Shown: positions 1 to 64,000 of the stretch, one piece after another
Numbering within the stretch: the stretch's first letter is position 1
Layout: each line of letters starts with the position of its first letter
Source: Hemileia vastatrix
Taxonomy: Eukaryota > Basidiomycota > Pucciniomycetes > Pucciniales > Zaghouaniaceae
Assembly: GCA_030280995.1 (NCBI GenBank)
Contig: JASXTE010000005.1
Location: forward strand, 18,739,501 to 18,803,500
Direction of reading: 5' to 3'
DNA length: 64,000 nucleotides
The notes under the pieces: model-generated
Seen by the model: the letters and a program-made list of their open reading frames with translations, nothing else
Databases searched by the model: none
What the model was told of the DNA's origin: nothing
Made by a program: the position numbers and the translations under genes

Positions 1-537
1 CTATCCCTATTTTCTAGCATTCGCGCCGGGGCCCTAACTGACCCCGACCAACACGGGGCTGCGCGTCACTAGATGCAGCAGCCCCCACCAACAAGTTTCA
101 TTTCACTATGGGTTACATAATCTGATTCCACGTTGAATCTCATGCGGAGCATGGGTCACGTCTGCTTGTTTTTTATTTAAATTTTTATTGTATACAATCT
201 CACCCAGCTAGAGACATGAAAGCATGATTAACCAGTAAACTAGCTACAAAATGAAGTGGTAAGGAGTATATAAGAAGAGCAATCTAACTCAGCTGAAAGG
301 AGAACATGTACAGGAAGTTTAAGGGGTGGGCAAGAGGGAGAGAGTTGAGAGTAAAGTTATCGTGAACTGAAGTCAAATGGCTTGTCAATTGTTCTAGTCA
401 CTTTTTGATTTCATCACAACTCTTTGAATATTGATAAAGTTAATATATATGATCCCATTTTGAAGTCAATTAACATTACCAGGATCTGACTTCATAAAAT
501 AAAAATGCCCAAAAAAAAGGTAGTAAGAAATTATTCA
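1..537. other. No gene recognised; GC-rich first 90 bases, then AT-rich
   Basis: The first 90 bases or so are clearly richer in G and C than anything near them, and the rest is AT-rich with no convincing reading frame. This may be the edge of an element cut by the window start. I cannot assign it. Confidence 0.3.
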
Positions 538-1451
538 ACTGACAAGTATGTTCACATAGCTGAAACCACTTCACTAAAGGTGCTGAAAACGTTTTTTAAA
601 GACATAATATCTTTATATAAAAACAAATATTGATGAGAACCAAAATCTGTGGAGAAAACCAAGATTTTGGGGGAATATGAGAACAGGGGGTTTCTGGAAT
701 GTCTTGGCAGTATTGATGGGATGCACTGGGAGTGGAAAAATTTCCCCACAGCCAGGGCCAGTCAGTTCCAGAGGAAGGAAGAAACTCCCACAATGAGATT
801 AGAGGCTGTAGCAAGAAAAAAACTTACAAATTAGGCATGCTTTCTTTGGCTCACCTGGAACATTAAATGAAATCAATGTTCTTCATTGCAGAAACTTGTT
901 TGATAAACATTTGAGTGCTAGTCATAATGATGTAATTTTTTAAAAAAATAATAGAAATTACAAAAATGGTTACTACCTTGCTGATGGTATCTACCCACTA
1001 TAGTTGGCCCTGGCCAAGAAAATCTCTCATCCACAAGATGAGGAAATCAGATATTACTCTAAATTACAAGAAAGTGCTAGAAAGGGCATAGAATGTGCTT
1101 TTGGGGTGTTTGAAAAAAAGGTGGGGTATTCTTACCCAGCCATGTTGTCTATGGCATATTGAGGATGTAAAGGATACAATGAGCTGTTGTATAATTTTAC
1201 ACAACATCATAGAGGAATCAAATTCAGAAACAGATCCTTACCTAAATGAGCAATCCATTCAATGTCAACTTCAGAAAAACCACCAAGATCTTTCTTTAAC
1301 AAAAAGCTTAGTTAATTTTATTCAGAACATCCAGGAACTTCACAAATTAAACACACACTTTGAATTGCAAGAGAATCTGAAGAAACATATCTGGAAAAAT
1401 AGAGGAAGACTTGAATATTTAAGAGGGGAAAAATTAATGGGTACTAGTTAG
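538..1451 (+). pseudogene. Decayed plant-type HARBI1/PIF transposase
   Basis: Conceptual translation across several stops and shifts recovers the Plant_tran / HARBI1-like nuclease family in order: FFKDIISLYKNKY near 595, LGSIDGMHWEWKNFPTA near 700, HAFFGSPGTLNEINVLH near 840-890, NGYYLADGIYPL near 965-1000, RKGIECAFGVF near 1080-1110 and WHIEDVKDTMSCCIILHNII near 1155-1210. The first D (SIDGMHW), second D (LADGIYP) and E (GIECAFGV) of the DDE triad are all visible. The longest open pieces are 649-834 and 1095-1451. Stops interrupt the frame near 630, 832, 940 and 1001, and a frameshift lies near 1120. The transposase is of a different lineage from those in Harb-1 to Harb-4. It is certainly broken. 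I did not find its terminal repeats. Confidence 0.8.
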
Positions 1452-1854
1452 ATGAATAATATAATTTAGTAAAGAAAAAGAAATGTGAGTCAAAAAATAT
1501 ATTGAACTTTATACAAATTTAATAAATTAAATATATAATTTAGAAAAAAAATAAAGATTGTGAGTCAAAAAATGAAGAATCAGAACATCATTTATATATT
1601 TTTCTGGTAATCCTATAAAATCAAAAAATGTGAGTAAATAAATAATTTGGTTAAAACAGATGTTAATAATATGATTAATGGGTACTTACCAAATATGGAG
1701 GACATATGAAATAAAATTAAAAGTAATACAAAAATATGGATAAAGATATTTATATTTCATGTAGTAGTGAAGTTAAACATATTTATCTTGCTTAATAAAA
1801 AGAATTATGAGTTGTGAAGTAGTAATATTGTAAAAAGATTTGAGATAAAATAAT
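1452..1854. other. AT-rich non-coding, similar to 8870-9010
   Basis: There is no gene here. The stretch near 1660-1810 resembles 8850-9000 (gattaatggttact..., ttgcttaataaaa...), so the left and right flanks of Harb-1 belong to related AT-rich repeats. Confidence 0.4.
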
Positions 1855-2253
1855 AGGGGGTATCAATGTTCAGGGATCCACAATTAAAGATCAGGAATTT
1901 TTTTCCCCAGGATCAGATATTATTAATTGCCGAAGATTCTTATCCACTAGCCCCAGGGCTAGTGGAGAAAGAATCCACAATAATGCATTATCCCTCCTCT
2001 TATACCCCAATTTCCATTCCTAATTCCTGATCCTAAACTCACCACATCCATAATTTATTTGTAAGCAAGTCACATGACATATAATTGCAGATAACATCCT
2101 TCTATATCTCATCACTCTACAATACTTAATTTTGGTGGCAAACACATAACATTTTTTTTCTATCTACACACCCCACCTGCTCATTTGGTGGCAAATTCCC
2201 ACTTCCCACACATCACCTAAACCTTTTACCGAAAACCTTTTCTACTGGCAATA

Positions 2254-3497
2254 ATGAAACACCTCTCTACTAGGAAGCAACTTCACACAGCTATGAATTC
2301 TATCACTTTAGTTCTAGCCGCTGACCCTTATTCTGACTCTGGTTTGGAAGTCACTTTAGTTTATATGTCTTATCTTTCCAAAAAGCGTTACATCATCCCA
2401 AGGGGGCCAAATATTTATCATTATCACAGATATGATCTCCAATCCATTCTCAACATTGCTCATTTAAAATTCACACAACTTTTTTGAACTTCTCCTTATT
2501 CTTTTTTCAAACTTTCTCAACTCATCTCCAATCATCCTATCTTCCATAATAATTCCCATAACAAACAGCATGATCCTGCCTTTCAACTTGCTGTCACACT
2601 ATGTTTCTTTGGTTCAAATGGAAATGGTGCTGCTGCAAGACGTTTAGATAATCTCTTTACCATAGGATATGGTACCTTCATATTATACACCAAGCACTGC
2701 ATGATTGCTATCCATTCTCTCAAGTCTCAAACAATCTCTTGGCCAACTCCACAACAGCAACTTGAATCCTCTCAACTAATGCAAGCTGAAGGTTTTTCTG
2801 GATGTTTAGGTTTTGTTGATGGTACAGCTATACCTTTGAGTCAAAAGCCTGCTCATGATGGCTACCATTATTTTGATTGAAAAAAAAGGTTTCTTCAAAA
2901 TGTTCTCCAATTTCACATCTTTCATAAATTAACTTTTAATCTTCTTTGTAGATACTCTATTGCTGTTCAACTTGTCTGTGACATCAACAAAAAGTTTATT
3001 GCTTTTCATAGTGGCTTCCCCGGCTCATGTCATGACTCTTCTATCTTCCAAAGAATGAGGATTTCTCAAAGTCCTGACTCATACTCCTTGCAGACTCAGC
3101 ATATGCAAGTGGAAAGTACATTGCACCTGATTTACATGGTGCAACTTTAGAAAATTACACCAAAAACACCTTTCATAATCACCTTTCCCAATCAAGAGTA
3201 CAGATTGAACATGCTATTAGGATTTTAAAGGGAAGATTTTCTAGTCTCCAAGAACTCAGAATCTAATTTCAAAAAATAATGGAAATCAAAACTGCAAATC
3301 ATCAGATAATGACTTGAATTATACTCCACAATATCCTAACTGATTTAAAGGATGAGTGGAATGATCTTTATGAAGAAGCGGATCCTGAACCAGTGCCGGC
3401 TCTCCCCTCACTTGAATCAAAAAACATTCATTCAACTGGAATATGCTCTGGCATTATGCCAATCATCCTCCACCATTTTGACACACAACCCTTTTAA
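2254..3497 (+). pseudogene. Harb-1 DDE transposase (HARBI1-like, DDE_Tnp_4 type), broken
   Basis: Starts MKHLSTRKQLHTAMN, the same start as the Harb-2 copy. Further on are SNGNGAAARRLDNLFTIGYG, GCLGFVDGTAIPLSQKPAHDG (first catalytic D, near 2820), FPGSCHDSSIFQRM (second D, near 3030) and QIEHAIRILKGRFSSLQELR (E, near 3205). One intron is predicted at 2889-2951. TGA stops at 2485-2487 and 2878-2880, a frameshift near 3085 and further stops after 3260 disable it. The protein would be about 390 residues, normal for HARBI1. It would cut and paste the element with help from the SANT-like partner encoded at the other end. Confidence 0.85.
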
Positions 3498-3499
3498 CT

Positions 3500-3650
3500 T
3501 TTTGAATTAAAACTCTCCAAATGTCCACTTTGTATACTTTATTCACTTGGCTTGGTATTTTTTTTTTGAATTTACAGTGAATATCTCTTTTTTGGATGGC
3601 TCATTGGTTTCTTTCACAAGCTCAACATGAAATCACATATTTTTTCAGTG
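3500..3650 (+). promoter_or_regulatory. Conserved leader of dioxygenase 2OG-B (Harb-1 copy)
   Basis: A block starting CTCTCCAAATGTCC and continuing to GCTCATTGGTT...CAACATGAAATC is shared with Harb-4 (26469-26640), upstream of the same gene. It is not open in a conserved frame, so conservation probably reflects promoter or 5' untranslated sequence. ATTGG (a reverse CCAAT box) lies inside it. Function is inferred only from position and conservation. Confidence 0.35.
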
Positions 3651-3659
3651 TTTCTTTTT

Positions 3660-4235
3660 TTTCAAAGGTTACACTAATTTTCTTTGTTTTTTCTCTCCCT
3701 CTTTTCTCTCTTTTCCTTCTCTTTTTCCCTCCTTTCCCCCCTTATTGACTGCCTCAATCTCCCTGTCCCCCCTTATTCTCTTCCTCACCTTTCCCCCCTT
3801 TAGATGCTCTTTTTCCTCCCTTTATCCCCCCTTTGCCCTCTTTAGGCCCTTTCCCCCCCTTTCCCCCCTTTACCCCCTTTAGGACACCTCTAAACTCTCC
3901 CCTCCACTGCTCCCCCTCTCCCCCCTACCCCCTTATTCCTTCCCCCCTCCCCTCTTTCCTTGCCTCCTTTCTGCTTTAATACCTAAACAAATTTCTTAGA
4001 AATTTATTTAGGTATCTACCTATGGGGAGGAGGGGGGGAAGCGGTGAAAGGGAGAGGGAAAGGGGGAGGGGAAGGGGAGAGGGGGGGTATTGTAAAAGGA
4101 GGTAAATGGGGGGAAAGGGGGGAGGAGCTGGTGAACAAGTGGGAGAAGCCAATTTTGAGAAGATCAAGAAGGGGGAGGGGGGCTTGAGGACACCAAAAAG
4201 AGGTAAAAGAGGCAGAAAAGGAGGGGTAATATGAG
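3660..4235. repeat. Polypyrimidine arm, palindromic centre, polypurine arm
   Basis: About 310 bases of nearly pure C/T (3660-3975) face about 210 bases of nearly pure G/A (4020-4230). The centre (about 3979-4016) is an AT-rich palindrome, ATACCTAAACAAATTTCT / TAGAAATTTATTTAGGTAT. The whole can fold into a long imperfect hairpin. No protein is supported; proline-rich reverse frames here are low-complexity artefacts. Confidence 0.75.
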
Positions 4236-4721
4236 CATATGTAAAAGAAAATTAACATTTTTTTTTGTATTTTTTTTGTTTGTTTTTTACAGAATATTAT
4301 AAAAATAATTTTTTTTACAGTTCAAGCTGAATCAAAAACAAATTTGGCGTGTTTATAATTTTTATTTTTGGAAAAAAAAATTCTGATACAAAATTTTTTT
4401 TATTGATTTAATTTTTTGATTATAACTTTTTTTTATCATTTTTTTAAGGACTTTAGTTGGTATATCTAACACCAAATAACTTTAAAATTCATTTTTTTGG
4501 GAAATAATTTTATTGATGTTTGTTTTTATTTTATTTGTGTTTACATTTTTTTAAAGGACAGTTTTAGTAATTGATTTCTTTTCAAAAAAAAATTATTTGG
4601 ATTAATTTTTATCAATAAAATTCTTAAGGTTTAATAAACAAACTAAATTTTGTGAGTTTTGTTTTTTTGCCATTTTATTTTTTTGGTTTTTGATACAAAT
4701 ATTTTTTGTTCAGAGAAAAAA

Positions 4722-6130
4722 AATGTCTATTTTGTCAGAATCACCTCTTGCGTCTCTATCATCTTCCTCTTTATCATCTTTATCATCTTTTTCAAATTCA
4801 ACGTCATTTCAATCATCATCCAATTGTTCAGAGAAAAAAATGTCTATTTTGTCAGAATCACCTCTTACTTCTCTATCATCATCCTCTTTATCATCTTTAT
4901 CAACTTTTTCAAATTAAACTTCATTTCAATCATCATCCAAATTATCAAAAAAAAAATGATGTTAGAAGTCATCAGAATAAAAGAAATTTTCAAAAGAAAA
5001 ATCTTTTGGATTGCTTATTTGGCCATTTATCAAATATTGAGTACAATAAAACTAGAGTGGATCAAAAAAATTCTTATCCAAATGAGTTACCAGCAGATTT
5101 AATATATTTAACCAAAGCAGGAGACAATGAAATTAAAGCAATTATCAGTAATTCTTTTAAAACTCAATTTATTTATTAAAATAATTCTTTTAATGGTTCA
5201 AAAGATGAAACCTTCAATCAACTATCTGATCTCATAATAACACTATATCAAATAGCTTTGGTTTGTTTACCATTAAGGAATACAAATTTGTTGGGTAGTA
5301 TTATGATTGGATTTGGTTGGAGACCAGGACTTGTTAAAATATATTCTCTTGGTATGTCTGATGATATATGTTTCTTTTTTAAAAATCATGTCACTTTTTT
5401 TATTTCCATAGACATCTATTCTTTACTGAAAAATTTATCTAAAGCTGAAAAAGATGAAGATTTTTGCTTATAGGACACCTTACCTTCCTTCAATACTTTT
5501 ATTGCTCTTTGCCTCAAAAAACTCTGCAATAAAGCTTTTGAAAAGAATCATCAACTTGCTACCAAGTTTGGAATACAAAATTGGTGTGACTCCGAACGGG
5601 TAGAAATTAGCAACCAATATCTTTCATTTTCAAATGTTATTATTACTCATTCAGGATTCCACAATACAATTCATATCAATAGGAATGATGCCAATTATCT
5701 TACTTTTGGAATTTTCTCATATATTAATCCAATAACTGGACCATTAAATCCTTCCCCTGCTAAAATAAAAGGTCATTGGTTTGGGAAAAAAAAAATCAAT
5801 AAGGTAAAAAAAAAGGTAAATTTAACAGATATAAAAAATTTTATGTAGATCAAAAAAGTATGGGGATGAGTAGAGTCATCAAATATTTTTTATTTTTTCA
5901 TAAATTTTTTATAAATAACTCTTATATTTCAAATTCCTAAAATAAAGTAATGGGCCAACAACCCTGTTTTTTATAAATGGGAATCATGACAACATTTATT
6001 TGTCTCATGAGGCTCCTTTCCCTACAATTGTGGAAAGTCCCAAAAATTTGTTTCTAGATGTATCCAAATTTCAGCTAGAGGAATTGTCATTACTTTAAAA
6101 CTAGGGAGATTGAAATATATTAGTTGTTTA
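4722..6130 (+). pseudogene. Harb-1 2OG-B: TET-like 2OG-Fe(II) dioxygenase, broken
   Basis: The N-terminal part is serine-rich and duplicated: MSILSESPL followed by a Ser/Phe-rich stretch appears twice (4722-4838 and about 4839-4955). The folded part begins around 4965 after a frame change and includes LSDLIITLYQIAL, GFGWRPGLVKIYSLG, an intron at about 5352-5410, NWCDSERVEISNQYLSFSNV, FHNTIHINRNDANYLTFGIF and SPAKIKGHW. Compared with the Harb-4 copy, HIN replaces the HTD metal motif, and a TAG at 5471-5473 replaces a Trp codon. A further exon similar to the Harb-4 28411-28614 exon lies near 5940-6110. The family is 2-oxoglutarate/Fe(II) oxygenases related to TET/JBP (probably Pfam 2OG-FeII_Oxy_6). 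By family, the substrate would be a modified base in DNA; that is inference. Confidence 0.7.
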
Positions 6131-6164
6131 TATATTTATTTATGTAATTATATTAAATTTTGGT

Positions 6165-6330
6165 GATTTTCACCCCTTACTTCAATAAAATTCAGGAGAG
6201 AGAATTTCCAAATTTTCAAATCTGACATGTGAAATTGATGACTTAGAAAAATTTTGGAGATACCCACCTTTGCTTCAATAAAATCCAGGGGAGGGTATGG
6301 CCAAATTTTTAAAACAGATATAGAGTTTTG
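6165..6330. repeat. Downstream tandem repeat of 2OG-B (two units)
   Basis: Two roughly 100-base units each contain CACCCC(T)T...CTTCAATAAAAT.CAGG and an adjoining block GAGGGTAT.GCCAAAT. The same repeat follows 2OG-B in Harb-2 (25620-25870), Harb-4 (28610-28760) and Harb-5 (48940-49085). Each unit has short CCCC/GGGG inverted arms around AATAAA, so it may act in 3' end formation. Confidence 0.6.
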
Positions 6331-6660
6331 TTGACTTAGCTGTATTTAGAAAAGTAAATTTAATGATTTGAATGTGAAGAAGAAAAAATGTATGAGTTTT
6401 TCAAATTTTTGCAAGAAAAAATCATCTAGAATAAAGATCTTTAAAAAGTCAGCAAATATGAAATAATCACCAAAAAGAAATATAACAAAATTTAATTAAT
6501 CAAACAAACAAATAATCTAAAATTTCACAATAAAATGTTTCACATCTCAGTGAGGAGTGTGTGCCAAGGATTGATTATTAGCTTTAATGCATTCTATCAA
6601 GAAAACTTTCTAAACAAAATAAAAAAACATTTTATCAAACATTTTCTTTAAGAGTTCAAT

Positions 6661-7986
6661 TCACTCAATAGATTTTTTAGCTTTAACAAAGTCTCTCAAA
6701 AAATCTTTCCTTTTTGAACCATCTTCAAGTTGATACTTGAGTTTCATTTGATCCAATAGGAAATTGTACTCTAGAGCCTTCTCCCCTTTCTTTATCTTGA
6801 ATTTCTTCACCTTCAAGTCATGTGCCCTCTCATCCCTCTTTAAAGAAAGCTTGAATTTCTTCACATCCAAGTCTTTTAACCTCCCATCCCTCTGTAAAAA
6901 AAGCTCAAATTTCTTCTCCACCAAGTCTTGTGCCCTATCATCCCTTCATAAAGAGAGCTCATATTTTTTCTTTTGAAAGTTGAGAGTATCTCTTGAAACT
7001 TCAACTTTACCTAAAGTGAAAATTAATATTAACAATAGAAAAGAAAAGCTCACTTAAATATTAAAAGGTATGCTATCACTTACCAGATTCATGTTTATCC
7101 AAAATATCATCAATGGAAGAAAAATGGGTTTGGGAAAAACTATCTCTGTTTCACTTTTTATGACTGTTGAAATTCAAAGTAGTTGATGGTCTTTGCTTTT
7201 TTTTGGAGGTAAAAATTTCCTCTTCATTATTGATGCTAGATTCAGACTCACTTGCTTGAGGATCCTGGGTTCCTTCATTAGCCTTTTTAGAAATAAAAGG
7301 AATAAAAAAACTAGACAAGAAATGAAAACTTACTGGAGTGGGATCACTTTGGTTTAAATCACCATAAGGATCTATTGGAAAGCTATCTAGATTTTCTGAA
7401 TTTAGAACAGGGGAGGCTTGAGTGAAGGAAGAGGATGGTAAAAGATTTATTTTAACATCATGTTTGGAGATAGCATCTTCACCATCCAACATGTTTTCAG
7501 GATTAACATCAGCTTGCTCTCCAAAAATAGCATCCATCTCTTTAACTTATGGACATAGAACTTCAAGTTTATAATCTATGGATTTTATGCCCTTACTGAT
7601 ATCAATGTCAGTAATACCAAAACCAGTAGTAAATGAAAGTGTCTTTGCCTTCTTGTATTTGTCTCAGTAATTCTTGAGAAGTTCAGACATCTGTTTATAC
7701 AAAAGATCAATCCTTCCCTTTGTCCTATTTTTTAATTCATTGGCCATTAGAAGATAGCCATCCACTTTTGATGCAGGGGGCCATCCTACTTTAGCTGCAT
7801 TCTCAGTACCAAAACAAGAATCATAATTAGTTTTTATTTTTGGCAGTTGATAAGTATGAGATGATCATCTTTTTTTAGTTGAACAGTCTTTGTTTTCTCA
7901 GCTGATCAGGGGAAAGAGGGAGTAATCAGATTTGATGAGTAACTGGGGGAATCCTGCCTTTGAGAAGATCTATGACAACAAGGCAT
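6661..7986 (-). pseudogene. Harb-1 Myb/SANT-like DNA-binding protein with coiled-coil tail, damaged
   Basis: Read on the minus strand from ATG at 7986: MPCCHRSSQRQDSPSYSSN, then a stop near 7908, a SANT-like core (VQLKKDDHLILIN, GWPPASKVDGYLLMANELK, KNY stop DKYKKAK, TTGFGITD), VKEMDAIFGEQADVNP, an acidic linker, SKKKQRPSTTLNFNSHKK, and a C-terminal exon (6661-6924) with three 17-18 residue repeats of the form KKFELxLQRDxRxxDL ending QLEDGSKRKDFLRDFVKAKKSIE. Introns are predicted after DPTP (near 7332) and between the linker and the coil. Harbinger elements characteristically encode such a Myb-like partner, which binds the element ends and brings in the transposase. Here it lies at the opposite end from the transposase and points inward. 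Several in-frame stops argue against function. Confidence 0.75.
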
Positions 7987-8293
7987 GTTGAGATATTTGA
8001 AGATTAAAAGGAGAAGAAACAAACAGATTAGATGGGGAGTGGTTTTGCATGGATAGAATGAATAGACAGGATGGAAGTGGGCAGCAAGGCAGGAAGCATG
8101 GGATATCCAAAAAGTTGTCCAAGATGTGGTTATGAAAAATTGAGGATAAAAATTTTGGATAGAGGTGAACGTTGACACGCAAAAGTTCTAATAACCCAAT
8201 TATTAGAAAAAATAATTGCTGAAGATCATTGGGGTATAATGATGTTTATCCTTAATTACTTTAATTGTGGATCAGTAAACATTGATACCCCCT

Positions 8294-9175
8294 GATAAGG
8301 AAATAATAAATAATGAAAATATATATATATAAAATAATATTTTCAAATCAAATTATAAAAAATATAAATAAATTACATCTTATAAATGATTTTATAAATA
8401 ATAAAAAACATACAGTGCAAAAAATCAAGTGGCACCTACTAACAGGTGCATATTCCTATATTCAGTTTTAAATTAAGAGTAAATTTGTTTTGATGTTGCA
8501 CGAGCTAGTGTTCTCATTGTTCAGTGTGCAGTCTTTCCAGAAGAATTACAGCTGAGCTAAAATTGAGTTAAGTCAAAGATAGGGATTGGCACCTGCTATC
8601 AGGTTCCCATGTTTTTTTTCTGGTGATATATAAAAAAATTAAAAAATAGTTAACTTATAAAAGTATATAAAAATAAAAATAAATGTTGAAAATAAAAATT
8701 ATGAGATGTAATACTAGTATATCAATATGTATAAGAAAAAGAAAGTGAGTAAAAATGGAAGGAGCAGACCAGTATATATATTATTACTGGGACTCCTAGA
8801 AAAGAAAAAAAACGTGAGAAAATATATATATTGGTTAAGAAATAGATATGATAATAATAAGATTAATGGTTACTAATCAAATATAGAGAAGAATTAATTT
8901 TGAAATATAAAAAGAAGAAGAAGACTCAAAATTTAAAATAACCATATTTTATTGCTTAATAAAATGATTTATGAGATGGAAAATGTTTATAATAATTTTA
9001 TTTATATTGCTTTATCAAAAATAATATTTAAAAATAAAATTATAAATAATATATATAAATTACATCTTATAGATATTTTTATAAATAATAAATAATAATT
9101 AATTTATAAAAATTTATAAAAATAAAAAGAAATGTCAAAAATAAAAATTAAAAGATTTAATACTAGTATATCAAT
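8294..9175. repeat. AT-rich repeats with direct copies
   Basis: No gene. A block near 8645-8790 (aaataaa.gt.gaaaataaaaatta, then tactagtatatcaatatgtataag) recurs at 9105-9250, and the second copy runs into the foldback element. Dispersed blocks similar to 1660-1810 are also present. Confidence 0.5.
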
Positions 9176-9890
9176 ATGTATAAGAAAAAAAATTGAGTTG
9201 AAATGGAAGGAACAGAGAAGTATATATATTTTTTCTGGTCCTCTTAGAAAGTACAAATTGTGGGACCCTGTGGAGAATTTGAGGTGAAAATAGCAGGTGA
9301 AATTAAAAAATAAAATCACTAAACTCAAGAGGAGAGTTGAGGGAAAATATTTACTAGTTATTTTTATTGCCTGTTAGCTCTTTGGAAGAACCATTTTCTG
9401 CTTTGCAGAAAGAGAGAAAAAAAAAGGCAAGAGGGGAGGGGAGGTAAATTAATCACTAGTAGGCTATTCCAATGTGTGTTGGTTCTTCAGAAGAGCCATT
9501 TAACTCCCCTCTCCTCTCTCCTCTTACCTTTTTTTCTCTCTTACAGCCATGCAGCAAATGGCTCTTCCAAAGAACTAACAGGCAAGAAAAATAACACTAC
9601 TAAGTATTTTCCCTCCTCTCTCCTCTCTCCTCTTTCCCTTTTCTTTTCTCTCTTTCAGCCAAGCATCAAATAGCTCTTCTGAAGAACTAACAGGCAATAA
9701 AATTTACTAGTAAGTATTTTCCCTCATCTCTCCTCTTGGGTATAGGGAATTTTTTTTTAAATTTCAACTCTTATTTTCACCTCAAATTCTCCACAGGGTC
9801 CTGCAAATTGGGCTTTCTAAGAGGCCCAGAGAAAATATATATACTGGTGTATTCCTTCCACTTCAACTCACTTTTCTTCTTCTTATACAT
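9176..9890. mobile_element. Foldback element with ~215-bp inverted arms
   Basis: The left arm from ATGTATAAGAA (9176) to about 9393 is repeated in reverse complement from about 9660 to 9890. Shared landmarks include AGTATATATATTTTT/TCTGG, CCTCTTAGAAAG, GACCCTGTGGAGAATTTGAG and GAGAG.TGAGGGAAAATA. The loop of about 270 bases holds two related copies of a block with GAACTAACAGGCAA and AAGTATTTTCCCTC. There is no coding capacity. It is probably a non-autonomous DNA transposon. Confidence 0.7.
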
Positions 9891-9893
9891 ATT

Positions 9894-10093
9894 AGGGGGT
9901 ATCAAAGTTAGAAATCTTCCATTTCAAAATACCTTTTTTTTCCACCAAATCAACCATGATTATTTTTTTTAAATATGCCATATTGTGCCCCAAAAATACC
10001 TTTCTAGTGAGAATTAATTTCAATATTGTGGATTTCTTTTTGTGTTGTGAAACGCCTTTTAAATAATTACAAATTTTTAACTTTGATACCCCT
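9894..10093. mobile_element. 200-bp Harbinger-type MITE
   Basis: Terminal inverted repeats AGGGGGTATCAAAGTTAG (left) and its near complement ending at 10093 share their first 12 bases with the Harb-1/Harb-2 ends. ATT flanks it on both sides (9891-9893 and 10094-10096). The second ATT is also the left flank of Harb-2. No coding sequence. Confidence 0.85.
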
Positions 10094-10477
10094 ATTAGAG
10101 GATATCAATGTTTAGGGATCCACAATTAGGGATCAGGAATTATTTTCCTGCATCTGACATTATTAATTGTGGAGGATTTTTATCCATTAGCCCTAGGGCT
10201 AGTGGATAAGGAATCCACATTAATGCATTATCCCACCTCTTATACCCCAATTTCCATTCCTGATTCCTGATCCCAAACTCATAACATCCATGATTAATAT
10301 GTAAGAAATTCACATGACATACAATTGAAGATGCCATCCTTAAGTCTCTCTTTACTTTATGCTACTTAATTTTTGTGGAAAACACAAAAACATTTGTTTC
10401 TATCTACACACCCCACCTGCTCATTTGGTGGCAAATTCCCACTTCCCACTCATCACCTAAACCTTCTACCAAAAATA

Positions 10478-11735
10478 ATGAAGCACCTCTCTACTAGGAA
10501 GAAACTTCACTCAGCTATGAATGCTATCACTTTAACTTTAGCTGCTGACTTTGATTCTGACTCTTTTTTGGAAAACACTGTAGCTTATATGTCTTTTCTT
10601 TCCAAAAAGTGTTACATCATCCCAAAGGTGCCAAATATTTATCATGATCCCAGATATGATCTTGCCTCAATTCTTCAAACTTCTCTTTTAAATTTCACAC
10701 AAATTTTTCAAACTTCTCCTGATTCTTTTTTCAAACTTTCTCAGCTTATTGCCAATCATCCTATCTTCTGTAATAATTCCCATGACAAACGGTGTAATCT
10801 TACCTTTCAAATTGCTGCCGCACTATGTTGCTTTGATTCAAATGGAAATGGTTCTGCTGTAAGAAGTTTAGATAATCTCTTTACAATAGGATATGTTACC
10901 ATCATATTATACACTAAGAACTTTATGATTGCTATCCTTTCTCTCAAGTCTCAAAATCTTGCTTGGCCAACCCAACAACAGCGACTTGAATCCTCTCAAG
11001 TAATGCAAGCTGAAGGTTTCACTGGATGTGTAGTTTTTGTTGATGATACAACTATACCATTGAGCCAAAAGCCTGCTCATGATGGAAATCATTATTTTGA
11101 TCAAAGAAAAAGTTTTCTTCAAAATGTTCTCAAATTTCTCTTCATGAAATTACATTTTATCTTCTTTATAGATACTTTATTGCCGTTCAAATTGCATGTG
11201 ATATCAATATAAAGTTTATTGCTTTTCATAGTGGCTCCCCTGGGTCATATCATGACTCTTCTGTGTTCCAAAAAATGAATATTTCTGAAAATACTGACCA
11301 ATACTTTGACAAATCTCAGTACCTCCTTGCAGACTCAGCATATGCTAGTGGAAAATACATTATACCTGCTTTCTGAGGTGAAAATTTAGAAAATGACCCA
11401 AAAACATCTTTTAATTATCATCTTTAACAATCAAGAGTACTAATTGAACATGCTATTGGGACTTTTAAGGGATGATTTTTTAGTCTCCAGGAACTCAGAA
11501 TCAAATTTCAAAAAAAATGGAAATCAAAACTGCAAATCATTGGATAATGACTTGTGTTATACTCCATAATATACTGGTTGATTTGAAGGATGAGTGGTGT
11601 GATTTTAATGAGGAAGATCCTGAACCTGAACCAGCTCTCTCCCCCCCTTGATTTACAAAACTTAATTTCCACTGGGATATGCTCTATCATTATGCTAATC
11701 ACACTACATCATTTCTCAGCAAAACTCCTTTGAAT
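10478..11735 (+). pseudogene. Harb-2 DDE transposase, lightly damaged
   Basis: Starts MKHLSTRKKLHSAMN at 10478. An upstream in-frame Met at 10373 is ignored because homology with Harb-1 begins at 10478. The first exon is open to about 11110 and contains IAAALCCFDSNGNG and GCVVFVDDTTIPLSQKPAHDG (first catalytic D). An intron covers about 11113-11170. Then follow QIACDINIKFIAFHSG, GSYHDSSVFQKM (second D), LLADSAYASGKYI and VLIEHAIGTFKG (E). Stops appear at about 11374 (AF stop GEN), near 11428 and near 11475. The DDE residues are all preserved. Of the Harb-1/2 type, this is the less degraded copy. Confidence 0.85.
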
Positions 11736-11748
11736 TTTTTAATATCTT

Positions 11749-13029
11749 TTATTCTTTTTTTCTTTCAAACCTCATATCCTTTTCCTCTTCTCCTCTTGAA
11801 TGATTCAATCTATATTTATTTAAGGTTCCCAGTCTAGAGGAAATATATGTACTTTTCAAATAATATACATTCCTTTTGTTAATAAAAAAATAACTATCAA
11901 TTTCTAAACAGCCAGTATTATCAAATGATTCTTGAAGAAAGCTCTCATGTAAGTATTCTAACTTTTCTTTTTCATTCATTTTTATATAATCAGACATTAC
12001 AACATCTGATATATTCATTTTTAATGTTTTAATAGATTTTTATAGTCTTATAATGATTTGAATTGAAGATCCTAGCCTTGTAAAGTTACCAAATTCTTTT
12101 ACAGGAGTAGTTTGATGATATAGTTTATTAGTACGCCAAATAACCACCCATAAACCATCACACTTATCAAACTCTGCCATATACTTGAGCTCTGGAAAGA
12201 TAAAGTGGCCTCCATGTTGTCTAGGTGTGCCTTCCTACCAAGAATCTTCATCCAAAAGTCCATCAAAAGCTGTTGGACACCAAACACCCATCCTAATATC
12301 ACTGACATCCAAATCTTTGTGCAGGACATTGGAGAAGCCTCCAGAACTCCAAGTTAAGTTACCTCCAAAAGAATTAACATGATCATAGCAAGAAAGATCT
12401 AGTTCAGTCAATAGCTTCAGAAAGTTATGATAGTACTTTGAAGAAAGAAGCTTAAATAAAAAGATGTAAAAAGAAAAAATAAATCCTAAAGCCTCCCATA
12501 CTTCCTCATCATCTATTTTTAAATTTTTATAAAGACCTGGAGACTTAATAAGTATAATGAAGTTTTAAAATTAACAAATTTACTTACTGATGTCAAATAT
12601 ATGTTGAGTAGAAGCTCTTTCTACAGAAGCATACATATTACCCTCACCACCTCCTTTTTTATGAGCAGAATTAGTCTTTGTTTTATTACTCAACATTCTT
12701 AGGTATTAAAAACATTTCATGAAATCTGCCAACATCCCAAATCTCTTCAATTCTTTATGTGGAAAGGACTTCACAATCACTGGATGAATGTCACAATTCG
12801 AAGGTTGAATTACTGAAGATTTTGGTGAGACATGAGTTTTGAAATAGGTCTCAGTATTTTAAGAGTCAGAGAGTGCAGGGATAGGGCCATGAGATCTAAA
12901 ACCCTCCTGAAATGGATAAGTTTGGTACCAAACCTCTTCAAAATCAGTTCCCACCTCATTTCTCCAGGCCTCCCCCTCCCTTCTGAAATAAGAGCTCTTG
13001 TTTGAATGTCCATTTCCTCTTCTTTTCAT
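11749..13029 (-). pseudogene. Harb-2 2OG-A: TET-like dioxygenase, two exons, catalytic residues kept
   Basis: Minus strand, ATG at 13029 (MKRRGNGHSNKSSYF). Exon 1 is 13029-12588, the intron is 12587-12537 (GTAAGT...CCAG, 51 nt) and exon 2 is 12536-11749. The core has GNLTWSSGGFSNVLHKDLDV (HxD iron ligands His and Asp), GGHFIFPELKYMAEFDKCDG, LYHQTTPVKEFGNF (distal His) and TRLGSSIQ (Arg expected to bind 2-oxoglutarate). The tail NEKEKLEYLHESFLQE is shared with the Harb-3 copy. Stops interrupt exon 1 (two) and exon 2 (after DEDSW, and after SIQIII). It sits tail-to-tail with the transposase, only about 15 bases beyond that gene. By family it would oxidise a methyl group, plausibly 5-methylcytosine. 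Confidence 0.75.
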
Positions 13030-13410
13030 ATTGAATCTTCTTTAAATTAAAAAAAACAATTAAAGCCCTAAAAGACATCTTCCAAAAAATATCTTTTTGG
13101 TGAGGAAGGCTACAACTAATAAATCCTACTTAAATCCCCAACAGATATTATTGTTGGTTGGGGGGGCTACAACTAATAAACTCCACTTAAAACCACATAC
13201 AGACCTGAAGGAAGCACATTTTCTCTATTAATTTAAATAGTAAAGAGCATAAACTATTAAATCTGAAAGTTCTCATTATTGAAATATATGAAAGCCTTAT
13301 TTTAAAAGATAAATCTTCTTCCCCAACAACAAGGGACTATTTAATTATTTTTTAAAGGTGATTCCAGTCTTTTTTGGTGCTGATTTTAAATTCTTTTTTT
13401 TATACTTTAT

Positions 13411-13510
13411 TTTGTGTTCTCTTGCACCCAGGTTCTTCTTGGCTGCAAGAAAACCAAAGTTGCTTCTATATTTGTATATATATTTTATATCTTTCTCACT
13501 ATTTTTTTAA

Positions 13511-13541
<31 letters not shown>

Positions 13542-14212
13542 CTCTTTCAGCCAGTAAGAACCTGGATGGGAGAGAACAGAAGTTGCTGCTAGTTTCAGTG
13601 ACTTTGGTCATTTTTTTGAGGTGAGTGTTTTTTTTTTATCATTTTCATTTTTCTTATCAATTTTTTGTTCTCTTCCAGCCAGCAAGAACCTGGCTGGGAG
13701 AGAACCAAAGTCTCTTCTGGTTACAGTGACTTTGGTTTTTTTAAAGGTGTGTTTTTTTTTATCTTTTTCATTTTTTTTAATAATTTAAAAAAAAAAATTT
13801 TTTCTCTCCAAGCCAGGAAGAACCTGGCTGGGAGAGAACTGAGTCACTTCTATTTGAAGCAACTTCAGTCCTTTTTTTAAGATGTGTGCGTGTGTGTGTT
13901 TTTAATCTTTTTCTATTTTATGTATATATATATTTGTTCTCTCCCAGCCAAGAAGAGCCTGGCTCAGAGAGAACCAAAGAGGCTGCTATTTGCAGTTACT
14001 TTGGTCTTTTTTTAAGGTGTGTGTGTTTTTTTTATTTATCTTTTTCAATTTTTTTTCTCTAATTTTTTTTTTGTATTTTTTTGTTCTCTCCCAGCCAAGA
14101 AGAAACTGACTTTGAGAGAAATGAAGTTTCTTCTAATTGCAGAAACTTTGGTCTTTGTTTAAGGTGAGTTTTGGGGTTTTTTATTTTTTATTTTTTTTGT
14201 TCTCTCAAAAGA
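13411..14212 (+). repeat. Tandem hairpin array, ~130-150 bp units, six copies
   Basis: Each unit contains an inverted repeat built from GTTCTCTCCCAGCCA and TGGCTGGGAGAGAAC around AAGAACC, then a variable GAAGT.GCTTCTA block, CAGTGACTTTGGTC, a T-run, and AAGGTGTGT or AAGGTGAGT. Hairpins lie near 13415, 13540, 13670, 13803, 13940 and 14085. Between units are long T-rich stretches ending in CCAG, so each unit looks like a short exon with splice sites. No protein frame is conserved. A seventh partial copy lies at 15590-15706, beyond the solo LTR. Confidence 0.8.
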
Positions 14213-14664
14213 ATGAGAGGATGGGGAGGGCAGAGTGGAGGAAGGAAAAGGCATGAGAGGGGTGGAAACATGTGCAAGAGTGAAATGAGAATAAATTTTT
14301 GAGCATGTATCATTACTTACTAAAATGAGATGTGTGGAGGGGGAATGTAGCAAGTGAAAGTAAAACTAAAAACCCAAATTTACTAAGAAAAAATACAAAA
14401 ATTAAACTACCAGATGAGGGTACCAAATAAAATACATAGAAAACAAGTAACAAATATAACAAGAAAATTTTAAAAAACAATGAGGTGGATGAGGAGGGAT
14501 GTATGGAGTTAGGAAGTGGAAAACCAGTGAGATGATAATTACAGATACAGAAAAAAATGGATCATGGAAAAAGTCACAACTAGGATCATGAACTGGGCTC
14601 AACCAGAATCACTCCCTGAATCAAACACATAAGTTTAAGCTGAAACCAAAACTGAACCAGACGT
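14213..14664. other. Non-coding Harb-2 interior
   Basis: I see no gene. It contains a purine-rich stretch (14205-14280) and ends in CTGAACCAGACGT, half of the palindromic target of the solo LTR. Confidence 0.4.
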
Positions 14665-15555
14665 TGTAAACAATCCTATAGTGGTAGCTATAGGCCTTGA
14701 CCAAGGGAGTTGGAGAAAAACCAGAGATAATCACCCCTGTCCCTTTAGAAAAACAAGTGAGATTTACCTGTTGCAGAAAATTGGAGATCTGTTTGCTAGA
14801 CCCTCTAATTAAACACTCTTGACCTCTTTGAAAGTGAAGATAATAGTCCAGGACAGACTACCAGAAAGATTTGAAATGAACAGTAATATATTCCAACAAA
14901 ACACAAGCCAATGAGACAGTGAAGAACAGAGAGGCAATGAGATAAAGAGATAAGATGATTCCCCTAAAAATCTTCCCACACATGCCTCATACAGCCAGTG
15001 CACAGACCACCCTGACCAATTCCCCACCCAAAATCCAGTTTTACCAGCCTTTTTCATGCATAAAAGTGCATTATAGTGCCTCCCCAGCTCCAAGTCAGGA
15101 TGCTGCTTAGGGGCGGGTGGGCCCCTTCTAGGCCCTAAAACACCCATACAACCCATAAAACCCATAACTTCAATAATAAACAAGATAAACACACATAAGA
15201 CATAACAAAATGAAAAGAAAATAATGAAAAATTAGCTGAGATATAATAAGTGACCCTAGCTTAAGCCTACATAAGCACCACTAAGCAATAAACTTCTGAT
15301 AAATACCAATAACAACACCATAACTACCCTTTAAAACAAGATAACCACCCATAAGGGATACCAAAATGAAGAGAAAAGAAAGGACATTAAGGTGAGAAAT
15401 AATAAGTGACCCTAGCTTAAGCCTCCATAAACACTACTAACTATCACCTAAAGATGAAAAAATCCACTAATAACACCATAAACCCAATAACACCCTACAT
15501 ACCAAATACCCCCAAATATGCACTCCAAAGGCCTACCCAGGTTTGGATCACCACA
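14665..15555 (-). repeat. Solo LTR of the gag-only retrotransposon family
   Basis: An 891-base LTR in reverse orientation, starting TGTAAACAATCC and ending GGATCACCACA. It matches the LTRs at 19829-20718 and 24443-25352 over its whole length. ACGT flanks both sides (14661-14664, 15556-15559) as the target duplication. The internal region has been lost, presumably by LTR-LTR recombination. Confidence 0.9.
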
Positions 15556-15589
15556 ACGTCTGGTTCAGAATTTTTTCCCCCTGTGAGTT

Positions 15590-15706
15590 TTTAGAATCAA
15601 AACACAAAAGGGTTGTTGCTGTTTGGAGTGACTTTGGTCTTTGTTTAAGGTGAGTTTCACTTTTTTTTTGCTAATAATTTTAAAAAAAAAATTTTTCTCC
15701 CAGCTG
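15590..15706 (+). repeat. Last partial unit of the hairpin array
   Basis: GAGTGACTTTGGTCTTTGTTTAAGGTGAGTTT followed by a T-run and TTTTTCTCCCAGC repeats the unit seen at 13411-14212. The solo LTR and about 450 other bases separate it from the rest. Confidence 0.6.
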
Positions 15707-15769
15707 CATATGTAGACACTACTACATGGGTTACCACTCTAACTATATTACTTCCACAACTACTAACTT

Positions 15770-17258
15770 TATCAGGTTGAGGTCAAGTACACAGACGTGA
15801 ACTATCTTGAATTTTCAGTTTTATAGAAGATTTTAATGGTCCTATATGAATACTGTAGTACAAATCCAATAAGTATTAAAATATAACTCAATATAAGGGT
15901 CTCAGTAATCTTAATCTCACTAAATATAAATGGGTTACAATCTTATAGTTGGTAGAAAAATAGATGTAATAATTCAGATACTATTCAAAGAATTTATAAG
16001 TGCTATTGATATGTATTGTAATTTTATTGGTTATATATTTGAATTTTAATGATAAAGAATGTAGAAAACAAGACCAAAAAACCCCTCCTTTTATACCCAA
16101 TAACTTCCCCAATGAGCCCCTTGTTTTACCAGCTCTATACACAGTTAATGACACCTCATTCCAGCTAATAGAAATGACAAATAAAATAAATAGTGACCAG
16201 TAACATAATAAGAATGATATCACCCGCCAAAATCCTGTAGTAATAGGGATAATCGATCAAAAAAAAGAATAAGAAAAAAAGAGAGTATATGCATGTAATA
16301 CATTTAAAACAAAAGAATAAAAGGGAAAATTAAGACTAATTACTACTCCATATTAAGGGGGATTAAAATTATAAGTGATGGGGCTAATCATGTCATTATA
16401 CTATGTGAAATCCCCATTCAAAAATAACCAAAATTGACTGAGAAACCACTTAAAAATCCAAAAAAGGGTGTGAGATGTGGGGTAACTACATGCAGTTTGG
16501 CAGGCACTTTCATGGGTAAATCCTTGACTAATTTAGGCAAATTTATGCATGGTAGTGAATTAAAGTGCCAAGTTTGAGGTTATTAATGATAATAGTGCAT
16601 ATAATAAAGGTCAATGCATTTGTAATTAAACTAGGACACTAAATAAGTGCCTGTCATCTATTTTAGCATGTTTCCCCACAGTGGGTGTAGAATTTGGGGT
16701 AATTATTGTGTGAAAAAGCTAACTTTTCTAAAAATGAAGCTATTTACATGGGAAAAATGCAGGCAGTATGTGGCCAGTACACAGAAGCCATTTCTGGCAT
16801 AAAAAACACCAAATTTAAAAAGTGTTATTTTTATGAATTCGAGTAGCCGAATCAATATCCCTAATTAAGACAAATTGATCTGTCAAAGAGCATTCTTAAT
16901 ATTATTAAATTTATAGTGCATATAGTCAACTTTTAGTGATTTAAAGCACATTTCTTGTTTTTCACATAAAACAATGAAGACAACAGCTTTAAGTTTACTT
17001 AAAAATTATGTAGCCTTATATTTAAGGTTCTTAAGATTACTCTAACATATTCCAAATTAATATTAAGTAAATAAGACTTATAAAAGGTGGATATATATGT
17101 GTATATGAAGTGTTATAATAGCATATTTTGTATTTTATCATAAATTTACTTATGTATACTATTTTTGTACTCTATTTTATTGCTCCCATGTATAGTCCAT
17201 GTGTTTAATATAATTTATAAGTACTTTTTAATCAGTCCTGGGGATATCCAGGCTGAAA
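15770..17258 (-). repeat. Degenerate solo LTR of the G2 gypsy family
   Basis: A reverse-oriented copy of the 1502-base G2 LTR. The left end TATCAGGTTGAGGTC and right end ATCAGTCCTGGGGATATCCAGGCTGA match the G2 LTR ends in reverse complement, and internal landmarks (ACAGTAGTTAC-type TGGGGTAACTACATGCAG near 16480, TTTCCCCACAGTGGG near 16672) are kept. Many substitutions and no clear target duplication make it much older than G2. Confidence 0.8.
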
Positions 17259-17579
17259 ATTATTTTTTCACTAATTATTAAGTAGCAGAGAGAGAAAAAA
17301 AGGGATATAAAAAATATGGAAAATCCCATAATTTACTATTGGAGAAAGAAGAAACCAGGTGTGACAATTGAAATATCATTAAATTGTGCTATATGCTTGT
17401 TTAGATGTGAAATGTTTTGAAAATCTTTTTCAAATGAAGGGTAAAAAATTATGTACAAATCAATTTGTAGACTAACCAACAACACATAGTATGGATTATA
17501 CTATTTAACTTTCATGTGCAAAAAATTATAAACAAGTGAAATGAGAAATCAAAAAAAAACTAGTAATCTATCAAAAATT
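17259..17579. other. No gene seen
   Basis: AT-rich sequence between the degenerate LTR and the SANT fragment. Nothing supportable. Confidence 0.3.
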
Positions 17580-17890
17580 TTCAATAAGCATTCAATTTCC
17601 TCAACAGATATATTAGCTTTAACTCATTCTATCTAGAAAACTTTCTTTTTGGAACAATATTCAAGTTGATACTTGAGTTTCATCTGATTCAATAGGAAAT
17701 TTTACTAAAGAGCCTTCACCTCTTTCTTTATGTCAAATTTCTTCTCCTTCAAGTCATGTGCCCTCTCATCCCTCTGTAAAGAAAGCTCAAATTTCTTCTC
17801 CCCCAAGTCTTGTGTCCTATCATCCCTGTGTAAAGAAAGATTGTATTGTTGCTTTTGAAAGTTAAGAGTATCTCTTGAAACTTCAACTTT
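17580..17890 (-). pseudogene. 3' fragment of a SANT-like gene (coiled-coil exon)
   Basis: On the minus strand this matches the C-terminal exon of the Harb-1 and Harb-2 SANT genes: Leu/Lys-rich repeats, then a segment equivalent to YNFLLxQMxLKYQLE. The N-terminal DNA-binding part is absent, and the 2OG-B leader begins immediately to the right (about 17895). It is a second SANT end inside Harb-2, next to the 5' side of 2OG-B. Confidence 0.6.
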
Positions 17891-17989
17891 ACTTGCTAAT
17901 TAAAAATTTTTATTGTTTTTTTTCTGTTTTTTTATTTATTTTTTGTATCTAAATTTTTTCTGTAAGTGGTTATTTTTGATTTCAATGGT

Positions 17990-18240
17990 AAAATTCACCT
18001 TTTTTTTCTCTCCCTCTTTACTTTCTTTTTTAGCTCCATCACCCTACTCTTCATCCCTACTTGGCATGGCCATTATCCCCCCTTTCCCCTATTTCACTTT
18101 TTTTTGGCTCCATGTCATTAAAACACATACATTGCACATTATTTATGCAATTCACTTACTCCATATACAATTTCCCCACAATTCCAAAATCAATCTTTCT
18201 CATTCTATTTTTCCTACTTTTCAATCAAGGTAAGTTTCAT
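17990..18240 (+). promoter_or_regulatory. 5' leader exon of 2OG-B in Harb-2
   Basis: Nearly identical to 26880-27125 in Harb-4. It contains TTAGCTCCATCACCCTACTC, CTTGGCATGG, ACACATACATTGCACATT and ends TTTTCAATCAAG|GTAAGT, a good splice donor. Reading frames across it are open in both copies, but the frame is not obviously conserved, so a 5' untranslated exon is the safer reading. Confidence 0.4.
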
Positions 18241-18414
18241 CTCCTTTTTTTCATGCCTATATTATATATCATTCCTTTTATGAAATTTTCATACTTAAAT
18301 ATATGTATGACTCTTATCTGGATAAAAGTGAACTTATTAAACTCATTTTTTTCTCATCTCCATTACCACTTTTCAAGTTTTTGTAAAATTTTGAAAATCA
18401 GACTCAGGATTAGA

Positions 18415-18770
18415 GTTAGGTTTATTCAAATATAATGTTCTTTTTACTGAAGATTCTCCTGAAGGCTACCTTTCATTTTCCACAAACAGATTTAAATTTG
18501 GTTATGTGGTTGCTGAGATATTGACCATTAAAGTTGAGCCTTTTTTTCCCCATTTGAATTTTTATTTCATATTTCTATGTAACAAATAAGGGTTAGGTTT
18601 ATTTAAATCACATTTCCTTTAACTGAAGATTCTACTAAAACCTATCTCTCATTTCCCACAAAAAAGTTTGAATTAGGTTTGGTGGTGGCTGAGATTTTGA
18701 CCTTTGAAGTTGAGCCTTTTTTTCCAATTTTCACTTATCTTATTTCACATTTTTATATTGCATAATTAGA
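18415..18770 (+). repeat. Tandem duplication, 177-bp period, upstream of 2OG-B
   Basis: Two units start GTTAGGTTTATT at 18415 and 18592 and share CTGAAGATTCT, GTGG.TGCTGAGAT.TTGACC and AAGTTGAGCC. Harb-4 has the same pair at 27295 and 27471, and Harb-5 keeps the end of one unit at 48274-48350. It probably lies in a leader intron. Confidence 0.65.
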
Positions 18771-18879
18771 GGATAAGTATTCTGAAACTCTTATCTGATT
18801 ATTATCTAGGCTTTCATCTCCCTCTTTTTGGACTTTTCATCATCACTGTTCAAGTTTTTAAATTCAAGTAACAATGAAG

Positions 18880-19828
18880 ATGATAAGACTGGAAATAAAT
18901 AAAAAATGCTGTTGTTTCTAATTCTTTTAAACTTCAATTTATTTTTGAGATTCACTCATTTGAAGAAAATACAAATGAAACGTTTAAAAATTTATCAGAT
19001 CTTATATCAACTTTGTATCAAATGGCCTTAGCTTGTCAAACTTTATCAAACAAAAATATTCTTTCAGGTTTCATGTATGGTATTGGTTGGTGACTAGGAT
19101 ATGACAAAGGTTTTTCACTTGGTAAGCTTATTTATAGATGAATGAATATAAAAAAATTTATTATTCTTTCTACAGGTATTTAATCTTTAGTCCAAGATCT
19201 TACTGCCCAAGAAATGAAAGAATATTTAAAAAAATGTACTCCTTGTCAAAATTCAACCATTTTTTAGCTCATCATAAAAGAATCAATGTCAATATGCTTT
19301 TGAATCTAATCATCAATTGGCAAAACGGTTTAGAATCCCTAATTGGAAAGATGCAGAATGGCTAAAACGTTTTGATGATGATATTTTTGCTTCTAATTTC
19401 ATGGAAACCTTTGGTGGTTTTTATAACAAAATTCACATGAATAAAAACGATCTCAACTTACTCACATTTGGAATATTCTCATACATTAATCCAAAAACTG
19501 GTCTTCCTATCCCCTAACCCTCCTCATCTACAAAAGGCCATGGTCTATAATTTCCAGACCATTGATGCATTATTGACTTTTGAACAGGAAATGGAATAAT
19601 TTCAGCAATTTGGTATTCAAATCTTCACAATCACCAGATGACTAAAGCACCACCTGGCTTAGAATCCTGTGAAGAATTCACACATTTTGGATGTTCATTT
19701 CAAATAAATAGGGAGCTGGTCAATAGGATTGATAAGGTAAGAGAAAAAGGTGAGGTAAAAAAACATTAGGTAGAAAGAAAAATAATGGGGTGTAATATAG
19801 TTTGTCAACTTTTATTTTTATTTCACGG
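18880..19828 (+). pseudogene. Harb-2 2OG-B (main part), interrupted by an LTR retrotransposon
   Basis: Readable segments are VVSNSFKLQFIFEIHSFEE, LSDLISTLYQMALACQTLS, GFMYGIGW (then TGA where Harb-1 has Arg), an intron near 19121-19172, a Lys-rich stretch, IPNWKDAEWLKRFDDDIFAS, NKIHMNKNDLNLLTFGIFSY and, after a shift, FQTIDALLTF-like and SFQINRELVNRI. HMN stands where the iron-binding HxD motif should be. The gag-only retrotransposon enters at 19829, and the rest of the gene resumes at 25357. The protein is homologous to the Harb-1 and Harb-4 copies. Confidence 0.65.
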
Positions 19829-20718
19829 TGTAGTGATCCAAACCTGGGTAGGCTTTTGGAGTGCATATTTGGGGGTATTTGGTATGTAGGGTGTTATTGG
19901 GGTTATGGTGTTATTAGTGGATTTTTTCATCTTTAGGTGATAGTTAGTAGTGTTTATGGAGGCTTGAGCTAGGGTCACTTATTATGTCTCAGCTTAATTT
20001 CCTTTCTTTTCTCTTCATTTTGGTATCCCTTATGGGTGGTTACCTTGTTTTATAGGGTAGTTATGGTGTTGTTATTGGTATTTATCGGATGTTTATTGCT
20101 TAGTGGTGCTTATGTAGGCTTAAGCTAGGGTCACTTATTATGTCTCAGCTAATTGTTCTTTATTTTCTTTTCATTTTGGTATGTCTTATGTGTGTTTATC
20201 TTGTTTATTAGTGAAGTTATGGGTTTTATGGGTTGTATGGGTGTTTTAGGGCCTAGAAGCGGCCTGCCTGCCCCTGAGTGGCATCCCGCCTGGGCGCTGG
20301 GGAGGCGCTAAAATTCACTTTTATGCATGAAAAAGGCTGGGAAAGCTGGATTTTGGGTGGGGAATTGGTCAGGGTGGTCTGTGCACTGGCTGTATGATGC
20401 GTGTGTGGGAAGATTTTTAGGGGAATCATCTTCTCTCTTTACTCATTGCCTCTCTATTTCTCACTGTCTCATTGGCTTGTGTTTTGTTGGAATATATTAC
20501 TGTTCATTTCAACTCTTTCTGGTAGTCTGTCTGGGACTATTATCTTCACTTTTAAAGGGGTCAAGTGTGTTTAATTAGAGGGTCTAGCAAACAGATCTCC
20601 AATTTTCTGCAACAGGTAAATCTCACTTCTTTTTCTAAAGGGACAGGGGTTATTCTTTCTGGTTTTACTCCAACTCCCTTGGTCAAGGCCTATAGCTAGT
20701 ACTATAGGATTGTCTACA
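19829..20718 (+). repeat. 5' LTR of the gag-only retrotransposon
   Basis: 890 bases, TGTAGTGATCC...GGATTGTCTACA. Contains an unusually GC-rich island (20255-20310, GGCCTGCCTGCCCCTGAG region) in an otherwise AT-rich LTR. Confidence 0.9.
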
Positions 20719-20722
20719 TTTC

Positions 20723-20740
20723 TGGCACCCAACGTGCGGA
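20723..20740 (+). other. Primer binding site
   Basis: TGGCACCCAACGTGCGGA lies four bases inside the 5' LTR. It resembles the TGG-starting sites complementary to tRNA 3' ends used by fungal gypsy elements. The matching tRNA was not identified. Confidence 0.6.
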
Positions 20741-20957
20741 ATGAATCTGTTGGATTTTTGGAATCTCTGTTGATCTAGGCTTCTCTCTTTGGTGGATCTC
20801 CTTTGGTGGATTTTGGATTTGGTGCTATATCTCTTTTTGTTGTTGGTCTAGGGGTCTTCTTTTCTGTTGGATCTGGTCCCTCCTAGGTCTCTAAGGCTCT
20901 TGGAGGGACTTTGGCTATCTTTGATGGAGATTGGAGGCTGTAACTTGAATTACTAGG

Positions 20958-22341
20958 ATGGTTATGATTCAGTCTTGGTATGGTTCAAGATTTTTGGGTG
21001 AAGATGCAAAGGGATTTTTGGCTAGGTTTGAGGTTGCTGCTGAGATTGATGGGGCCTCACTGTTGGACATGGTTAGGCAAGCAATCTTTTTCATTGGTAA
21101 TAGGGAGGTTGAGAAGGAAGTTTCTGGTATGGCAGGATATAGGAGTCAGGACTGGGGGAAGTTGAAGATTGAAATGATTAAAAGGTGGCCCACTACTTTC
21201 TCAATGGTGGATCTTCATGGGATTGCTAGGAAGTGGGAATTGAAAGGTGGTGTAACCTCTTTTTCTCAGTATGGGGAGTTTATGGAGGAGTTTGAGGAGG
21301 CTCTGGATTATCTTGTATATAATGATATATTACCACATGAAGATGAGGCCAAGTATGTACTTTGGAGTGCCATGGGTAGGAATGTAAAGGTGGATGTTAT
21401 GGAGACTCTTTTCAAGGCTGACTTGATGAAGACTCTTCCAAATGGGGAAAATAGGATTCATGCTATGGCTGTTTTAAAGGATGTTATTTTGGGATATTTG
21501 GATGGTATGAAGGATAGGGATGTGGAATCTGGAGAGGAAATCCTGTTGGATGGAGAGGTTCAGGAGACTGTGGTGGAAAATTCAGTTTCTAGGGAGGTGT
21601 TGGAGCCATCAATTTTGGAAGATGGGGACTCTGATGATGTTTGTGAAACTAATTTTTCTTTTCCAAAAGATGCCATGGGATCTCAGGAATGTGCTTCACT
21701 GGATGTTTTGGAAATGTACACACTGGAGGATCAGTGTATTTCCTCAAGGTTGGGTGAATTATGTGAGAAGGAGGACTTGTCTGGTCATCAAGAAGGATTT
21801 TGGGATATTGAGAAGGAATCTGTGGTGGATGAATGGTTGTTGAGGGATGATTATTTTTCTTTCCTCAAGCTCAGATAATGGCTTATTGGAGGAGGATGTA
21901 TCAGTTGAAATTTTGGATGGACAGAAAGATTCTGTCTTGGATCTTTTTCTAATAGAGGAAGATTATTTTCAGGTGGTTCCCTCAAGATCAGAAGGTCTCT
22001 GCTTGGAGGAGGATTTTTATTTCGATGTTATGGATGTTGTTCTGGAGGATTTTGCAGATTCTAAGCAAGATTCCTATAGGGAAGAGGAAAATTGTGATGT
22101 TTTGGATGTCACTGGTATGGAGGTAAATTTTAAAGATGTGGTGGAGGTTTCAGATGTTTCACAGGGTGGAGAATTTATTGATTCTGGTGATGTGAGCTTT
22201 GGTAGACTCAGTGTATGGAGGAGGATGGAAGATTTGTTTGGAGGTCTGATTTTGGGATATCAGAATTGGAAGAGGAGCTTAGGGAGTTCAAGCCCTAGGG
22301 GAAAACTTATTGGTTTCAACTTTTGGATTTCAAGAATCTGA
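20958..22341 (+). pseudogene. Gag-like protein of the non-autonomous retrotransposon, one frameshift
   Basis: The first frame runs MVMIQSWYGSRFLGEDAKGF to about 21878 (306 aa). The second continues from about 21860 to 22341 in another frame, so a single frameshift near 21860-21875 separates the two halves of what was a protein of about 460 residues. The N-terminal 180 residues look like a capsid-type helical domain (FLARFEVAAEIDGASL, FFIGNREVEKEV, LKIEMIKRWP, MEEFEEALDYLVYND). The rest is very acidic, rich in Glu, Asp and Val with many short repeats. No zinc knuckle was seen. A gag role is inferred from position behind the primer site and from the capsid-like region. Confidence 0.6.
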
Positions 22342-24432
22342 TTCCTCCTAAATGAGGATAAATTACTTAATTTGTTTTGGTTTTGCTTAATTTGGCCTCT
22401 ATGTATTTGGTCAGGATTTTTTTTGTTTTGTCCAATTCTTATCAGTCTCTCTGGTTCAAGTCTCTATATAAAAAAAGGGAAATAATGAAAAAAAAAGTAT
22501 AATGAAGATGAAAGAAAAGAAAAATTCAAGTGAAGATGGATATTTTATTTAAAATAAAATGAAGATAAAAATGAAGATTATTGGTTTTATTTCACCTCCA
22601 GCAAGAGGTTAAACTGCAAAATTTTATTTCTAAATTGGATGTTTTTGGCTTTCAAGAATTTTAATGGTTTTTTAATGGTTTTGGTATTTTATGGGAGAAG
22701 ATTTGTGTTGTAAAATCCTTTTTGTTAGAAGGTACCCAGGGGTGGGGCTTCTAGATTTGATTTTGGCAAGTGTGGGGGTGACTGATGGGCTGGCTGCTCT
22801 ATCAAAAGTTACCCCAGTTTGTCTGTTTCCAAACCCTTCTTTTAATTTTGTTGAATTCTAGTATTGGTTTTTTTTCTTTAACAGGTTTTTAGTCCACCAT
22901 GACTTTAAACTGGAAATTCTTTTGGTCTTCAAGTGCTGGACCCCTAATGTTTATTGGTTTAGTTTAATTTTGTTGGATGTTGTGTTTTTTTTAGAAGGTA
23001 CCCAGGGGGGGCTTCTAGATTTTATTTTGGCAAGTGTGGGGGTAACTGATGAGCTGGCTGCTCTGTAGAGCAGTTACCCCAGAATCTCTGTTTTAAGCCT
23101 TTGGTTTTTTTCTAGTTGAATTCTAGTGTTGTTTTTTTGTGATTCAGGTTTTTAGTCCTCTATGACTTTAAACTGGATTGCCTTGGATGTCTTTTGGTGC
23201 TTTTGGATTGGTGGTGGATCACTGGTGGTCTCCCATCATTTTAACTTATTGGAGGGAGCCCACCCAGTGATCTTTTCTGTTGACCTGGAGCTGGCTTTGC
23301 TATGTGGTCTTAGGGTGTTGGATGTGAAAGTGGTGGGTTCAAGATTATTTTTTTTCTCTTTTTTTTCTTTTAATTTTTTATTGAGGCTATGTTTGTTCAA
23401 AGGCTCAAGATAGGGCTCTGGCAATGTTCTTGGTAGAAGACGAGTCAAAATAAAAATAAAAAAATTAAATTTTTTTTAGGTGTGACCACATCAAGGTGCA
23501 CTTGGATGTGGGTAAGGTATCAGGGGATCAGCTCATCAATTGGCTGGGGGATACCATTTTATTTTGTTTTATTTGTTAAAGGAGGTTAAATGTTTTGGCT
23601 TTGATGGTATTTGGTTTGGAGATTTATGGGCTACATCTTCAAGATTTTTTTCTGGAAGGTCCTTCAAGACTTTAAAATGATCTTTTATTTATGGGATATA
23701 TCTTCAAGATTTTTCTTTGGAAAGTCCTTCAAGACTTTCAACCGATCTTTTAATTATGGGCTCAAGATTTTTTAATGGAAATTCCCCCAAGACTATAAAC
23801 TGAGGAATGGGAAGCAGTGTGAGTTGGAAGTTTAAAGTCAGAAGGATCCAAGGGGGAACTTCTAAATTTAGTAAAGGCAAGTTTGGGGGTGACTGATGGG
23901 CTTGCAGCTCTATATACAGTTACCCCAGAAAGTTAATTACTTCTCTTAATCTTTTTCTGGTTGATCTCTGCTTCTGGGTTCTGTGATTCAGGTTTTTGCA
24001 GTTCCCCAAGACTATAAACTGAGAATTTTTTGGAGTCCCCCAAGACTATAAACTGAGGGCTGCTAGTCCCCCAAGACTTTAAACTGAGGGCTGTGAGTCC
24101 ACCAAGACTATAAAATGAGGAAATTTTTTATGCTGGTAGAAGGTTATAGTCAGGAAGACTTGTCAACTGGATATAACTTTTGATTGTTGGAGGCTGGTAC
24201 AGCCAGAGTTGGAATTCAGGAACAGAAGAAAGAGATTTTTTTCACAGGGATAGATTGAATTTAAAGGCATGGTGCGAGAGAAGTTTTAAAGAAGAAGCTT
24301 GGATTGCTGGTTCAGAAGTTCACTTAGGATGGAATAAGATCTGGTGGAAGAGAGAAATGGGCTGTTTTTAAAGATTCTGAAGAGGTGTTTGAACATGGTT
24401 TTCGGAAAAGGAAGAATAGAAAATTCTTGATT
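22342..24432 (+). repeat. Non-coding interior with internal repeats
   Basis: No gene. Three copies of a block from AGAAGGTACCCAGGGG to GTTACCCCAG, containing GGTGACTGATGGGCTGGCTGC, start near 22728, 22993 and 23840. From 23640 to 24120 there are about seven copies of a shorter unit with CCCAAGACT.TAAACTGAGG or TTCAAGACTTT. Large repeat-bearing non-coding interiors are typical of LARD-like elements, where the RNA itself may be packaged. Confidence 0.65.
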
Positions 24433-24442
24433 GGAGGGAGGA
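24433..24442 (+). other. Polypurine tract of the gag-only retrotransposon
   Basis: GGAGGGAGGA directly abuts the 3' LTR, as expected for the plus-strand primer. Confidence 0.7.
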
Positions 24443-25352
24443 TGTGGTGATCCAAACCTGGGTAGGCCTTTGGAGTGCATATTTGGGGGTATTTGGTATG
24501 TAGGGTGTTATTGGGGTTATGGTGTTATTAGTGGATTTTTTCATCTTTAGGTGATAGTTAGTAGTGTTTATGGAGGCTTAAGCTAGGTTCACTTATTATG
24601 TCTCAGCTTAATTTCCTTTCTTTTCTCTTCATTTTGGTATCCCTTATGGGTGGTTACCTTGTTTTATAGGGTAGTTATGGTGTTGTTATTGATATTTATC
24701 GGATGTTTATTGCTTAGTGGTGCTTATGTAGGCTTAAGCTAGGGTCACTTATTATGTCTAAGCTTATTTTCCTTCATTTTATTTTCATTTTGGTATGTTA
24801 TTTGTGTGTTTATCTTGTTTATTAGTGAAGTTATGGGTTTTTAGGGTTTTTAGGGTTTTTATGGGTTGTATGGGTGTTTTAAGGCCTAGAAGCGGCCTTC
24901 CCGCCCCTAAGCGGTGTGCCCTCCTGGGCACTGGGGAGGCGCTAAAATGCACTTTTATGCATGAAAAAGGCTGGGAAAGCTGGATTTTGGGTGGGGAATG
25001 GGTCAGGGTGGTCTGTGCACTGGCTGTATGATGTGTGTGTGGGAAGATTTTTAGGGGAATCATCTTATCTCTTTACTCATCGCCTCTCTGTTCCTTAATG
25101 TCTCATTGGCTTGTGTTTTGTTGGAATATATTACTGTTCATTTCAACTCTTTCTGGTAGTCTGTCTGGGACTATTATCTTCACTTTTAAAGGGGTCAAGT
25201 GTGTTTAAGTAGAGGGTCTAGCAAACAGATCTCCAATTTGCTCTAACAGGTAGATCTCACTTGTTTTTCTAAAGTGACAGGGGTTATTCTTTCTAGTTTT
25301 ACTCCAACTCCCTTGGTCAAGGCCTATAGCTATTACTATAGGATTGTCTACA
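24443..25352 (+). repeat. 3' LTR of the gag-only retrotransposon
   Basis: 910 bases, TGTGGTGATCC...GGATTGTCTACA. It differs from the 5' LTR by scattered substitutions and a small insertion of a GGGTTTTTAG-type repeat near 24840, so insertion is not very recent. Confidence 0.9.
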
Positions 25353-25356
25353 ACGG

Positions 25357-26015
25357 ATAAAAATTTTACAAGTCATACATGATAATATACTTACCTAAAT
25401 TAATGAGCCATCAGCCGTGTGTTGTATAACGATAATCATGAGGAAAAATGTTTTTCTCATGGGATTCATGTATACATTTGTGTTTGATTTCATTGAATTT
25501 GGCCACAGACAGTTTCCACTGACATTTTTACTTGAATTGTCATTAATTTAGGTTTGTTAATTATATTATAAGATTTGTTTTCATGTTAATTTATGGAATG
25601 AACAAAAATTTTGTCAATCTATGCCCCTACTTCAATAACACACAGGGGAGGGTATTGGCTTTTTTTTTTGTCATAAATTTTTTTCTGACTTATAAAAAAA
25701 ATGGTGATCCCCATCCCCTGTTATGGTAAAATACAAGAGAGGGTATTTACATTTTTTTTTCATAAATTTTTCTCTGACTTAGAAAAAAATTGGTGATCCC
25801 CACCCCCAGTTATGGTAAATAGCAGGGGAGGGTATTGTCAAAAAAAATTAGGGACACTCTAAAGTTCAGGAGAGGGTATTGCTAGCAGTTCTCCCCTTGA
25901 TTTCCTGTGGACAGTCTTTAAAATATCAGAGAGGAGTGTGTGCCAAGGATTCATTATTAGCTTTAATGCATTCTATCAAGAAAACTTTGTAAAAGAAATA
26001 AAAAAACTAGTAATT
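25357..26015 (+). pseudogene. Harb-2 2OG-B 3' part and downstream repeats
   Basis: After the retrotransposon the sequence resumes with the last 2OG-B exon (GTTGTATAACGATAATCATG near 25420, equivalent to the Harb-4 exon near 28410). Next come three downstream repeat units (25620-25870, each with an approx. CAGGGGAGGGTATT block) and GAGGAGTGTGTGCCAAGGATT (25935), shared with Harb-1 at 6550. Harb-4 then interrupts at ATT 26013-26015. Confidence 0.55.
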
Positions 26016-26021
26016 AGGGGG

Positions 26022-26170
26022 TGTCAGTTCTGGCAAATCCGCACTTAACTTAAGTGCGGATTTCAAACCAAATCAGCACTTACAAATCAGCACTTAAATT
26101 TTGCAAAAAAGTCACTTATTTCAAAAAAGGGTGTCAGTTATGACCTCAAATCAGCACTTTTTTCCCGTTT
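26022..26170. repeat. Subterminal repeats of Harb-4, left end
   Basis: Five copies of AAATC(C/A)GCACTT. The first two form a near-perfect palindrome (AAATCCGCACTTAA, one C, then its complement). A further internal copy of GGGTGTCAGTTATGACC at 26129 echoes the terminus. These are likely binding sites for the element's own proteins. Confidence 0.6.
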
Positions 26171-26369
26171 TTTTTCACAACCACATTTTGGCCACAAAAC
26201 ATCCCTTCCTTTCTTACCCCATCCCTGTCACATGTGACACACTGACCTTCCTCGCTACCTACCCATCAATCCTCGGCACACACCCATTCCTGACATTTTC
26301 AATATTTTGACCAGGCATGTTTACATTCTTTTTTACTTATTTCTTCTACTTTTTAATCTTTTTTCTATG

Positions 26370-26760
26370 GGTGTCAGTTCTGACCTCAAATCAGCACTTT
26401 TTTTGTGATTTTTTTTTTCAAAACCACATGTTGGCCACATCATCCCTTTCTTTCCTATACCATTTTGTACTCTCCAAATGTCCTCTTTGTGTACTTCATT
26501 CACTTGGGTTGGTATTTTGGTTTGTTGCATATTCATTTTTTTTGGAATTTACGGTGAAAATTTTTTTTTTGGATGGCTCATTGGTTTTCTTTCACCAGCT
26601 CAACATGAAATCGCATATTTTCTGAAATCGCATATTTTGTCAGTGATTTTTTTTTTCATTCATCCCTCATATCCTTTCCCTATTCTCCTTCAACATCCCT
26701 CAAACAATTTGGTTTCATTCATTTTGTCATCTCATCTCTCCAGGTAAGTCACTTTATTCT
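26370..26760 (+). promoter_or_regulatory. Conserved leader of 2OG-B in Harb-4
   Basis: Begins with another internal TGGGTGTCAGTTCTGACC copy (26370), then the CTCTCCAAATGTCC...GCTCATTGG block shared with Harb-1 (3510-3650), and ends CATCTCTCCAG|GTAAGT near 26743, a good splice donor. Probably promoter plus a first untranslated exon. Confidence 0.4.
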
Positions 26761-27294
26761 TTTTTTTTGATTTTTTGATTACTAATTATAATTTTTTTTG
26801 TTTTTTTCTGTTTATTTTATTTTTTTTATCTAAATTTTTTTTGTAAGTGGTTATTTTGGATTTCAATGGTATAATTAACCTTTTTTTTCTCTCCCTCTTT
26901 AATTTCTTTGTTAGCTCCATCACCCTACTCTTCATCCCTCCTTGGCATGGTCATTATCCCCCCTTTCCCTTATTTCACTTTTTTTGGCTCCATTTCATTG
27001 AAACACATACATTGCACATTCTTTATGCATTTCACTTACTCCATATTCAATTTCCCCACAATTCCAACATCAATCTTTCTCACTCTATTTTTCCTACTTT
27101 TCAATCAAGGTAAGTTTCATCTCCTTTTTTTCATGCCTATATGATATCTCATTCCATTTATGAAAAGCTCATACTTAAATATATGTATGACTCTTATCTG
27201 GATAACAGTGAACTTATAAAACTCCTTTTGATCTCATCTTCATTACCACTTTTCAAGTTTTTGTAAAATTTTGAAAATCAGACTCGGAATTAGG

Positions 27295-27650
27295 GTTAGG
27301 TTTATTCGAATCTAATGTTCTTTTTACTGAAGATTCTCCTGAAGGCTACCTTTCATTTCCCACAAACAGATTTGAATTTGATTCAGTGGTTGCTGAGATA
27401 TTGACCATTAAAGTTGAGCCTTTTTTTCCCAATTTAAATTTTTATTTCATTTTTTATGTAACAAATTAGGGTTAGGTTTATTTAAATCACATGTCCTTTA
27501 ACTGAAGATTCTACTAAAGAATATCTTTTATTTCCCACAAACAGGTTTGAATTAGGTTCAGTGGTTGCTGAGATTTTGACCTTTGAAGTTGAGCCTTTTT
27601 TCCAAATTTCACTTGTCTTATTTCACATTTTTATATTGCATATTTAGAGG
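27295..27650 (+). repeat. Tandem duplication, 176-bp period (Harb-4)
   Basis: The same pair of units as at 18415-18770 in Harb-2, starting GTTAGGTTTATT at 27295 and 27471. Confidence 0.65.
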
Positions 27651-27691
27651 ATAAGGATTCTGAAACTCTTATATGATTATTATCTAGGCAT

Positions 27692-28614
27692 GTATCCGTT
27701 GCTCAAGAATATCACTAAAGCTCAAAAAGATGAAGATTTTTGCTTATGGGACACTCTACTTTCCTTTAACTCTTTTCTTGCTCTTCGACTCAAAAAGCAC
27801 TGTAATAAAGCATTTGAAAAAAAATCATGAACCTGCAACCAAAGTAGGAATACCGAATTGGTGTGACTCCAAATGGGAAGATATCAGCCACAAATATCTT
27901 TTATTTTCTAATTTTATTATCACTCATTCTGGATTTCACAATAAAATTCACACCGATACCAAGGACACCAATTTTCTTACTTTTGGTATATTCTCATATA
28001 TCAAACCGATTACTGGCCAACCAATACCATCTCCAGCTAAAATCAAATGACATGGTTTATATTTTCCAGACCACCGGTGCATCATTGATTTTGGTTTGGG
28101 AAATGGTATCATTGAAACTATTTGGAATTCTTCTAAGGATAATCATCAAACGACCAAAGCTCCTCCTGGTTTGGAATCCTGTCAAGATTTAACACATTTT
28201 GGTTGCTCATTTCAAATCAGTCATAAGTTGATTCAAAGAATCAATAAGGTAATGAAAGAAGGTAAAGTTAATCGATTTAAAAAAACTTTATTTAGATCCA
28301 AAAAGTATGGGGATTAGAGTTGTCATCAAAAATTTTATATTTTTTCGTAAATTATTAATAAATATTTTTTATGTATCAATTTCCTCAACTAAAGTAATGG
28401 GCCCACGACCTTGTGTTGTATAAATGGTAATCATGATAACATTTATTTGTTTCATCGGGTTCCTCTAGCCTATACCTGTGGAAAGTCCCAAACTTTTGTT
28501 TCTAGATTTGATCTGCATTTTGGCTTAAGGGATTGTCATTACTTTAAACTAGGGAAATTGATATATATTAGATATTTATTTAATAATTTACGTAATTATA
28601 TTAAATTTAGATGA
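27692..28614 (+). pseudogene. Harb-4 2OG-B: TET-like dioxygenase, iron ligands present, frameshifted
   Basis: The best-preserved 2OG-B. It reads KAQKDEDFCLWDTLLSF, then after a one-base shift near 27825 IPNWCDSKWEDISHKYLLFS, HSGFHNKIHTDTKDTNFLTF (HTD is the iron-binding HxD), ITGQPIPSPAKIK, and after a shift near 28047 GHGLYFPDHRCIIDFGLGNG, DNHQTTKAPPGLE (distal His) and FGCSFQISHKLIQRINKV. A last exon (28411-28614) has NHDNIYLFHRVPLAYTCG. The spacing GH..FP...HQTT is the same as in 2OG-A, so the two are paralogous. The exon equivalent to SDLIITLYQIAL of Harb-1 is missing, and at least two one-base shifts break it. Confidence 0.75.
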
Positions 28615-28835
28615 CTTCCACCACTTACTTCAATAAAATGAAGGGGGGGGGTATTGCCAAATTTTCAAATCTGACATGTGAAATTGATGACTTAGAAAAA
28701 TTTTGGTGATATCAACCCCTTGCTTCAATAAAATGCAGGGGAAAGTATTGCCAATTTTTTAAAACAGATATAGAATTTTTTTGACTTGTAAATATTTTGG
28801 TGAAAATTTTTGACGAGAATGTGAAAGTAATTGTT
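28615..28835. repeat. Downstream repeats of 2OG-B and deletion junction
   Basis: Two units of the AATAAAAT.CAGGGG repeat, then the deletion point near 28835 where sequence after 2OG-B joins the middle of the transposase. Confidence 0.55.
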
Positions 28836-29453
28836 TCCACCTTGAGCAGGTTTCTGGCTCAAAGGACTAGCAGTACCATCAACAAAACCAATACATCCTG
28901 GGAAGCCCTCTGCTTGCATAACCTGAGATAATTCAAGTCGCTCTTCTTTTGTTGGCCAGGTGAGAAGTTGAGATTACAAGGAGTTGATGGCAGTGATACA
29001 TTGTTTGGTATAAGTGTTAATTGAACCATACCCTAAATCAAAGACATTTTCTAAACGTTTCAAAGCAGCTCCATTACCATTTGAACCCAAATGACATAGT
29101 GTGATGGCCAATTGAATTGAAGGATGTTGTTGTTCTTTTTGAGAATTATTGTGAAATATGGGATGATCCTGAATAAGCTCAAGCAATTGAAGGAAACATT
29201 CCTGAGAAGTCCTGAACAGCTCTCTAAAACTGGGTGTAGATAGTTTAAGAAGTGTTTGGATGGTGTACTTGGGGGTATGAAGTACTTGAGGCTTTCTGGG
29301 AAGAAGGTAACGTTTTGTGGCCATTTTTGATAAAAAGACAAAATCTTCTTCTAGATCAGAATCAGAATCGGAATCAGAGTCCAAGAGCAGTTCAAGAGCC
29401 ATGAAAGTCATTGCTTTATGTAATTTATCACGATTTCAAAGTGAGGAAGGCAT
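28836..29453 (-). pseudogene. Harb-4 transposase, N-terminal half only
   Basis: Minus strand from ATG at 29453 (MPSSL, then TGA where Harb-3 has Ser), then ALELLLDSDSDSDSDLEEDF, KRYLLPRKPQVLHTPKYTI, LCHLGSNGNGAALKRLENVF and MQAEGFPGCIGFVDGTASPL (first catalytic D), ending at QGGNNYF. The second D and the E are deleted, so it cannot catalyse transposition. It may be mobilised by a full-length relative such as the source of Harb-3. Confidence 0.85.
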
Positions 29454-29764
29454 AACTCTTATATGATATGATATGAAGATGTAAGTGATGTACGATGTTT
29501 TGAGTTATGAAGTGTTATGCTGCGGAGTGCTGCGTATGAATAGGATGATGCTGACAAATCAGTGAAATGTGACTTGATGGTGAAATCAGCACTTTTGGTT
29601 GAGAAAGTGCGGATTTGAGTGAAATAAGTGACTTATTTCATTTTGAAATCCACCAGTATTGGGGCTAGTGTGTTTTGGAAATCTGCACTTATTTAAGTGC
29701 GGATTTGGTCAAATTTAAGTGCGGATTTGTAAGTGAGGATTTGCCAGAACTGACACCCCCTATT

Positions 29765-31116
29765 AAACATTTTCATTAAGTGTTCAATTTCCTCAATAGA
29801 TTTATTAGCTTTAACACAATCTCTCAAGAATTCTTTCTTTTTTGAACCTTCTTCAAGCTGATACTTGAGTATCATTTGATTCAATAGGAAATTGTACTCA
29901 AAAGCGTTCTCCTGTTTCTTAATATCAATTTTCTTCTCCTCCAAGTCATGTTCCCTCTCATCCCTCTTTAAAGAAAGCTCAAATTTCTTCTCCTCCAAGT
30001 CTTGTACCCTCCCATCCCTCTGTAAAGAAATCTTGAATTTCTTCTCCTTCAAGTCTTGTTCCCTATCATTCCTTTGTAAAGAGAGCTCATATTGTTTCTT
30101 TTGAAAGTTGAGAGTATCTCTTGCAACTTCAAATTTACTTAGAGTGAAAAGGAATATTAACAAAAGAAAAGAAAGACTCACTTAATTATTAAGAGGTATG
30201 CTATCACTTACCAGATTCACATTTCTCCATCAAATAATCAATGAAAGAAAAAGGGGTTTGGGAAAAACTATTTCTGTTTCACTTTCTATGACTCTTGAAA
30301 TTCAAAGTAGTTGATGGTCTTTTCTTTTTTTTGGAGGTAAAATTTTCCTATTCATCATTGATGCTAGCTTCAGACTCACTTGCTTGAGGATCCTGGGTTT
30401 GTTCATTAGCCTTTTTAGAAATAATAAAAAATAAAACAACTAGACAAGAAATAAAAACTTACTGGAGTGGGATCACATTGTTTTATATCACCATAAGGAT
30501 CTATTGGAAAGCTATCTAGATTTGTTGAATTTAGAGCAGGGGAGGCTTGAGTGGAGGAAGAGGATGTGAAACAATTTCTTTCAACATAATGTTCAGAGAT
30601 GGCATCTTCACCATCCAAAATTTTGGAAGGATTAACATCAGCTTGCTCTGAAAAAATAGCATGCACCTCTCTAAAATACGGACATAACAAATCAAGTTTA
30701 TCATCTATGGATTATATGCCCTTATTGATATCAATGTTGGTAATACCAAAACCAGTCGAAAATGAAAGAATCTATACCTTCTTGTATTTGGCTTGGTGAT
30801 GCTTGAAAATTTCAGACATCTTTTTAGGCAAGAGATCAATCCTTCTCTTTGTCTTATTTTCTAATTTATTGGCCATTAGAAGATAGCCATTCACTTTTGA
30901 TGCAGGGGGCCATCCTAATTTAGTTTCATTCTCAGTACCACAACAAGAATCATAATTAGTTTTTACTCTTAGCCAGTTGATAAGTGTGAGATGATCATCA
31001 TTTTTTAGTTGAAAAGTCTTTTATTTCTCAGCTGAGCAGGGGAAAGAGGGAGTAATGGGATTTGAAGAACAACTGGGTGAAGGCTGCCTTTGAGAGGATC
31101 TATGATGACAGGGCAT
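29765..31116 (-). pseudogene. Harb-2 SANT-like protein, 3' end rewritten by Harb-4
   Basis: Minus strand from ATG at 31116 (MPCHHRSS). A SANT-like core near 30700-31000 is followed by an acidic part with VHAIFSEQADVNPSKIL (30690-30640) and SFPIDPYGDIKQCDPTP, an intron near 30465-30420, then a coiled-coil exon (30181-29775). That exon has four 17-residue repeats KKFELSLQRDxRxxDLxE and ends YQLEEGSKKKEFLRDCVKAN and IEEIEHLMKMF. The Harb-4 insertion lies right behind this, so the frame runs into the Harb-4 terminus and stops at 29693. The core carries stops near 30710 and elsewhere. The role would be DNA binding at the element ends and partnership with the transposase. Confidence 0.75.
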
Positions 31117-31420
31117 GTTGAGATATTTGAAGATGAAAAGGAGAAGAAAAAACCAGATGAGATGTGGAGGGGTTTTGAATGGAAATGATTAGACAGGATG
31201 GGAGTGCACATCAAGGTAGGTAGGATGGCACATCCAGAAAGCTGTCCAAGATGTGGTTATGAAAAATTGAAGATAAAAATGTCAGATAGAGGTGAACATT
31301 GACACATAAAAGGTCTAATAACCCAATTATTAGAAAAAATAGTTGCAGAAGATAATTTGGGTATAATGATTTTTATCTGCAATTAATTTAATTGCAGATT
31401 GGTCAACATTGATACCCCCT

Positions 31421-31920
31421 ATTATGTCTCAGCTTAATGTCCTTTCTTTTCTCATCATTTTGGTATGTGTTATGTGTGTTTGGCTTGTTTCTACATGTAG
31501 TTATTTTTGTTTAATTTTTTAGAGGGTGTTTTTGGGTGTTTAAGGGCCTAAAAGTGGTTTCCTGCCTGCCTGTGTGCATGGAAGCCTCTAGAGGAATTTT
31601 TATGCATGTAGAGAGGTGAGAGAGCTGAATTTGGCTGGGAAAAGTGCAGGGTGGTATGTGTGTGAGATAGTCAAGCAAGTTAAAGAATATTCTAGCTTAA
31701 AAATTAACCATCTGGTATACCTAGAATCTCTGTAATTCACTCTTTTGTGTGTTGGTGGAATCCATTTTCTGGTTCATGAAGAGGTTAGTTCCTACTTGAC
31801 CTCAACTATTGTCACTTTTTTCACTGGTATAGTCTTTCAAGCTATATCAAGGATTATTTCTGTCTCTGGTGTGGCTTTGCAACCTAAATCAAGTATCATT
31901 GCTTTCTCTATTGTCTCAGC
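31421..31920 (+). repeat. Truncated, diverged LTR fragment ahead of G1
   Basis: TTATGTCTCAGCTTAATG..TTTGGTATGTGTTATGTGTG, GGGCCTAAAAGTGG, TTTTTATGCATG and GGGTGGT.TGTG follow the order of the gag-only family LTR (19975-20590), but at much lower identity. Its left part is missing at the Harb-2 boundary. It leads directly into the first G1 frame without a primer binding site, so it does not look like the normal 5' LTR of G1. Confidence 0.6.
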
Positions 31921-32369
31921 AGGTAAAGAATCTGTCTACCCACATAAAGGAGTTAAGGACAGACAGCTTGAGACTAAAGGTAAGGGTAGATGCCTTGGAA
32001 GAAAAGGTGAGAAGAGCAGATACTTTTCTCCAAGAGAAGAAGAAACCTCTTCCTCCCAGGGATCAACAAAAATTGACTCCTCAATCCCAAGAGATGGTGG
32101 AAGTGTCCAAGTGGCAGTGGGGCTGGCTCAACACTCAGTGGGACTACTTGGCTCAAAACCAGCATCAGTTACCTCAGGTAGGTCCATCAAGGCCCACCCA
32201 GGCCAACCCCACTCCTCCCCACCCTTATCAAGGAGGCAAAAGAAGAAGGAAGCCCAATATGGTGATACCCAGCAAACCCTGGTACGTCCCTCTATTGATT
32301 CTCAAGTGCCTTTTCTTGTGGCTGACTCTGTTCCTTCAGGTAAATCTGGAAGGCAGGATGAAACCTTGA
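31869..32369 (+). CDS. G1 small upstream frame (ORF0): coiled coil plus W- and R-rich tail
   Basis: 166 codons. Homologous to G2 40464-40913 in the same relative frame. Conserved parts are a heptad-like stretch (VKNLSTHIKELRTDSLRLKV) and a tail with VSKWQWGWL and HPYQGGKRRRKP. The longer frame 31745-33001 overlaps it completely. Its start is uncertain because the G1 5' end is rearranged. Function unknown; a basic tail after a coiled coil would suit an RNA-binding accessory or a displaced piece of gag. Confidence 0.45.
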   Translation: MWLCNLNQVSLLSLLSQQVKNLSTHIKELRTDSLRLKVRVDALEEKVRRADTFLQEKKKPLPPRDQQKLTPQSQEMVEVSKWQWGWLNTQWDYLAQNQHQLPQVGPSRPTQANPTPPHPYQGGKRRRKPNMVIPSKPWYVPLLILKCLFLWLTLFLQVNLEGRMKP

Positions 32370-32441
32370 GACCTATAGAGGCTGGGAATAGTAGACAGAT
32401 ATCTCATGTATCTAATCCATTACTTTTAATTGCTACCTCAA

Positions 32442-33339
32442 TGATTAATCCTGATATGGCTGTGATTGATGAAACTCTTGACCCTGAGTTCTATGAGAGT
32501 CTGGAAAGTTACTCAGTTTCCTTATTGAAAAACACTCCAGATGTAGCAAGAATTAATGATGAGCACTTGAGAGATATTATTGCCAAGCAAAATCATATAA
32601 TGAACAATATGCAATTGACTCAGAGATATAATAGTTTGTTAACTGATCAGGGTTATCAAGCATTAAAAAGTGAAGCACAGAGAGTCTCTGATGAATTGTC
32701 TCATTACAAAGCAACCCATGAAAAGAAAGTTGCTTTATGGCACAATATAAAAAATGATTTGTCTAAACTAAAAGATACTGTATCTGCCTGTTGCCAGGAG
32801 GTAGAGATAGATAAGATAAATCTGAAAAGATTGAGTGACCATTTGTCATCTTTTCAACATAAAAATCAATTATCTTTTGCAACTATCAATGAAAGTTTAT
32901 CTAGTCTTACAAGAATGAAAACAAGAATAACAACCATTGAAGAAAAATTGAACTCATTGTTAAATGACCAAAAATATTCTGACATTTCTGTGAACATATA
33001 GTGCAGGATGCTCAACCAGTACCTGTGGCTAGTTCATCTAATATAAAAATAGATCCAGAAATACCTGTTGATAACAATGAGTTTCCATAAAAAACTGATG
33101 ATGCACCAGGATCTGCAACAGAAGGATTAAACAATGATATTTCAGCACAATTAGAGAAATTACAGCTGCTTCTTACTCAGAAACAATCTAGTACTAGGGA
33201 GATTCCTTTAAATCAAAAGAATTGGCCAAAACTTGACCAGTACCCAACATTTGATGGTGATTCTTCTTCTGATTGGCAACAATTTATTTGCAGAATTGAT
33301 AATTTAAAAAATTCTTACAAACTCCCAGATGAGGAAATT
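32442..33339 (+). pseudogene. G1 gag, N-terminal part
   Basis: Open from INPDMAVIDETLDPEFYESL through a long helical stretch to a TAG at 32999-33001. It continues in the neighbouring frame with VPVASSSNIKIDPEIPVDNN, a TAA near 33090, then KNWPKLDQYPTFDGDSSSDW and RIDNLKNSYKLPDEE, which flows into the polyprotein frame at 33340. The KNWPKLDQYP..DGD segment is identical in pattern in G2. Coiled-coil rich. One frameshift and one stop break it. Confidence 0.65.
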
Positions 33340-36300
33340 GTGTCCAAGTTAATTTCTTTGTTCACTAATGTTGCCCTGATGTGGTATAAATCTGTTCTCC
33401 TGGATGGGAATGACTACTCATGGGAGGATTGGAAGAAATTGATTAAAGCACAATTTGGTGGCTCCAAGTTCAGAATGGCTCAACAAAGGCAGTATGAGGA
33501 AACTAGATATAGCTCTTCTACTGATAAACCTATTGAGTTTTTAATGAAACTTTTAAAAATCTTAAGGGAAATGGACCCAAATATGGAGTTTGATTTATGG
33601 AAGGACAGGATCCTCTATAAATTACCAATGTCTCTGAGAGACTTGATAGTGGCTAGGACTGAGTTCTCCAAAGAACCCTCTTCTTTCATTAATACTTGCA
33701 ATGAGATACTTCTAAACAATAAGTATGATGCAAGAAGATTCATTCCTAGGACCCCTTTGGAGAAACCCTCCACTTACCAACAAAAACCTCTGGAAAAGGT
33801 TGGAAAACCTTCTGCCCCTGTTGCACCAAAGAAGTATGCAACAAACACTTGCTTCAAGTGCAACAAGCCTTGGCAGAAAGGCCATGTTTGTGACAAGAAG
33901 ATAAATCTTGTAGAACAAACAGAGGAGCATGCTGATGACACAGTGGCACTGGATGATACATCAAGTGATTGTGCCAGCAATATTTCATATGAATCTCAAC
34001 AAGAAATCTTGATGCTGGAAGAAGATATTCATTATTTAAATACTATTGACATTGATAATAATGATTTATCTACAGTGGAAGATGCTGAGATCATAAAGAA
34101 CATTGAGGATAACTCAATTGTTATTGCCCCTCTTAAGGAACCAGTCTTGATCAATGGAACCAGCGTTGAAGTTGTTCTGGATTCTGGAGCTGGAGGAAGT
34201 GTAGTATCTGAAAGAGCACTTACTTCAGTAGATCAAGACTATAAATCTAAACTGATGCCTATCATTTCTGAAAATTGGAGAGGGTATGGCTCTATTTTGT
34301 CCCCCATTGGTAAATACAAAGCCATAGTGTTTTTTAAATATAACCATGGTTTTGTAAGAGCTATTTGTGATTTTGTTGTCATGAAAAATGATAACTTGAG
34401 CAATTGGTTTATTGTAGGGAATGATATTTTAACCAAGTATGGCATAAAATTGGATCCTTCAAACCAATGTTTCACAATGGGGATGAATGGGAAGAGAAAA
34501 TTTAAAATTTCCTCCCCTAAAAAATTATTAAAACCAGAATTGAACACATGTAATTCTGTGGTTCAATATAAAGGAAGATCTACAAAGGAAATGCATGCCC
34601 TTATGTCTGAAATTGATAATGCTTCTTTTGGAGAACAACTTTCTGGTGAGGATAAAGATTCCATCATTAACTTGATAAAATCTTTTCCTATGGCCTTTGC
34701 TCATGGGTCACATGAACTGGGATTAGTTAAGGAGGAAATGAAACTTTCATTGTCTTGCCCATTAACTGATATACCACCTAGTTTAAAGAAGAAGCCTTAT
34801 CCTGCTTCTCCCACAAAGAGAAAAGATATTGAAGATAATATATCTGCCCTTTTAAAAATGAATATTATTGAAAAGGTAGTTAAAACACCTAAATATTGTG
34901 TTATCTCACCTGTCCTAATTTCTTATGAGAAAGATAAAGCCAGGTTATGTGGTGATTATAGAGCACTAAACACCTATGCTGTTGATGATATCTATCCTTT
35001 ACCTAGAATCAGCTCCATACATGCTACTTTACAGGGTGCTAAATATATCAGCTGTTTGGATGGTAACAAGGGATATCACCAGGCACCTGTTGAGAAAGAT
35101 TCTCAGAACTTTCTGATGATTGCCACTCATATGGGTATTTATAAGTATATTAGGATGCCATTTGGCCCTAAAAATGCCCCTTCAGTTTTCCAAAAAGTAA
35201 TGGATAACACATTCCATCAAGAGATAATTGAGGGATGGCTGATGGTTTATATTGATGATATCATTATATTCTCAAAAACATTTGAGGACCATCTTAAACA
35301 CCTTTGTAAAGTATTCCAGAAAATGGATGAAATAAATATGACACTTGCTTTGAAGAAATGTAAATTTGGTTTCCACTCTTTAAAAGTTCTTGGTCATGTT
35401 GTTTCAGGCTTACAGATATGTGTTGACCAGAACAAAGTGGCAGCCATACAACAGGTGAAAGCTCTTACAACAGTGAGAGAGCTCCTAAGTTTTTTGGGAA
35501 TGTGTGGATACTATAGACAGTATATTAAAAATTACCAAGTCATAGCTTTACCCCTTACCCAATTAACTAGAAAGGATGTTGCTTTTGTCTGGAATAGTGA
35601 AAGACAAAGAGCCTTTGACACTATGAAACACTGTTTGATGTCAGCACCAATTCTTGCTTTACCTGAATTTTATCAACCATTTGTTTTGTACACTGATGCC
35701 AGTTTCATTGGTCTTGGTGCTGCCCTCCATCAAAAACAAGTGATAAATGATAAAGTTTCAGAAGTAGTAATTTGTTATATTTCAAGAACCTTGAGAAATA
35801 TTGAATTGAAATATGGTGCTACCCAATTAGAGTGTTTAGCTGTAGTATGGGATCTAGAAAAGCTTCATTATTACCTAGATGACCAGAAATTTGAACTTGT
35901 CACTGACTGCAGTGCAGTTAAATCCCTTTTAAACTTGAAAACACCTAACAGACATATGTTTAGATGGCAGCTGGCTGTTCAAGAGTACAGAGGGAGAATG
36001 ACAATTATTCACAGGGCTGGTATTGGTCACTCAAATGTGGATATGTTATCAAAGTTACCTTTACCAAATGATGACTCTAATCCTGCTTATGATCCTGAGG
36101 ATGAAATTATTCATATCCATGGGATATATGTGGTTGATATAGAGGAAGAGCTATTACAGCTTATTCTAGAATCATATAATAAGGACACTGACTTGAAAAA
36201 GTTATGCACCATATTAAATGATCCAAAGAATGCTTCAATACAAGCATTAATTAAAACCCTTCCACCAAAGTACCAAAAAGCTTTAGAAAAAGGTAAATTT

Positions 36301-36588
36301 TCAATTGATGAAGGATATCTATATTATAGAAGAAAGTTGAGTAATGTTATTTTTATTCCTCCTTCTATGAAAGAAATCATCTTGAAAATTTGTCATGATG
36401 ACATATTAGCTGGACATTTTGATCTTGACAAAACAATTATCAGAATTAGGAACACTGCTTGGTGGGCTAATATGTCTGAAGACACAAAATTATATGTTGA
36501 ATCTTGTGATTCTTGCCAAAAATCAAAAAGTTTAACTGGTAAAAGAGCAGGATTAATGCAACATATTGAACCTCCTGATGCTCCATGA
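33340..36588 (+). pseudogene. G1 gag-pol polyprotein: zinc knuckle, protease, RT, RNase H, integrase N-terminus
   Basis: 1082 open codons. Visible in order: capsid end (residues 1-120), zinc knuckle CFKCNKPWQKGHVC (about 171), aspartic protease VVLDSGAGGSVVS (about 279), reverse transcriptase with ISCLDGNKGYHQ and the catalytic YIDDIIIFS (about 637), RNase H with LYTDASFIGLGAAL (about 784) and ELVTDCSAVKSLL, and the integrase zinc domain from CHDDILAGHF to CDSCQKSK (about 1018-1062). The frame ends at TGA 36586-36588, where G2 has the Trp codon of the APWEIIN motif. It is therefore one nonsense mutation away from the integrase core that follows. Makes cDNA of the element and prepares its insertion. 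Confidence 0.9.
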
Positions 36589-37689
36589 AAAATAATAAAC
36601 ATGGATTTTGTAACAGGATTACCTATTGCTGGTAAAGACAGTTATAACTCTTGTTGGGTTATTGTGGACAGATTCACAAAAATGTGTAAATTTATCCCTA
36701 CCCACAAGGATGTTTCCACTAAAGAATTAGCTTTCTTATGGTGGTCTCATATTTTTAATACTGCTGGTTTTCCTAAAGCCATAATCTCTGACAGAGACCC
36801 AAAATATACTTCTGAATTTTGGATGTCTCTGATGGATGTTTGTGGTTGTGATCTGAAACTTTCTACTGCCCATCACCCTCAGACTGATGGTTTAGCTGAA
36901 AGAATGATTCAGACTTTAGAGGACATGATAAGAAGATATTGTGCCTTTGGCCTTGAGTATAAAGATAATGACAGATTCACTCATGATTGGGTTACCTTAC
37001 TTCCTGGGTTAGAATTTGCTTATAATAGCACTGTTCATTCTGTTACTCAAAGAAAGCCTTTTGAGCTCTGACTTGGATAGGTTCCTAATACTCCTGCCCA
37101 AATTCTCAATAACAAAATACCTAAATTGGATATACATCCTGGTGTAAAATCTTTTCTACAAATGCAACAACTATGTAGAAATCATGCTCAAAAATGTATT
37201 GAAAAATCATTTGAATATGAGAAGAAAAGATGGGACAAATCCCATAAAGAATACACTTTTAAAAAGGGTGATGAAGTGTTGATTTCTACAGTCCACTTCA
37301 ACTTACAAGGTAATAACAAATTAAAAGATCCATTTTTTGGTCCATTTGTTGTCAGAATAATGATTGGAGATAATGCAGTTGAAGTTATTCTGTATTCCAC
37401 ATATGACAGAAAACATCCTGTTTTTCCAATATCTCTTTTGAAACCTTACACATCCAATAGTGATTTATTTCCAAAAAGGAGGGGTAGACCAAAGAAAATC
37501 CCAAATGAAATCACTGAAACAGCAGAAATTGAAAAAATTCTAAATGACAGAATAGTCACTGCTGAAAAAGGTACAGAATACTTATTGAGATTCAAGAATA
37601 AATCATCTGAATATGATTCTTGGATACCTGGGAAGGAGATATCTAATCTTCCCACTCTACTGAAAAAGTATAAAAAGAAAAAAACATAG
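36589..37689 (+). pseudogene. G1 integrase core and chromodomain
   Basis: Same frame as the preceding gene. The DDE core is visible as MDFVTGLPIAG (first D), ISDRDPKYTSEFW (second D) and HHPQTDGLAERMIQTLEDM (E). Stops at 37069-37071 and about 37078-37080 sit in the GW.P region after PFEL. Then LDIHPGVKSFLQMQQLCRNH, KKGDEVLISTVHFN and HPVFPISLLKPY lead to a basic RRGRPKK stretch and a chromodomain-like end: IEKILNDRIVTAEKGTEYLL, RFKNKSSEYDSWIPGKEIS. Chromodomains steer integration of chromoviruses to marked chromatin. Confidence 0.85.
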
Positions 37690-37723
37690 CATTTTTTTTA
37701 TTGTTTTTTTAAGAGTGAGGGAG

Positions 37724-38201
37724 TGTCAGACAGGCTACTAGACTTTCCCAGTGAAATAATTAATTATTTAACTGGATGAAGCCGCGCCTTATCATTTTAA
37801 TTATTATTTAATTATAATTTAGTTACATTAAAATTAGTTAGAATAAATTAACTAATTACAGAATGTTAAAATTAAAATATTAAATAAATAATAAAAATTA
37901 AAAATATAATTTTGTCCCTTATATTTTTCTCTAACACCGTGCTCATTTGACAGGTTGGAAAAAAATAAAATTTTATATTAAAAAATAGATATTAAGATAA
38001 AATAAGATTTTAATATTCAAATAATATTTAATATATACAAAAAATTCAAATTTCTTATTTAGAATTGACTTCTACAGTAAATATTAAATAAATTGATGTA
38101 TTTCTGACATACTCTGTAAATACATCTTTTTGATGCCTTCTTTTTAGAATAACTTTATTATTTGAAATACTCCTTCTGGAATATTCTTTTCTCTCTCTCA
38201 T
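37724..38201 (+). repeat. G1 3' LTR, left piece
   Basis: Starts TGTCAGACAGG after a purine run (37711-37723). It is cut by G2 at the CTCAT target (38197-38201) and continues at 47936. Confidence 0.85.
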
Positions 38202-39703
38202 TGTCAGCCTGTATATCTCCAGGACTGAGTAAAAAGTAACTATAAGTTATGTTAAACACATGAACTATACATGGGAATAATAAATGAGAGTACACAAATA
38301 GTATACATAAGTAAAATTATGATAATACACAAAAAATGCCATTATAACACCTTATATACACGCATATATCCACCTTTTATAGGTCTTATGTACTTAATAT
38401 TAAGTTGGAGTATGTTAAGGTAATCTTAAGAACCTTAAGTATAAGGCTACATAATTTTTAAGTACACTTAAAGCTGTTATATTCATTTTTTTATGCAAAA
38501 AACAAGAAATGCGCTTTATTTCACTTAAAAGTTGACTATATGCGCTATAAAATTGAGAATATCAAAATTGCGCTTTGACAGATCAATTGGGCTCATTTAG
38601 AACTATTGATTTGGCTATTTAAATGCATAAAAATAACACTTTTCAAATTTGGTGTTTTTTATGCCAGAAATGGCTTCTGTGTACTGGCCACATACTGCCT
38701 GCTTTTTTCCCGTGTGAATAGCTTCATTTTTAGCAAAGTTAGCTTTTTTCACACTATAATTACCCCACATTCTACGCCCACTGTGGGGAGACACACTAAA
38801 ATAGGTGACAGGCGCTTATTTAGTGTCCTAGCTTAATTAATAATGCATTGACCTTATTTATATGCACTAATTTCATTAATAACCTCACTCTTGGCACTTT
38901 ATTTCATCACCACGCTTAAATTCGCCTAATTTTAGTCAAGGATTTACCCGTGCAAGCGCCTGCCAAGAACTGCATGTAGTTACCCCACATCTCACGCTCT
39001 TTTTTAAGTTTTTGGGTGGTTTCTCAGTCAATTTTGGTTATTTTTGAATGGGAATTTCACGTAGTATAATGTCAGGATTAGCCCCATTATTTCTACAGTA
39101 AATCCCCCTTATTATTAAGCTATTATTAACCTTAAAAAAGTCTCCTTTAGTCTTTAATATTATTGTTTTATACGCATATACTCTCTTTTTGTCTTTTTCT
39201 TTAATTTTGATGGATTTCCCTTATTATTACAGGATTTTTGCCGTTGTTACTCTTCTAATTATGTCATGGGTTACTAGGAATGTTGATGGGCATGTCTATT
39301 AGTTGTTTAGAGGCGTCATTAACTGTGTATTGGGTGGTACATCAAGGGAATCATTGGGGAACTCAGTGTGTATAAAAGGAGGAGGTTTTTGGGTTGTATT
39401 TCTTCATTCCTTATCATTACAATTTAACCAATATAACCAAATAAATTACAATACATATCAATTAGTACTTTTATAAGACTTTTGAATAGTATCTGAATTA
39501 TAAAATCTATTTTTCTACCAACTACAAAGATTGTAAGCCATATATAAAATTAGTGAGAATTATATTACTGAGACCTTTATATTTGATTATATTTTACAAC
39601 TTAGTGGATTAGTACTACAGTATTCATACAGGACCATTTAAATCTTCTAGACAACTGACCATTCAAGCTAGTTCACGTCTTTGTACTTGACCTTAGCCTG
39701 ACA
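38202..39703 (+). repeat. G2 5' LTR
   Basis: 1502 bases, TGTCAGCCTGTA...TTAGCCTGACA. Contains a TATA box at 39371. The 76-codon frame at 38606-38836 is repeated unchanged in length in the 3' LTR and is not supported as a gene. Confidence 0.95.
39371..39378 (+). promoter_or_regulatory. TATA box of the G2 5' LTR
   Basis: TATAAAAG preceded by GTG and followed by a purine-rich GAGGAGG, about 330 bases before the LTR end. It sits where an LTR promoter is expected, and the same motif is at 47598 in the 3' LTR. Confidence 0.6.
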
Positions 39704-39704
39704 A

Positions 39705-39722
39705 TTGAGGACCTTTCCTCAA
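39705..39722 (+). other. Hairpin at the expected primer-binding position of G2
   Basis: TTGAGGA-CCTT-TCCTCAA, a perfect 7-bp stem with a 4-base loop, begins one base after the 5' LTR. No standard TGG-type tRNA primer site is evident here. Confidence 0.5.
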
Positions 39723-39890
39723 GAATTCTGTTATAATCCTGTAAGTGAAATTTTCAAAAGAAGGTGCACATAAATAATATCCCTATAGAAATATTTGGAT
39801 AATTACAACAGGTTGGGGTCACTTATATAGTGATTTCAGAAAAAGAAGCCCTGTTATATAATAAAATTGTGATATTGAATCAACAATTTT

Positions 39891-40053
39891 ACCACTAATT
39901 TAACATATAATTGTTATTAGTGGGTCTGTCAATAGACCAATTAAATTTGTGATCTTTGCAGATAAAATTTTTACCACTAATTTAACATAAAATTGTTCTT
40001 AGTGGGAGTCTGTCAATAGACCAATTAAATTTGTGATCTTTGCAGATGATAAC
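39891..40053 (+). repeat. Tandem duplication of 81 bases in the G2 leader
   Basis: TACCACTAATTTAACAT starts copies at 39891 and 39972. Each copy includes GTCAATAGACCAATTAAATT and ends TTTGCAGAT. Each also has inverted CACTAAT/ATTAGTG arms. The surrounding 39723-40375 is otherwise non-coding leader. Confidence 0.8.
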
Positions 40054-40463
40054 CAATTAAACTGATTAATTTTTTTCTTTTTACAGGACTCTTAATCCCT
40101 TTTCTATTGGTTTGTAAAATTCATTTATATTTAAAAAAGAATCTTGCTGACAGTTGTTTTTCTTTTTTAATATAAAAACACGGCTACATATTGTAGACCA
40201 GTTAAATTAAGTGACCACATAAAAAGCATATTTGACTTTTGGCACTTAAAGATTCACTTCATACCAAAAAGTAAGCAATTAAATTGTCTTCAGTGGTATT
40301 AAAAAATACTGATTAAACTCCTTTTTGAAGTTTTTCAAATCTAAACTTTCAATTCTCTAAAAATTCCACGTAAAAATGTGTGACAACAATGACATTGTAA
40401 GTAATAAGGCAAAACCTTATAACTTAAGAACTAGAGCTGAAAGACCTGTTACAGGACATCCAA

Positions 40464-40913
40464 ATGGAGGGTCAAGAATCACCAGTAACAATAAACAACA
40501 CCCCACCAATGTCCATGGAGGAAAAGGTAAAGCTCTTAAAACAAATGTCAATAAAGAAGTCCAAAAACACCTTACAAGAGCAAATTCACTCCCTCTCAAC
40601 CCTACTGAATACACTAACAATAAGAGTAAACAATATGTTAGACCAGATCAACAATTTGGAGAAAAGGGCGGCACAGGGCTTTATAGAAGTCAACCAGGCT
40701 CTAGTGGATATAAGGTCTCATCAACAACCAGTGGCACCAAATACCACAGCAACACCTCCAGTCCCAGAAGAGGACCAAAAGATAACTGTAAGCAAATGGA
40801 AGTGGGATTGGTATGCCCAAAACTACAACAGTCCTCCTCAACAGGGATCCAGCAGTCACCCTTACAGGGGAAAGCCAAGGAGAGGCAGGGGAAATGGAAT
40901 AAGACCGTGGTAA
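40464..40913 (+). CDS. G2 small upstream frame (ORF0): coiled coil, W-rich and R-rich tail
   Basis: 149 codons, MEGQESPVTINNTPPMSMEE, a coiled-coil-like middle (LLNTLTIRVNNMLDQINNLE), a proline-rich linker and the tail VSKWKWDWYAQN and HPYRGKPRRGRGNGIRPW. It is the counterpart of G1 31869-32369. A second open frame (40376-41014, in phase with gag) overlaps it entirely. The ORF0 frame is better conserved between G1 and G2 than the overlapping frame, which favours this one as protein-coding. Role unknown. Confidence 0.5.
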   Translation: MEGQESPVTINNTPPMSMEEKVKLLKQMSIKKSKNTLQEQIHSLSTLLNTLTIRVNNMLDQINNLEKRAAQGFIEVNQALVDIRSHQQPVAPNTTATPPVPEEDQKITVSKWKWDWYAQNYNSPPQQGSSSHPYRGKPRRGRGNGIRPW

Positions 40914-41038
40914 GTCATCCATCTTCTCAAGATCAATTATATAATCCTAACAATGAATTACTTATAGGTAATGAAATTGATAGAGAGTTATTGTATATAA
41001 TTGATAAGGATTAAAAAAATTATTCATTTGAAAATAAC

Positions 41039-44000
41039 ATGTTAGACTTGTCATTACATGAGGACAATGTACATAGTTTTATTGATCACCAGGAAAATAC
41101 TATTAATATAAAAATGGAATCAAATGAAGAAAAAATTGACCCTGATGATGAATCTTCTGAATTGGAAACAGACAAAATTGAATATTTTCTGAAAGAAAAT
41201 CCAATGGAATCAAAAATAATTAGTAAATTATTATTGAGAATTGAAAAATTGGAAGAATTCTCTAGAGAATCCAACAATAATACAGAAAGTGTATTATTAA
41301 ACATCACACAATCATTGAGTACAACAGCCAATAAGTTAAAAATTATTGAGAATTCAAATAATGAATTGATCAATGAAAACAAAAGATTAAATTCTGAGAT
41401 TAAAAATTTAGAAATTAAATTAGAACATTCTCAGAATATTATGGCCACCATAGAGGGACGTGTAAAATTGTCTTTTTCAAATGTAAATGATACTTTAACT
41501 CATGTACCTGTAATAAAAGATAGGTTACAAAGAGTAGAAATTGAGGTAGCCAACATTTTGAAAAATACTGAAACAATAAAGGATAATACCTCTTATGTAG
41601 AAAGAGTACCAGTTTTTATGAAACACTCTGATGATAAACCAATGATTGAACATGAACATAGTGTTATGGGCTCTGAGAACATAAAATCAGTAAAAGATGA
41701 AATAAATGATCATCTTTCTAAAGTAAGTGAATTACTCAATATTCCTCAGGTTAGGGAAGCAAAAACTTGCCAAAAGAACTGGCCTAAGTTAGATCAGTAC
41801 CCTTCTTTTGACGGGGATTCAAAATCTGATTGGCAACAATTCATACAAAGAATTGATAACTTAAAATTTTCATACAAATTACCTGATGAAGAAATTACTT
41901 CAAAGTTAATATCTTTATTTACAGATGTGGCCTTATTATGGTTTGAATCTGTATTGAGTGAGGGAATAAATTAGTCCTGGAATGAATGGAAGGCACTAAT
42001 TGAAAGGCAATTTGGTGGCCCAAAATTTAGAATCACTCAACAAAGACTATATGAAATTTCCAGATATAATCCAAATGCTGGAGATAAACCCATGGTCTTC
42101 TTAATGAATTTAATAAAAATCATGAAAGCTATGGATCCAAAAATGGATTATGAAGAGTGGAAAGAAAAAATAATATACAAGTTGCCTATATCAGTTAGAG
42201 ACATTATTGTAGCTAGAACTGAAACTGTCAGAGACACCTCTGGATTCATTAATTTACGCAATGAGATATTATTAAACCACAAGTATGAAACCAAGTATAG
42301 TAATTACAGACAAAGTGTTGACGTGGTAAAACCTACTACAAGTAAGTTACCAGTGGAAAAGAAAAAACCTTCAGCTCCCCTTGTCCCTAAGAGACAAGAA
42401 AATAACACTTGTTACAAATGTAATGAACCTTGGGTTAAAGGTCACACGTGTAAGAAAAGAATAAATGTTATTGAAACCTCACAGAATTCTGAACCTAGTA
42501 ATCATGAAGATGAGAATGTGGAATCCAGTGAGGATTGCAAGAGTAACATATCTTACAGTGATGATGAAAATGAGATATTTGTATTAGAACAGGATATAAT
42601 GTTCCTGAATGATGCTATACCTCATACAGACACATCTTTAACTTCCATAGAGGAAGCTGAAATAATTAAAGATGTATCTCATGATACTTACAAAATAACA
42701 CCTATCAGAGCACCTATTATCATATGTGGAAAAGAAATGAATGCCATTCTTGACACTGGGGCTGCAGGTAGTGTAGTTTCACTTAATGCATTAATGAAAC
42801 TTGATAGTAAGTACCAGGAAAAACTAGAACCTGTTCAGACAAAGAACTGGAGGGGTTTTGGTTCAGTATTAAATCCAATTGGCAAATACAAAACTGCTGT
42901 ATTCTTTAAATATAATAATGGATATGTTAGAGCAGTTTGTGAATTTGTAGTAATGGATAATAATAATTGTAGTGATTGGTTTATTATTGGCAATGATTTA
43001 TTGACAAAATTTGGCATTAAACTAGATCCTGCAAACAGTTGTTTCACCATAGGGATGAATGGTAAAAGGAAATTCAAAATATGTTCTGAAAATTCAGTAT
43101 ATGCCATTTCTCCTAGAGAAGAACAACTGCAAGGTGGAAGAACCACCAATGAAGTGGGTGAATTGGAAAATGAAATCCAAAAGGCCTCTTTCAGTCCTCA
43201 ACTCTCAAAAATTGAACAAGAAGACATTTTGAGATTGATTAAATCATATCCTATGGCATTTGCTCATGGATCAAATGAACTAGGATTGGTCAAAGACCAT
43301 GAGATGAAAATCTCTCTAAGCTGTGATCTGGATAATATTCCTGGCAGATTAAAAAAGAAACCTTACCCAGCATCTCCTGCAAAAAGGAAAGATATTGAAG
43401 ACAATATAAAATTGTTGTTGGAAATGGGTATTGTTGAAAAAGTGGACACAACACCTAAGTATTGTGTCATTTCACCAGTATTAATCTCTTATGAAAAAGA
43501 TAAGGCAAGATTATGCGGTGATTATAGAGCTCTGAATACATATACAGTAGATGATATTTACCCTCTACCAAGGATAGCTTCTATCCATGCTACCTTACAA
43601 GGAGCAAAATATATTTCCTGTCTGGATGGGAACAAGGGTTACCACCAGATTCCTGTGGAAAGAAATTCTCAAAATTACTTATTAATAACCACACATATGG
43701 GTATATATAAGTATGTGAGAATGCCATTTGGCCCAAAGAATGCCCCTTCAGTCTTCCAAAAATTGATGGATAGTGTTTTTCATCAGGAAATGGTTGAAGG
43801 ATGGCTATTGGTCTATATTGATGACATCATAGTGTTTTCAAAAACATATGATGAACATTTAAATCACCTGAAAAGAGTCTTTCAAAAAATGGATGAAATC
43901 AATATGACTATTGCATTAAAGAAATGTAAGTTTGGATTTCAATCCTTGAAAGTACTTGAACATGTTGTATCTGGATTACAAATTTGTGTTGACCAGAATA

Positions 44001-45664
44001 AAGTGGCAGCAATTAAAAACATTGGGATACCTAAAAATGTAAAAGAGGTTCAAAGTTTTTTGGGTATGTGTGGATATTATAGACAATATATTAAAAATTA
44101 CCAATCCATTGCAGCCCCTTTAACAACATTAATCAGGAAGAATGAAGCTTTCATTTGGAATAATGAAAGACAACACGCCTTTAATAAATTAAAGGAATGT
44201 TTAATGACAGCTCCAATATTGGGACTGCCAGATTTCACCCTACCTTTTATCTTGTACACTGATGCAAGTTTCATAGGTTTGGGTGCTGCTTTACAGCAAA
44301 AACAGATAATAAATGGAAAATTATCTGAAGTAGTTATCTGTTATATATCCAGAACCTTAAGAAAAACAGAATTAAGGTATGGTGCCACACAGCTAGAATG
44401 TTTAGCCGTGGTTTGGGCTTTGGAGAAACTTCATTACTATCTGGAAGACCAGAAGTTTGAACTTATAACAGATTGCAGTGGAGTAAAATCATTACTAAAC
44501 ATGAAAACACCTAATAGGCACATGTTTAGATGGAAACTAGCTGTACAAGAGTACAGAGGAAGAATGACAATCACTCACAGAGCAGGAACATTGCATTCAA
44601 ATGTGGATTTATTATCCAGAAGTCCTTTGCCAAATGATGCTGACAACCCAGCTTATGTGCCTGAAAATTAGGTTATACATATATTTGGGATTTATATAGT
44701 GGATTTAGAAGAAGAGTTTATGCAAAATATATTGGAAAATTATTCATCTGATAAAGATTTGTCTAAACTATCTACCATTCTTAATGATCCAACAAATGCC
44801 TCCATGAATGCATTAATTAAAACCTTGCCTCCAAAGTATAAAAATGCGTTGGAAAAAGGTAAACTATCAATTGAAGATGGATATATATATTACAGGAAAA
44901 AGTTAAGCAATGTAATAGTAATACCACCTTCTATGAAAGAGTTAATGTTGAGTACTTGTCATGATGACATCTTAGCTGGTCATTTTGACTTTAACAAAAC
45001 ATTAACCAGAGTTAAAAATACAGCCTGGTGGATAAACATGAAAGAGGATGTACAAAAATACATTGAAACATGTGACTCTTGTCAGAAATCTAAAAGATTA
45101 ACTGGGAAGAGAGCTGGGTTGTTACAACAAATAGAGCAGCCAAAAGCTCCATGGGAAATTATAAACATGGATTTTGTAACTGGCTTGCCATTAGCAGGAA
45201 AAGAAAGTTTCAATTCTTGCTGGGTAATAGTGGATAGATTAACAAAAATGTGTAAGTTTATCCCTACCCATAAAGAGGTATCTGCAAAAGACTTGGCATT
45301 ACTATGGTGGACTCAGATGATGAATACTGCTGGGTTCCCCAAAGCCATAATCTCTGACAGAGATCCTAAATTTACTTCAGAGTTCTGGAAATCTTTGATG
45401 GAAGTATCAGGTTGTCAATTAAAATTGTCTACAGCACACCATCCACAAACTGATGGGCTGGCTGAGAGAATGATACAAACTCTAGAAGACATGATCAGAA
45501 GATATTGTGCCTTTGGATTAGAATACAAAGACAATGAGAAATTCACACATGACTGGGTAACATTAATTCCTGGCCTTGAATTTGCTTATAACAGCACAAC
45601 TCATTCTGTAACAGAGAAGAAACCATTTGACTCTGGCTGGGATATGTACCAAATACCCCAGTAA
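41039..45664 (+). pseudogene. G2 gag-pol polyprotein with two TAG stops
   Basis: A single frame from MLDLSLHEDNVHSFIDHQEN to 45664, interrupted by TAG at 41972-41974 (Tyr in G1) and TAG at 44669-44671 (Asp/Glu in G1). The coiled-coil gag N-terminus is followed by KNWPKLDQYPSFDGDSKSDW, zinc knuckle CYKCNEPWVKGHTC (near 42411), protease AILDTGAAGSVVS (near 42748), RT with YIDDIIVFS (near 43817), RNase H with LYTDASFIGLGAAL (near 44254), the HHCC zinc domain (44958-45090), and the integrase core with MDFVTGLPLAG, ISDRDPKFTSEFW and HHPQTDGLAERM. A frameshift near 45662 separates the C-terminus. All catalytic residues are intact, so only nonsense and frame lesions disable it. Confidence 0.9.
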
Positions 45665-45687
45665 ATCATTTAAATAAACTACCAAGG

Positions 45688-46246
45688 TTGGATATACACC
45701 CTGGCACTAAATCCTTTATTCATATGCAACAAATGTGTAGAAAGCATGCAGAAGAATGCATCCAAAAAGAATTTGAATATGAAAAGAAAAGGTGGGACAA
45801 ATCTCATAAAGAATTTGAATTTAAAAAGGGAGATGAAGTCCTTATATCAACACTACATTTTAACTTACAAGGTAATGTTAAATTAAAGGATCCCTTTGTA
45901 GGACCTTTTGTGGTAAATAAAATGGTTGGGAATAATGCAGTGGAAGTCATATTATATGCTCCATATGACAGGAAACATCCAGTTTTCCCTATCTCATTAT
46001 TGAAACCTTACCATGCAAATGATCCTGACTTATTTCCAAAATGAAGGGGAAGGCCTAAAAGCAACCTGAAGAAATTGTGGAAAAAGAAGAGATTGAAAAA
46101 ATACTCAAGAAAAGAATCCTTACTAAAGAAAAAGGAACTGAGTATTTATTAAGATTTAAAGGGAAATCAAATGAATTTGATAAATGGATACCTGAAAAAG
46201 AAATTTCTAATTTATCCACCCTTCTTAAAAAATTTAAACAGAAATA
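45688..46246 (+). pseudogene. G2 integrase C-terminus and chromodomain
   Basis: Shifted frame. LDIHPGTKSFIHMQQMCRKH, KKGDEVLISTLHFN and HPVFPISLLKPYHAN to a TGA at 46042-46044, where G1 has Arg. It continues, with another shift, into a chromodomain: EIEKILKKRILTKEKGTEYL, LRFKGKSNEFDKWIPEKEIS, ending KFKQK at about 46246. Confidence 0.8.
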
Positions 46247-46417
46247 AATTTCTGTTCAACCAGATGAGGGGTTAAAAAACCAGTACTCATAATATTTTAT
46301 TATGTTTTATTTCTTTAAAGTTGAATCTTTAATGCTACAGATTTATTCTGAATACCTGAAAATTACAAATTAATAAAATAAAATGTATAACTTATCATTT
46401 TTTTTATTGTTTTTTTT

Positions 46418-46428
46418 GGGTGGGCGAG
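46418..46428 (+). other. Polypurine tract of G2
   Basis: GGGTGGGCGAG directly precedes the 3' LTR. It has one T and one C, so it is not a perfect purine run. Confidence 0.55.
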
Positions 46429-47930
46429 TGTCAGCCTGTATATCTCCAGGACTGAGTAAAAAGTAACTATAAGTTATGTTAAACACATGAACTATACATG
46501 GGAATAATAAATGAGAGTACACAAATAGTATACATAAGTAAAATTATGATAATACACAAAAAATGCCATTATAACACCTTATATACACGCATATATCCAC
46601 CTTTTATAGGTCTTATGTACTTAATATTAAGTTGGAGTATGTTAGGGTAATCTTAAGAACCTTAAGTATAAGGCTACATAATTTTTAAGTACACTTAAAG
46701 CTGTTATATTCATTGTTTTATGCAAAAAACAAGAAATGCGCTTTATTTCACTTAAAAGTTGACTATATGCGCTATAAAATTGAGAATATCAAAATTGCGC
46801 TTTGACAGATCAATTGGGCTCATTTAGAACTATTGATTTGGCTATTTAAATGCATAAAAATAACACTTTTCAAATTTGGTGTTTTTTATGCCAGAAATGG
46901 CTTCTGTGTACTGGCCACATACTGCCTGCTTTTTTCCCGTGTGAATAGCTTCATTTTTAGCAAAGTTAGCTTTTTTCACACTATAATTACCCCACATTCT
47001 ACGCCCACTGTGGGGAGACACACTAAAATAGGCGACAGGCGCTTATTTAGTGTCCTAGCTTAATTAATAATGCATTGACCTTATTTATATGCACTAATTT
47101 CATTAATAACCTCACTCTTGGCACTTTATTTCATCACCACGCTTAAATTTGCCTAATTTTAGTCAAGGATTTACCCGTGCAAGCGCCTGCCAAGAACTGC
47201 ATGTAGTTACCCCACATCTCACGCTCTTTTTTAAGTTTTTGGGTGGTTTCTCAGTCAATTTTGGTTATTTTTGAATGGGAATTTCACGTAGTATAATGTC
47301 AGGATTAGCCCCATTATTTCTACAGTAAATCCCCCTTATTGTTAAGCTACTATTAACCTTAAAAAAGTCTCCTTTAGTCTTTAATATTATTGTTTTATAT
47401 GCATATACTCTCTTTTTGTCTTTTTCTTTAATTTTGATGGATTTCCCTTATTATTACAGGATTTTTGCCGTTGTTACTCTTCTAATTATGTCATGGGCTA
47501 CTAGGAATGTTGATGGGCATGTCTATTAGTTGTTTAGAGGCGTCATTAACTGTGTATTGGGTGGTACATCAAGGGAATCATTGGGGAACTCAGTGTGTAT
47601 AAAAGGAGGAGGTTTTTGGGTTGTATTTCTTCATTCCTTATCATTACAATTTAACCAATATAACCAAATAAATTACAATAAATATCAATTAGTACTTTTA
47701 TAAGACTTTTGAATAGTATCTGAATTATAAAATCTATTTTTCTACCAACTACAAAGATTGTAAGCCATATATAAAATTAGTGAGAATTATATTACTGAGA
47801 CCTTTATATTTGATTATATTTTACAACTTAGTGGATTAGTACTACAGTATTCATACAGGACCATTTAAATCTTCTAGACAACTGAACATTCAAGCTAGTT
47901 CACGTCTTTGTACTTGACCTTAGCCTGACA
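46429..47930 (+). repeat. G2 3' LTR
   Basis: 1502 bases, the same length as the 5' LTR. Visible differences include 46643 (A to G), 46715, 47033 (T to C), 47150 (C to T), 47341, 47350, 47400, 47498, 47681 and 47886. TATAAAAG at 47598. Confidence 0.95.
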
Positions 47931-47935
47931 CTCAT

Positions 47936-48273
47936 ACTACTGTTTTTAGAATTTGATTGCCGTGCTTTGTCTCTCCTTTGTCTATAAAAGGCCTCTCTTT
48001 TTGTTGTCTTTAAATCATTCCATTACTACATTAATTTATAACAACATTAACAAATCAAACACTTATTCTTATAATCTATAGCATTAGTATTTACAATACG
48101 TAACTCTAATATATAATTTATATCAATATTTTAATCATACCTCTTTTAAATTGAGTAAAATAATCATCCTAGATTTAAGAGATATGTACAAATTTGTTGA
48201 GAGTCCATTTAAACCTTCAGAATCCTTGTAAAAACTTCATACCAATCTTCTAGACCAAAAGTGTACCTTGACA
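47936..48273 (+). repeat. G1 3' LTR, right piece with TATA box
   Basis: Continues the G1 LTR after G2. It has TATAAAAG at 47983-47990 and ends CTTGACA at 48273, followed by CCTAT and Harb-5 sequence. Confidence 0.85.
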
Positions 48274-49860
48274 CCTATCTTCCATTTCCAGAAAACTGAT
48301 TAGAATTTGGTTCAGTGGTTTCTGAGATATTGACCTTTAAAGTTGAGCCTTTTTTCCCAATTTCTCATTTATTTATTTCATAATTCATAACATAATGCTT
48401 ACATCATGATTTAATCCTTCCATATTCCTCTAACTACCTTTCTCCTTACTTATTATTCTTCCCTTACATCAAGGTGTGTGTTTTTCTTTTTCTTACCATT
48501 TCCATATGTCTAACCCTTCACTCATTTTTGCTTCTCTTACCAGATCAGTCAAAAGTTAGTCCAACAAATCAAAAAGGTAAAAAAGAAGGTAAATTTAGTA
48601 AATTTACAAACTTTAGGTAGATAAAAAAAGTTTGGGGATTTGTAAAGTAATCAAATATTTTTTATTCTTTCATAAATTTTTAATAATTAAATTTGATATT
48701 TTAATTTTCTAAAAAAAAGTAATGGGCCAATAAACTTGTGTTGTACATAAGGAAATCATGATAAAATTAAACTGTTTCATGGGGTTCATCTTGTCTATAC
48801 CTGTGGAAAGTCCCAAACTTAGTTTCTGGACTTGCTCTACATTTTGGTTTGAGGAATTGTTATTACTTTAAAACTAGTGAATTTGACTAATCTTATTTAT
48901 TTATTTATTAATTTATGGAATTATTCTAAATTTTAATAATTTTAAATCCTTACTTCAATAAAATGCAGGGTAGGTTATTGCCAAATTTTCAAATCTGACA
49001 TGGAAATTGATGACTTGGAAAATTTTGGTGATACCCACCCCTTGCTTCAATAAAATTCAGGGGAGGGTATTGCCAAATGTTTCATAGAGATATATAATTT
49101 TTTTTGACTTAGCTTTAATTAGAAAAGAAAATTGGTGGTGAGGTAATAAAATTATGTTGGTGATGAGGTTTTTTGCACAGGTGTCAGTATTATTTTACCA
49201 TCTGAAATTCCAAAATTGCAATATTTTAGAGTCCAGTAAGGAAAAATGTTGTTATCAGAATCTCATGATATAACTATTTTTGATAAGATTAAAAGTAACT
49301 ATTAAATTGGGAACCAAAAAGAATATCCACTTCCTCATAGAGAAGATACATGACATTGAGCTTTTTGGAAACAGTAGTAATTCCATTCTCCTAATCAAAT
49401 TCATCAATACCAAAGCCAGTGAAAGCAGAAGCAAAATGAGCCTTTTTATATTTTGATTGATAGCTTTTGAACCTCTCCTTCATTTACTTAGGATTTATGT
49501 TGATTCTCTCTTTTTTTTTATTTTTTACTTCATTTGCCATCAACCAAAAGCAATTGACATTTGATGAAGGTGGATTTCTGATTTGGGGAAGTTGAAAACA
49601 TAAAAAAAGAAGGAAAAAAATATCCCTGGCTTTAATTTCACAATAAAATGTTTCAAATATCAGTGAGGGGTGTGCTGAGTATTGATTATAGGATTGAGGT
49701 CTGAGTGTCACATGTGACAGGGATGGGGTGGGCAAGGAAGCGATGATGTGGCCAACATGTGGTTGTGAAAAAAATTGGGAAAAAATTGCTGATTTGAGGT
49801 CATAACTGACACCCATTTTTGAAATAAGGGACTTTTTTGCAAAATTTAAGTGCTGATTTG
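48274..49860 (+). mobile_element. Harb-5: right-hand remnant of a Harbinger element
   Basis: Starts inside the 2OG-B leader (AATTTGGTTCAGTGGTTTCTGAGATATTG, as in Harb-2 and Harb-4). It keeps the 3' end of 2OG-B (QISQKLVQQIKKV near 48545, last exon 48720-48890), the downstream repeats (48940-49085), and an inward SANT gene fragment (49200-49560, -). It ends with subterminal sequence including GTGTCACATGTGACAGGG (49705) and AACTGACACCC (49803). Its terminal AGGGGGTGTCAG is missing, and Harb-3 follows at once. Confidence 0.7.
49200..49560 (-). pseudogene. Harb-5 SANT-like gene fragment
   Basis: Minus strand, with FWLMANEVKNKKKERININPK, KERFKSYQSKYKKAHFAS-like and EVDILFGSQ segments matching the Harb-3 SANT core (55540-55767). 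A stop follows NPK, and both ends are missing. Confidence 0.6.
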
Positions 49861-49930
49861 GTTTAAAATCTGCACTTATCTAAGTGCTGATTTGGTTTAA
49901 AATCTGCACTTATCTAAGTGCAGATTTATG
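49848..49930. repeat. Junction repeat between Harb-5 and Harb-3
   Basis: A 34-base unit containing AAGTGCTGATTTGG and TTTAAAATCTGCACTT occurs twice (49848, 49882), and a third AAGTGCAGATTT starts at 49916. All are the subterminal GCACTT motif in both orientations. This is where the two elements are joined. Confidence 0.7.
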
Positions 49931-50182
49931 AAACACACTAGCCCCAAGACTGGTGGTTTTCAAAAGTGAAACAAGTCACTTATTTCACTCAAATCTGCAC
50001 TTTCTCAACCAAAAGTGCTGGTTTTACCATTCTACACATCTCACTGATTTGTCAGAATCATCTCATTCATATGCAGAACTCTACAGCATAAAACTTCTCA
50101 TTCACACACAGCACTCCACAGCATAACACTTCATATCTCTTAACATCATGCATCATCTTCATTTTCCTACCATATAAAAGTC

Positions 50183-51435
50183 ATGCCTTCCTCACTCTCA
50201 AATCGTGACAAGCTACATCAAACAATGACTGTCATTGCTCTTGATCTGCTCTTGGACTCTGATGACAAATCTGATTCTGACCTTGAAGAAAATTTTCTTT
50301 TTTTATCTAATATTACCAAGAAACGTTACCTTCTTCCTAGAAAGCATCAAGTACTTCATACCCCCAAGTACACTATCCAAATACTTCTAAACCTATCTGT
50401 ACCCAGTTTTAGAAAGCTTTTCAGCACTTATCAGGAATTTTTCCTTAAATTGCTTCATCTTATTGAGGATCACCCCATCTTTCACAATAATTCTCAAAAG
50501 CCACAATGTGATACATCAATTAAAATGGCCATCACACTATGTCATTTGGGTTCTGATGGTAATGGAGCTGCCTTGAAATGTTTGGAAAATGTATTTTATT
50601 TAGGCTATGGCTCTGTTAACACTTATACAAAACTTTCAATCACTTCTATCAACTTGTTGGAATCTCAACTTCTCTCCTGGCCAACAAAAAAAAGAGCAAA
50701 TTGAATCATTCCAGGGTATGCAAGCAGAGGGCTTCCCAGGATGTATTGGTTTTGTTGATGGCACTACTATTCCTTTGATTCAGAAACCTTCTCACAGTGG
50801 AAACAATTACTTTGACCGTAAAAAGAGGTAGCTTATTTTTAATTTTTTACATTTTTTTTCATACTAACACAAGAAAATATATCTTCTCTATATATATTCA
50901 ATTTCTGTTCAGCTTATTTGGGATGTCAATAAAAAATTTATATCTTTCTTTGCTGGCTATCCTGGATCATGTCATGATTCCTACATCTTTCAGAGAATGC
51001 AAATCTCAAAAGAGCCAGAATTTTTTTTTGATGAAGATCAGTATCTTCTGGCTGAATGTTAATTGGAAATATGTACTTCCTGCATTTTTTGGAGAAGCTT
51101 CAGAAGACAGTCAAAATTCCAAGTTTAACAATCATTTGGCAAAGTCAAGAGTCTGTATTGAACATTCTATTGAAATCTTGAAAGGTAATTTTTCTAGTTT
51201 AAGGGAATTAAGAAGTCCTCTTAAAAATAGTTCCAAAATGAAGGCTGTCATCAATTGGATTCTGTGTTGCACCATACTTCATAACCTACTCGCTGACCTC
51301 AAAGATCAATGGTTAGAGTTGTATGAAGATGAAGAAGTTGAGACACCTCCAACTTTATCCAAAACTACAACTTTTCAAACCACTAGCATAAGGGCAAAAA
51401 TTCTTCTAATCACACTAGCACATTGGGAGTATTAG
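50183..51435 (+). pseudogene. Harb-3 DDE transposase, near full length, broken
   Basis: MPSSLSNRDKLHQTMTVIAL, an acidic stretch, KRYLLPRKHQVLHTPKYTIQ, LCHLGSDGNGAALKCLENVF, then a one-base shift in an A-run near 50692, GCIGFVDGTTIPLIQKP (first D), a degenerate intron (50828 to about 50900) whose acceptor AG has become AT compared with Harb-1, GYPGSCHDSYIFQRM (second D), a stop or shift near 51060 and SRVCIEHSIEILKGNFSSLR (E). Promoter-side sequence has subterminal GCACTT sites. The DDE residues are intact; three lesions disable it. Confidence 0.88.
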
Positions 51436-51530
51436 CTTTGATTAATTCTTGAAATTTTTTCTTCCCTTTAGACTTTGTAATCACATTATAATTTCTTAAA
51501 ATCATTTACTAAATATAATTTTCTAATGAT

Positions 51531-52701
51531 TTAAATGCTTTTTTGGTAATAATAATACACTTGTTCCATGTTTTTAGTATTATCATCTAAAATTGATGAA
51601 AGAAACTTATCATGTAAAAATTCCAACTTTTCTTTTTCTTTCATAGAAATAGAGTCCAACATATCTATATTTGAAATTAACATTTTTAAATTTTTAACAG
51701 AATTGGCTAATTTTTTATTTATCTGGATGGATGACCCAAGCCTTAAAAAATTTCCAAACTCTTTGACTGGTGTTGTTTGATGGTATAGCATATCAGCTGG
51801 AAATATAACAACCCATATTCCATCACACTTTTCAAACTCCACCATGTATTTTGATTCAGGAAATACAAAATGACCGCCATTCTGCAATGGCCTATTTCTG
51901 TCCCATGAGCATTCATAAAAAAGTGCATTTAAAGTTGTTGGAAACAAGACATTTAAAATAAATTCACTGTTTTTCAAATCCTTATGGGGAGAATTCAAAA
52001 ACCCATCTGAAGTCCATGTTAGATTTCCCCTAAAAGCCTCCACCCCATCATAACAAGGAAGGTCTATTTCAGCTCCAAGCTTCAAATATTCCTCATAGTA
52101 CTTCTTTTCTAATAGTTTAAATAGATAAGAATAAAATGAAAATATAAATCCAAGTTCCTCCATCACTTCCCTATCATCTATTTTCAAATTTCTGTAGAGA
52201 CCTGAAGCATTATTCAGCTTTTTGAATTTGGAACTTTAAAATTTGTAACTTACTTATATCAAATACATGTTGACTCCCTAACTGTTCTCCAGCAGCAAAC
52301 ATATTCCCCTCTCCCCCTGCTTCCAGATGAGCACCATTGGTCTTGATTCGATGTCTTAATGATTTCATGTACCTGCAGCATTTCTTAGCATCCTCCAGTT
52401 TACCAAGTTTAGCCAATTCCTTTAGTTTGAATGACTTCACTATAACAGAATGAATATTTTGATTTTAAGGTTGAATAACTGAAGAACTTACTGAGACATG
52501 TGCAGTTTGGTAGGTTCCTGTGTTGTGTGATCCAGGCCATGATGAGGGTATCGGCTCATTTGTTTCAAATACCTCCAGAAGTGGATACTCTTTATACTAA
52601 ACCTTTTCAAAGTCACAACCAACATCATCCTTCAAACTTTCACCAGCCATTTGCATTTGGGAAGTTTTTTTTTGGTTGAACATTGTGTTTTTGTCACCCA
52701 T
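51531..52701 (-). pseudogene. Harb-3 2OG-A: TET-like dioxygenase with intact core exon
   Basis: Minus strand, ATG at 52701 (MGDKNTMFNQKK). Exon 1 is 52701-52254, the intron is 52253-52202 (GTAAGT...TTCAG, 52 nt) and exon 2 is 52201-51531, which is open throughout. Exon 2 has GNLTWTSDGFLNSPHKDLKN (HxD), GGHFVFPESKYMVEFEKCDG, MLYHQTTPVKEFGNF (distal His), LRLGSSIQINKKL (2-oxoglutarate-binding Arg) and a charged helical tail. Two stops lie in the N-terminal half of exon 1 (after FEKV and VIQP). A start inside exon 1, at MKSFKLKELAKLG (about 52440) or earlier, would still give a protein with the whole catalytic fold. That makes it the best candidate for residual activity among the element genes. 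Confidence 0.8.
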
Positions 52702-53022
52702 TTAGATAATATATCTCTGAAATTTAAAAAAAATCCAATTATATAGAAAAGAAATGAAAAAACCAAAAAAAAAAAAAAATAGCCAATTTTAATGATGGCA
52801 TAAGGTCTACAACTAATTAAACCAACATGCAGAGTATCTTAAGAAAATTTTGAAACGGAATTTGAAACAAATTGGTCCTAGTTGGGTTTAGGAAAGATTA
52901 TTCAGAGTTCCTGGAAAAGGCCCAACTTGCATTCCTTCAGATTTTGTTAGAGCCCCATTTTTGAATTTTTTTTTGTTTCCCAAGCAGTTTTTTTTAGTCA
53001 ATTTTTTTTTTTGCTTTTTTTT
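52702..53022. other. Non-coding, homopolymer rich
   Basis: Upstream of 2OG-A and left of the hairpin array. Long A and T runs, no gene. Confidence 0.3.
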
Positions 53023-53271
53023 CCCAGTAGACTTGCTACTGCTGGGACTTCATTTTTTTTTGAATTTTATTTTTGGCCCCAGAAGACTTGCTTCTTCTGG
53101 GGTAACTTTTTATTTTTGGAAAAACAAAAATTTTAGCCCCATTTAAGCTTGCCCCAGAAGAGACAAGTCTTCTGGGGCAAAAAACTTACATGGTTGCCCC
53201 AGAAGACTGGCTTATTCTGGGGCAAAAAAATTACATGGTTGCCCCAGAAGACTTGCTTCTGCTGGGGCAAC
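53023..53271 (+). repeat. Array of five short palindromes (CCCCAGAAGA type)
   Basis: Hairpins near 53023, 53076, 53150, 53193 and 53240. Each is built on TTGCCCCAGAAGACTTG facing TCTGCTGGGGCAA; the third is the same palindrome with its loop sequence inverted. The last three are about 45 bases apart, separated by AAAAA.TTACATGG. It is not a CRISPR array: the repeats are perfect stems and the spacers are nearly identical. Confidence 0.8.
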
Positions 53272-53599
53272 TACTTGGCACAAGTCGCTTGCATTTGAAA
53301 GCAAATTGCAAAAATAATTCTTTCTTGAAAACTTTATGTCTCAAAGAAAAAAAATGATGCTGTGTGCTCTCTCTTGACATGAATTTATTTTTTTCCATTA
53401 GGTTTTATCTAGGCCTGGTAGTGGTATGGCTCCAGTAGAGGGAGAAAAAGTTGCTAGTTATGGGCCAGATACCATCCTCAAGATTCTTCAAGAGCTGAAG
53501 TGGTCAAGAATGTAGTTTTTTTGGTATTTTTTTTAATTTACAATTTTTTTTCTTTTTTTTTCTTTTTTTAATTATCTTTATGCTTGAAATATGATTGAA

Positions 53600-54545
53600 T
53601 TCACATGCTGAAAAGATGCAGTGTCTTTTTTGTTGCATTAATTTATTTCCATTTCTATGGTTAAAAATGACAGATGGACTACAGGAAAGTAAAATTGTGG
53701 AGAAACTAAGTATAAGAAATAGAATACTAACATCACACTTCATCATTTTCAATGATTTCACCAAAATCTTTTTCAATAATCAAGAATAGTCATATAAGCC
53801 TTGAGCTAGCATCTTGTATGGTCAATCAAAAAGAAGAATAAAAGAATGTGGTGTTAAGAAACAGAAGGTCACACTCTGAAAAGACATGGCGTCCTTTCTG
53901 CTCACTTGAAAGTTTTGAATTGCACCAGTTAATTTGAAAGAAATTAATGAAGTAGAATAGACAGATAAACCTTGAGTTAGAATCTTGTAAGTTCAATCAA
54001 AAAGGAGAAAAAAATAATGTAGTGTTAAGAAACAGCAGGTCATGTGCTGAAAAGATGCAGCATTTTTTCTGCTCACTTGAAAGTTTTCCATTGCATCACT
54101 AAATTTGAAAGAAATTAAAGAGGTAGAATAGTCAGATAAGACTTGAGTTAGAATATTGTATGGTCAATCAAAAAGGAGAAAAAAATAATGTAGTGTTAGG
54201 AAACAACAGGTCAAGTGCTGAAAAGACGAAGCATCTTTTCTGCTCACTTGAAAGTTTTCAATTGAATAAGTAAGTTTGAAAGAAGTTAAAGAGGTAGAAT
54301 AGACAGATAAACCTTCATTTAGCATCTTGTATGTTCAATTAAAAAGAAGAAAAAATGAATTTAGTGTTGAGAAAAGACAGTTCACATGCTGAAAAGACAC
54401 AGCGTCTTTACTGCTCACTTGAAAGTTTTGCATTGCACCAGTAAATTTGAAAGAAATTAATGAGATCTAGCTGACAACATGAACTACAGAAGTTGAAATA
54501 AAGTCCCATGATGGAAAAGATGCTGTGTCTTTTCAGCTCGTGACA
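53600..54545 (+). repeat. 171-bp tandem repeat array with palindromic core
   Basis: Units aligned on CTGAAAAGA start at 53876, 54047, 54218 and 54389, exactly 171 apart. Partial units lie near 53608 and 54513. Each unit has an inverted core GAAAAGAYGCAGCRTCTTTTC followed by CTGCTCACTTGAAAGTTTT and, later, GTAGAATAGACAGATAA. No frame is conserved across the units. Confidence 0.85.
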
Positions 54546-54728
54546 CAATCACAATTCAGGCATAAAAATAATCAAAAAATGTACAAAAAAAATTTGTAAA
54601 AGACTATAAATGTGAAAAAATGTCACATTACCTGAAATAACAATTAAACATTTAAAAAAGTTAAGTAATTTTTTAATGTCCTCATAAGTTTGGCCATTTT
54701 TTATACATTCTGTAATAAATTTTTTTTT

Positions 54729-56001
54729 TTAATTTTCTTGATTTTCCAACTCACAACTTGCCATTTCCCTTTGAAATTCACGGTCTTTTGATTTCTCTGA
54801 GCAAAGATGAACTCTTTCCATCTCCTCTGCCTCAAATCTGGCCTTTTCAAAATTAGATTGAAGCAAAAAAAAAATTTCCACCAAATCTAAGGCCCTTTGA
54901 TCTTTCATTAGCATATGATCAAACTTCATCTTCTCAAAGTCAAGGGCATTTTTTGAAATACAGGATTTTTCTACAAAAAGAGAAATGAAAATAAATTAGT
55001 TATTGAATAAAATATATAGTGACTTATTCTTACTTAGATCTTTTTTTTCAAAAGAAGCATCAAGGGAAGCCAAAGAGCTGGATGAAGTATTACCATTTTT
55101 TAAAAGATGGTTCAATTTTGTTGATGTTGAGGCTTGATACTTTAGTTTGGAATTCGAGCTATAGGGTTCAGGAAGTTCATCTAAAGCAGCTTCCAAAGTG
55201 TGATTCTCATTTATGGGATTGATAATATTTTTTGGAATTTGAGTTTGAGTAGGAGTAGGAGGAGACTAGAAAATAAAGAAAGATAGAAAAATTAGAGAAG
55301 AATCTAAGAAAAAAAATTAAACATACATCAGGCTCTGAGGACTCAGATCTACTCCAAACTAATTGTTCTGCTTGATAGTCAGGATCATCTTTGGCTGAAC
55401 TATGGTGAGAGGATTCAGGGGATTGATCTCCTTCAAGTAAAGGTGTGTCATAAGGATTATAGGAAGGTTTGGATCCAGTGGGTATATCCTTAGTAGTATT
55501 GTGTAGAAGAAAAGGGTTGACATCAACTTGCGAACCAAAAAGAATATCCATTTTTTCATAGTAAGGACAAATGACATTGAGCTTTTTGGAAAAAGTAGTA
55601 ATTCCAATCTCTAAATCCTCATCATTGACACCAAATCCAGTGGAAGTGGAAGCAAAATGAGCCTTTTTATATTTTGATTGATAACTTTTGAACCTCTCCT
55701 TCATTTTCTTAGGAGTGATGTCGATTCTCCCATTCGTTTTTTTCTTTACTTCATTCTCCATCAACAAAAAGCCATTTACCTTTGATGAAGGTGGAGGTCC
55801 AATGCGGGTGGACTTCTCACATCCAAAACATGCATCATAATTTGATTTTTTTTTGATGAAGTTGATGATGACAAGATAATCTTCCTTTTTTAGCTGTCCA
55901 GACTTTGGTTTCTCAGATGAGGGGCTAGCATTATGAGGAGACTTTTGTGATGAATAATTTTTTTGAGATGCCTTTTGAGTGTTTTATTTTTAGGGAGGCA
56001 T
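54729..56001 (-). pseudogene. Harb-3 Myb/SANT-like protein
   Basis: Minus strand from ATG at 56001, then stops after MPP and two codons later, then ASQKNYSSQKSPHNASPSSE, and the core: SGQLKKEDYLVIINFIKKKS, CFGCEKSTRIGPPPSSKVNG, RIDITPKKMKERFKSYQSKY, STGFGVNDEDLEIGI and VICPYYEKMDILFG. An acidic region (55207-55480) and a linker (54996-55196) precede a C-terminal helical exon, KFDHMLMKDQRALDLVEIFF, FEKARFEAEEMERVHLC. Introns are predicted near 55310-55260 and 55020-54970. The core is more intact than in the other copies. A later Met would bypass the early stops, so function cannot be excluded. It is expected to bind the subterminal GCACTT sites. Confidence 0.7.
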
Positions 56002-56269
56002 TATGAAACTGGTATGTTACAAGAAAAGAGATTAAGGAAGAGGTTGAAAAAAACAGGGGAAAAAACATGCCTAGTTAAAATGTCACAATAAAATGTTTAA
56101 ATCTCAGTGAGGATGGAGGAGGGAAGGAGATCAGTGTGTCACATGTGACAGGGATGGTATGGGCAAGTAAGGGATGATGTGGCCAACATGTGGTTGTGAA
56201 AAAAAAAAAGTGCTGATTTGAGGTCAGAACTGACACCCATTTGTGAAATAAGTGACTTATTTTCAAAAT

Positions 56270-56351
56270 TTAAGTGCTGGTTTGTAAGTGCTGATTTGGG
56301 TTGAAATCGGCACTTAAGTTAAGTGCGGATTTGCCAGAACTGACACCCCCT
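56270..56351. repeat. Right subterminal and terminal repeats of Harb-3
   Basis: AAGTGCTGATTTGGG, GGCACTTAA/TTAAGTGCGGATTT palindrome, then the inverted terminal repeat ending CCCCCT at 56351. Confidence 0.75.
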
Positions 56352-56354
56352 ATT

Positions 56355-59300
56355 GTGTGTACTGAACCTCTTATGCAGTTACTGGCCAGCTCTGGACATA
56401 AATCTTTTTAAGCCCACTTCTCTCCATTGTGGTGAAAAAGAGTGGGGGAGGAAAACAAGTATGGTTAAATTTTGACTTAAACTAGCAACACATATTCTGC
56501 TTGAGCTGTGACACATATAAAAAACCTTACATTTTCTATATGTTTTCAGACTTTATCGTTAAATCTTTAATTTCACTACATCTACTTTACTTTAATTGCG
56601 CATTGACTCTAGCAATAGCACAGGCCTCTTGGGTCTATATACTTCCATATCTTGGAAGCTATTTCCCTAACATCCTGATTCCATTTCTAGTTAATGTGTC
56701 TTTTCTCTTTTCTTCTCTTCATTAACTTTACTTTGATAACTATGTGATTTTTCTTGAGCATGTGTTATTTTTAGGTTTTTGATTTTTCACTGCTCAATAT
56801 ATAGCTCAAGATACTTATCTCAAGATTTGATTCTTATATTAATGGTATTTATCATGTTATCTATGATTGACTTTAGTTTGAAATACATTCCACTTACTGG
56901 CAGCCTGATTATATTTCCAGGTTTGTCATGGTGCACTATTCAATAGATAAGGCTTGGGATACTGATTCTGTAAAAACGAGTAATATTAATGTTTTTCTTT
57001 TATCTCTATAATGTTGTTTGATATGTCTATTATGGTTTGTTATATTTCACATTTCCAAGTAAAGCTCGACATGACACTACTAGAGTAACATGTGTTTATT
57101 GTGGCATTCTTGTCATGTGCTATTCACTCATACCTATTTCCATATTAAGTGAGATGTTTACTTATATACCGGGCTTTTCTCTTCCTTTTTGCCTATCTTT
57201 TCTTACTCGCTCAATATTATTATCATTATTTGTGCTGATAGGTTAGATTCAATTATTTCACCTTTTCAATTCATCTTTAATTCTTTTTATTTTATGAATG
57301 TTGTAATTAGGTAACAGCGGCACTAGGCCATTCGCATTAAGTGGGCAGAACAATTAACTGACTTTGTTCATTTACATATTATAAAAGATTATAAAAGTTT
57401 TGAATTTTTTCAGATTCCAAGACTTGAATGTTATATTAAAGGAATAACATTTATAACACACAGAAGTAGTAAATATCTGGTGCACAGTTTTTCTACATTA
57501 TGTTATCTGTAAAATGATAACATCAATGAGGAAACGGAGAATCATGTCTACTAGATTTATAACTCACCTTCAAATATTGAGTTTGTTAGACTAAAAGGAA
57601 TCATTAAAGAAACACCTCTTGTGTGCATGTCAGGATTTTGATTGGGAAGAACCCTTTGTAATTTTTATACACATGTTAAGATAGCTGTGTAGTTCATTAG
57701 CCATGCTAGAAACATAGAGTTTTTTGTTTACTTAGATTACAAATTTATTATTTGTCGACTATCCTTGCCCTTCTAGTACACTTCGCTCTTACTCTGCCCT
57801 CTTTTTATAATTTACTATCTAATGAAAGGCCTCAGTGAAGTTCCCGCTCCGTGATCTTACATCCATAAAAAAGGTACAGGATTTTAACATAGAGATAAAG
57901 TCCTGCCATATGACTACTGCCAGGGTGAGGCTGCAGTGAAGCGCACAGGTTAAACATAGTTTAAAAGTCACATACCAGGTACCTTTACTCTTAATGAAAA
58001 GCTGTATCATACACTTTTTAAAAGCTGTCTATTGTCGGTTAGCGCAAAACCGGATAATACGCAAGTGATTTGCATACTACTTTATGATTGACCGCGCCAA
58101 GGCAGCCCTACTCTCACAAATCTTGAAGCAACTTGTTTTTGGAAAGTAACCATATCTGAAAAATTATCTAATATTCGAAATGGCGGATGTTAAGAATATT
58201 TATCTAGTTTTTCTGGTAGCAATCGAAAAGAGAGTGTATAAGTTTTTAACAAACATTACAAAAATTTTTTATTTAAAATGATGGAATAGTATGATAAAGA
58301 AGTTTACGAGAAGAAAATCTGCTAGATAAAATTTGCGGCAGCAAAAAGAAAAGAAAAAAAAATAGGGCAGTAAGATCAGGAATCTGGAAAATGTTTCGGT
58401 TAGAATTTTTTGATTCTGTGGTTGTCGAAGAAATTCTTACTGTTGCAATGTGCACTGAATGTAACACAAAAATATTCCGTAAACATCAACAAGTGAAAGA
58501 AATTGAATATAATATTTTTCAATGTATCATACAGGGAGAGAATCGAAACATCAAACCAAAGAGAAAAAGCTTCAGCACATTTAACTTAGAACGCTTACAC
58601 TCTTTTTCTCAAAATCTATAGAAAACATTTGATATTTTCTAGAGGACTTCACAATGTTAAATTGATATAGACCTATTTTTTATATTTTGATTAGATTTTC
58701 CATGAAAGTCATGGTAAAAGATAGAGTGAAGTATCTTAGAAATAATTTCCAGTCAGCAACTGCTTCAGCGAGTTAATTTTTTTTTAAATTCATAACCAAA
58801 ATTTGGAAAATGTGATCAATTTTTCAATTGTTTTTAGATTCCTTATTTCCTTTATCTTCAAACAGAAATCAAAAATTTAAATAGTATTGGCGGTTTTTTT
58901 TCTTGTAAATGAGGATATAATTTTTATGGTTGAGAAAACACATTTGATTCCATAGAGTTGAATTTTTACTAGTTGAAGGTGTTTTGCCAGAAAATTTACA
59001 GCGCAGAAATAAAAGATTTACTCAAATTATTTTGATACTCAATTCTAAGAAAGCCAAGTAGAACTGTTACAGCGCAATTTATCTCTTCGTTTTTCATTCA
59101 GAAAAGCACATATAAGGAAAATATTGCGCCGATATCAACATCTATATAATTGCACGGCTATTGAGTCATAATTAAGTATCCAAATTTTCAAGGCATTATC
59201 AAAATATAATACACACCAACACTTCAGTTGTCAGTCTACAAGTTATTCGAAAGTCAAATATCATTCCAACTCTTACTTGAAACCAAATAAACCAGCATAA

Positions 59301-59356
59301 AATTTTATATCCATTATAAGATTGTCATAAACTCCAAGATAACGGCAAACAATCAG
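56355..59356. other. Low-repeat region; possible membrane-protein exons, otherwise nothing recognised
   Basis: No transposon ends or coding domains were recognised. Two hydrophobic frames on the plus strand stand out. The frame 56501-56725 contains HLLYFNCALTLAIAQASWVY and a second hydrophobic run. The frame 57037-57246 contains TRVTCVYCGILVMCYSLIPI followed by further hydrophobic residues. Each could be one or two transmembrane helices, and splice-like cag/ag sites precede the first. A charged 76-codon frame (58391-58621, MFRLEFFDSVVVEEILTVAM) is unplaced. I cannot name a gene. Confidence 0.3.
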
Positions 59357-61401
59357 ATGTGGAACACGCAGAATATCGAAGATGTACTCCAAGACTTTAC
59401 ACACCACCAACCAAGCTTCACGGTAAGTGAAATGTCACATCACAGTCTGAATAACTTTAATTTATAATTATTAAAAATATGTTCTTTAATTAACTTCTTT
59501 TTAATACAAACTCTTTCAAAATGCGCGTATATCTTGCAGAGTCCTAACTTTGATCCAGAAACCAGATTATTTATCCATCCAACACCAGTAGCGTCAGAGC
59601 CAGAGCCAGATACATTGGAAGAAATATCAACACAAACATTACCACCTAATTCACACCAACAAGAACAACCATTTTTCCAACCACAAATACCACTACAATC
59701 CCAACCACAATTACCAGAGTTAGCTACACATACTCAACCACAGGTGACACAGTTTTTCCAACCACAACTATCTGGTTATTCCCCACCTCAATTACCATTA
59801 TTCCCGCAATGCTCCCAACCACAAATACAGAAATTGCCATTACATCACCCACCACAAGTGCCACTTTACTCTTACCCACAAGTACCCCAATCCTTTCATC
59901 CACAGTTGCCATTATATTCGCAATCACAATTACCACAATTTGTTCAGCAACCAGTACCACAGTCTATCCAATCAGCATTTTTTAATGTTCAAGATTGCAA
60001 CGTACAATTATTCAATGAGACACTTCAAGAAAGTGAAGGTTATTCACTATACGCACCGGTAAGTATTTTTTTTCAATAGGTTTTCTTATTCATTTCATTC
60101 AATAGTATTTCTTTAATAATCTTAATCTTTGTCAAAATTTTACACATAAACACTATAATGGAAAATGTACTGAAAAATCTAGATCAACAATGTCGTGAAT
60201 GCCGACTATCCGTTTTCTATTCCACCAACATTTGAGACACCTTTTCCAGACCCATCAAATCAAATAACAACACAATTGAACCCAGCTCTGTCAACCTCAA
60301 TAGAATCCCAACAGTCTAAAGGGATCTCACCACCGAAATCACCACTATTTTCTGAGTCACAACCATCAATATTTACTCCACCAGATTCTCCCAATGATTT
60401 ATCACAAATATCACCAAGTAATCCAACCACAATATTAATGCAGCAGCCACTTCAGCTACCAAATAAAGCACCACAACATACAACAACGCTCTATCCAGAG
60501 CCCCAATTTCACCAAATACAAGTACAAAACTCTTTCACCACGTCAACACTTGAAAAGGCGCAATATCAACGTGATTTATATCCAATCACATCTACACAGT
60601 CTTCTTCTCAACTTTCTCCAACTTGTGATTCGGCTCTTAATTCATATTTGCTACATCAATTTCTAGATAAATTTAAAATTTGCGTGGAAGAAAGCGAAGC
60701 AAATTTAAAGTTAACTAAACCACAAGTGTCTGGTAATCTAGTTTCTCTCAGTTTACCACAAGCTTCAACTTCAGTCGGAAACGTTGAGATGCCACCGATT
60801 GCAAAAAAGAAAAGAGGTAGACCACGTTTAATAAAAGTTCAAGATGTTGTAAGAATTTTTTAACACTTTATGGAGGTTTCATTCATTGATTTTCTTTCAA
60901 AATAAAAGGATAATAATCAAACTGCTCAAGAGTCACAACCAAATAAAGAGAAAACTTCCAATATGCGTAAAAAGAGAGGAAGACCACTGTTACCAGAAGA
61001 TGAAAAATCTGTAAGTCACATATCTTTTACTAAAATCATTGGCTTCTCGTTCTCTGATTAGTTCTTCCATTGTCTTTTTATTTATTTATTTTTTTGAAAA
61101 AGCATAAAAGAAGAATAAACAGAGAAAGTTTAAGGCGAGCACGGGAAAAGAAAAAGGTTCGCAAAAAAATATTTCAAATTGAGTTTTTTTCTCTTTTAAC
61201 TAACATTGATTGATGATTTATCAGGCTGACCCCGAATACCAGAGAATGTTAGCAAGAAAGAAAGAAGAAAAAAAGGTTAGAAAATTTTCGTTTACTTCAA
61301 ATGGTTTTTTTTGCTAATTTATATTTAACTTTCATTTTTTATTTCATTCCATTTTTTAGAACAAGAAAGCATTAAAAAAGGCAAAAAACGAAACTCAATA
61401 A
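59357..61401 (+). CDS. Seven-exon Q/P-rich AT-hook protein (499 aa), apparently intact
   Basis: Exons 59357-59422, 59540-60058, 60183-60848, 60909-61010, 61103-61156, 61225-61275 and 61360-61401 all begin and end on codon boundaries, with GT-AG introns of 60-124 nt, and join into one open frame ending TAA. The start is MWNTQNIEDVLQDF. Residues 23-195 are rich in Gln and Pro with a recurring xPQxPLYSQ-like pattern. Residues 196-400 are Ser/Pro/Gln-rich. Two AT-hook motifs follow, KKKRGRPRL (about 403) and KKRGRPLLP (about 438), then a very basic helical tail (HKRRINRESLRRAREKKK to KKALKKAKNETQ). AT-hooks bind the minor groove of AT-rich DNA, so a nuclear chromatin or transcription role is likely. 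The family is not recognised. The absence of any lesion contrasts with every other gene in the window. Confidence 0.8.
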
Positions 61402-61899
61402 CATCGTTTGATATATTTTCTCCTTGACGTTCTTATTGAAATATATATTTAAGTTGTATAGATGTTTTTATCACTTAGCCCTCTTTTAGAAAATAGTATA
61501 AATTTTTTGAAAATTCTTGATCCACATCAGTACTTATTTCCGTCTGATTTGTAAAAGTTTAAAGGATAAGGCAATCGAAAGAGACAGCGAGATCATTTTA
61601 AAGGGAACATAACCAAGTGAAGTAAAGGTCACTCGGGACCAACAAATGATGAAATTGATGATCAAAACAGTAAACAACAAAAGCAGTAATATCATAATAA
61701 TACAGTTGTACAACTTGTGGTCTATATGTATGTGAAAAGACGATAATGAGATAGTATATAAGTTATCAGATAATATTATGTCAATATAGATCAAACAATA
61801 TAGTGTTCAGATAACAATGTTGTAGTCATATAACAAATAGTGAGAATAGGATCTATGAAGCATAAACTAAGAAGACGAAGGTTTAATCTTAACAAGAAG
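61402..61899. other. Intergenic, no gene seen
   Basis: Probable 3' flank of the AT-hook gene. A minus-strand frame at 61534-61794 has no support. Confidence 0.35.
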
Positions 61900-61901
61900 T
61901 A

Positions 61902-62765
61902 CAGTGGCCGGACAGAAATTTTCACCCGGTGCATGCATAATCCAGGTTATCGGCCTTTTTCTTCTTCTTCCTAACACCACCACCATTGCTACTCACGCCT
62001 CAAGATCATACTAATTTTATGAGTTACCTTTCACATTTTGGTAATTTGTCCTTTCTTTCTCTTTTCTTGCCAAACTGACTCATTAATCTCTTATCCAATA
62101 TTTACCTTTTTTTCCGCTTTTCACTCAAACTACGACAGGGTCCTCAGCTCGCAAACGACATCTCATCCATGAAATGAAGATCACAATAGTTAAACCATCT
62201 ACATACTATTCCAATTAAAACACAATCTGTGCTCCTGGCACAATCCAATCACATTATTCAAGCCTTGTTGCAAACACATGAAAACCCCTCAAAAATATAG
62301 TTTTGTAATTTTATCACCCAATGACAGTTCCTGCTATGTTTAATGCCTTTAAATAGGCTTGGAATGGATTTTCCGACCATATTTCGAAAAACTTGATTGC
62401 ATCTTTGCTTTCAAAGGTGCAAGTTGCCAGGGAAGCAAACAGTAAAGCTACATCTTGCTGATGCTTTTTTTGCTCAATTTTGTCCACTTTTCACCAATCT
62501 TTTTTGCTCAATGCTCATACCAACCCCATCCCTTTCATTAAGGAAAAGGATAGACTTGTCAACTTGCTCGTTGTCGATTTCAAGAATGATGTTTTTTCAA
62601 AAAATGTAATCTTTCTACGAATTGGTGTCCGGCTTAGTTTATTTTGTGACAGTCCTATTCTACATGGTCGTATGAGTTAGAAATGTACAAGCTCATGTCT
62701 GTAGAGTGAATATTAAGGGATTTATGAGGAAAAAAAAACAGGTGGAAATTATTGTCCGGCCACTG
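61902..62765. mobile_element. Tc1/mariner-type non-autonomous element
   Basis: Inverted ends CAGTGGCCGGACAGAAATTT (left) and the complement of CAGTGGCCGGACAATAATTT (right), flanked by TA on each side (61900-61901, 62766-62767). That is the TA target duplication of the Tc1/mariner superfamily. 864 bases; frames inside (62397-62609, 62480-62680) show no D-D-E/D transposase motifs, so it is a deletion derivative or MITE. Confidence 0.88.
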
Positions 62766-62767
62766 TA

Positions 62768-62987
62768 CCTTTACAACAATTAAATAGTCTTGTGAGTAGA
62801 GAAATATGTTAAATGAAACTTCTTATTTAGTTATTACATTCTCAGTGTTACGTACCTGTGCTTAAAACTTTTTGTGTCTTAGCTTCGAAATCTTTTTGTT
62901 CCGTGTGTGTATATTTTTAATTATCATGTGAAGTAGCCTTGTGCACTGAGTAGATGAAAGGAGATGTTCCTGTATCCCTTGTTTCGC
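62768..62987. other. No gene seen
   Basis: AT-rich spacer between the mariner element and the 203-bp repeat. Confidence 0.3.
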
Positions 62988-63452
62988 ATCTCCTTTTATC
63001 CTCTTATTTTTTCTTTTCACTCGCACTCTTGTCTTTTCTATTTTTACTCATTATCATTTCTATTTATCTTTAGTTTCTTTATCTCAGCGCTGCCTCACTC
63101 AACTATAGACTATGTCTAATCTTATTGACTTTATCGTATAACGTTTCAGGTTCAGGTATTTTATGTTAGTCTGCTCTTCTGCTGCAATGAATCTCCTTTT
63201 ATCCTCTTCTTTTTTCTTTTCACTCGCACTCTTGTCTTTTCTATTTTTACACATTATCATTTCTATTTATCTTTAGTTTCTTTATCTCAGCAATGCCTCA
63301 CTCAAGTATAGACTTTGTCTAATCTTCTTGACTTTATCGTATAACATTTCAGGTTCAGTTGTTTTATTTTCTTTATCTCAGCGCTGCCTCACTCAAGTAT
63401 AGACTTTGTCTAATCTTATTGACTTTATCCTATAACATTTCTGGTTCAGATT
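62988..63452. repeat. 203-bp tandem repeat, two and a half copies
   Basis: ATCTCCTTTTATCCTCTT starts copies at 62988 and 63191, and TTTCTTTATCTCAGC recurs at 63074, 63277 and 63368, the last giving a partial third copy. No reading frame. Confidence 0.85.
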
Positions 63453-63854
63453 AAAAAAATAAAGGGAGTAAATAGCTCACATTCATAAGTAGCATGTGTC
63501 AGTGACAGTGTATGTATAACAATCCCAATATTGTGCAAAAAAAAACAACCAAAAATACCCTCCATAATCTCCTCTTCCCCCTCAAATAAAATAAAATGAA
63601 ATGGACTCACAAAAACTGATAGGCAACCCAGTTTTATTGTTTCCTATGCACCAGAGGTGCAAGATGAGGAAGAAGTTAGAATCTGAAAAATTGAAGCAAG
63701 GTAACTCTAGTTATCTTATGAAAAGGAGTGAGGGAGAGACTGACTTCTCAAAAACAACACAACACAATGCAGTCAAATACATAAACATTGAGACAAAAAT
63801 AAAAACTTCCAAAAATTTATTAATAGCCCAAATTTTGTGCTTTAGTATTTATTT
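63453..63854. other. No gene seen
   Basis: AT-rich, with a C-rich patch near 63560-63580. Nothing supportable. Confidence 0.3.
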
Positions 63855-63976
63855 CAACATCTACTATTCATTTTTGTGTCAATTGTGTTTATTTCTATGT
63901 TGTTTCACCCCTCTTCAACATCTACTATTCATTTTTGTGTCAATTGTGTTTATTTCTATGTTGTTTCACCCCTCTT
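63855..63976. repeat. 61-bp tandem duplication
   Basis: Two essentially identical copies starting CAACATCTACTATTC at 63855 and 63916, each ending TTTCACCCCTCTT. Confidence 0.9.
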
Positions 63977-64000
63977 CATCATCTGAGTTGAAAGAGAAGT

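Follow-up and report, generated by a model that had tools for sequence, protein, structure and literature searches.

Known Tet-like enzymes on transposons

TET/JBP genes reportedly lie alongside KDZ transposons of basidiomycetes, an observation credited to Iyer et al. 2014. These KDZ elements (Dileera, Kyakuja) carry the same enzyme superfamily as the transposons considered here, but belong to another transposase superfamily and make target duplications of 7 or 8 bases (PMC12730594). The closest described systems are the TET-carrying Harbinger elements of rusts, which make TA duplications and of which fifteen families have been reported from five Puccinia species and Austropuccinia psidii, the Puccinia lineage being named PHISTA (Kojima 2025, PMC12730594). 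An anti-silencing role has been proposed for these elements, and is stated in that paper as not experimentally validated (PMC12730594). As the families are described, each has a dioxygenase and a third protein, with mention of neither a two-dioxygenase element nor a replacement within a family; our comparison is with that description (PMC12730594).

Here, we analysed a stretch of 64,000 nucleotides from Hemileia vastatrix (the window), which contains five Harbinger-type pieces, E1 to E5. Like TET+ Harbinger and PHISTA elements as described, they combine between them a Harbinger-type DDE transposase, a TA duplication and a Tet-like dioxygenase (PMC12730594). The third protein, described in those elements as having no demonstrable Myb/SANT domain (PMC12730594), gave here one sub-threshold Myb match. 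DDE_Tnp_4 was found in E1, E2 and E4, and PF20515 inside both ends in E1, E2 and E3. A preliminary description had recognized Harbinger elements carrying TET-like genes, and profiles, terminal repeats and TA duplications bear this out, but the kind is already published (PMC12730594). The element class is thus known, and what is added here concerns mechanism and evolution. A search among openly licensed papers yielded no account of a Harbinger with two dioxygenases. From sequence comparison, we consider it probable that the pieces are decayed TET-carrying Harbingers of two families, that the dioxygenase is a swapped cassette and that E2 is two one-dioxygenase elements joined.

Elements and terminal repeats

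Two terminal-repeat families are present, the TATCAATG family (E1 and E2) and the TGTCAG family (E3 and E4). The pieces are as follows.

E1, 1855-8293, plus strand: TATCAATG family with two terminal repeats; gene order transposase (+), dioxygenase A (+), third gene (-)
E2, 10097-31420, plus strand: interval of the TATCAATG family; a mosaic with two dioxygenases and later insertions
E3, 26016-29761, plus strand: TGTCAG family, nested in E2, interior inverted relative to its ends; dioxygenase A at 27688-28275 (+), N-terminal transposase part at 28785-29471 (-), third gene absent
E4, 49927-56351, plus strand: TGTCAG family, right terminal repeat intact, left edge approximate; gene order transposase (+), dioxygenase B (-), repeat array, third gene (-)
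E5, 48273-49927, plus strand: remnant with dioxygenase A flanks, a third-gene fragment and right-end sequence

The AGGGGGTATCAATGTT terminal repeat is exact at 1855, 8293 and 31420 and has 2 mismatches at 10097. With up to 3 mismatches allowed it has 6 matches against 0.95 expected, the two remaining ones belonging to a small element at 9894-10094. AGGGGGTGTCAGTTCTGG is exact at 26016, 29761 and 56351, and has 4 matches (0.03 expected) when up to 3 mismatches are allowed. Both ends are present in three of the five pieces (E1, E2 and E3); E4 has the right end only, its left terminal repeat not being found, and E5 has neither. TA flanks E2 and E3 on both sides, E4 at its right end and E1 at its left end, the right flank of E1 being TG, not TA. 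All five pieces show stops, truncation or lost ends. E5 runs straight into E4, with the inner terminal repeats of both missing; of a dioxygenase gene it retains just the flanking DNA, no dioxygenase domain having been matched there, and it has no transposase. The pieces had been described as five copies sharing a transposase, a SANT gene and an oxygenase within the same ends. The observation is real in large part, but this sharing was not confirmed: PF20515, transposase sequence and the third gene are each in four of the five, and the picture of five equivalent copies with common ends is rejected, there being two repeat families and only three pieces with both ends. Of the other scans, Rfam gave no match at gathering scores, and a viral contig scan gave three stretches that matched a pattern, with no relative among them.

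Transposase and third gene

Profile scans placed DDE_Tnp_4 above its cut-off in three of the seven transposase stretches scanned, in E4 (3e-9), E1 (7.2e-7) and E2 (1.4e-9). The unmatched stretches were the N-terminal ones and that of E3, an N-terminal part recognized by tblastn similarity only. The third gene is absent from E3 and present as a fragment in E5.

E1 transposase, 2130-3482, plus strand: interrupted by stops; one stretch matches DDE_Tnp_4
E2 transposase, 10370-11715, plus strand: interrupted by stops; one stretch matches DDE_Tnp_4
E4 transposase, 50144-51432, plus strand: DDE_Tnp_4 in the second open stretch
E1 third gene, 6631-7968, minus strand: repetitive tail
E2 third gene, 29696-31101, minus strand: tail and N-terminal part; the tail frame enters E3 at 29761
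E4 third gene, 54654-55983, minus strand

The SANT-like label given earlier to the third gene is rejected as unproven. The one match in its favour, that of the E4 protein to Myb_DNA-bind_4, is sub-threshold (E 0.16; 12.9 bits, where the cut-off is 27 bits), and a piece of the E1 protein had zero profile matches up to E 10. The best PDB match of the third protein, at E 0.094, has an unrelated name, and its predicted structure, at pLDDT 41, is unusable; another model was also poor (pLDDT 33).

Two kinds of dioxygenase gene

PF20515 (Tet-like oxygenase) was confirmed by profile scan in E1 (1.7e-12), E3 (2e-8), E4 (1.3e-16) and E2, where gene C matches at 5.7e-12 and gene B at 3.1e-7 and 3.7e-9 in two stop-free stretches. 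Six of the nine dioxygenase stretches scanned were matched, leaving three short ones. E2 does hold two unlike dioxygenases, B and C, as had been noticed, both inside 10097-31420.

E1 dioxygenase A, 5138-5845, plus strand: iron-site motif HIN instead of HxD
E2 dioxygenase B, 11884-12959, minus strand: HKD, YHQTTP and RLGSS present; the part used for comparison has two in-frame stops
E2 dioxygenase C, 18899-19769, plus strand: PF20515 in one stretch; iron-site motif HMN
E4 dioxygenase B, 51534-52696, minus strand: PF20515 in a 234-aa stop-free main stretch; match to CMD1 structure 7cy4

Dioxygenase C is a relative of A, with 51-56% amino-acid identity. E1 has no match to B and E4 none to A (tblastn, E 0.01). 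The HxD...H iron site is kept in the B genes of both E2 and E4 (HKD, YHQTTP, RLGSS). The A-type genes of E1 (HIN) and E2 (HMN) depart from it, HTD being found in E3 only, and in those of E2 and E3 HFGCS replaces RLGSS. In TET-type dioxygenases, an arginine downstream of the HxD...H iron site has a role. The upstream stretch of the E4 gene, read as an exon through comparison with E2, has an in-frame stop inside. A protein search with E4 dioxygenase B gave 226 candidates, none reaching E 0.001. The catalytic region of CMD1 (5-methylcytosine-modifying enzyme 1, PDB 7cy4), which we take to be the Chlamydomonas enzyme, can be aligned to B residues 113-203, a weak match at E 0.0046. A reading of the dioxygenases as host genes was not adopted; all tblastn matches of seven dioxygenase queries fall inside E1, E2, E3 or E4.

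Selection and exchange of the enzyme gene

Between E2 and E4, dioxygenase B has a pN/pS of 0.40 (0.32-0.51), or 0.23 with Jukes-Cantor correction, against 1.34 and 1.39 in frame-shifted controls; as judged from the two gene sequences, this shows purifying selection on B between these elements. Dioxygenase A gives 0.40 (0.27-0.60) between E1 and E3, and A against C gives 0.46 and 0.39, with frame-shifted controls of 1.04-1.48 over all four dioxygenase comparisons, estimates that come from few copies and 92-221 codons. Frame-shifted controls for the transposase and third gene are often about 0.9-1.0 in one frame. The dioxygenase comparisons make a sequence-level case for past purifying selection on a transposon-borne Tet-like gene between transposon families. 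The pS values between E2 and E4 agree for the transposase (0.676), B (0.627) and the third gene (0.640), but, because they are near saturation, this agreement is weak evidence that B descended with the element.

Within the TATCAATG family the enzyme gene behaves differently from its neighbours. E1 and E2 are close kin by the transposase (pS 0.217, 0.166-0.276) and third gene (0.090 and 0.154), but the dioxygenases in the same slot differ at pS 0.678 (0.568-0.793) and are non-orthologous, and it therefore appears that the enzyme gene has been exchanged like a cassette. The DNA 5' of dioxygenase C, 92.4% identical to E3, also speaks for exchange, whereas E1 and E2 share 86.1% identity in their non-coding ends, left and right alike. 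So does a fossil of TGTCAG-family right-end sequence beside dioxygenase A in E1. The selection and the different Tet-like genes in one slot of close kin are both relevant to the question of whether transposons use such enzymes to counter silencing by methylation.

The probable composite structure of E2

Between and around the genes of E2, and between dioxygenase A and the third gene of E1, the following features were found.

6518-6575: right-end fossil of the TGTCAG family, in E1
13518-14208: tandem-unit array, spacing 128-147 bases, after dioxygenase B
14665-15555, minus strand: solo LTR, ACGT flanks on both sides
15769-17260, minus strand: solo LTR, a copy (84%) of the Gypsy LTRs at 38202 and 46429, edges approximate
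17567-17893, minus strand: third-gene tail fragment between dioxygenases B and C; its right edge is the likely fusion junction
17893-18811, plus strand: 5' flank of dioxygenase C, matching E3 at 26779-27689
19829-25352: LTR retrotransposon directly 3' of dioxygenase C, ACGG flanks on both sides

The repeat arrays of E2 and E4 match each other weakly.

In the explanation that we favour, the window would hold the decayed remains of PHISTA-like, TET-carrying Harbinger transposons from two related families, each of whose working ancestors most likely had a single Tet-like dioxygenase next to a transposase and a third protein. The dioxygenase cassette would have been selected while the elements were mobile and moved among them through nesting and recombination. 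E2 would most likely be a B-bearing element with the E4 layout and an A-type-bearing element with the E1 layout, fused head to tail inside the third gene of the first, and later filled by retrotransposons and E3. Its left half has the order of E4 (transposase, B, repeat array, third-gene tail) and its right half that of E1 (A-type gene, third gene, end). The third-gene fragment between B and C counts for joining, as does the single dioxygenase of E1 and of E4, the only other pieces with all three kinds of gene, and E5 running into E4 provides a second such join with both inner ends lost. The fragment shares 81.0% identity with the tail of E2 itself and 79.5% with that of E1, so it is not a recent duplicate. 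Its identity to E1 is, however, below that of the E2 transposase (83.7%) and left end (86.1%), so it may have come from elsewhere than the left half. The equal divergence of the left and right ends of E2 from E1 counts against joining, fitting one element no less well than two.

Within the joined-element explanation, less than half of the odds falls to a different route, in which an A-type element of the TGTCAG family inserted beside the third gene of a B-bearing TATCAATG-family element and later lost its ends. The E3-like flank of C is consistent with this, and E3 itself is nested at nearly the same place. TGTCAG-family right-end sequence also lies between the A-type and third genes, in E1 as a fossil matching E5 at 34 of 39 bases ungapped (best of 40 shuffled queries, 26) and E4 at 92% with a gap (ungapped 25 of 39, no better than shuffles), and in E2 as a weaker match (72.5%, E 3e-4). 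Against this route, no TGTCAG-type end was found at either edge of the C-bearing segment (17-base pattern, up to 4 mismatches), and nesting by itself would not have produced the additional piece of the third gene.

Since A-type and B genes each occur in both repeat families, an ancestor with both dioxygenases can be envisaged, though we regard it as doubtful. E2 would then descend from a Harbinger that truly had two dioxygenases (order transposase, B, A-type gene, third gene), E1 having lost B and E4 having lost A, with the fragment an old local duplication. The gene orders are compatible, with B after the transposase in E2 and E4 and the A-type gene before the third gene in E1 and E2, and the equally diverged ends and TA flanks of E2 suit a single element. 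But only one of the five pieces has both enzymes, tblastn at E 0.01 matched neither B in E1 nor A in E4, C is not an orthologue of the A gene of E1, and an 81% third-gene fragment separates B from C. With this single occurrence, the fragment and the one-dioxygenase layouts of E1 and E4, the window gives no support to the two-dioxygenase Harbinger as a class, as it had been presented. A lineage of TET-carrying Harbingers that retains two different Tet-like enzymes, with B ancestral and passed on together with the transposase and an A-type slot refilled from relatives, seems rather unlikely. In such a lineage, the two might act on different marks or steps, and the element would carry its own demethylation pathway.

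Putative function and methylation-linked decay

Under the joined-element explanation, the enzymes would oxidize 5-methylcytosine in the CpG sites of the element that carries them, lifting silencing, and oxidation would slow the C-to-T decay that follows methylation. This activity is putative, and the A-type copies of E1 and E2 are without the HxD aspartate. CpG observed/expected is 0.17 in the window (GC 33.3%); of six Harbinger stretches, five have values of 0.06-0.12. This GC content and CpG depletion resemble what has been described for Austropuccinia psidii (PMC8063080, PMC12774611). The Gypsy element, whose LTRs are 99.3% identical, is as CpG-poor (0.07) as the old pieces, so CpG content is no clean clock. 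That the dioxygenases are bystanders, or act on a target other than 5-methylcytosine (a CMD1-like modification, 6mA or RNA), is improbable: CMD1 is the solved structure closest to B by sequence, a PDB search with dioxygenase A of E1 gave nothing up to E 5, and Kojima also names CMD1, with glyceryl-methylcytosine as its product, and leaves other activities open (PMC12730594), but pN/pS values of 0.39-0.46 against controls above 1 argue against bystanders, and the CpG depletion fits methylation-linked decay.

Harbinger Pieces and Their Genes

Self-comparison, together with terminal-repeat scans and inspection of the ends, recovered five Harbinger-type pieces (E1 to E5). Whatever is said below about copy number and layout applies to these five, all within a single window.

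Harbinger-type pieces
1855-8293: E1, family with ends AGGGGGTATCAATGTT
10097-31420: E2, family with ends AGGGGGTATCAATGTT
26016-29761: E3, family with ends AGGGGGTGTCAGTTCTGG (the TGTCAG family), related to the E1/E2 family
about 49927-56351: E4, family with ends AGGGGGTGTCAGTTCTGG
48273-49927: E5, remnant, AGGGGGTGTCAGTTCTGG family

The target site is TA wherever both sides are readable, except that the right side of E1 is TG. All five pieces are damaged: they carry stops in the transposase, dioxygenase B or the third gene, lack some parts, or have lost ends. In E3 the interior, comprising dioxygenase A and its flank, runs in the opposite orientation to the two ends, judging from E1, E4 and E5. 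At 9894-10094, separated from E2's left end by two bases, is a 201-base element whose ends resemble TATCAATG (1 and 3 mismatches); it is probably a non-autonomous derivative.

The Tet-like dioxygenase genes are A (in E1 and E3), B (in E2 and E4) and C, the second of E2. Pfam placed PF20515 (Tet-like 2OG-Fe(II) oxygenase) in E1, E3, E4 and both E2 dioxygenases, and DDE_Tnp_4 in E1, E2 and E4; of the stretches scanned, 6 of 9 for the dioxygenases and 3 of 7 for the transposase gave a match. B shares about 25% identity with A of E3 over the alignable part (E 0.003), while C is a relative of A (51-56% amino-acid identity). HKD, YHQTTP and RLGSS are present in both B copies; the A-type iron-site motif is HIN in E1, HMN in E2 and HTD in E3. 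Repeat arrays directly follow B in both E2 (13518-14208) and E4 (53000-54464) and are largely unlike; a single weak match spans 82 columns at 72% (E 5e-5). Between the transposase and dioxygenase of E1 (3700-4250), a pyrimidine-rich stretch gives way around 3990 to a purine-rich one, and the two might pair as a long, imperfect hairpin.

The class of TET-carrying Harbinger elements is already published, so most of the novelty claimed in the preliminary description is gone. In the sections drawn on here, Kojima 2025 (PMC12730594) describes fifteen such families with TA duplications in six rust species, names the Puccinia lineage PHISTA, and reports third proteins without a Myb/SANT domain; these sections make no mention of two dioxygenases per element or of replacement within a family. 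The third gene had been called SANT-like. For the E4 protein, however, Myb_DNA-bind_4 reached no better than E 0.16, which misses the cut-off, and a scanned piece of the E1 protein had no Pfam match.

Dioxygenase Exchange and Selection

E1 and E2 are close kin by synonymous difference (pS): the transposase gives 0.217, and two parts of the third gene give 0.090 and 0.154. Despite this kinship, the dioxygenases in the same slot have a pS of 0.678 (95% 0.568-0.793), and the slot has therefore been refilled. The TGTCAG family is indicated as donor or partner by two traces. The 5' flank of C shares 92.4% identity with its E3 counterpart, and a right-end piece of that family adjoins A in E1. Against E5, this piece agrees at 34 of 39 bases without gaps, where shuffled queries (n=40) reached at most 26; with E4 it matches at 25 bases ungapped, or 92% with a gap.

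Across families, E2 and E4 have pS of 0.676 (transposase), 0.627 (B) and 0.640 (third gene), an agreement that would fit B having moved together with the element but is weak evidence, as the values are near saturation. B and A (E1/E3) both have a pN/pS ratio of 0.40, and the comparisons of A with C give 0.46 and 0.39, over 92 to 221 codons and few copies; frame-shifted controls for the four comparisons gave 1.04 to 1.48. What is shown is that Harbinger ends enclose Tet-like genes and that these genes have been under purifying selection across families. The transposase and third gene have ratios of 0.42 to 0.60 between families (controls 0.90 to 1.93) and 0.77 to 1.45 within the E1/E2 family, as in decaying copies.

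E2: One Element or Two

E2 had been proposed as a single Harbinger with two dioxygenases. Both genes are indeed there, B at 11884-12959 (minus) and C at 18899-19769 (plus), each matching PF20515. E3 is nested within E2, because E2 sequence on either side aligns with E1 in the self-comparison (25917-26007 with 6538-6628, 91%; 29761-31420 with 6633-8293, 87%).

Other insertions into E2
19829-25352: LTR retrotransposon, ACGG on both sides
14665-15555: solo LTR, ACGT on both sides
15769-17260: Gypsy-type solo LTR, from self-comparison

Removing E3 and these three leaves about 9.7 kb of the 21.3 kb interval. C is continuous with the right half of E2, because its 3' flank (about 62% identical to the A flanks in E1, E3 and E5) restarts at 25357 past the retrotransposon and continues to the third gene. 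Between B and C, a third-gene tail fragment stands in normal orientation (17567-17893). Its identity is 81.0% to the tail of E2 itself and 79.5% to that of E1, whereas those tails share 87.3%; it is therefore not a recent duplicate. From the left, E2 has the E4 layout (transposase, B, repeat array, third-gene tail); from the right, it has that of E1 (A-type gene, third gene, end). A single fusion event between two elements accounts for this arrangement, and a comparable join is seen where E5 right-end sequence abuts the E4 transposase end, both inner terminal repeats being gone. Two observations count against joining: both non-coding E2 ends have 86.1% identity to E1, as would also be expected of one element, and the fragment has diverged further from E1 than the E2 left half has. 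Joining, by fusion or nesting, is rated well above a true two-dioxygenase element, although the window alone is not decisive.

Proposed Role and CpG Content

The enzymes would oxidise 5-methylcytosine within the element, which would counter its silencing. The same role is proposed for the class by Kojima (PMC12730594), who describes it as lacking experimental validation. Excerpts from PMC8063080 and PMC12774611 describe A. psidii transposons as methylated and losing CpG with age. CpG is depleted, with an observed/expected ratio of 0.17 in the window, 0.32 in nested E3 and 0.06-0.12 in the other five Harbinger stretches that were measured. CpG content does not serve as a clean clock, because a young Gypsy-type LTR retrotransposon (38202-47930; LTRs 99.3% identical, CTCAT on both sides) has 0.07, as poor as far older pieces. 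A second Gypsy polyprotein adjoins it, with RVT_1 and an integrase zinc-binding domain in 33091-36585.

Other Features

Just upstream of E1 lies part of another transposase (1092-1448, plus strand; Plant_tran PF04827, 1.6e-7), for which no second match was found elsewhere in the window. Long open frames rich in proline and glutamine occupy 59468-60863 and carry near their end KKKRGRPR, which we take to be AT-hook-like. Neither of the two pieces scanned gave a Pfam match at E 0.1 or better, and the region is possibly a host gene.
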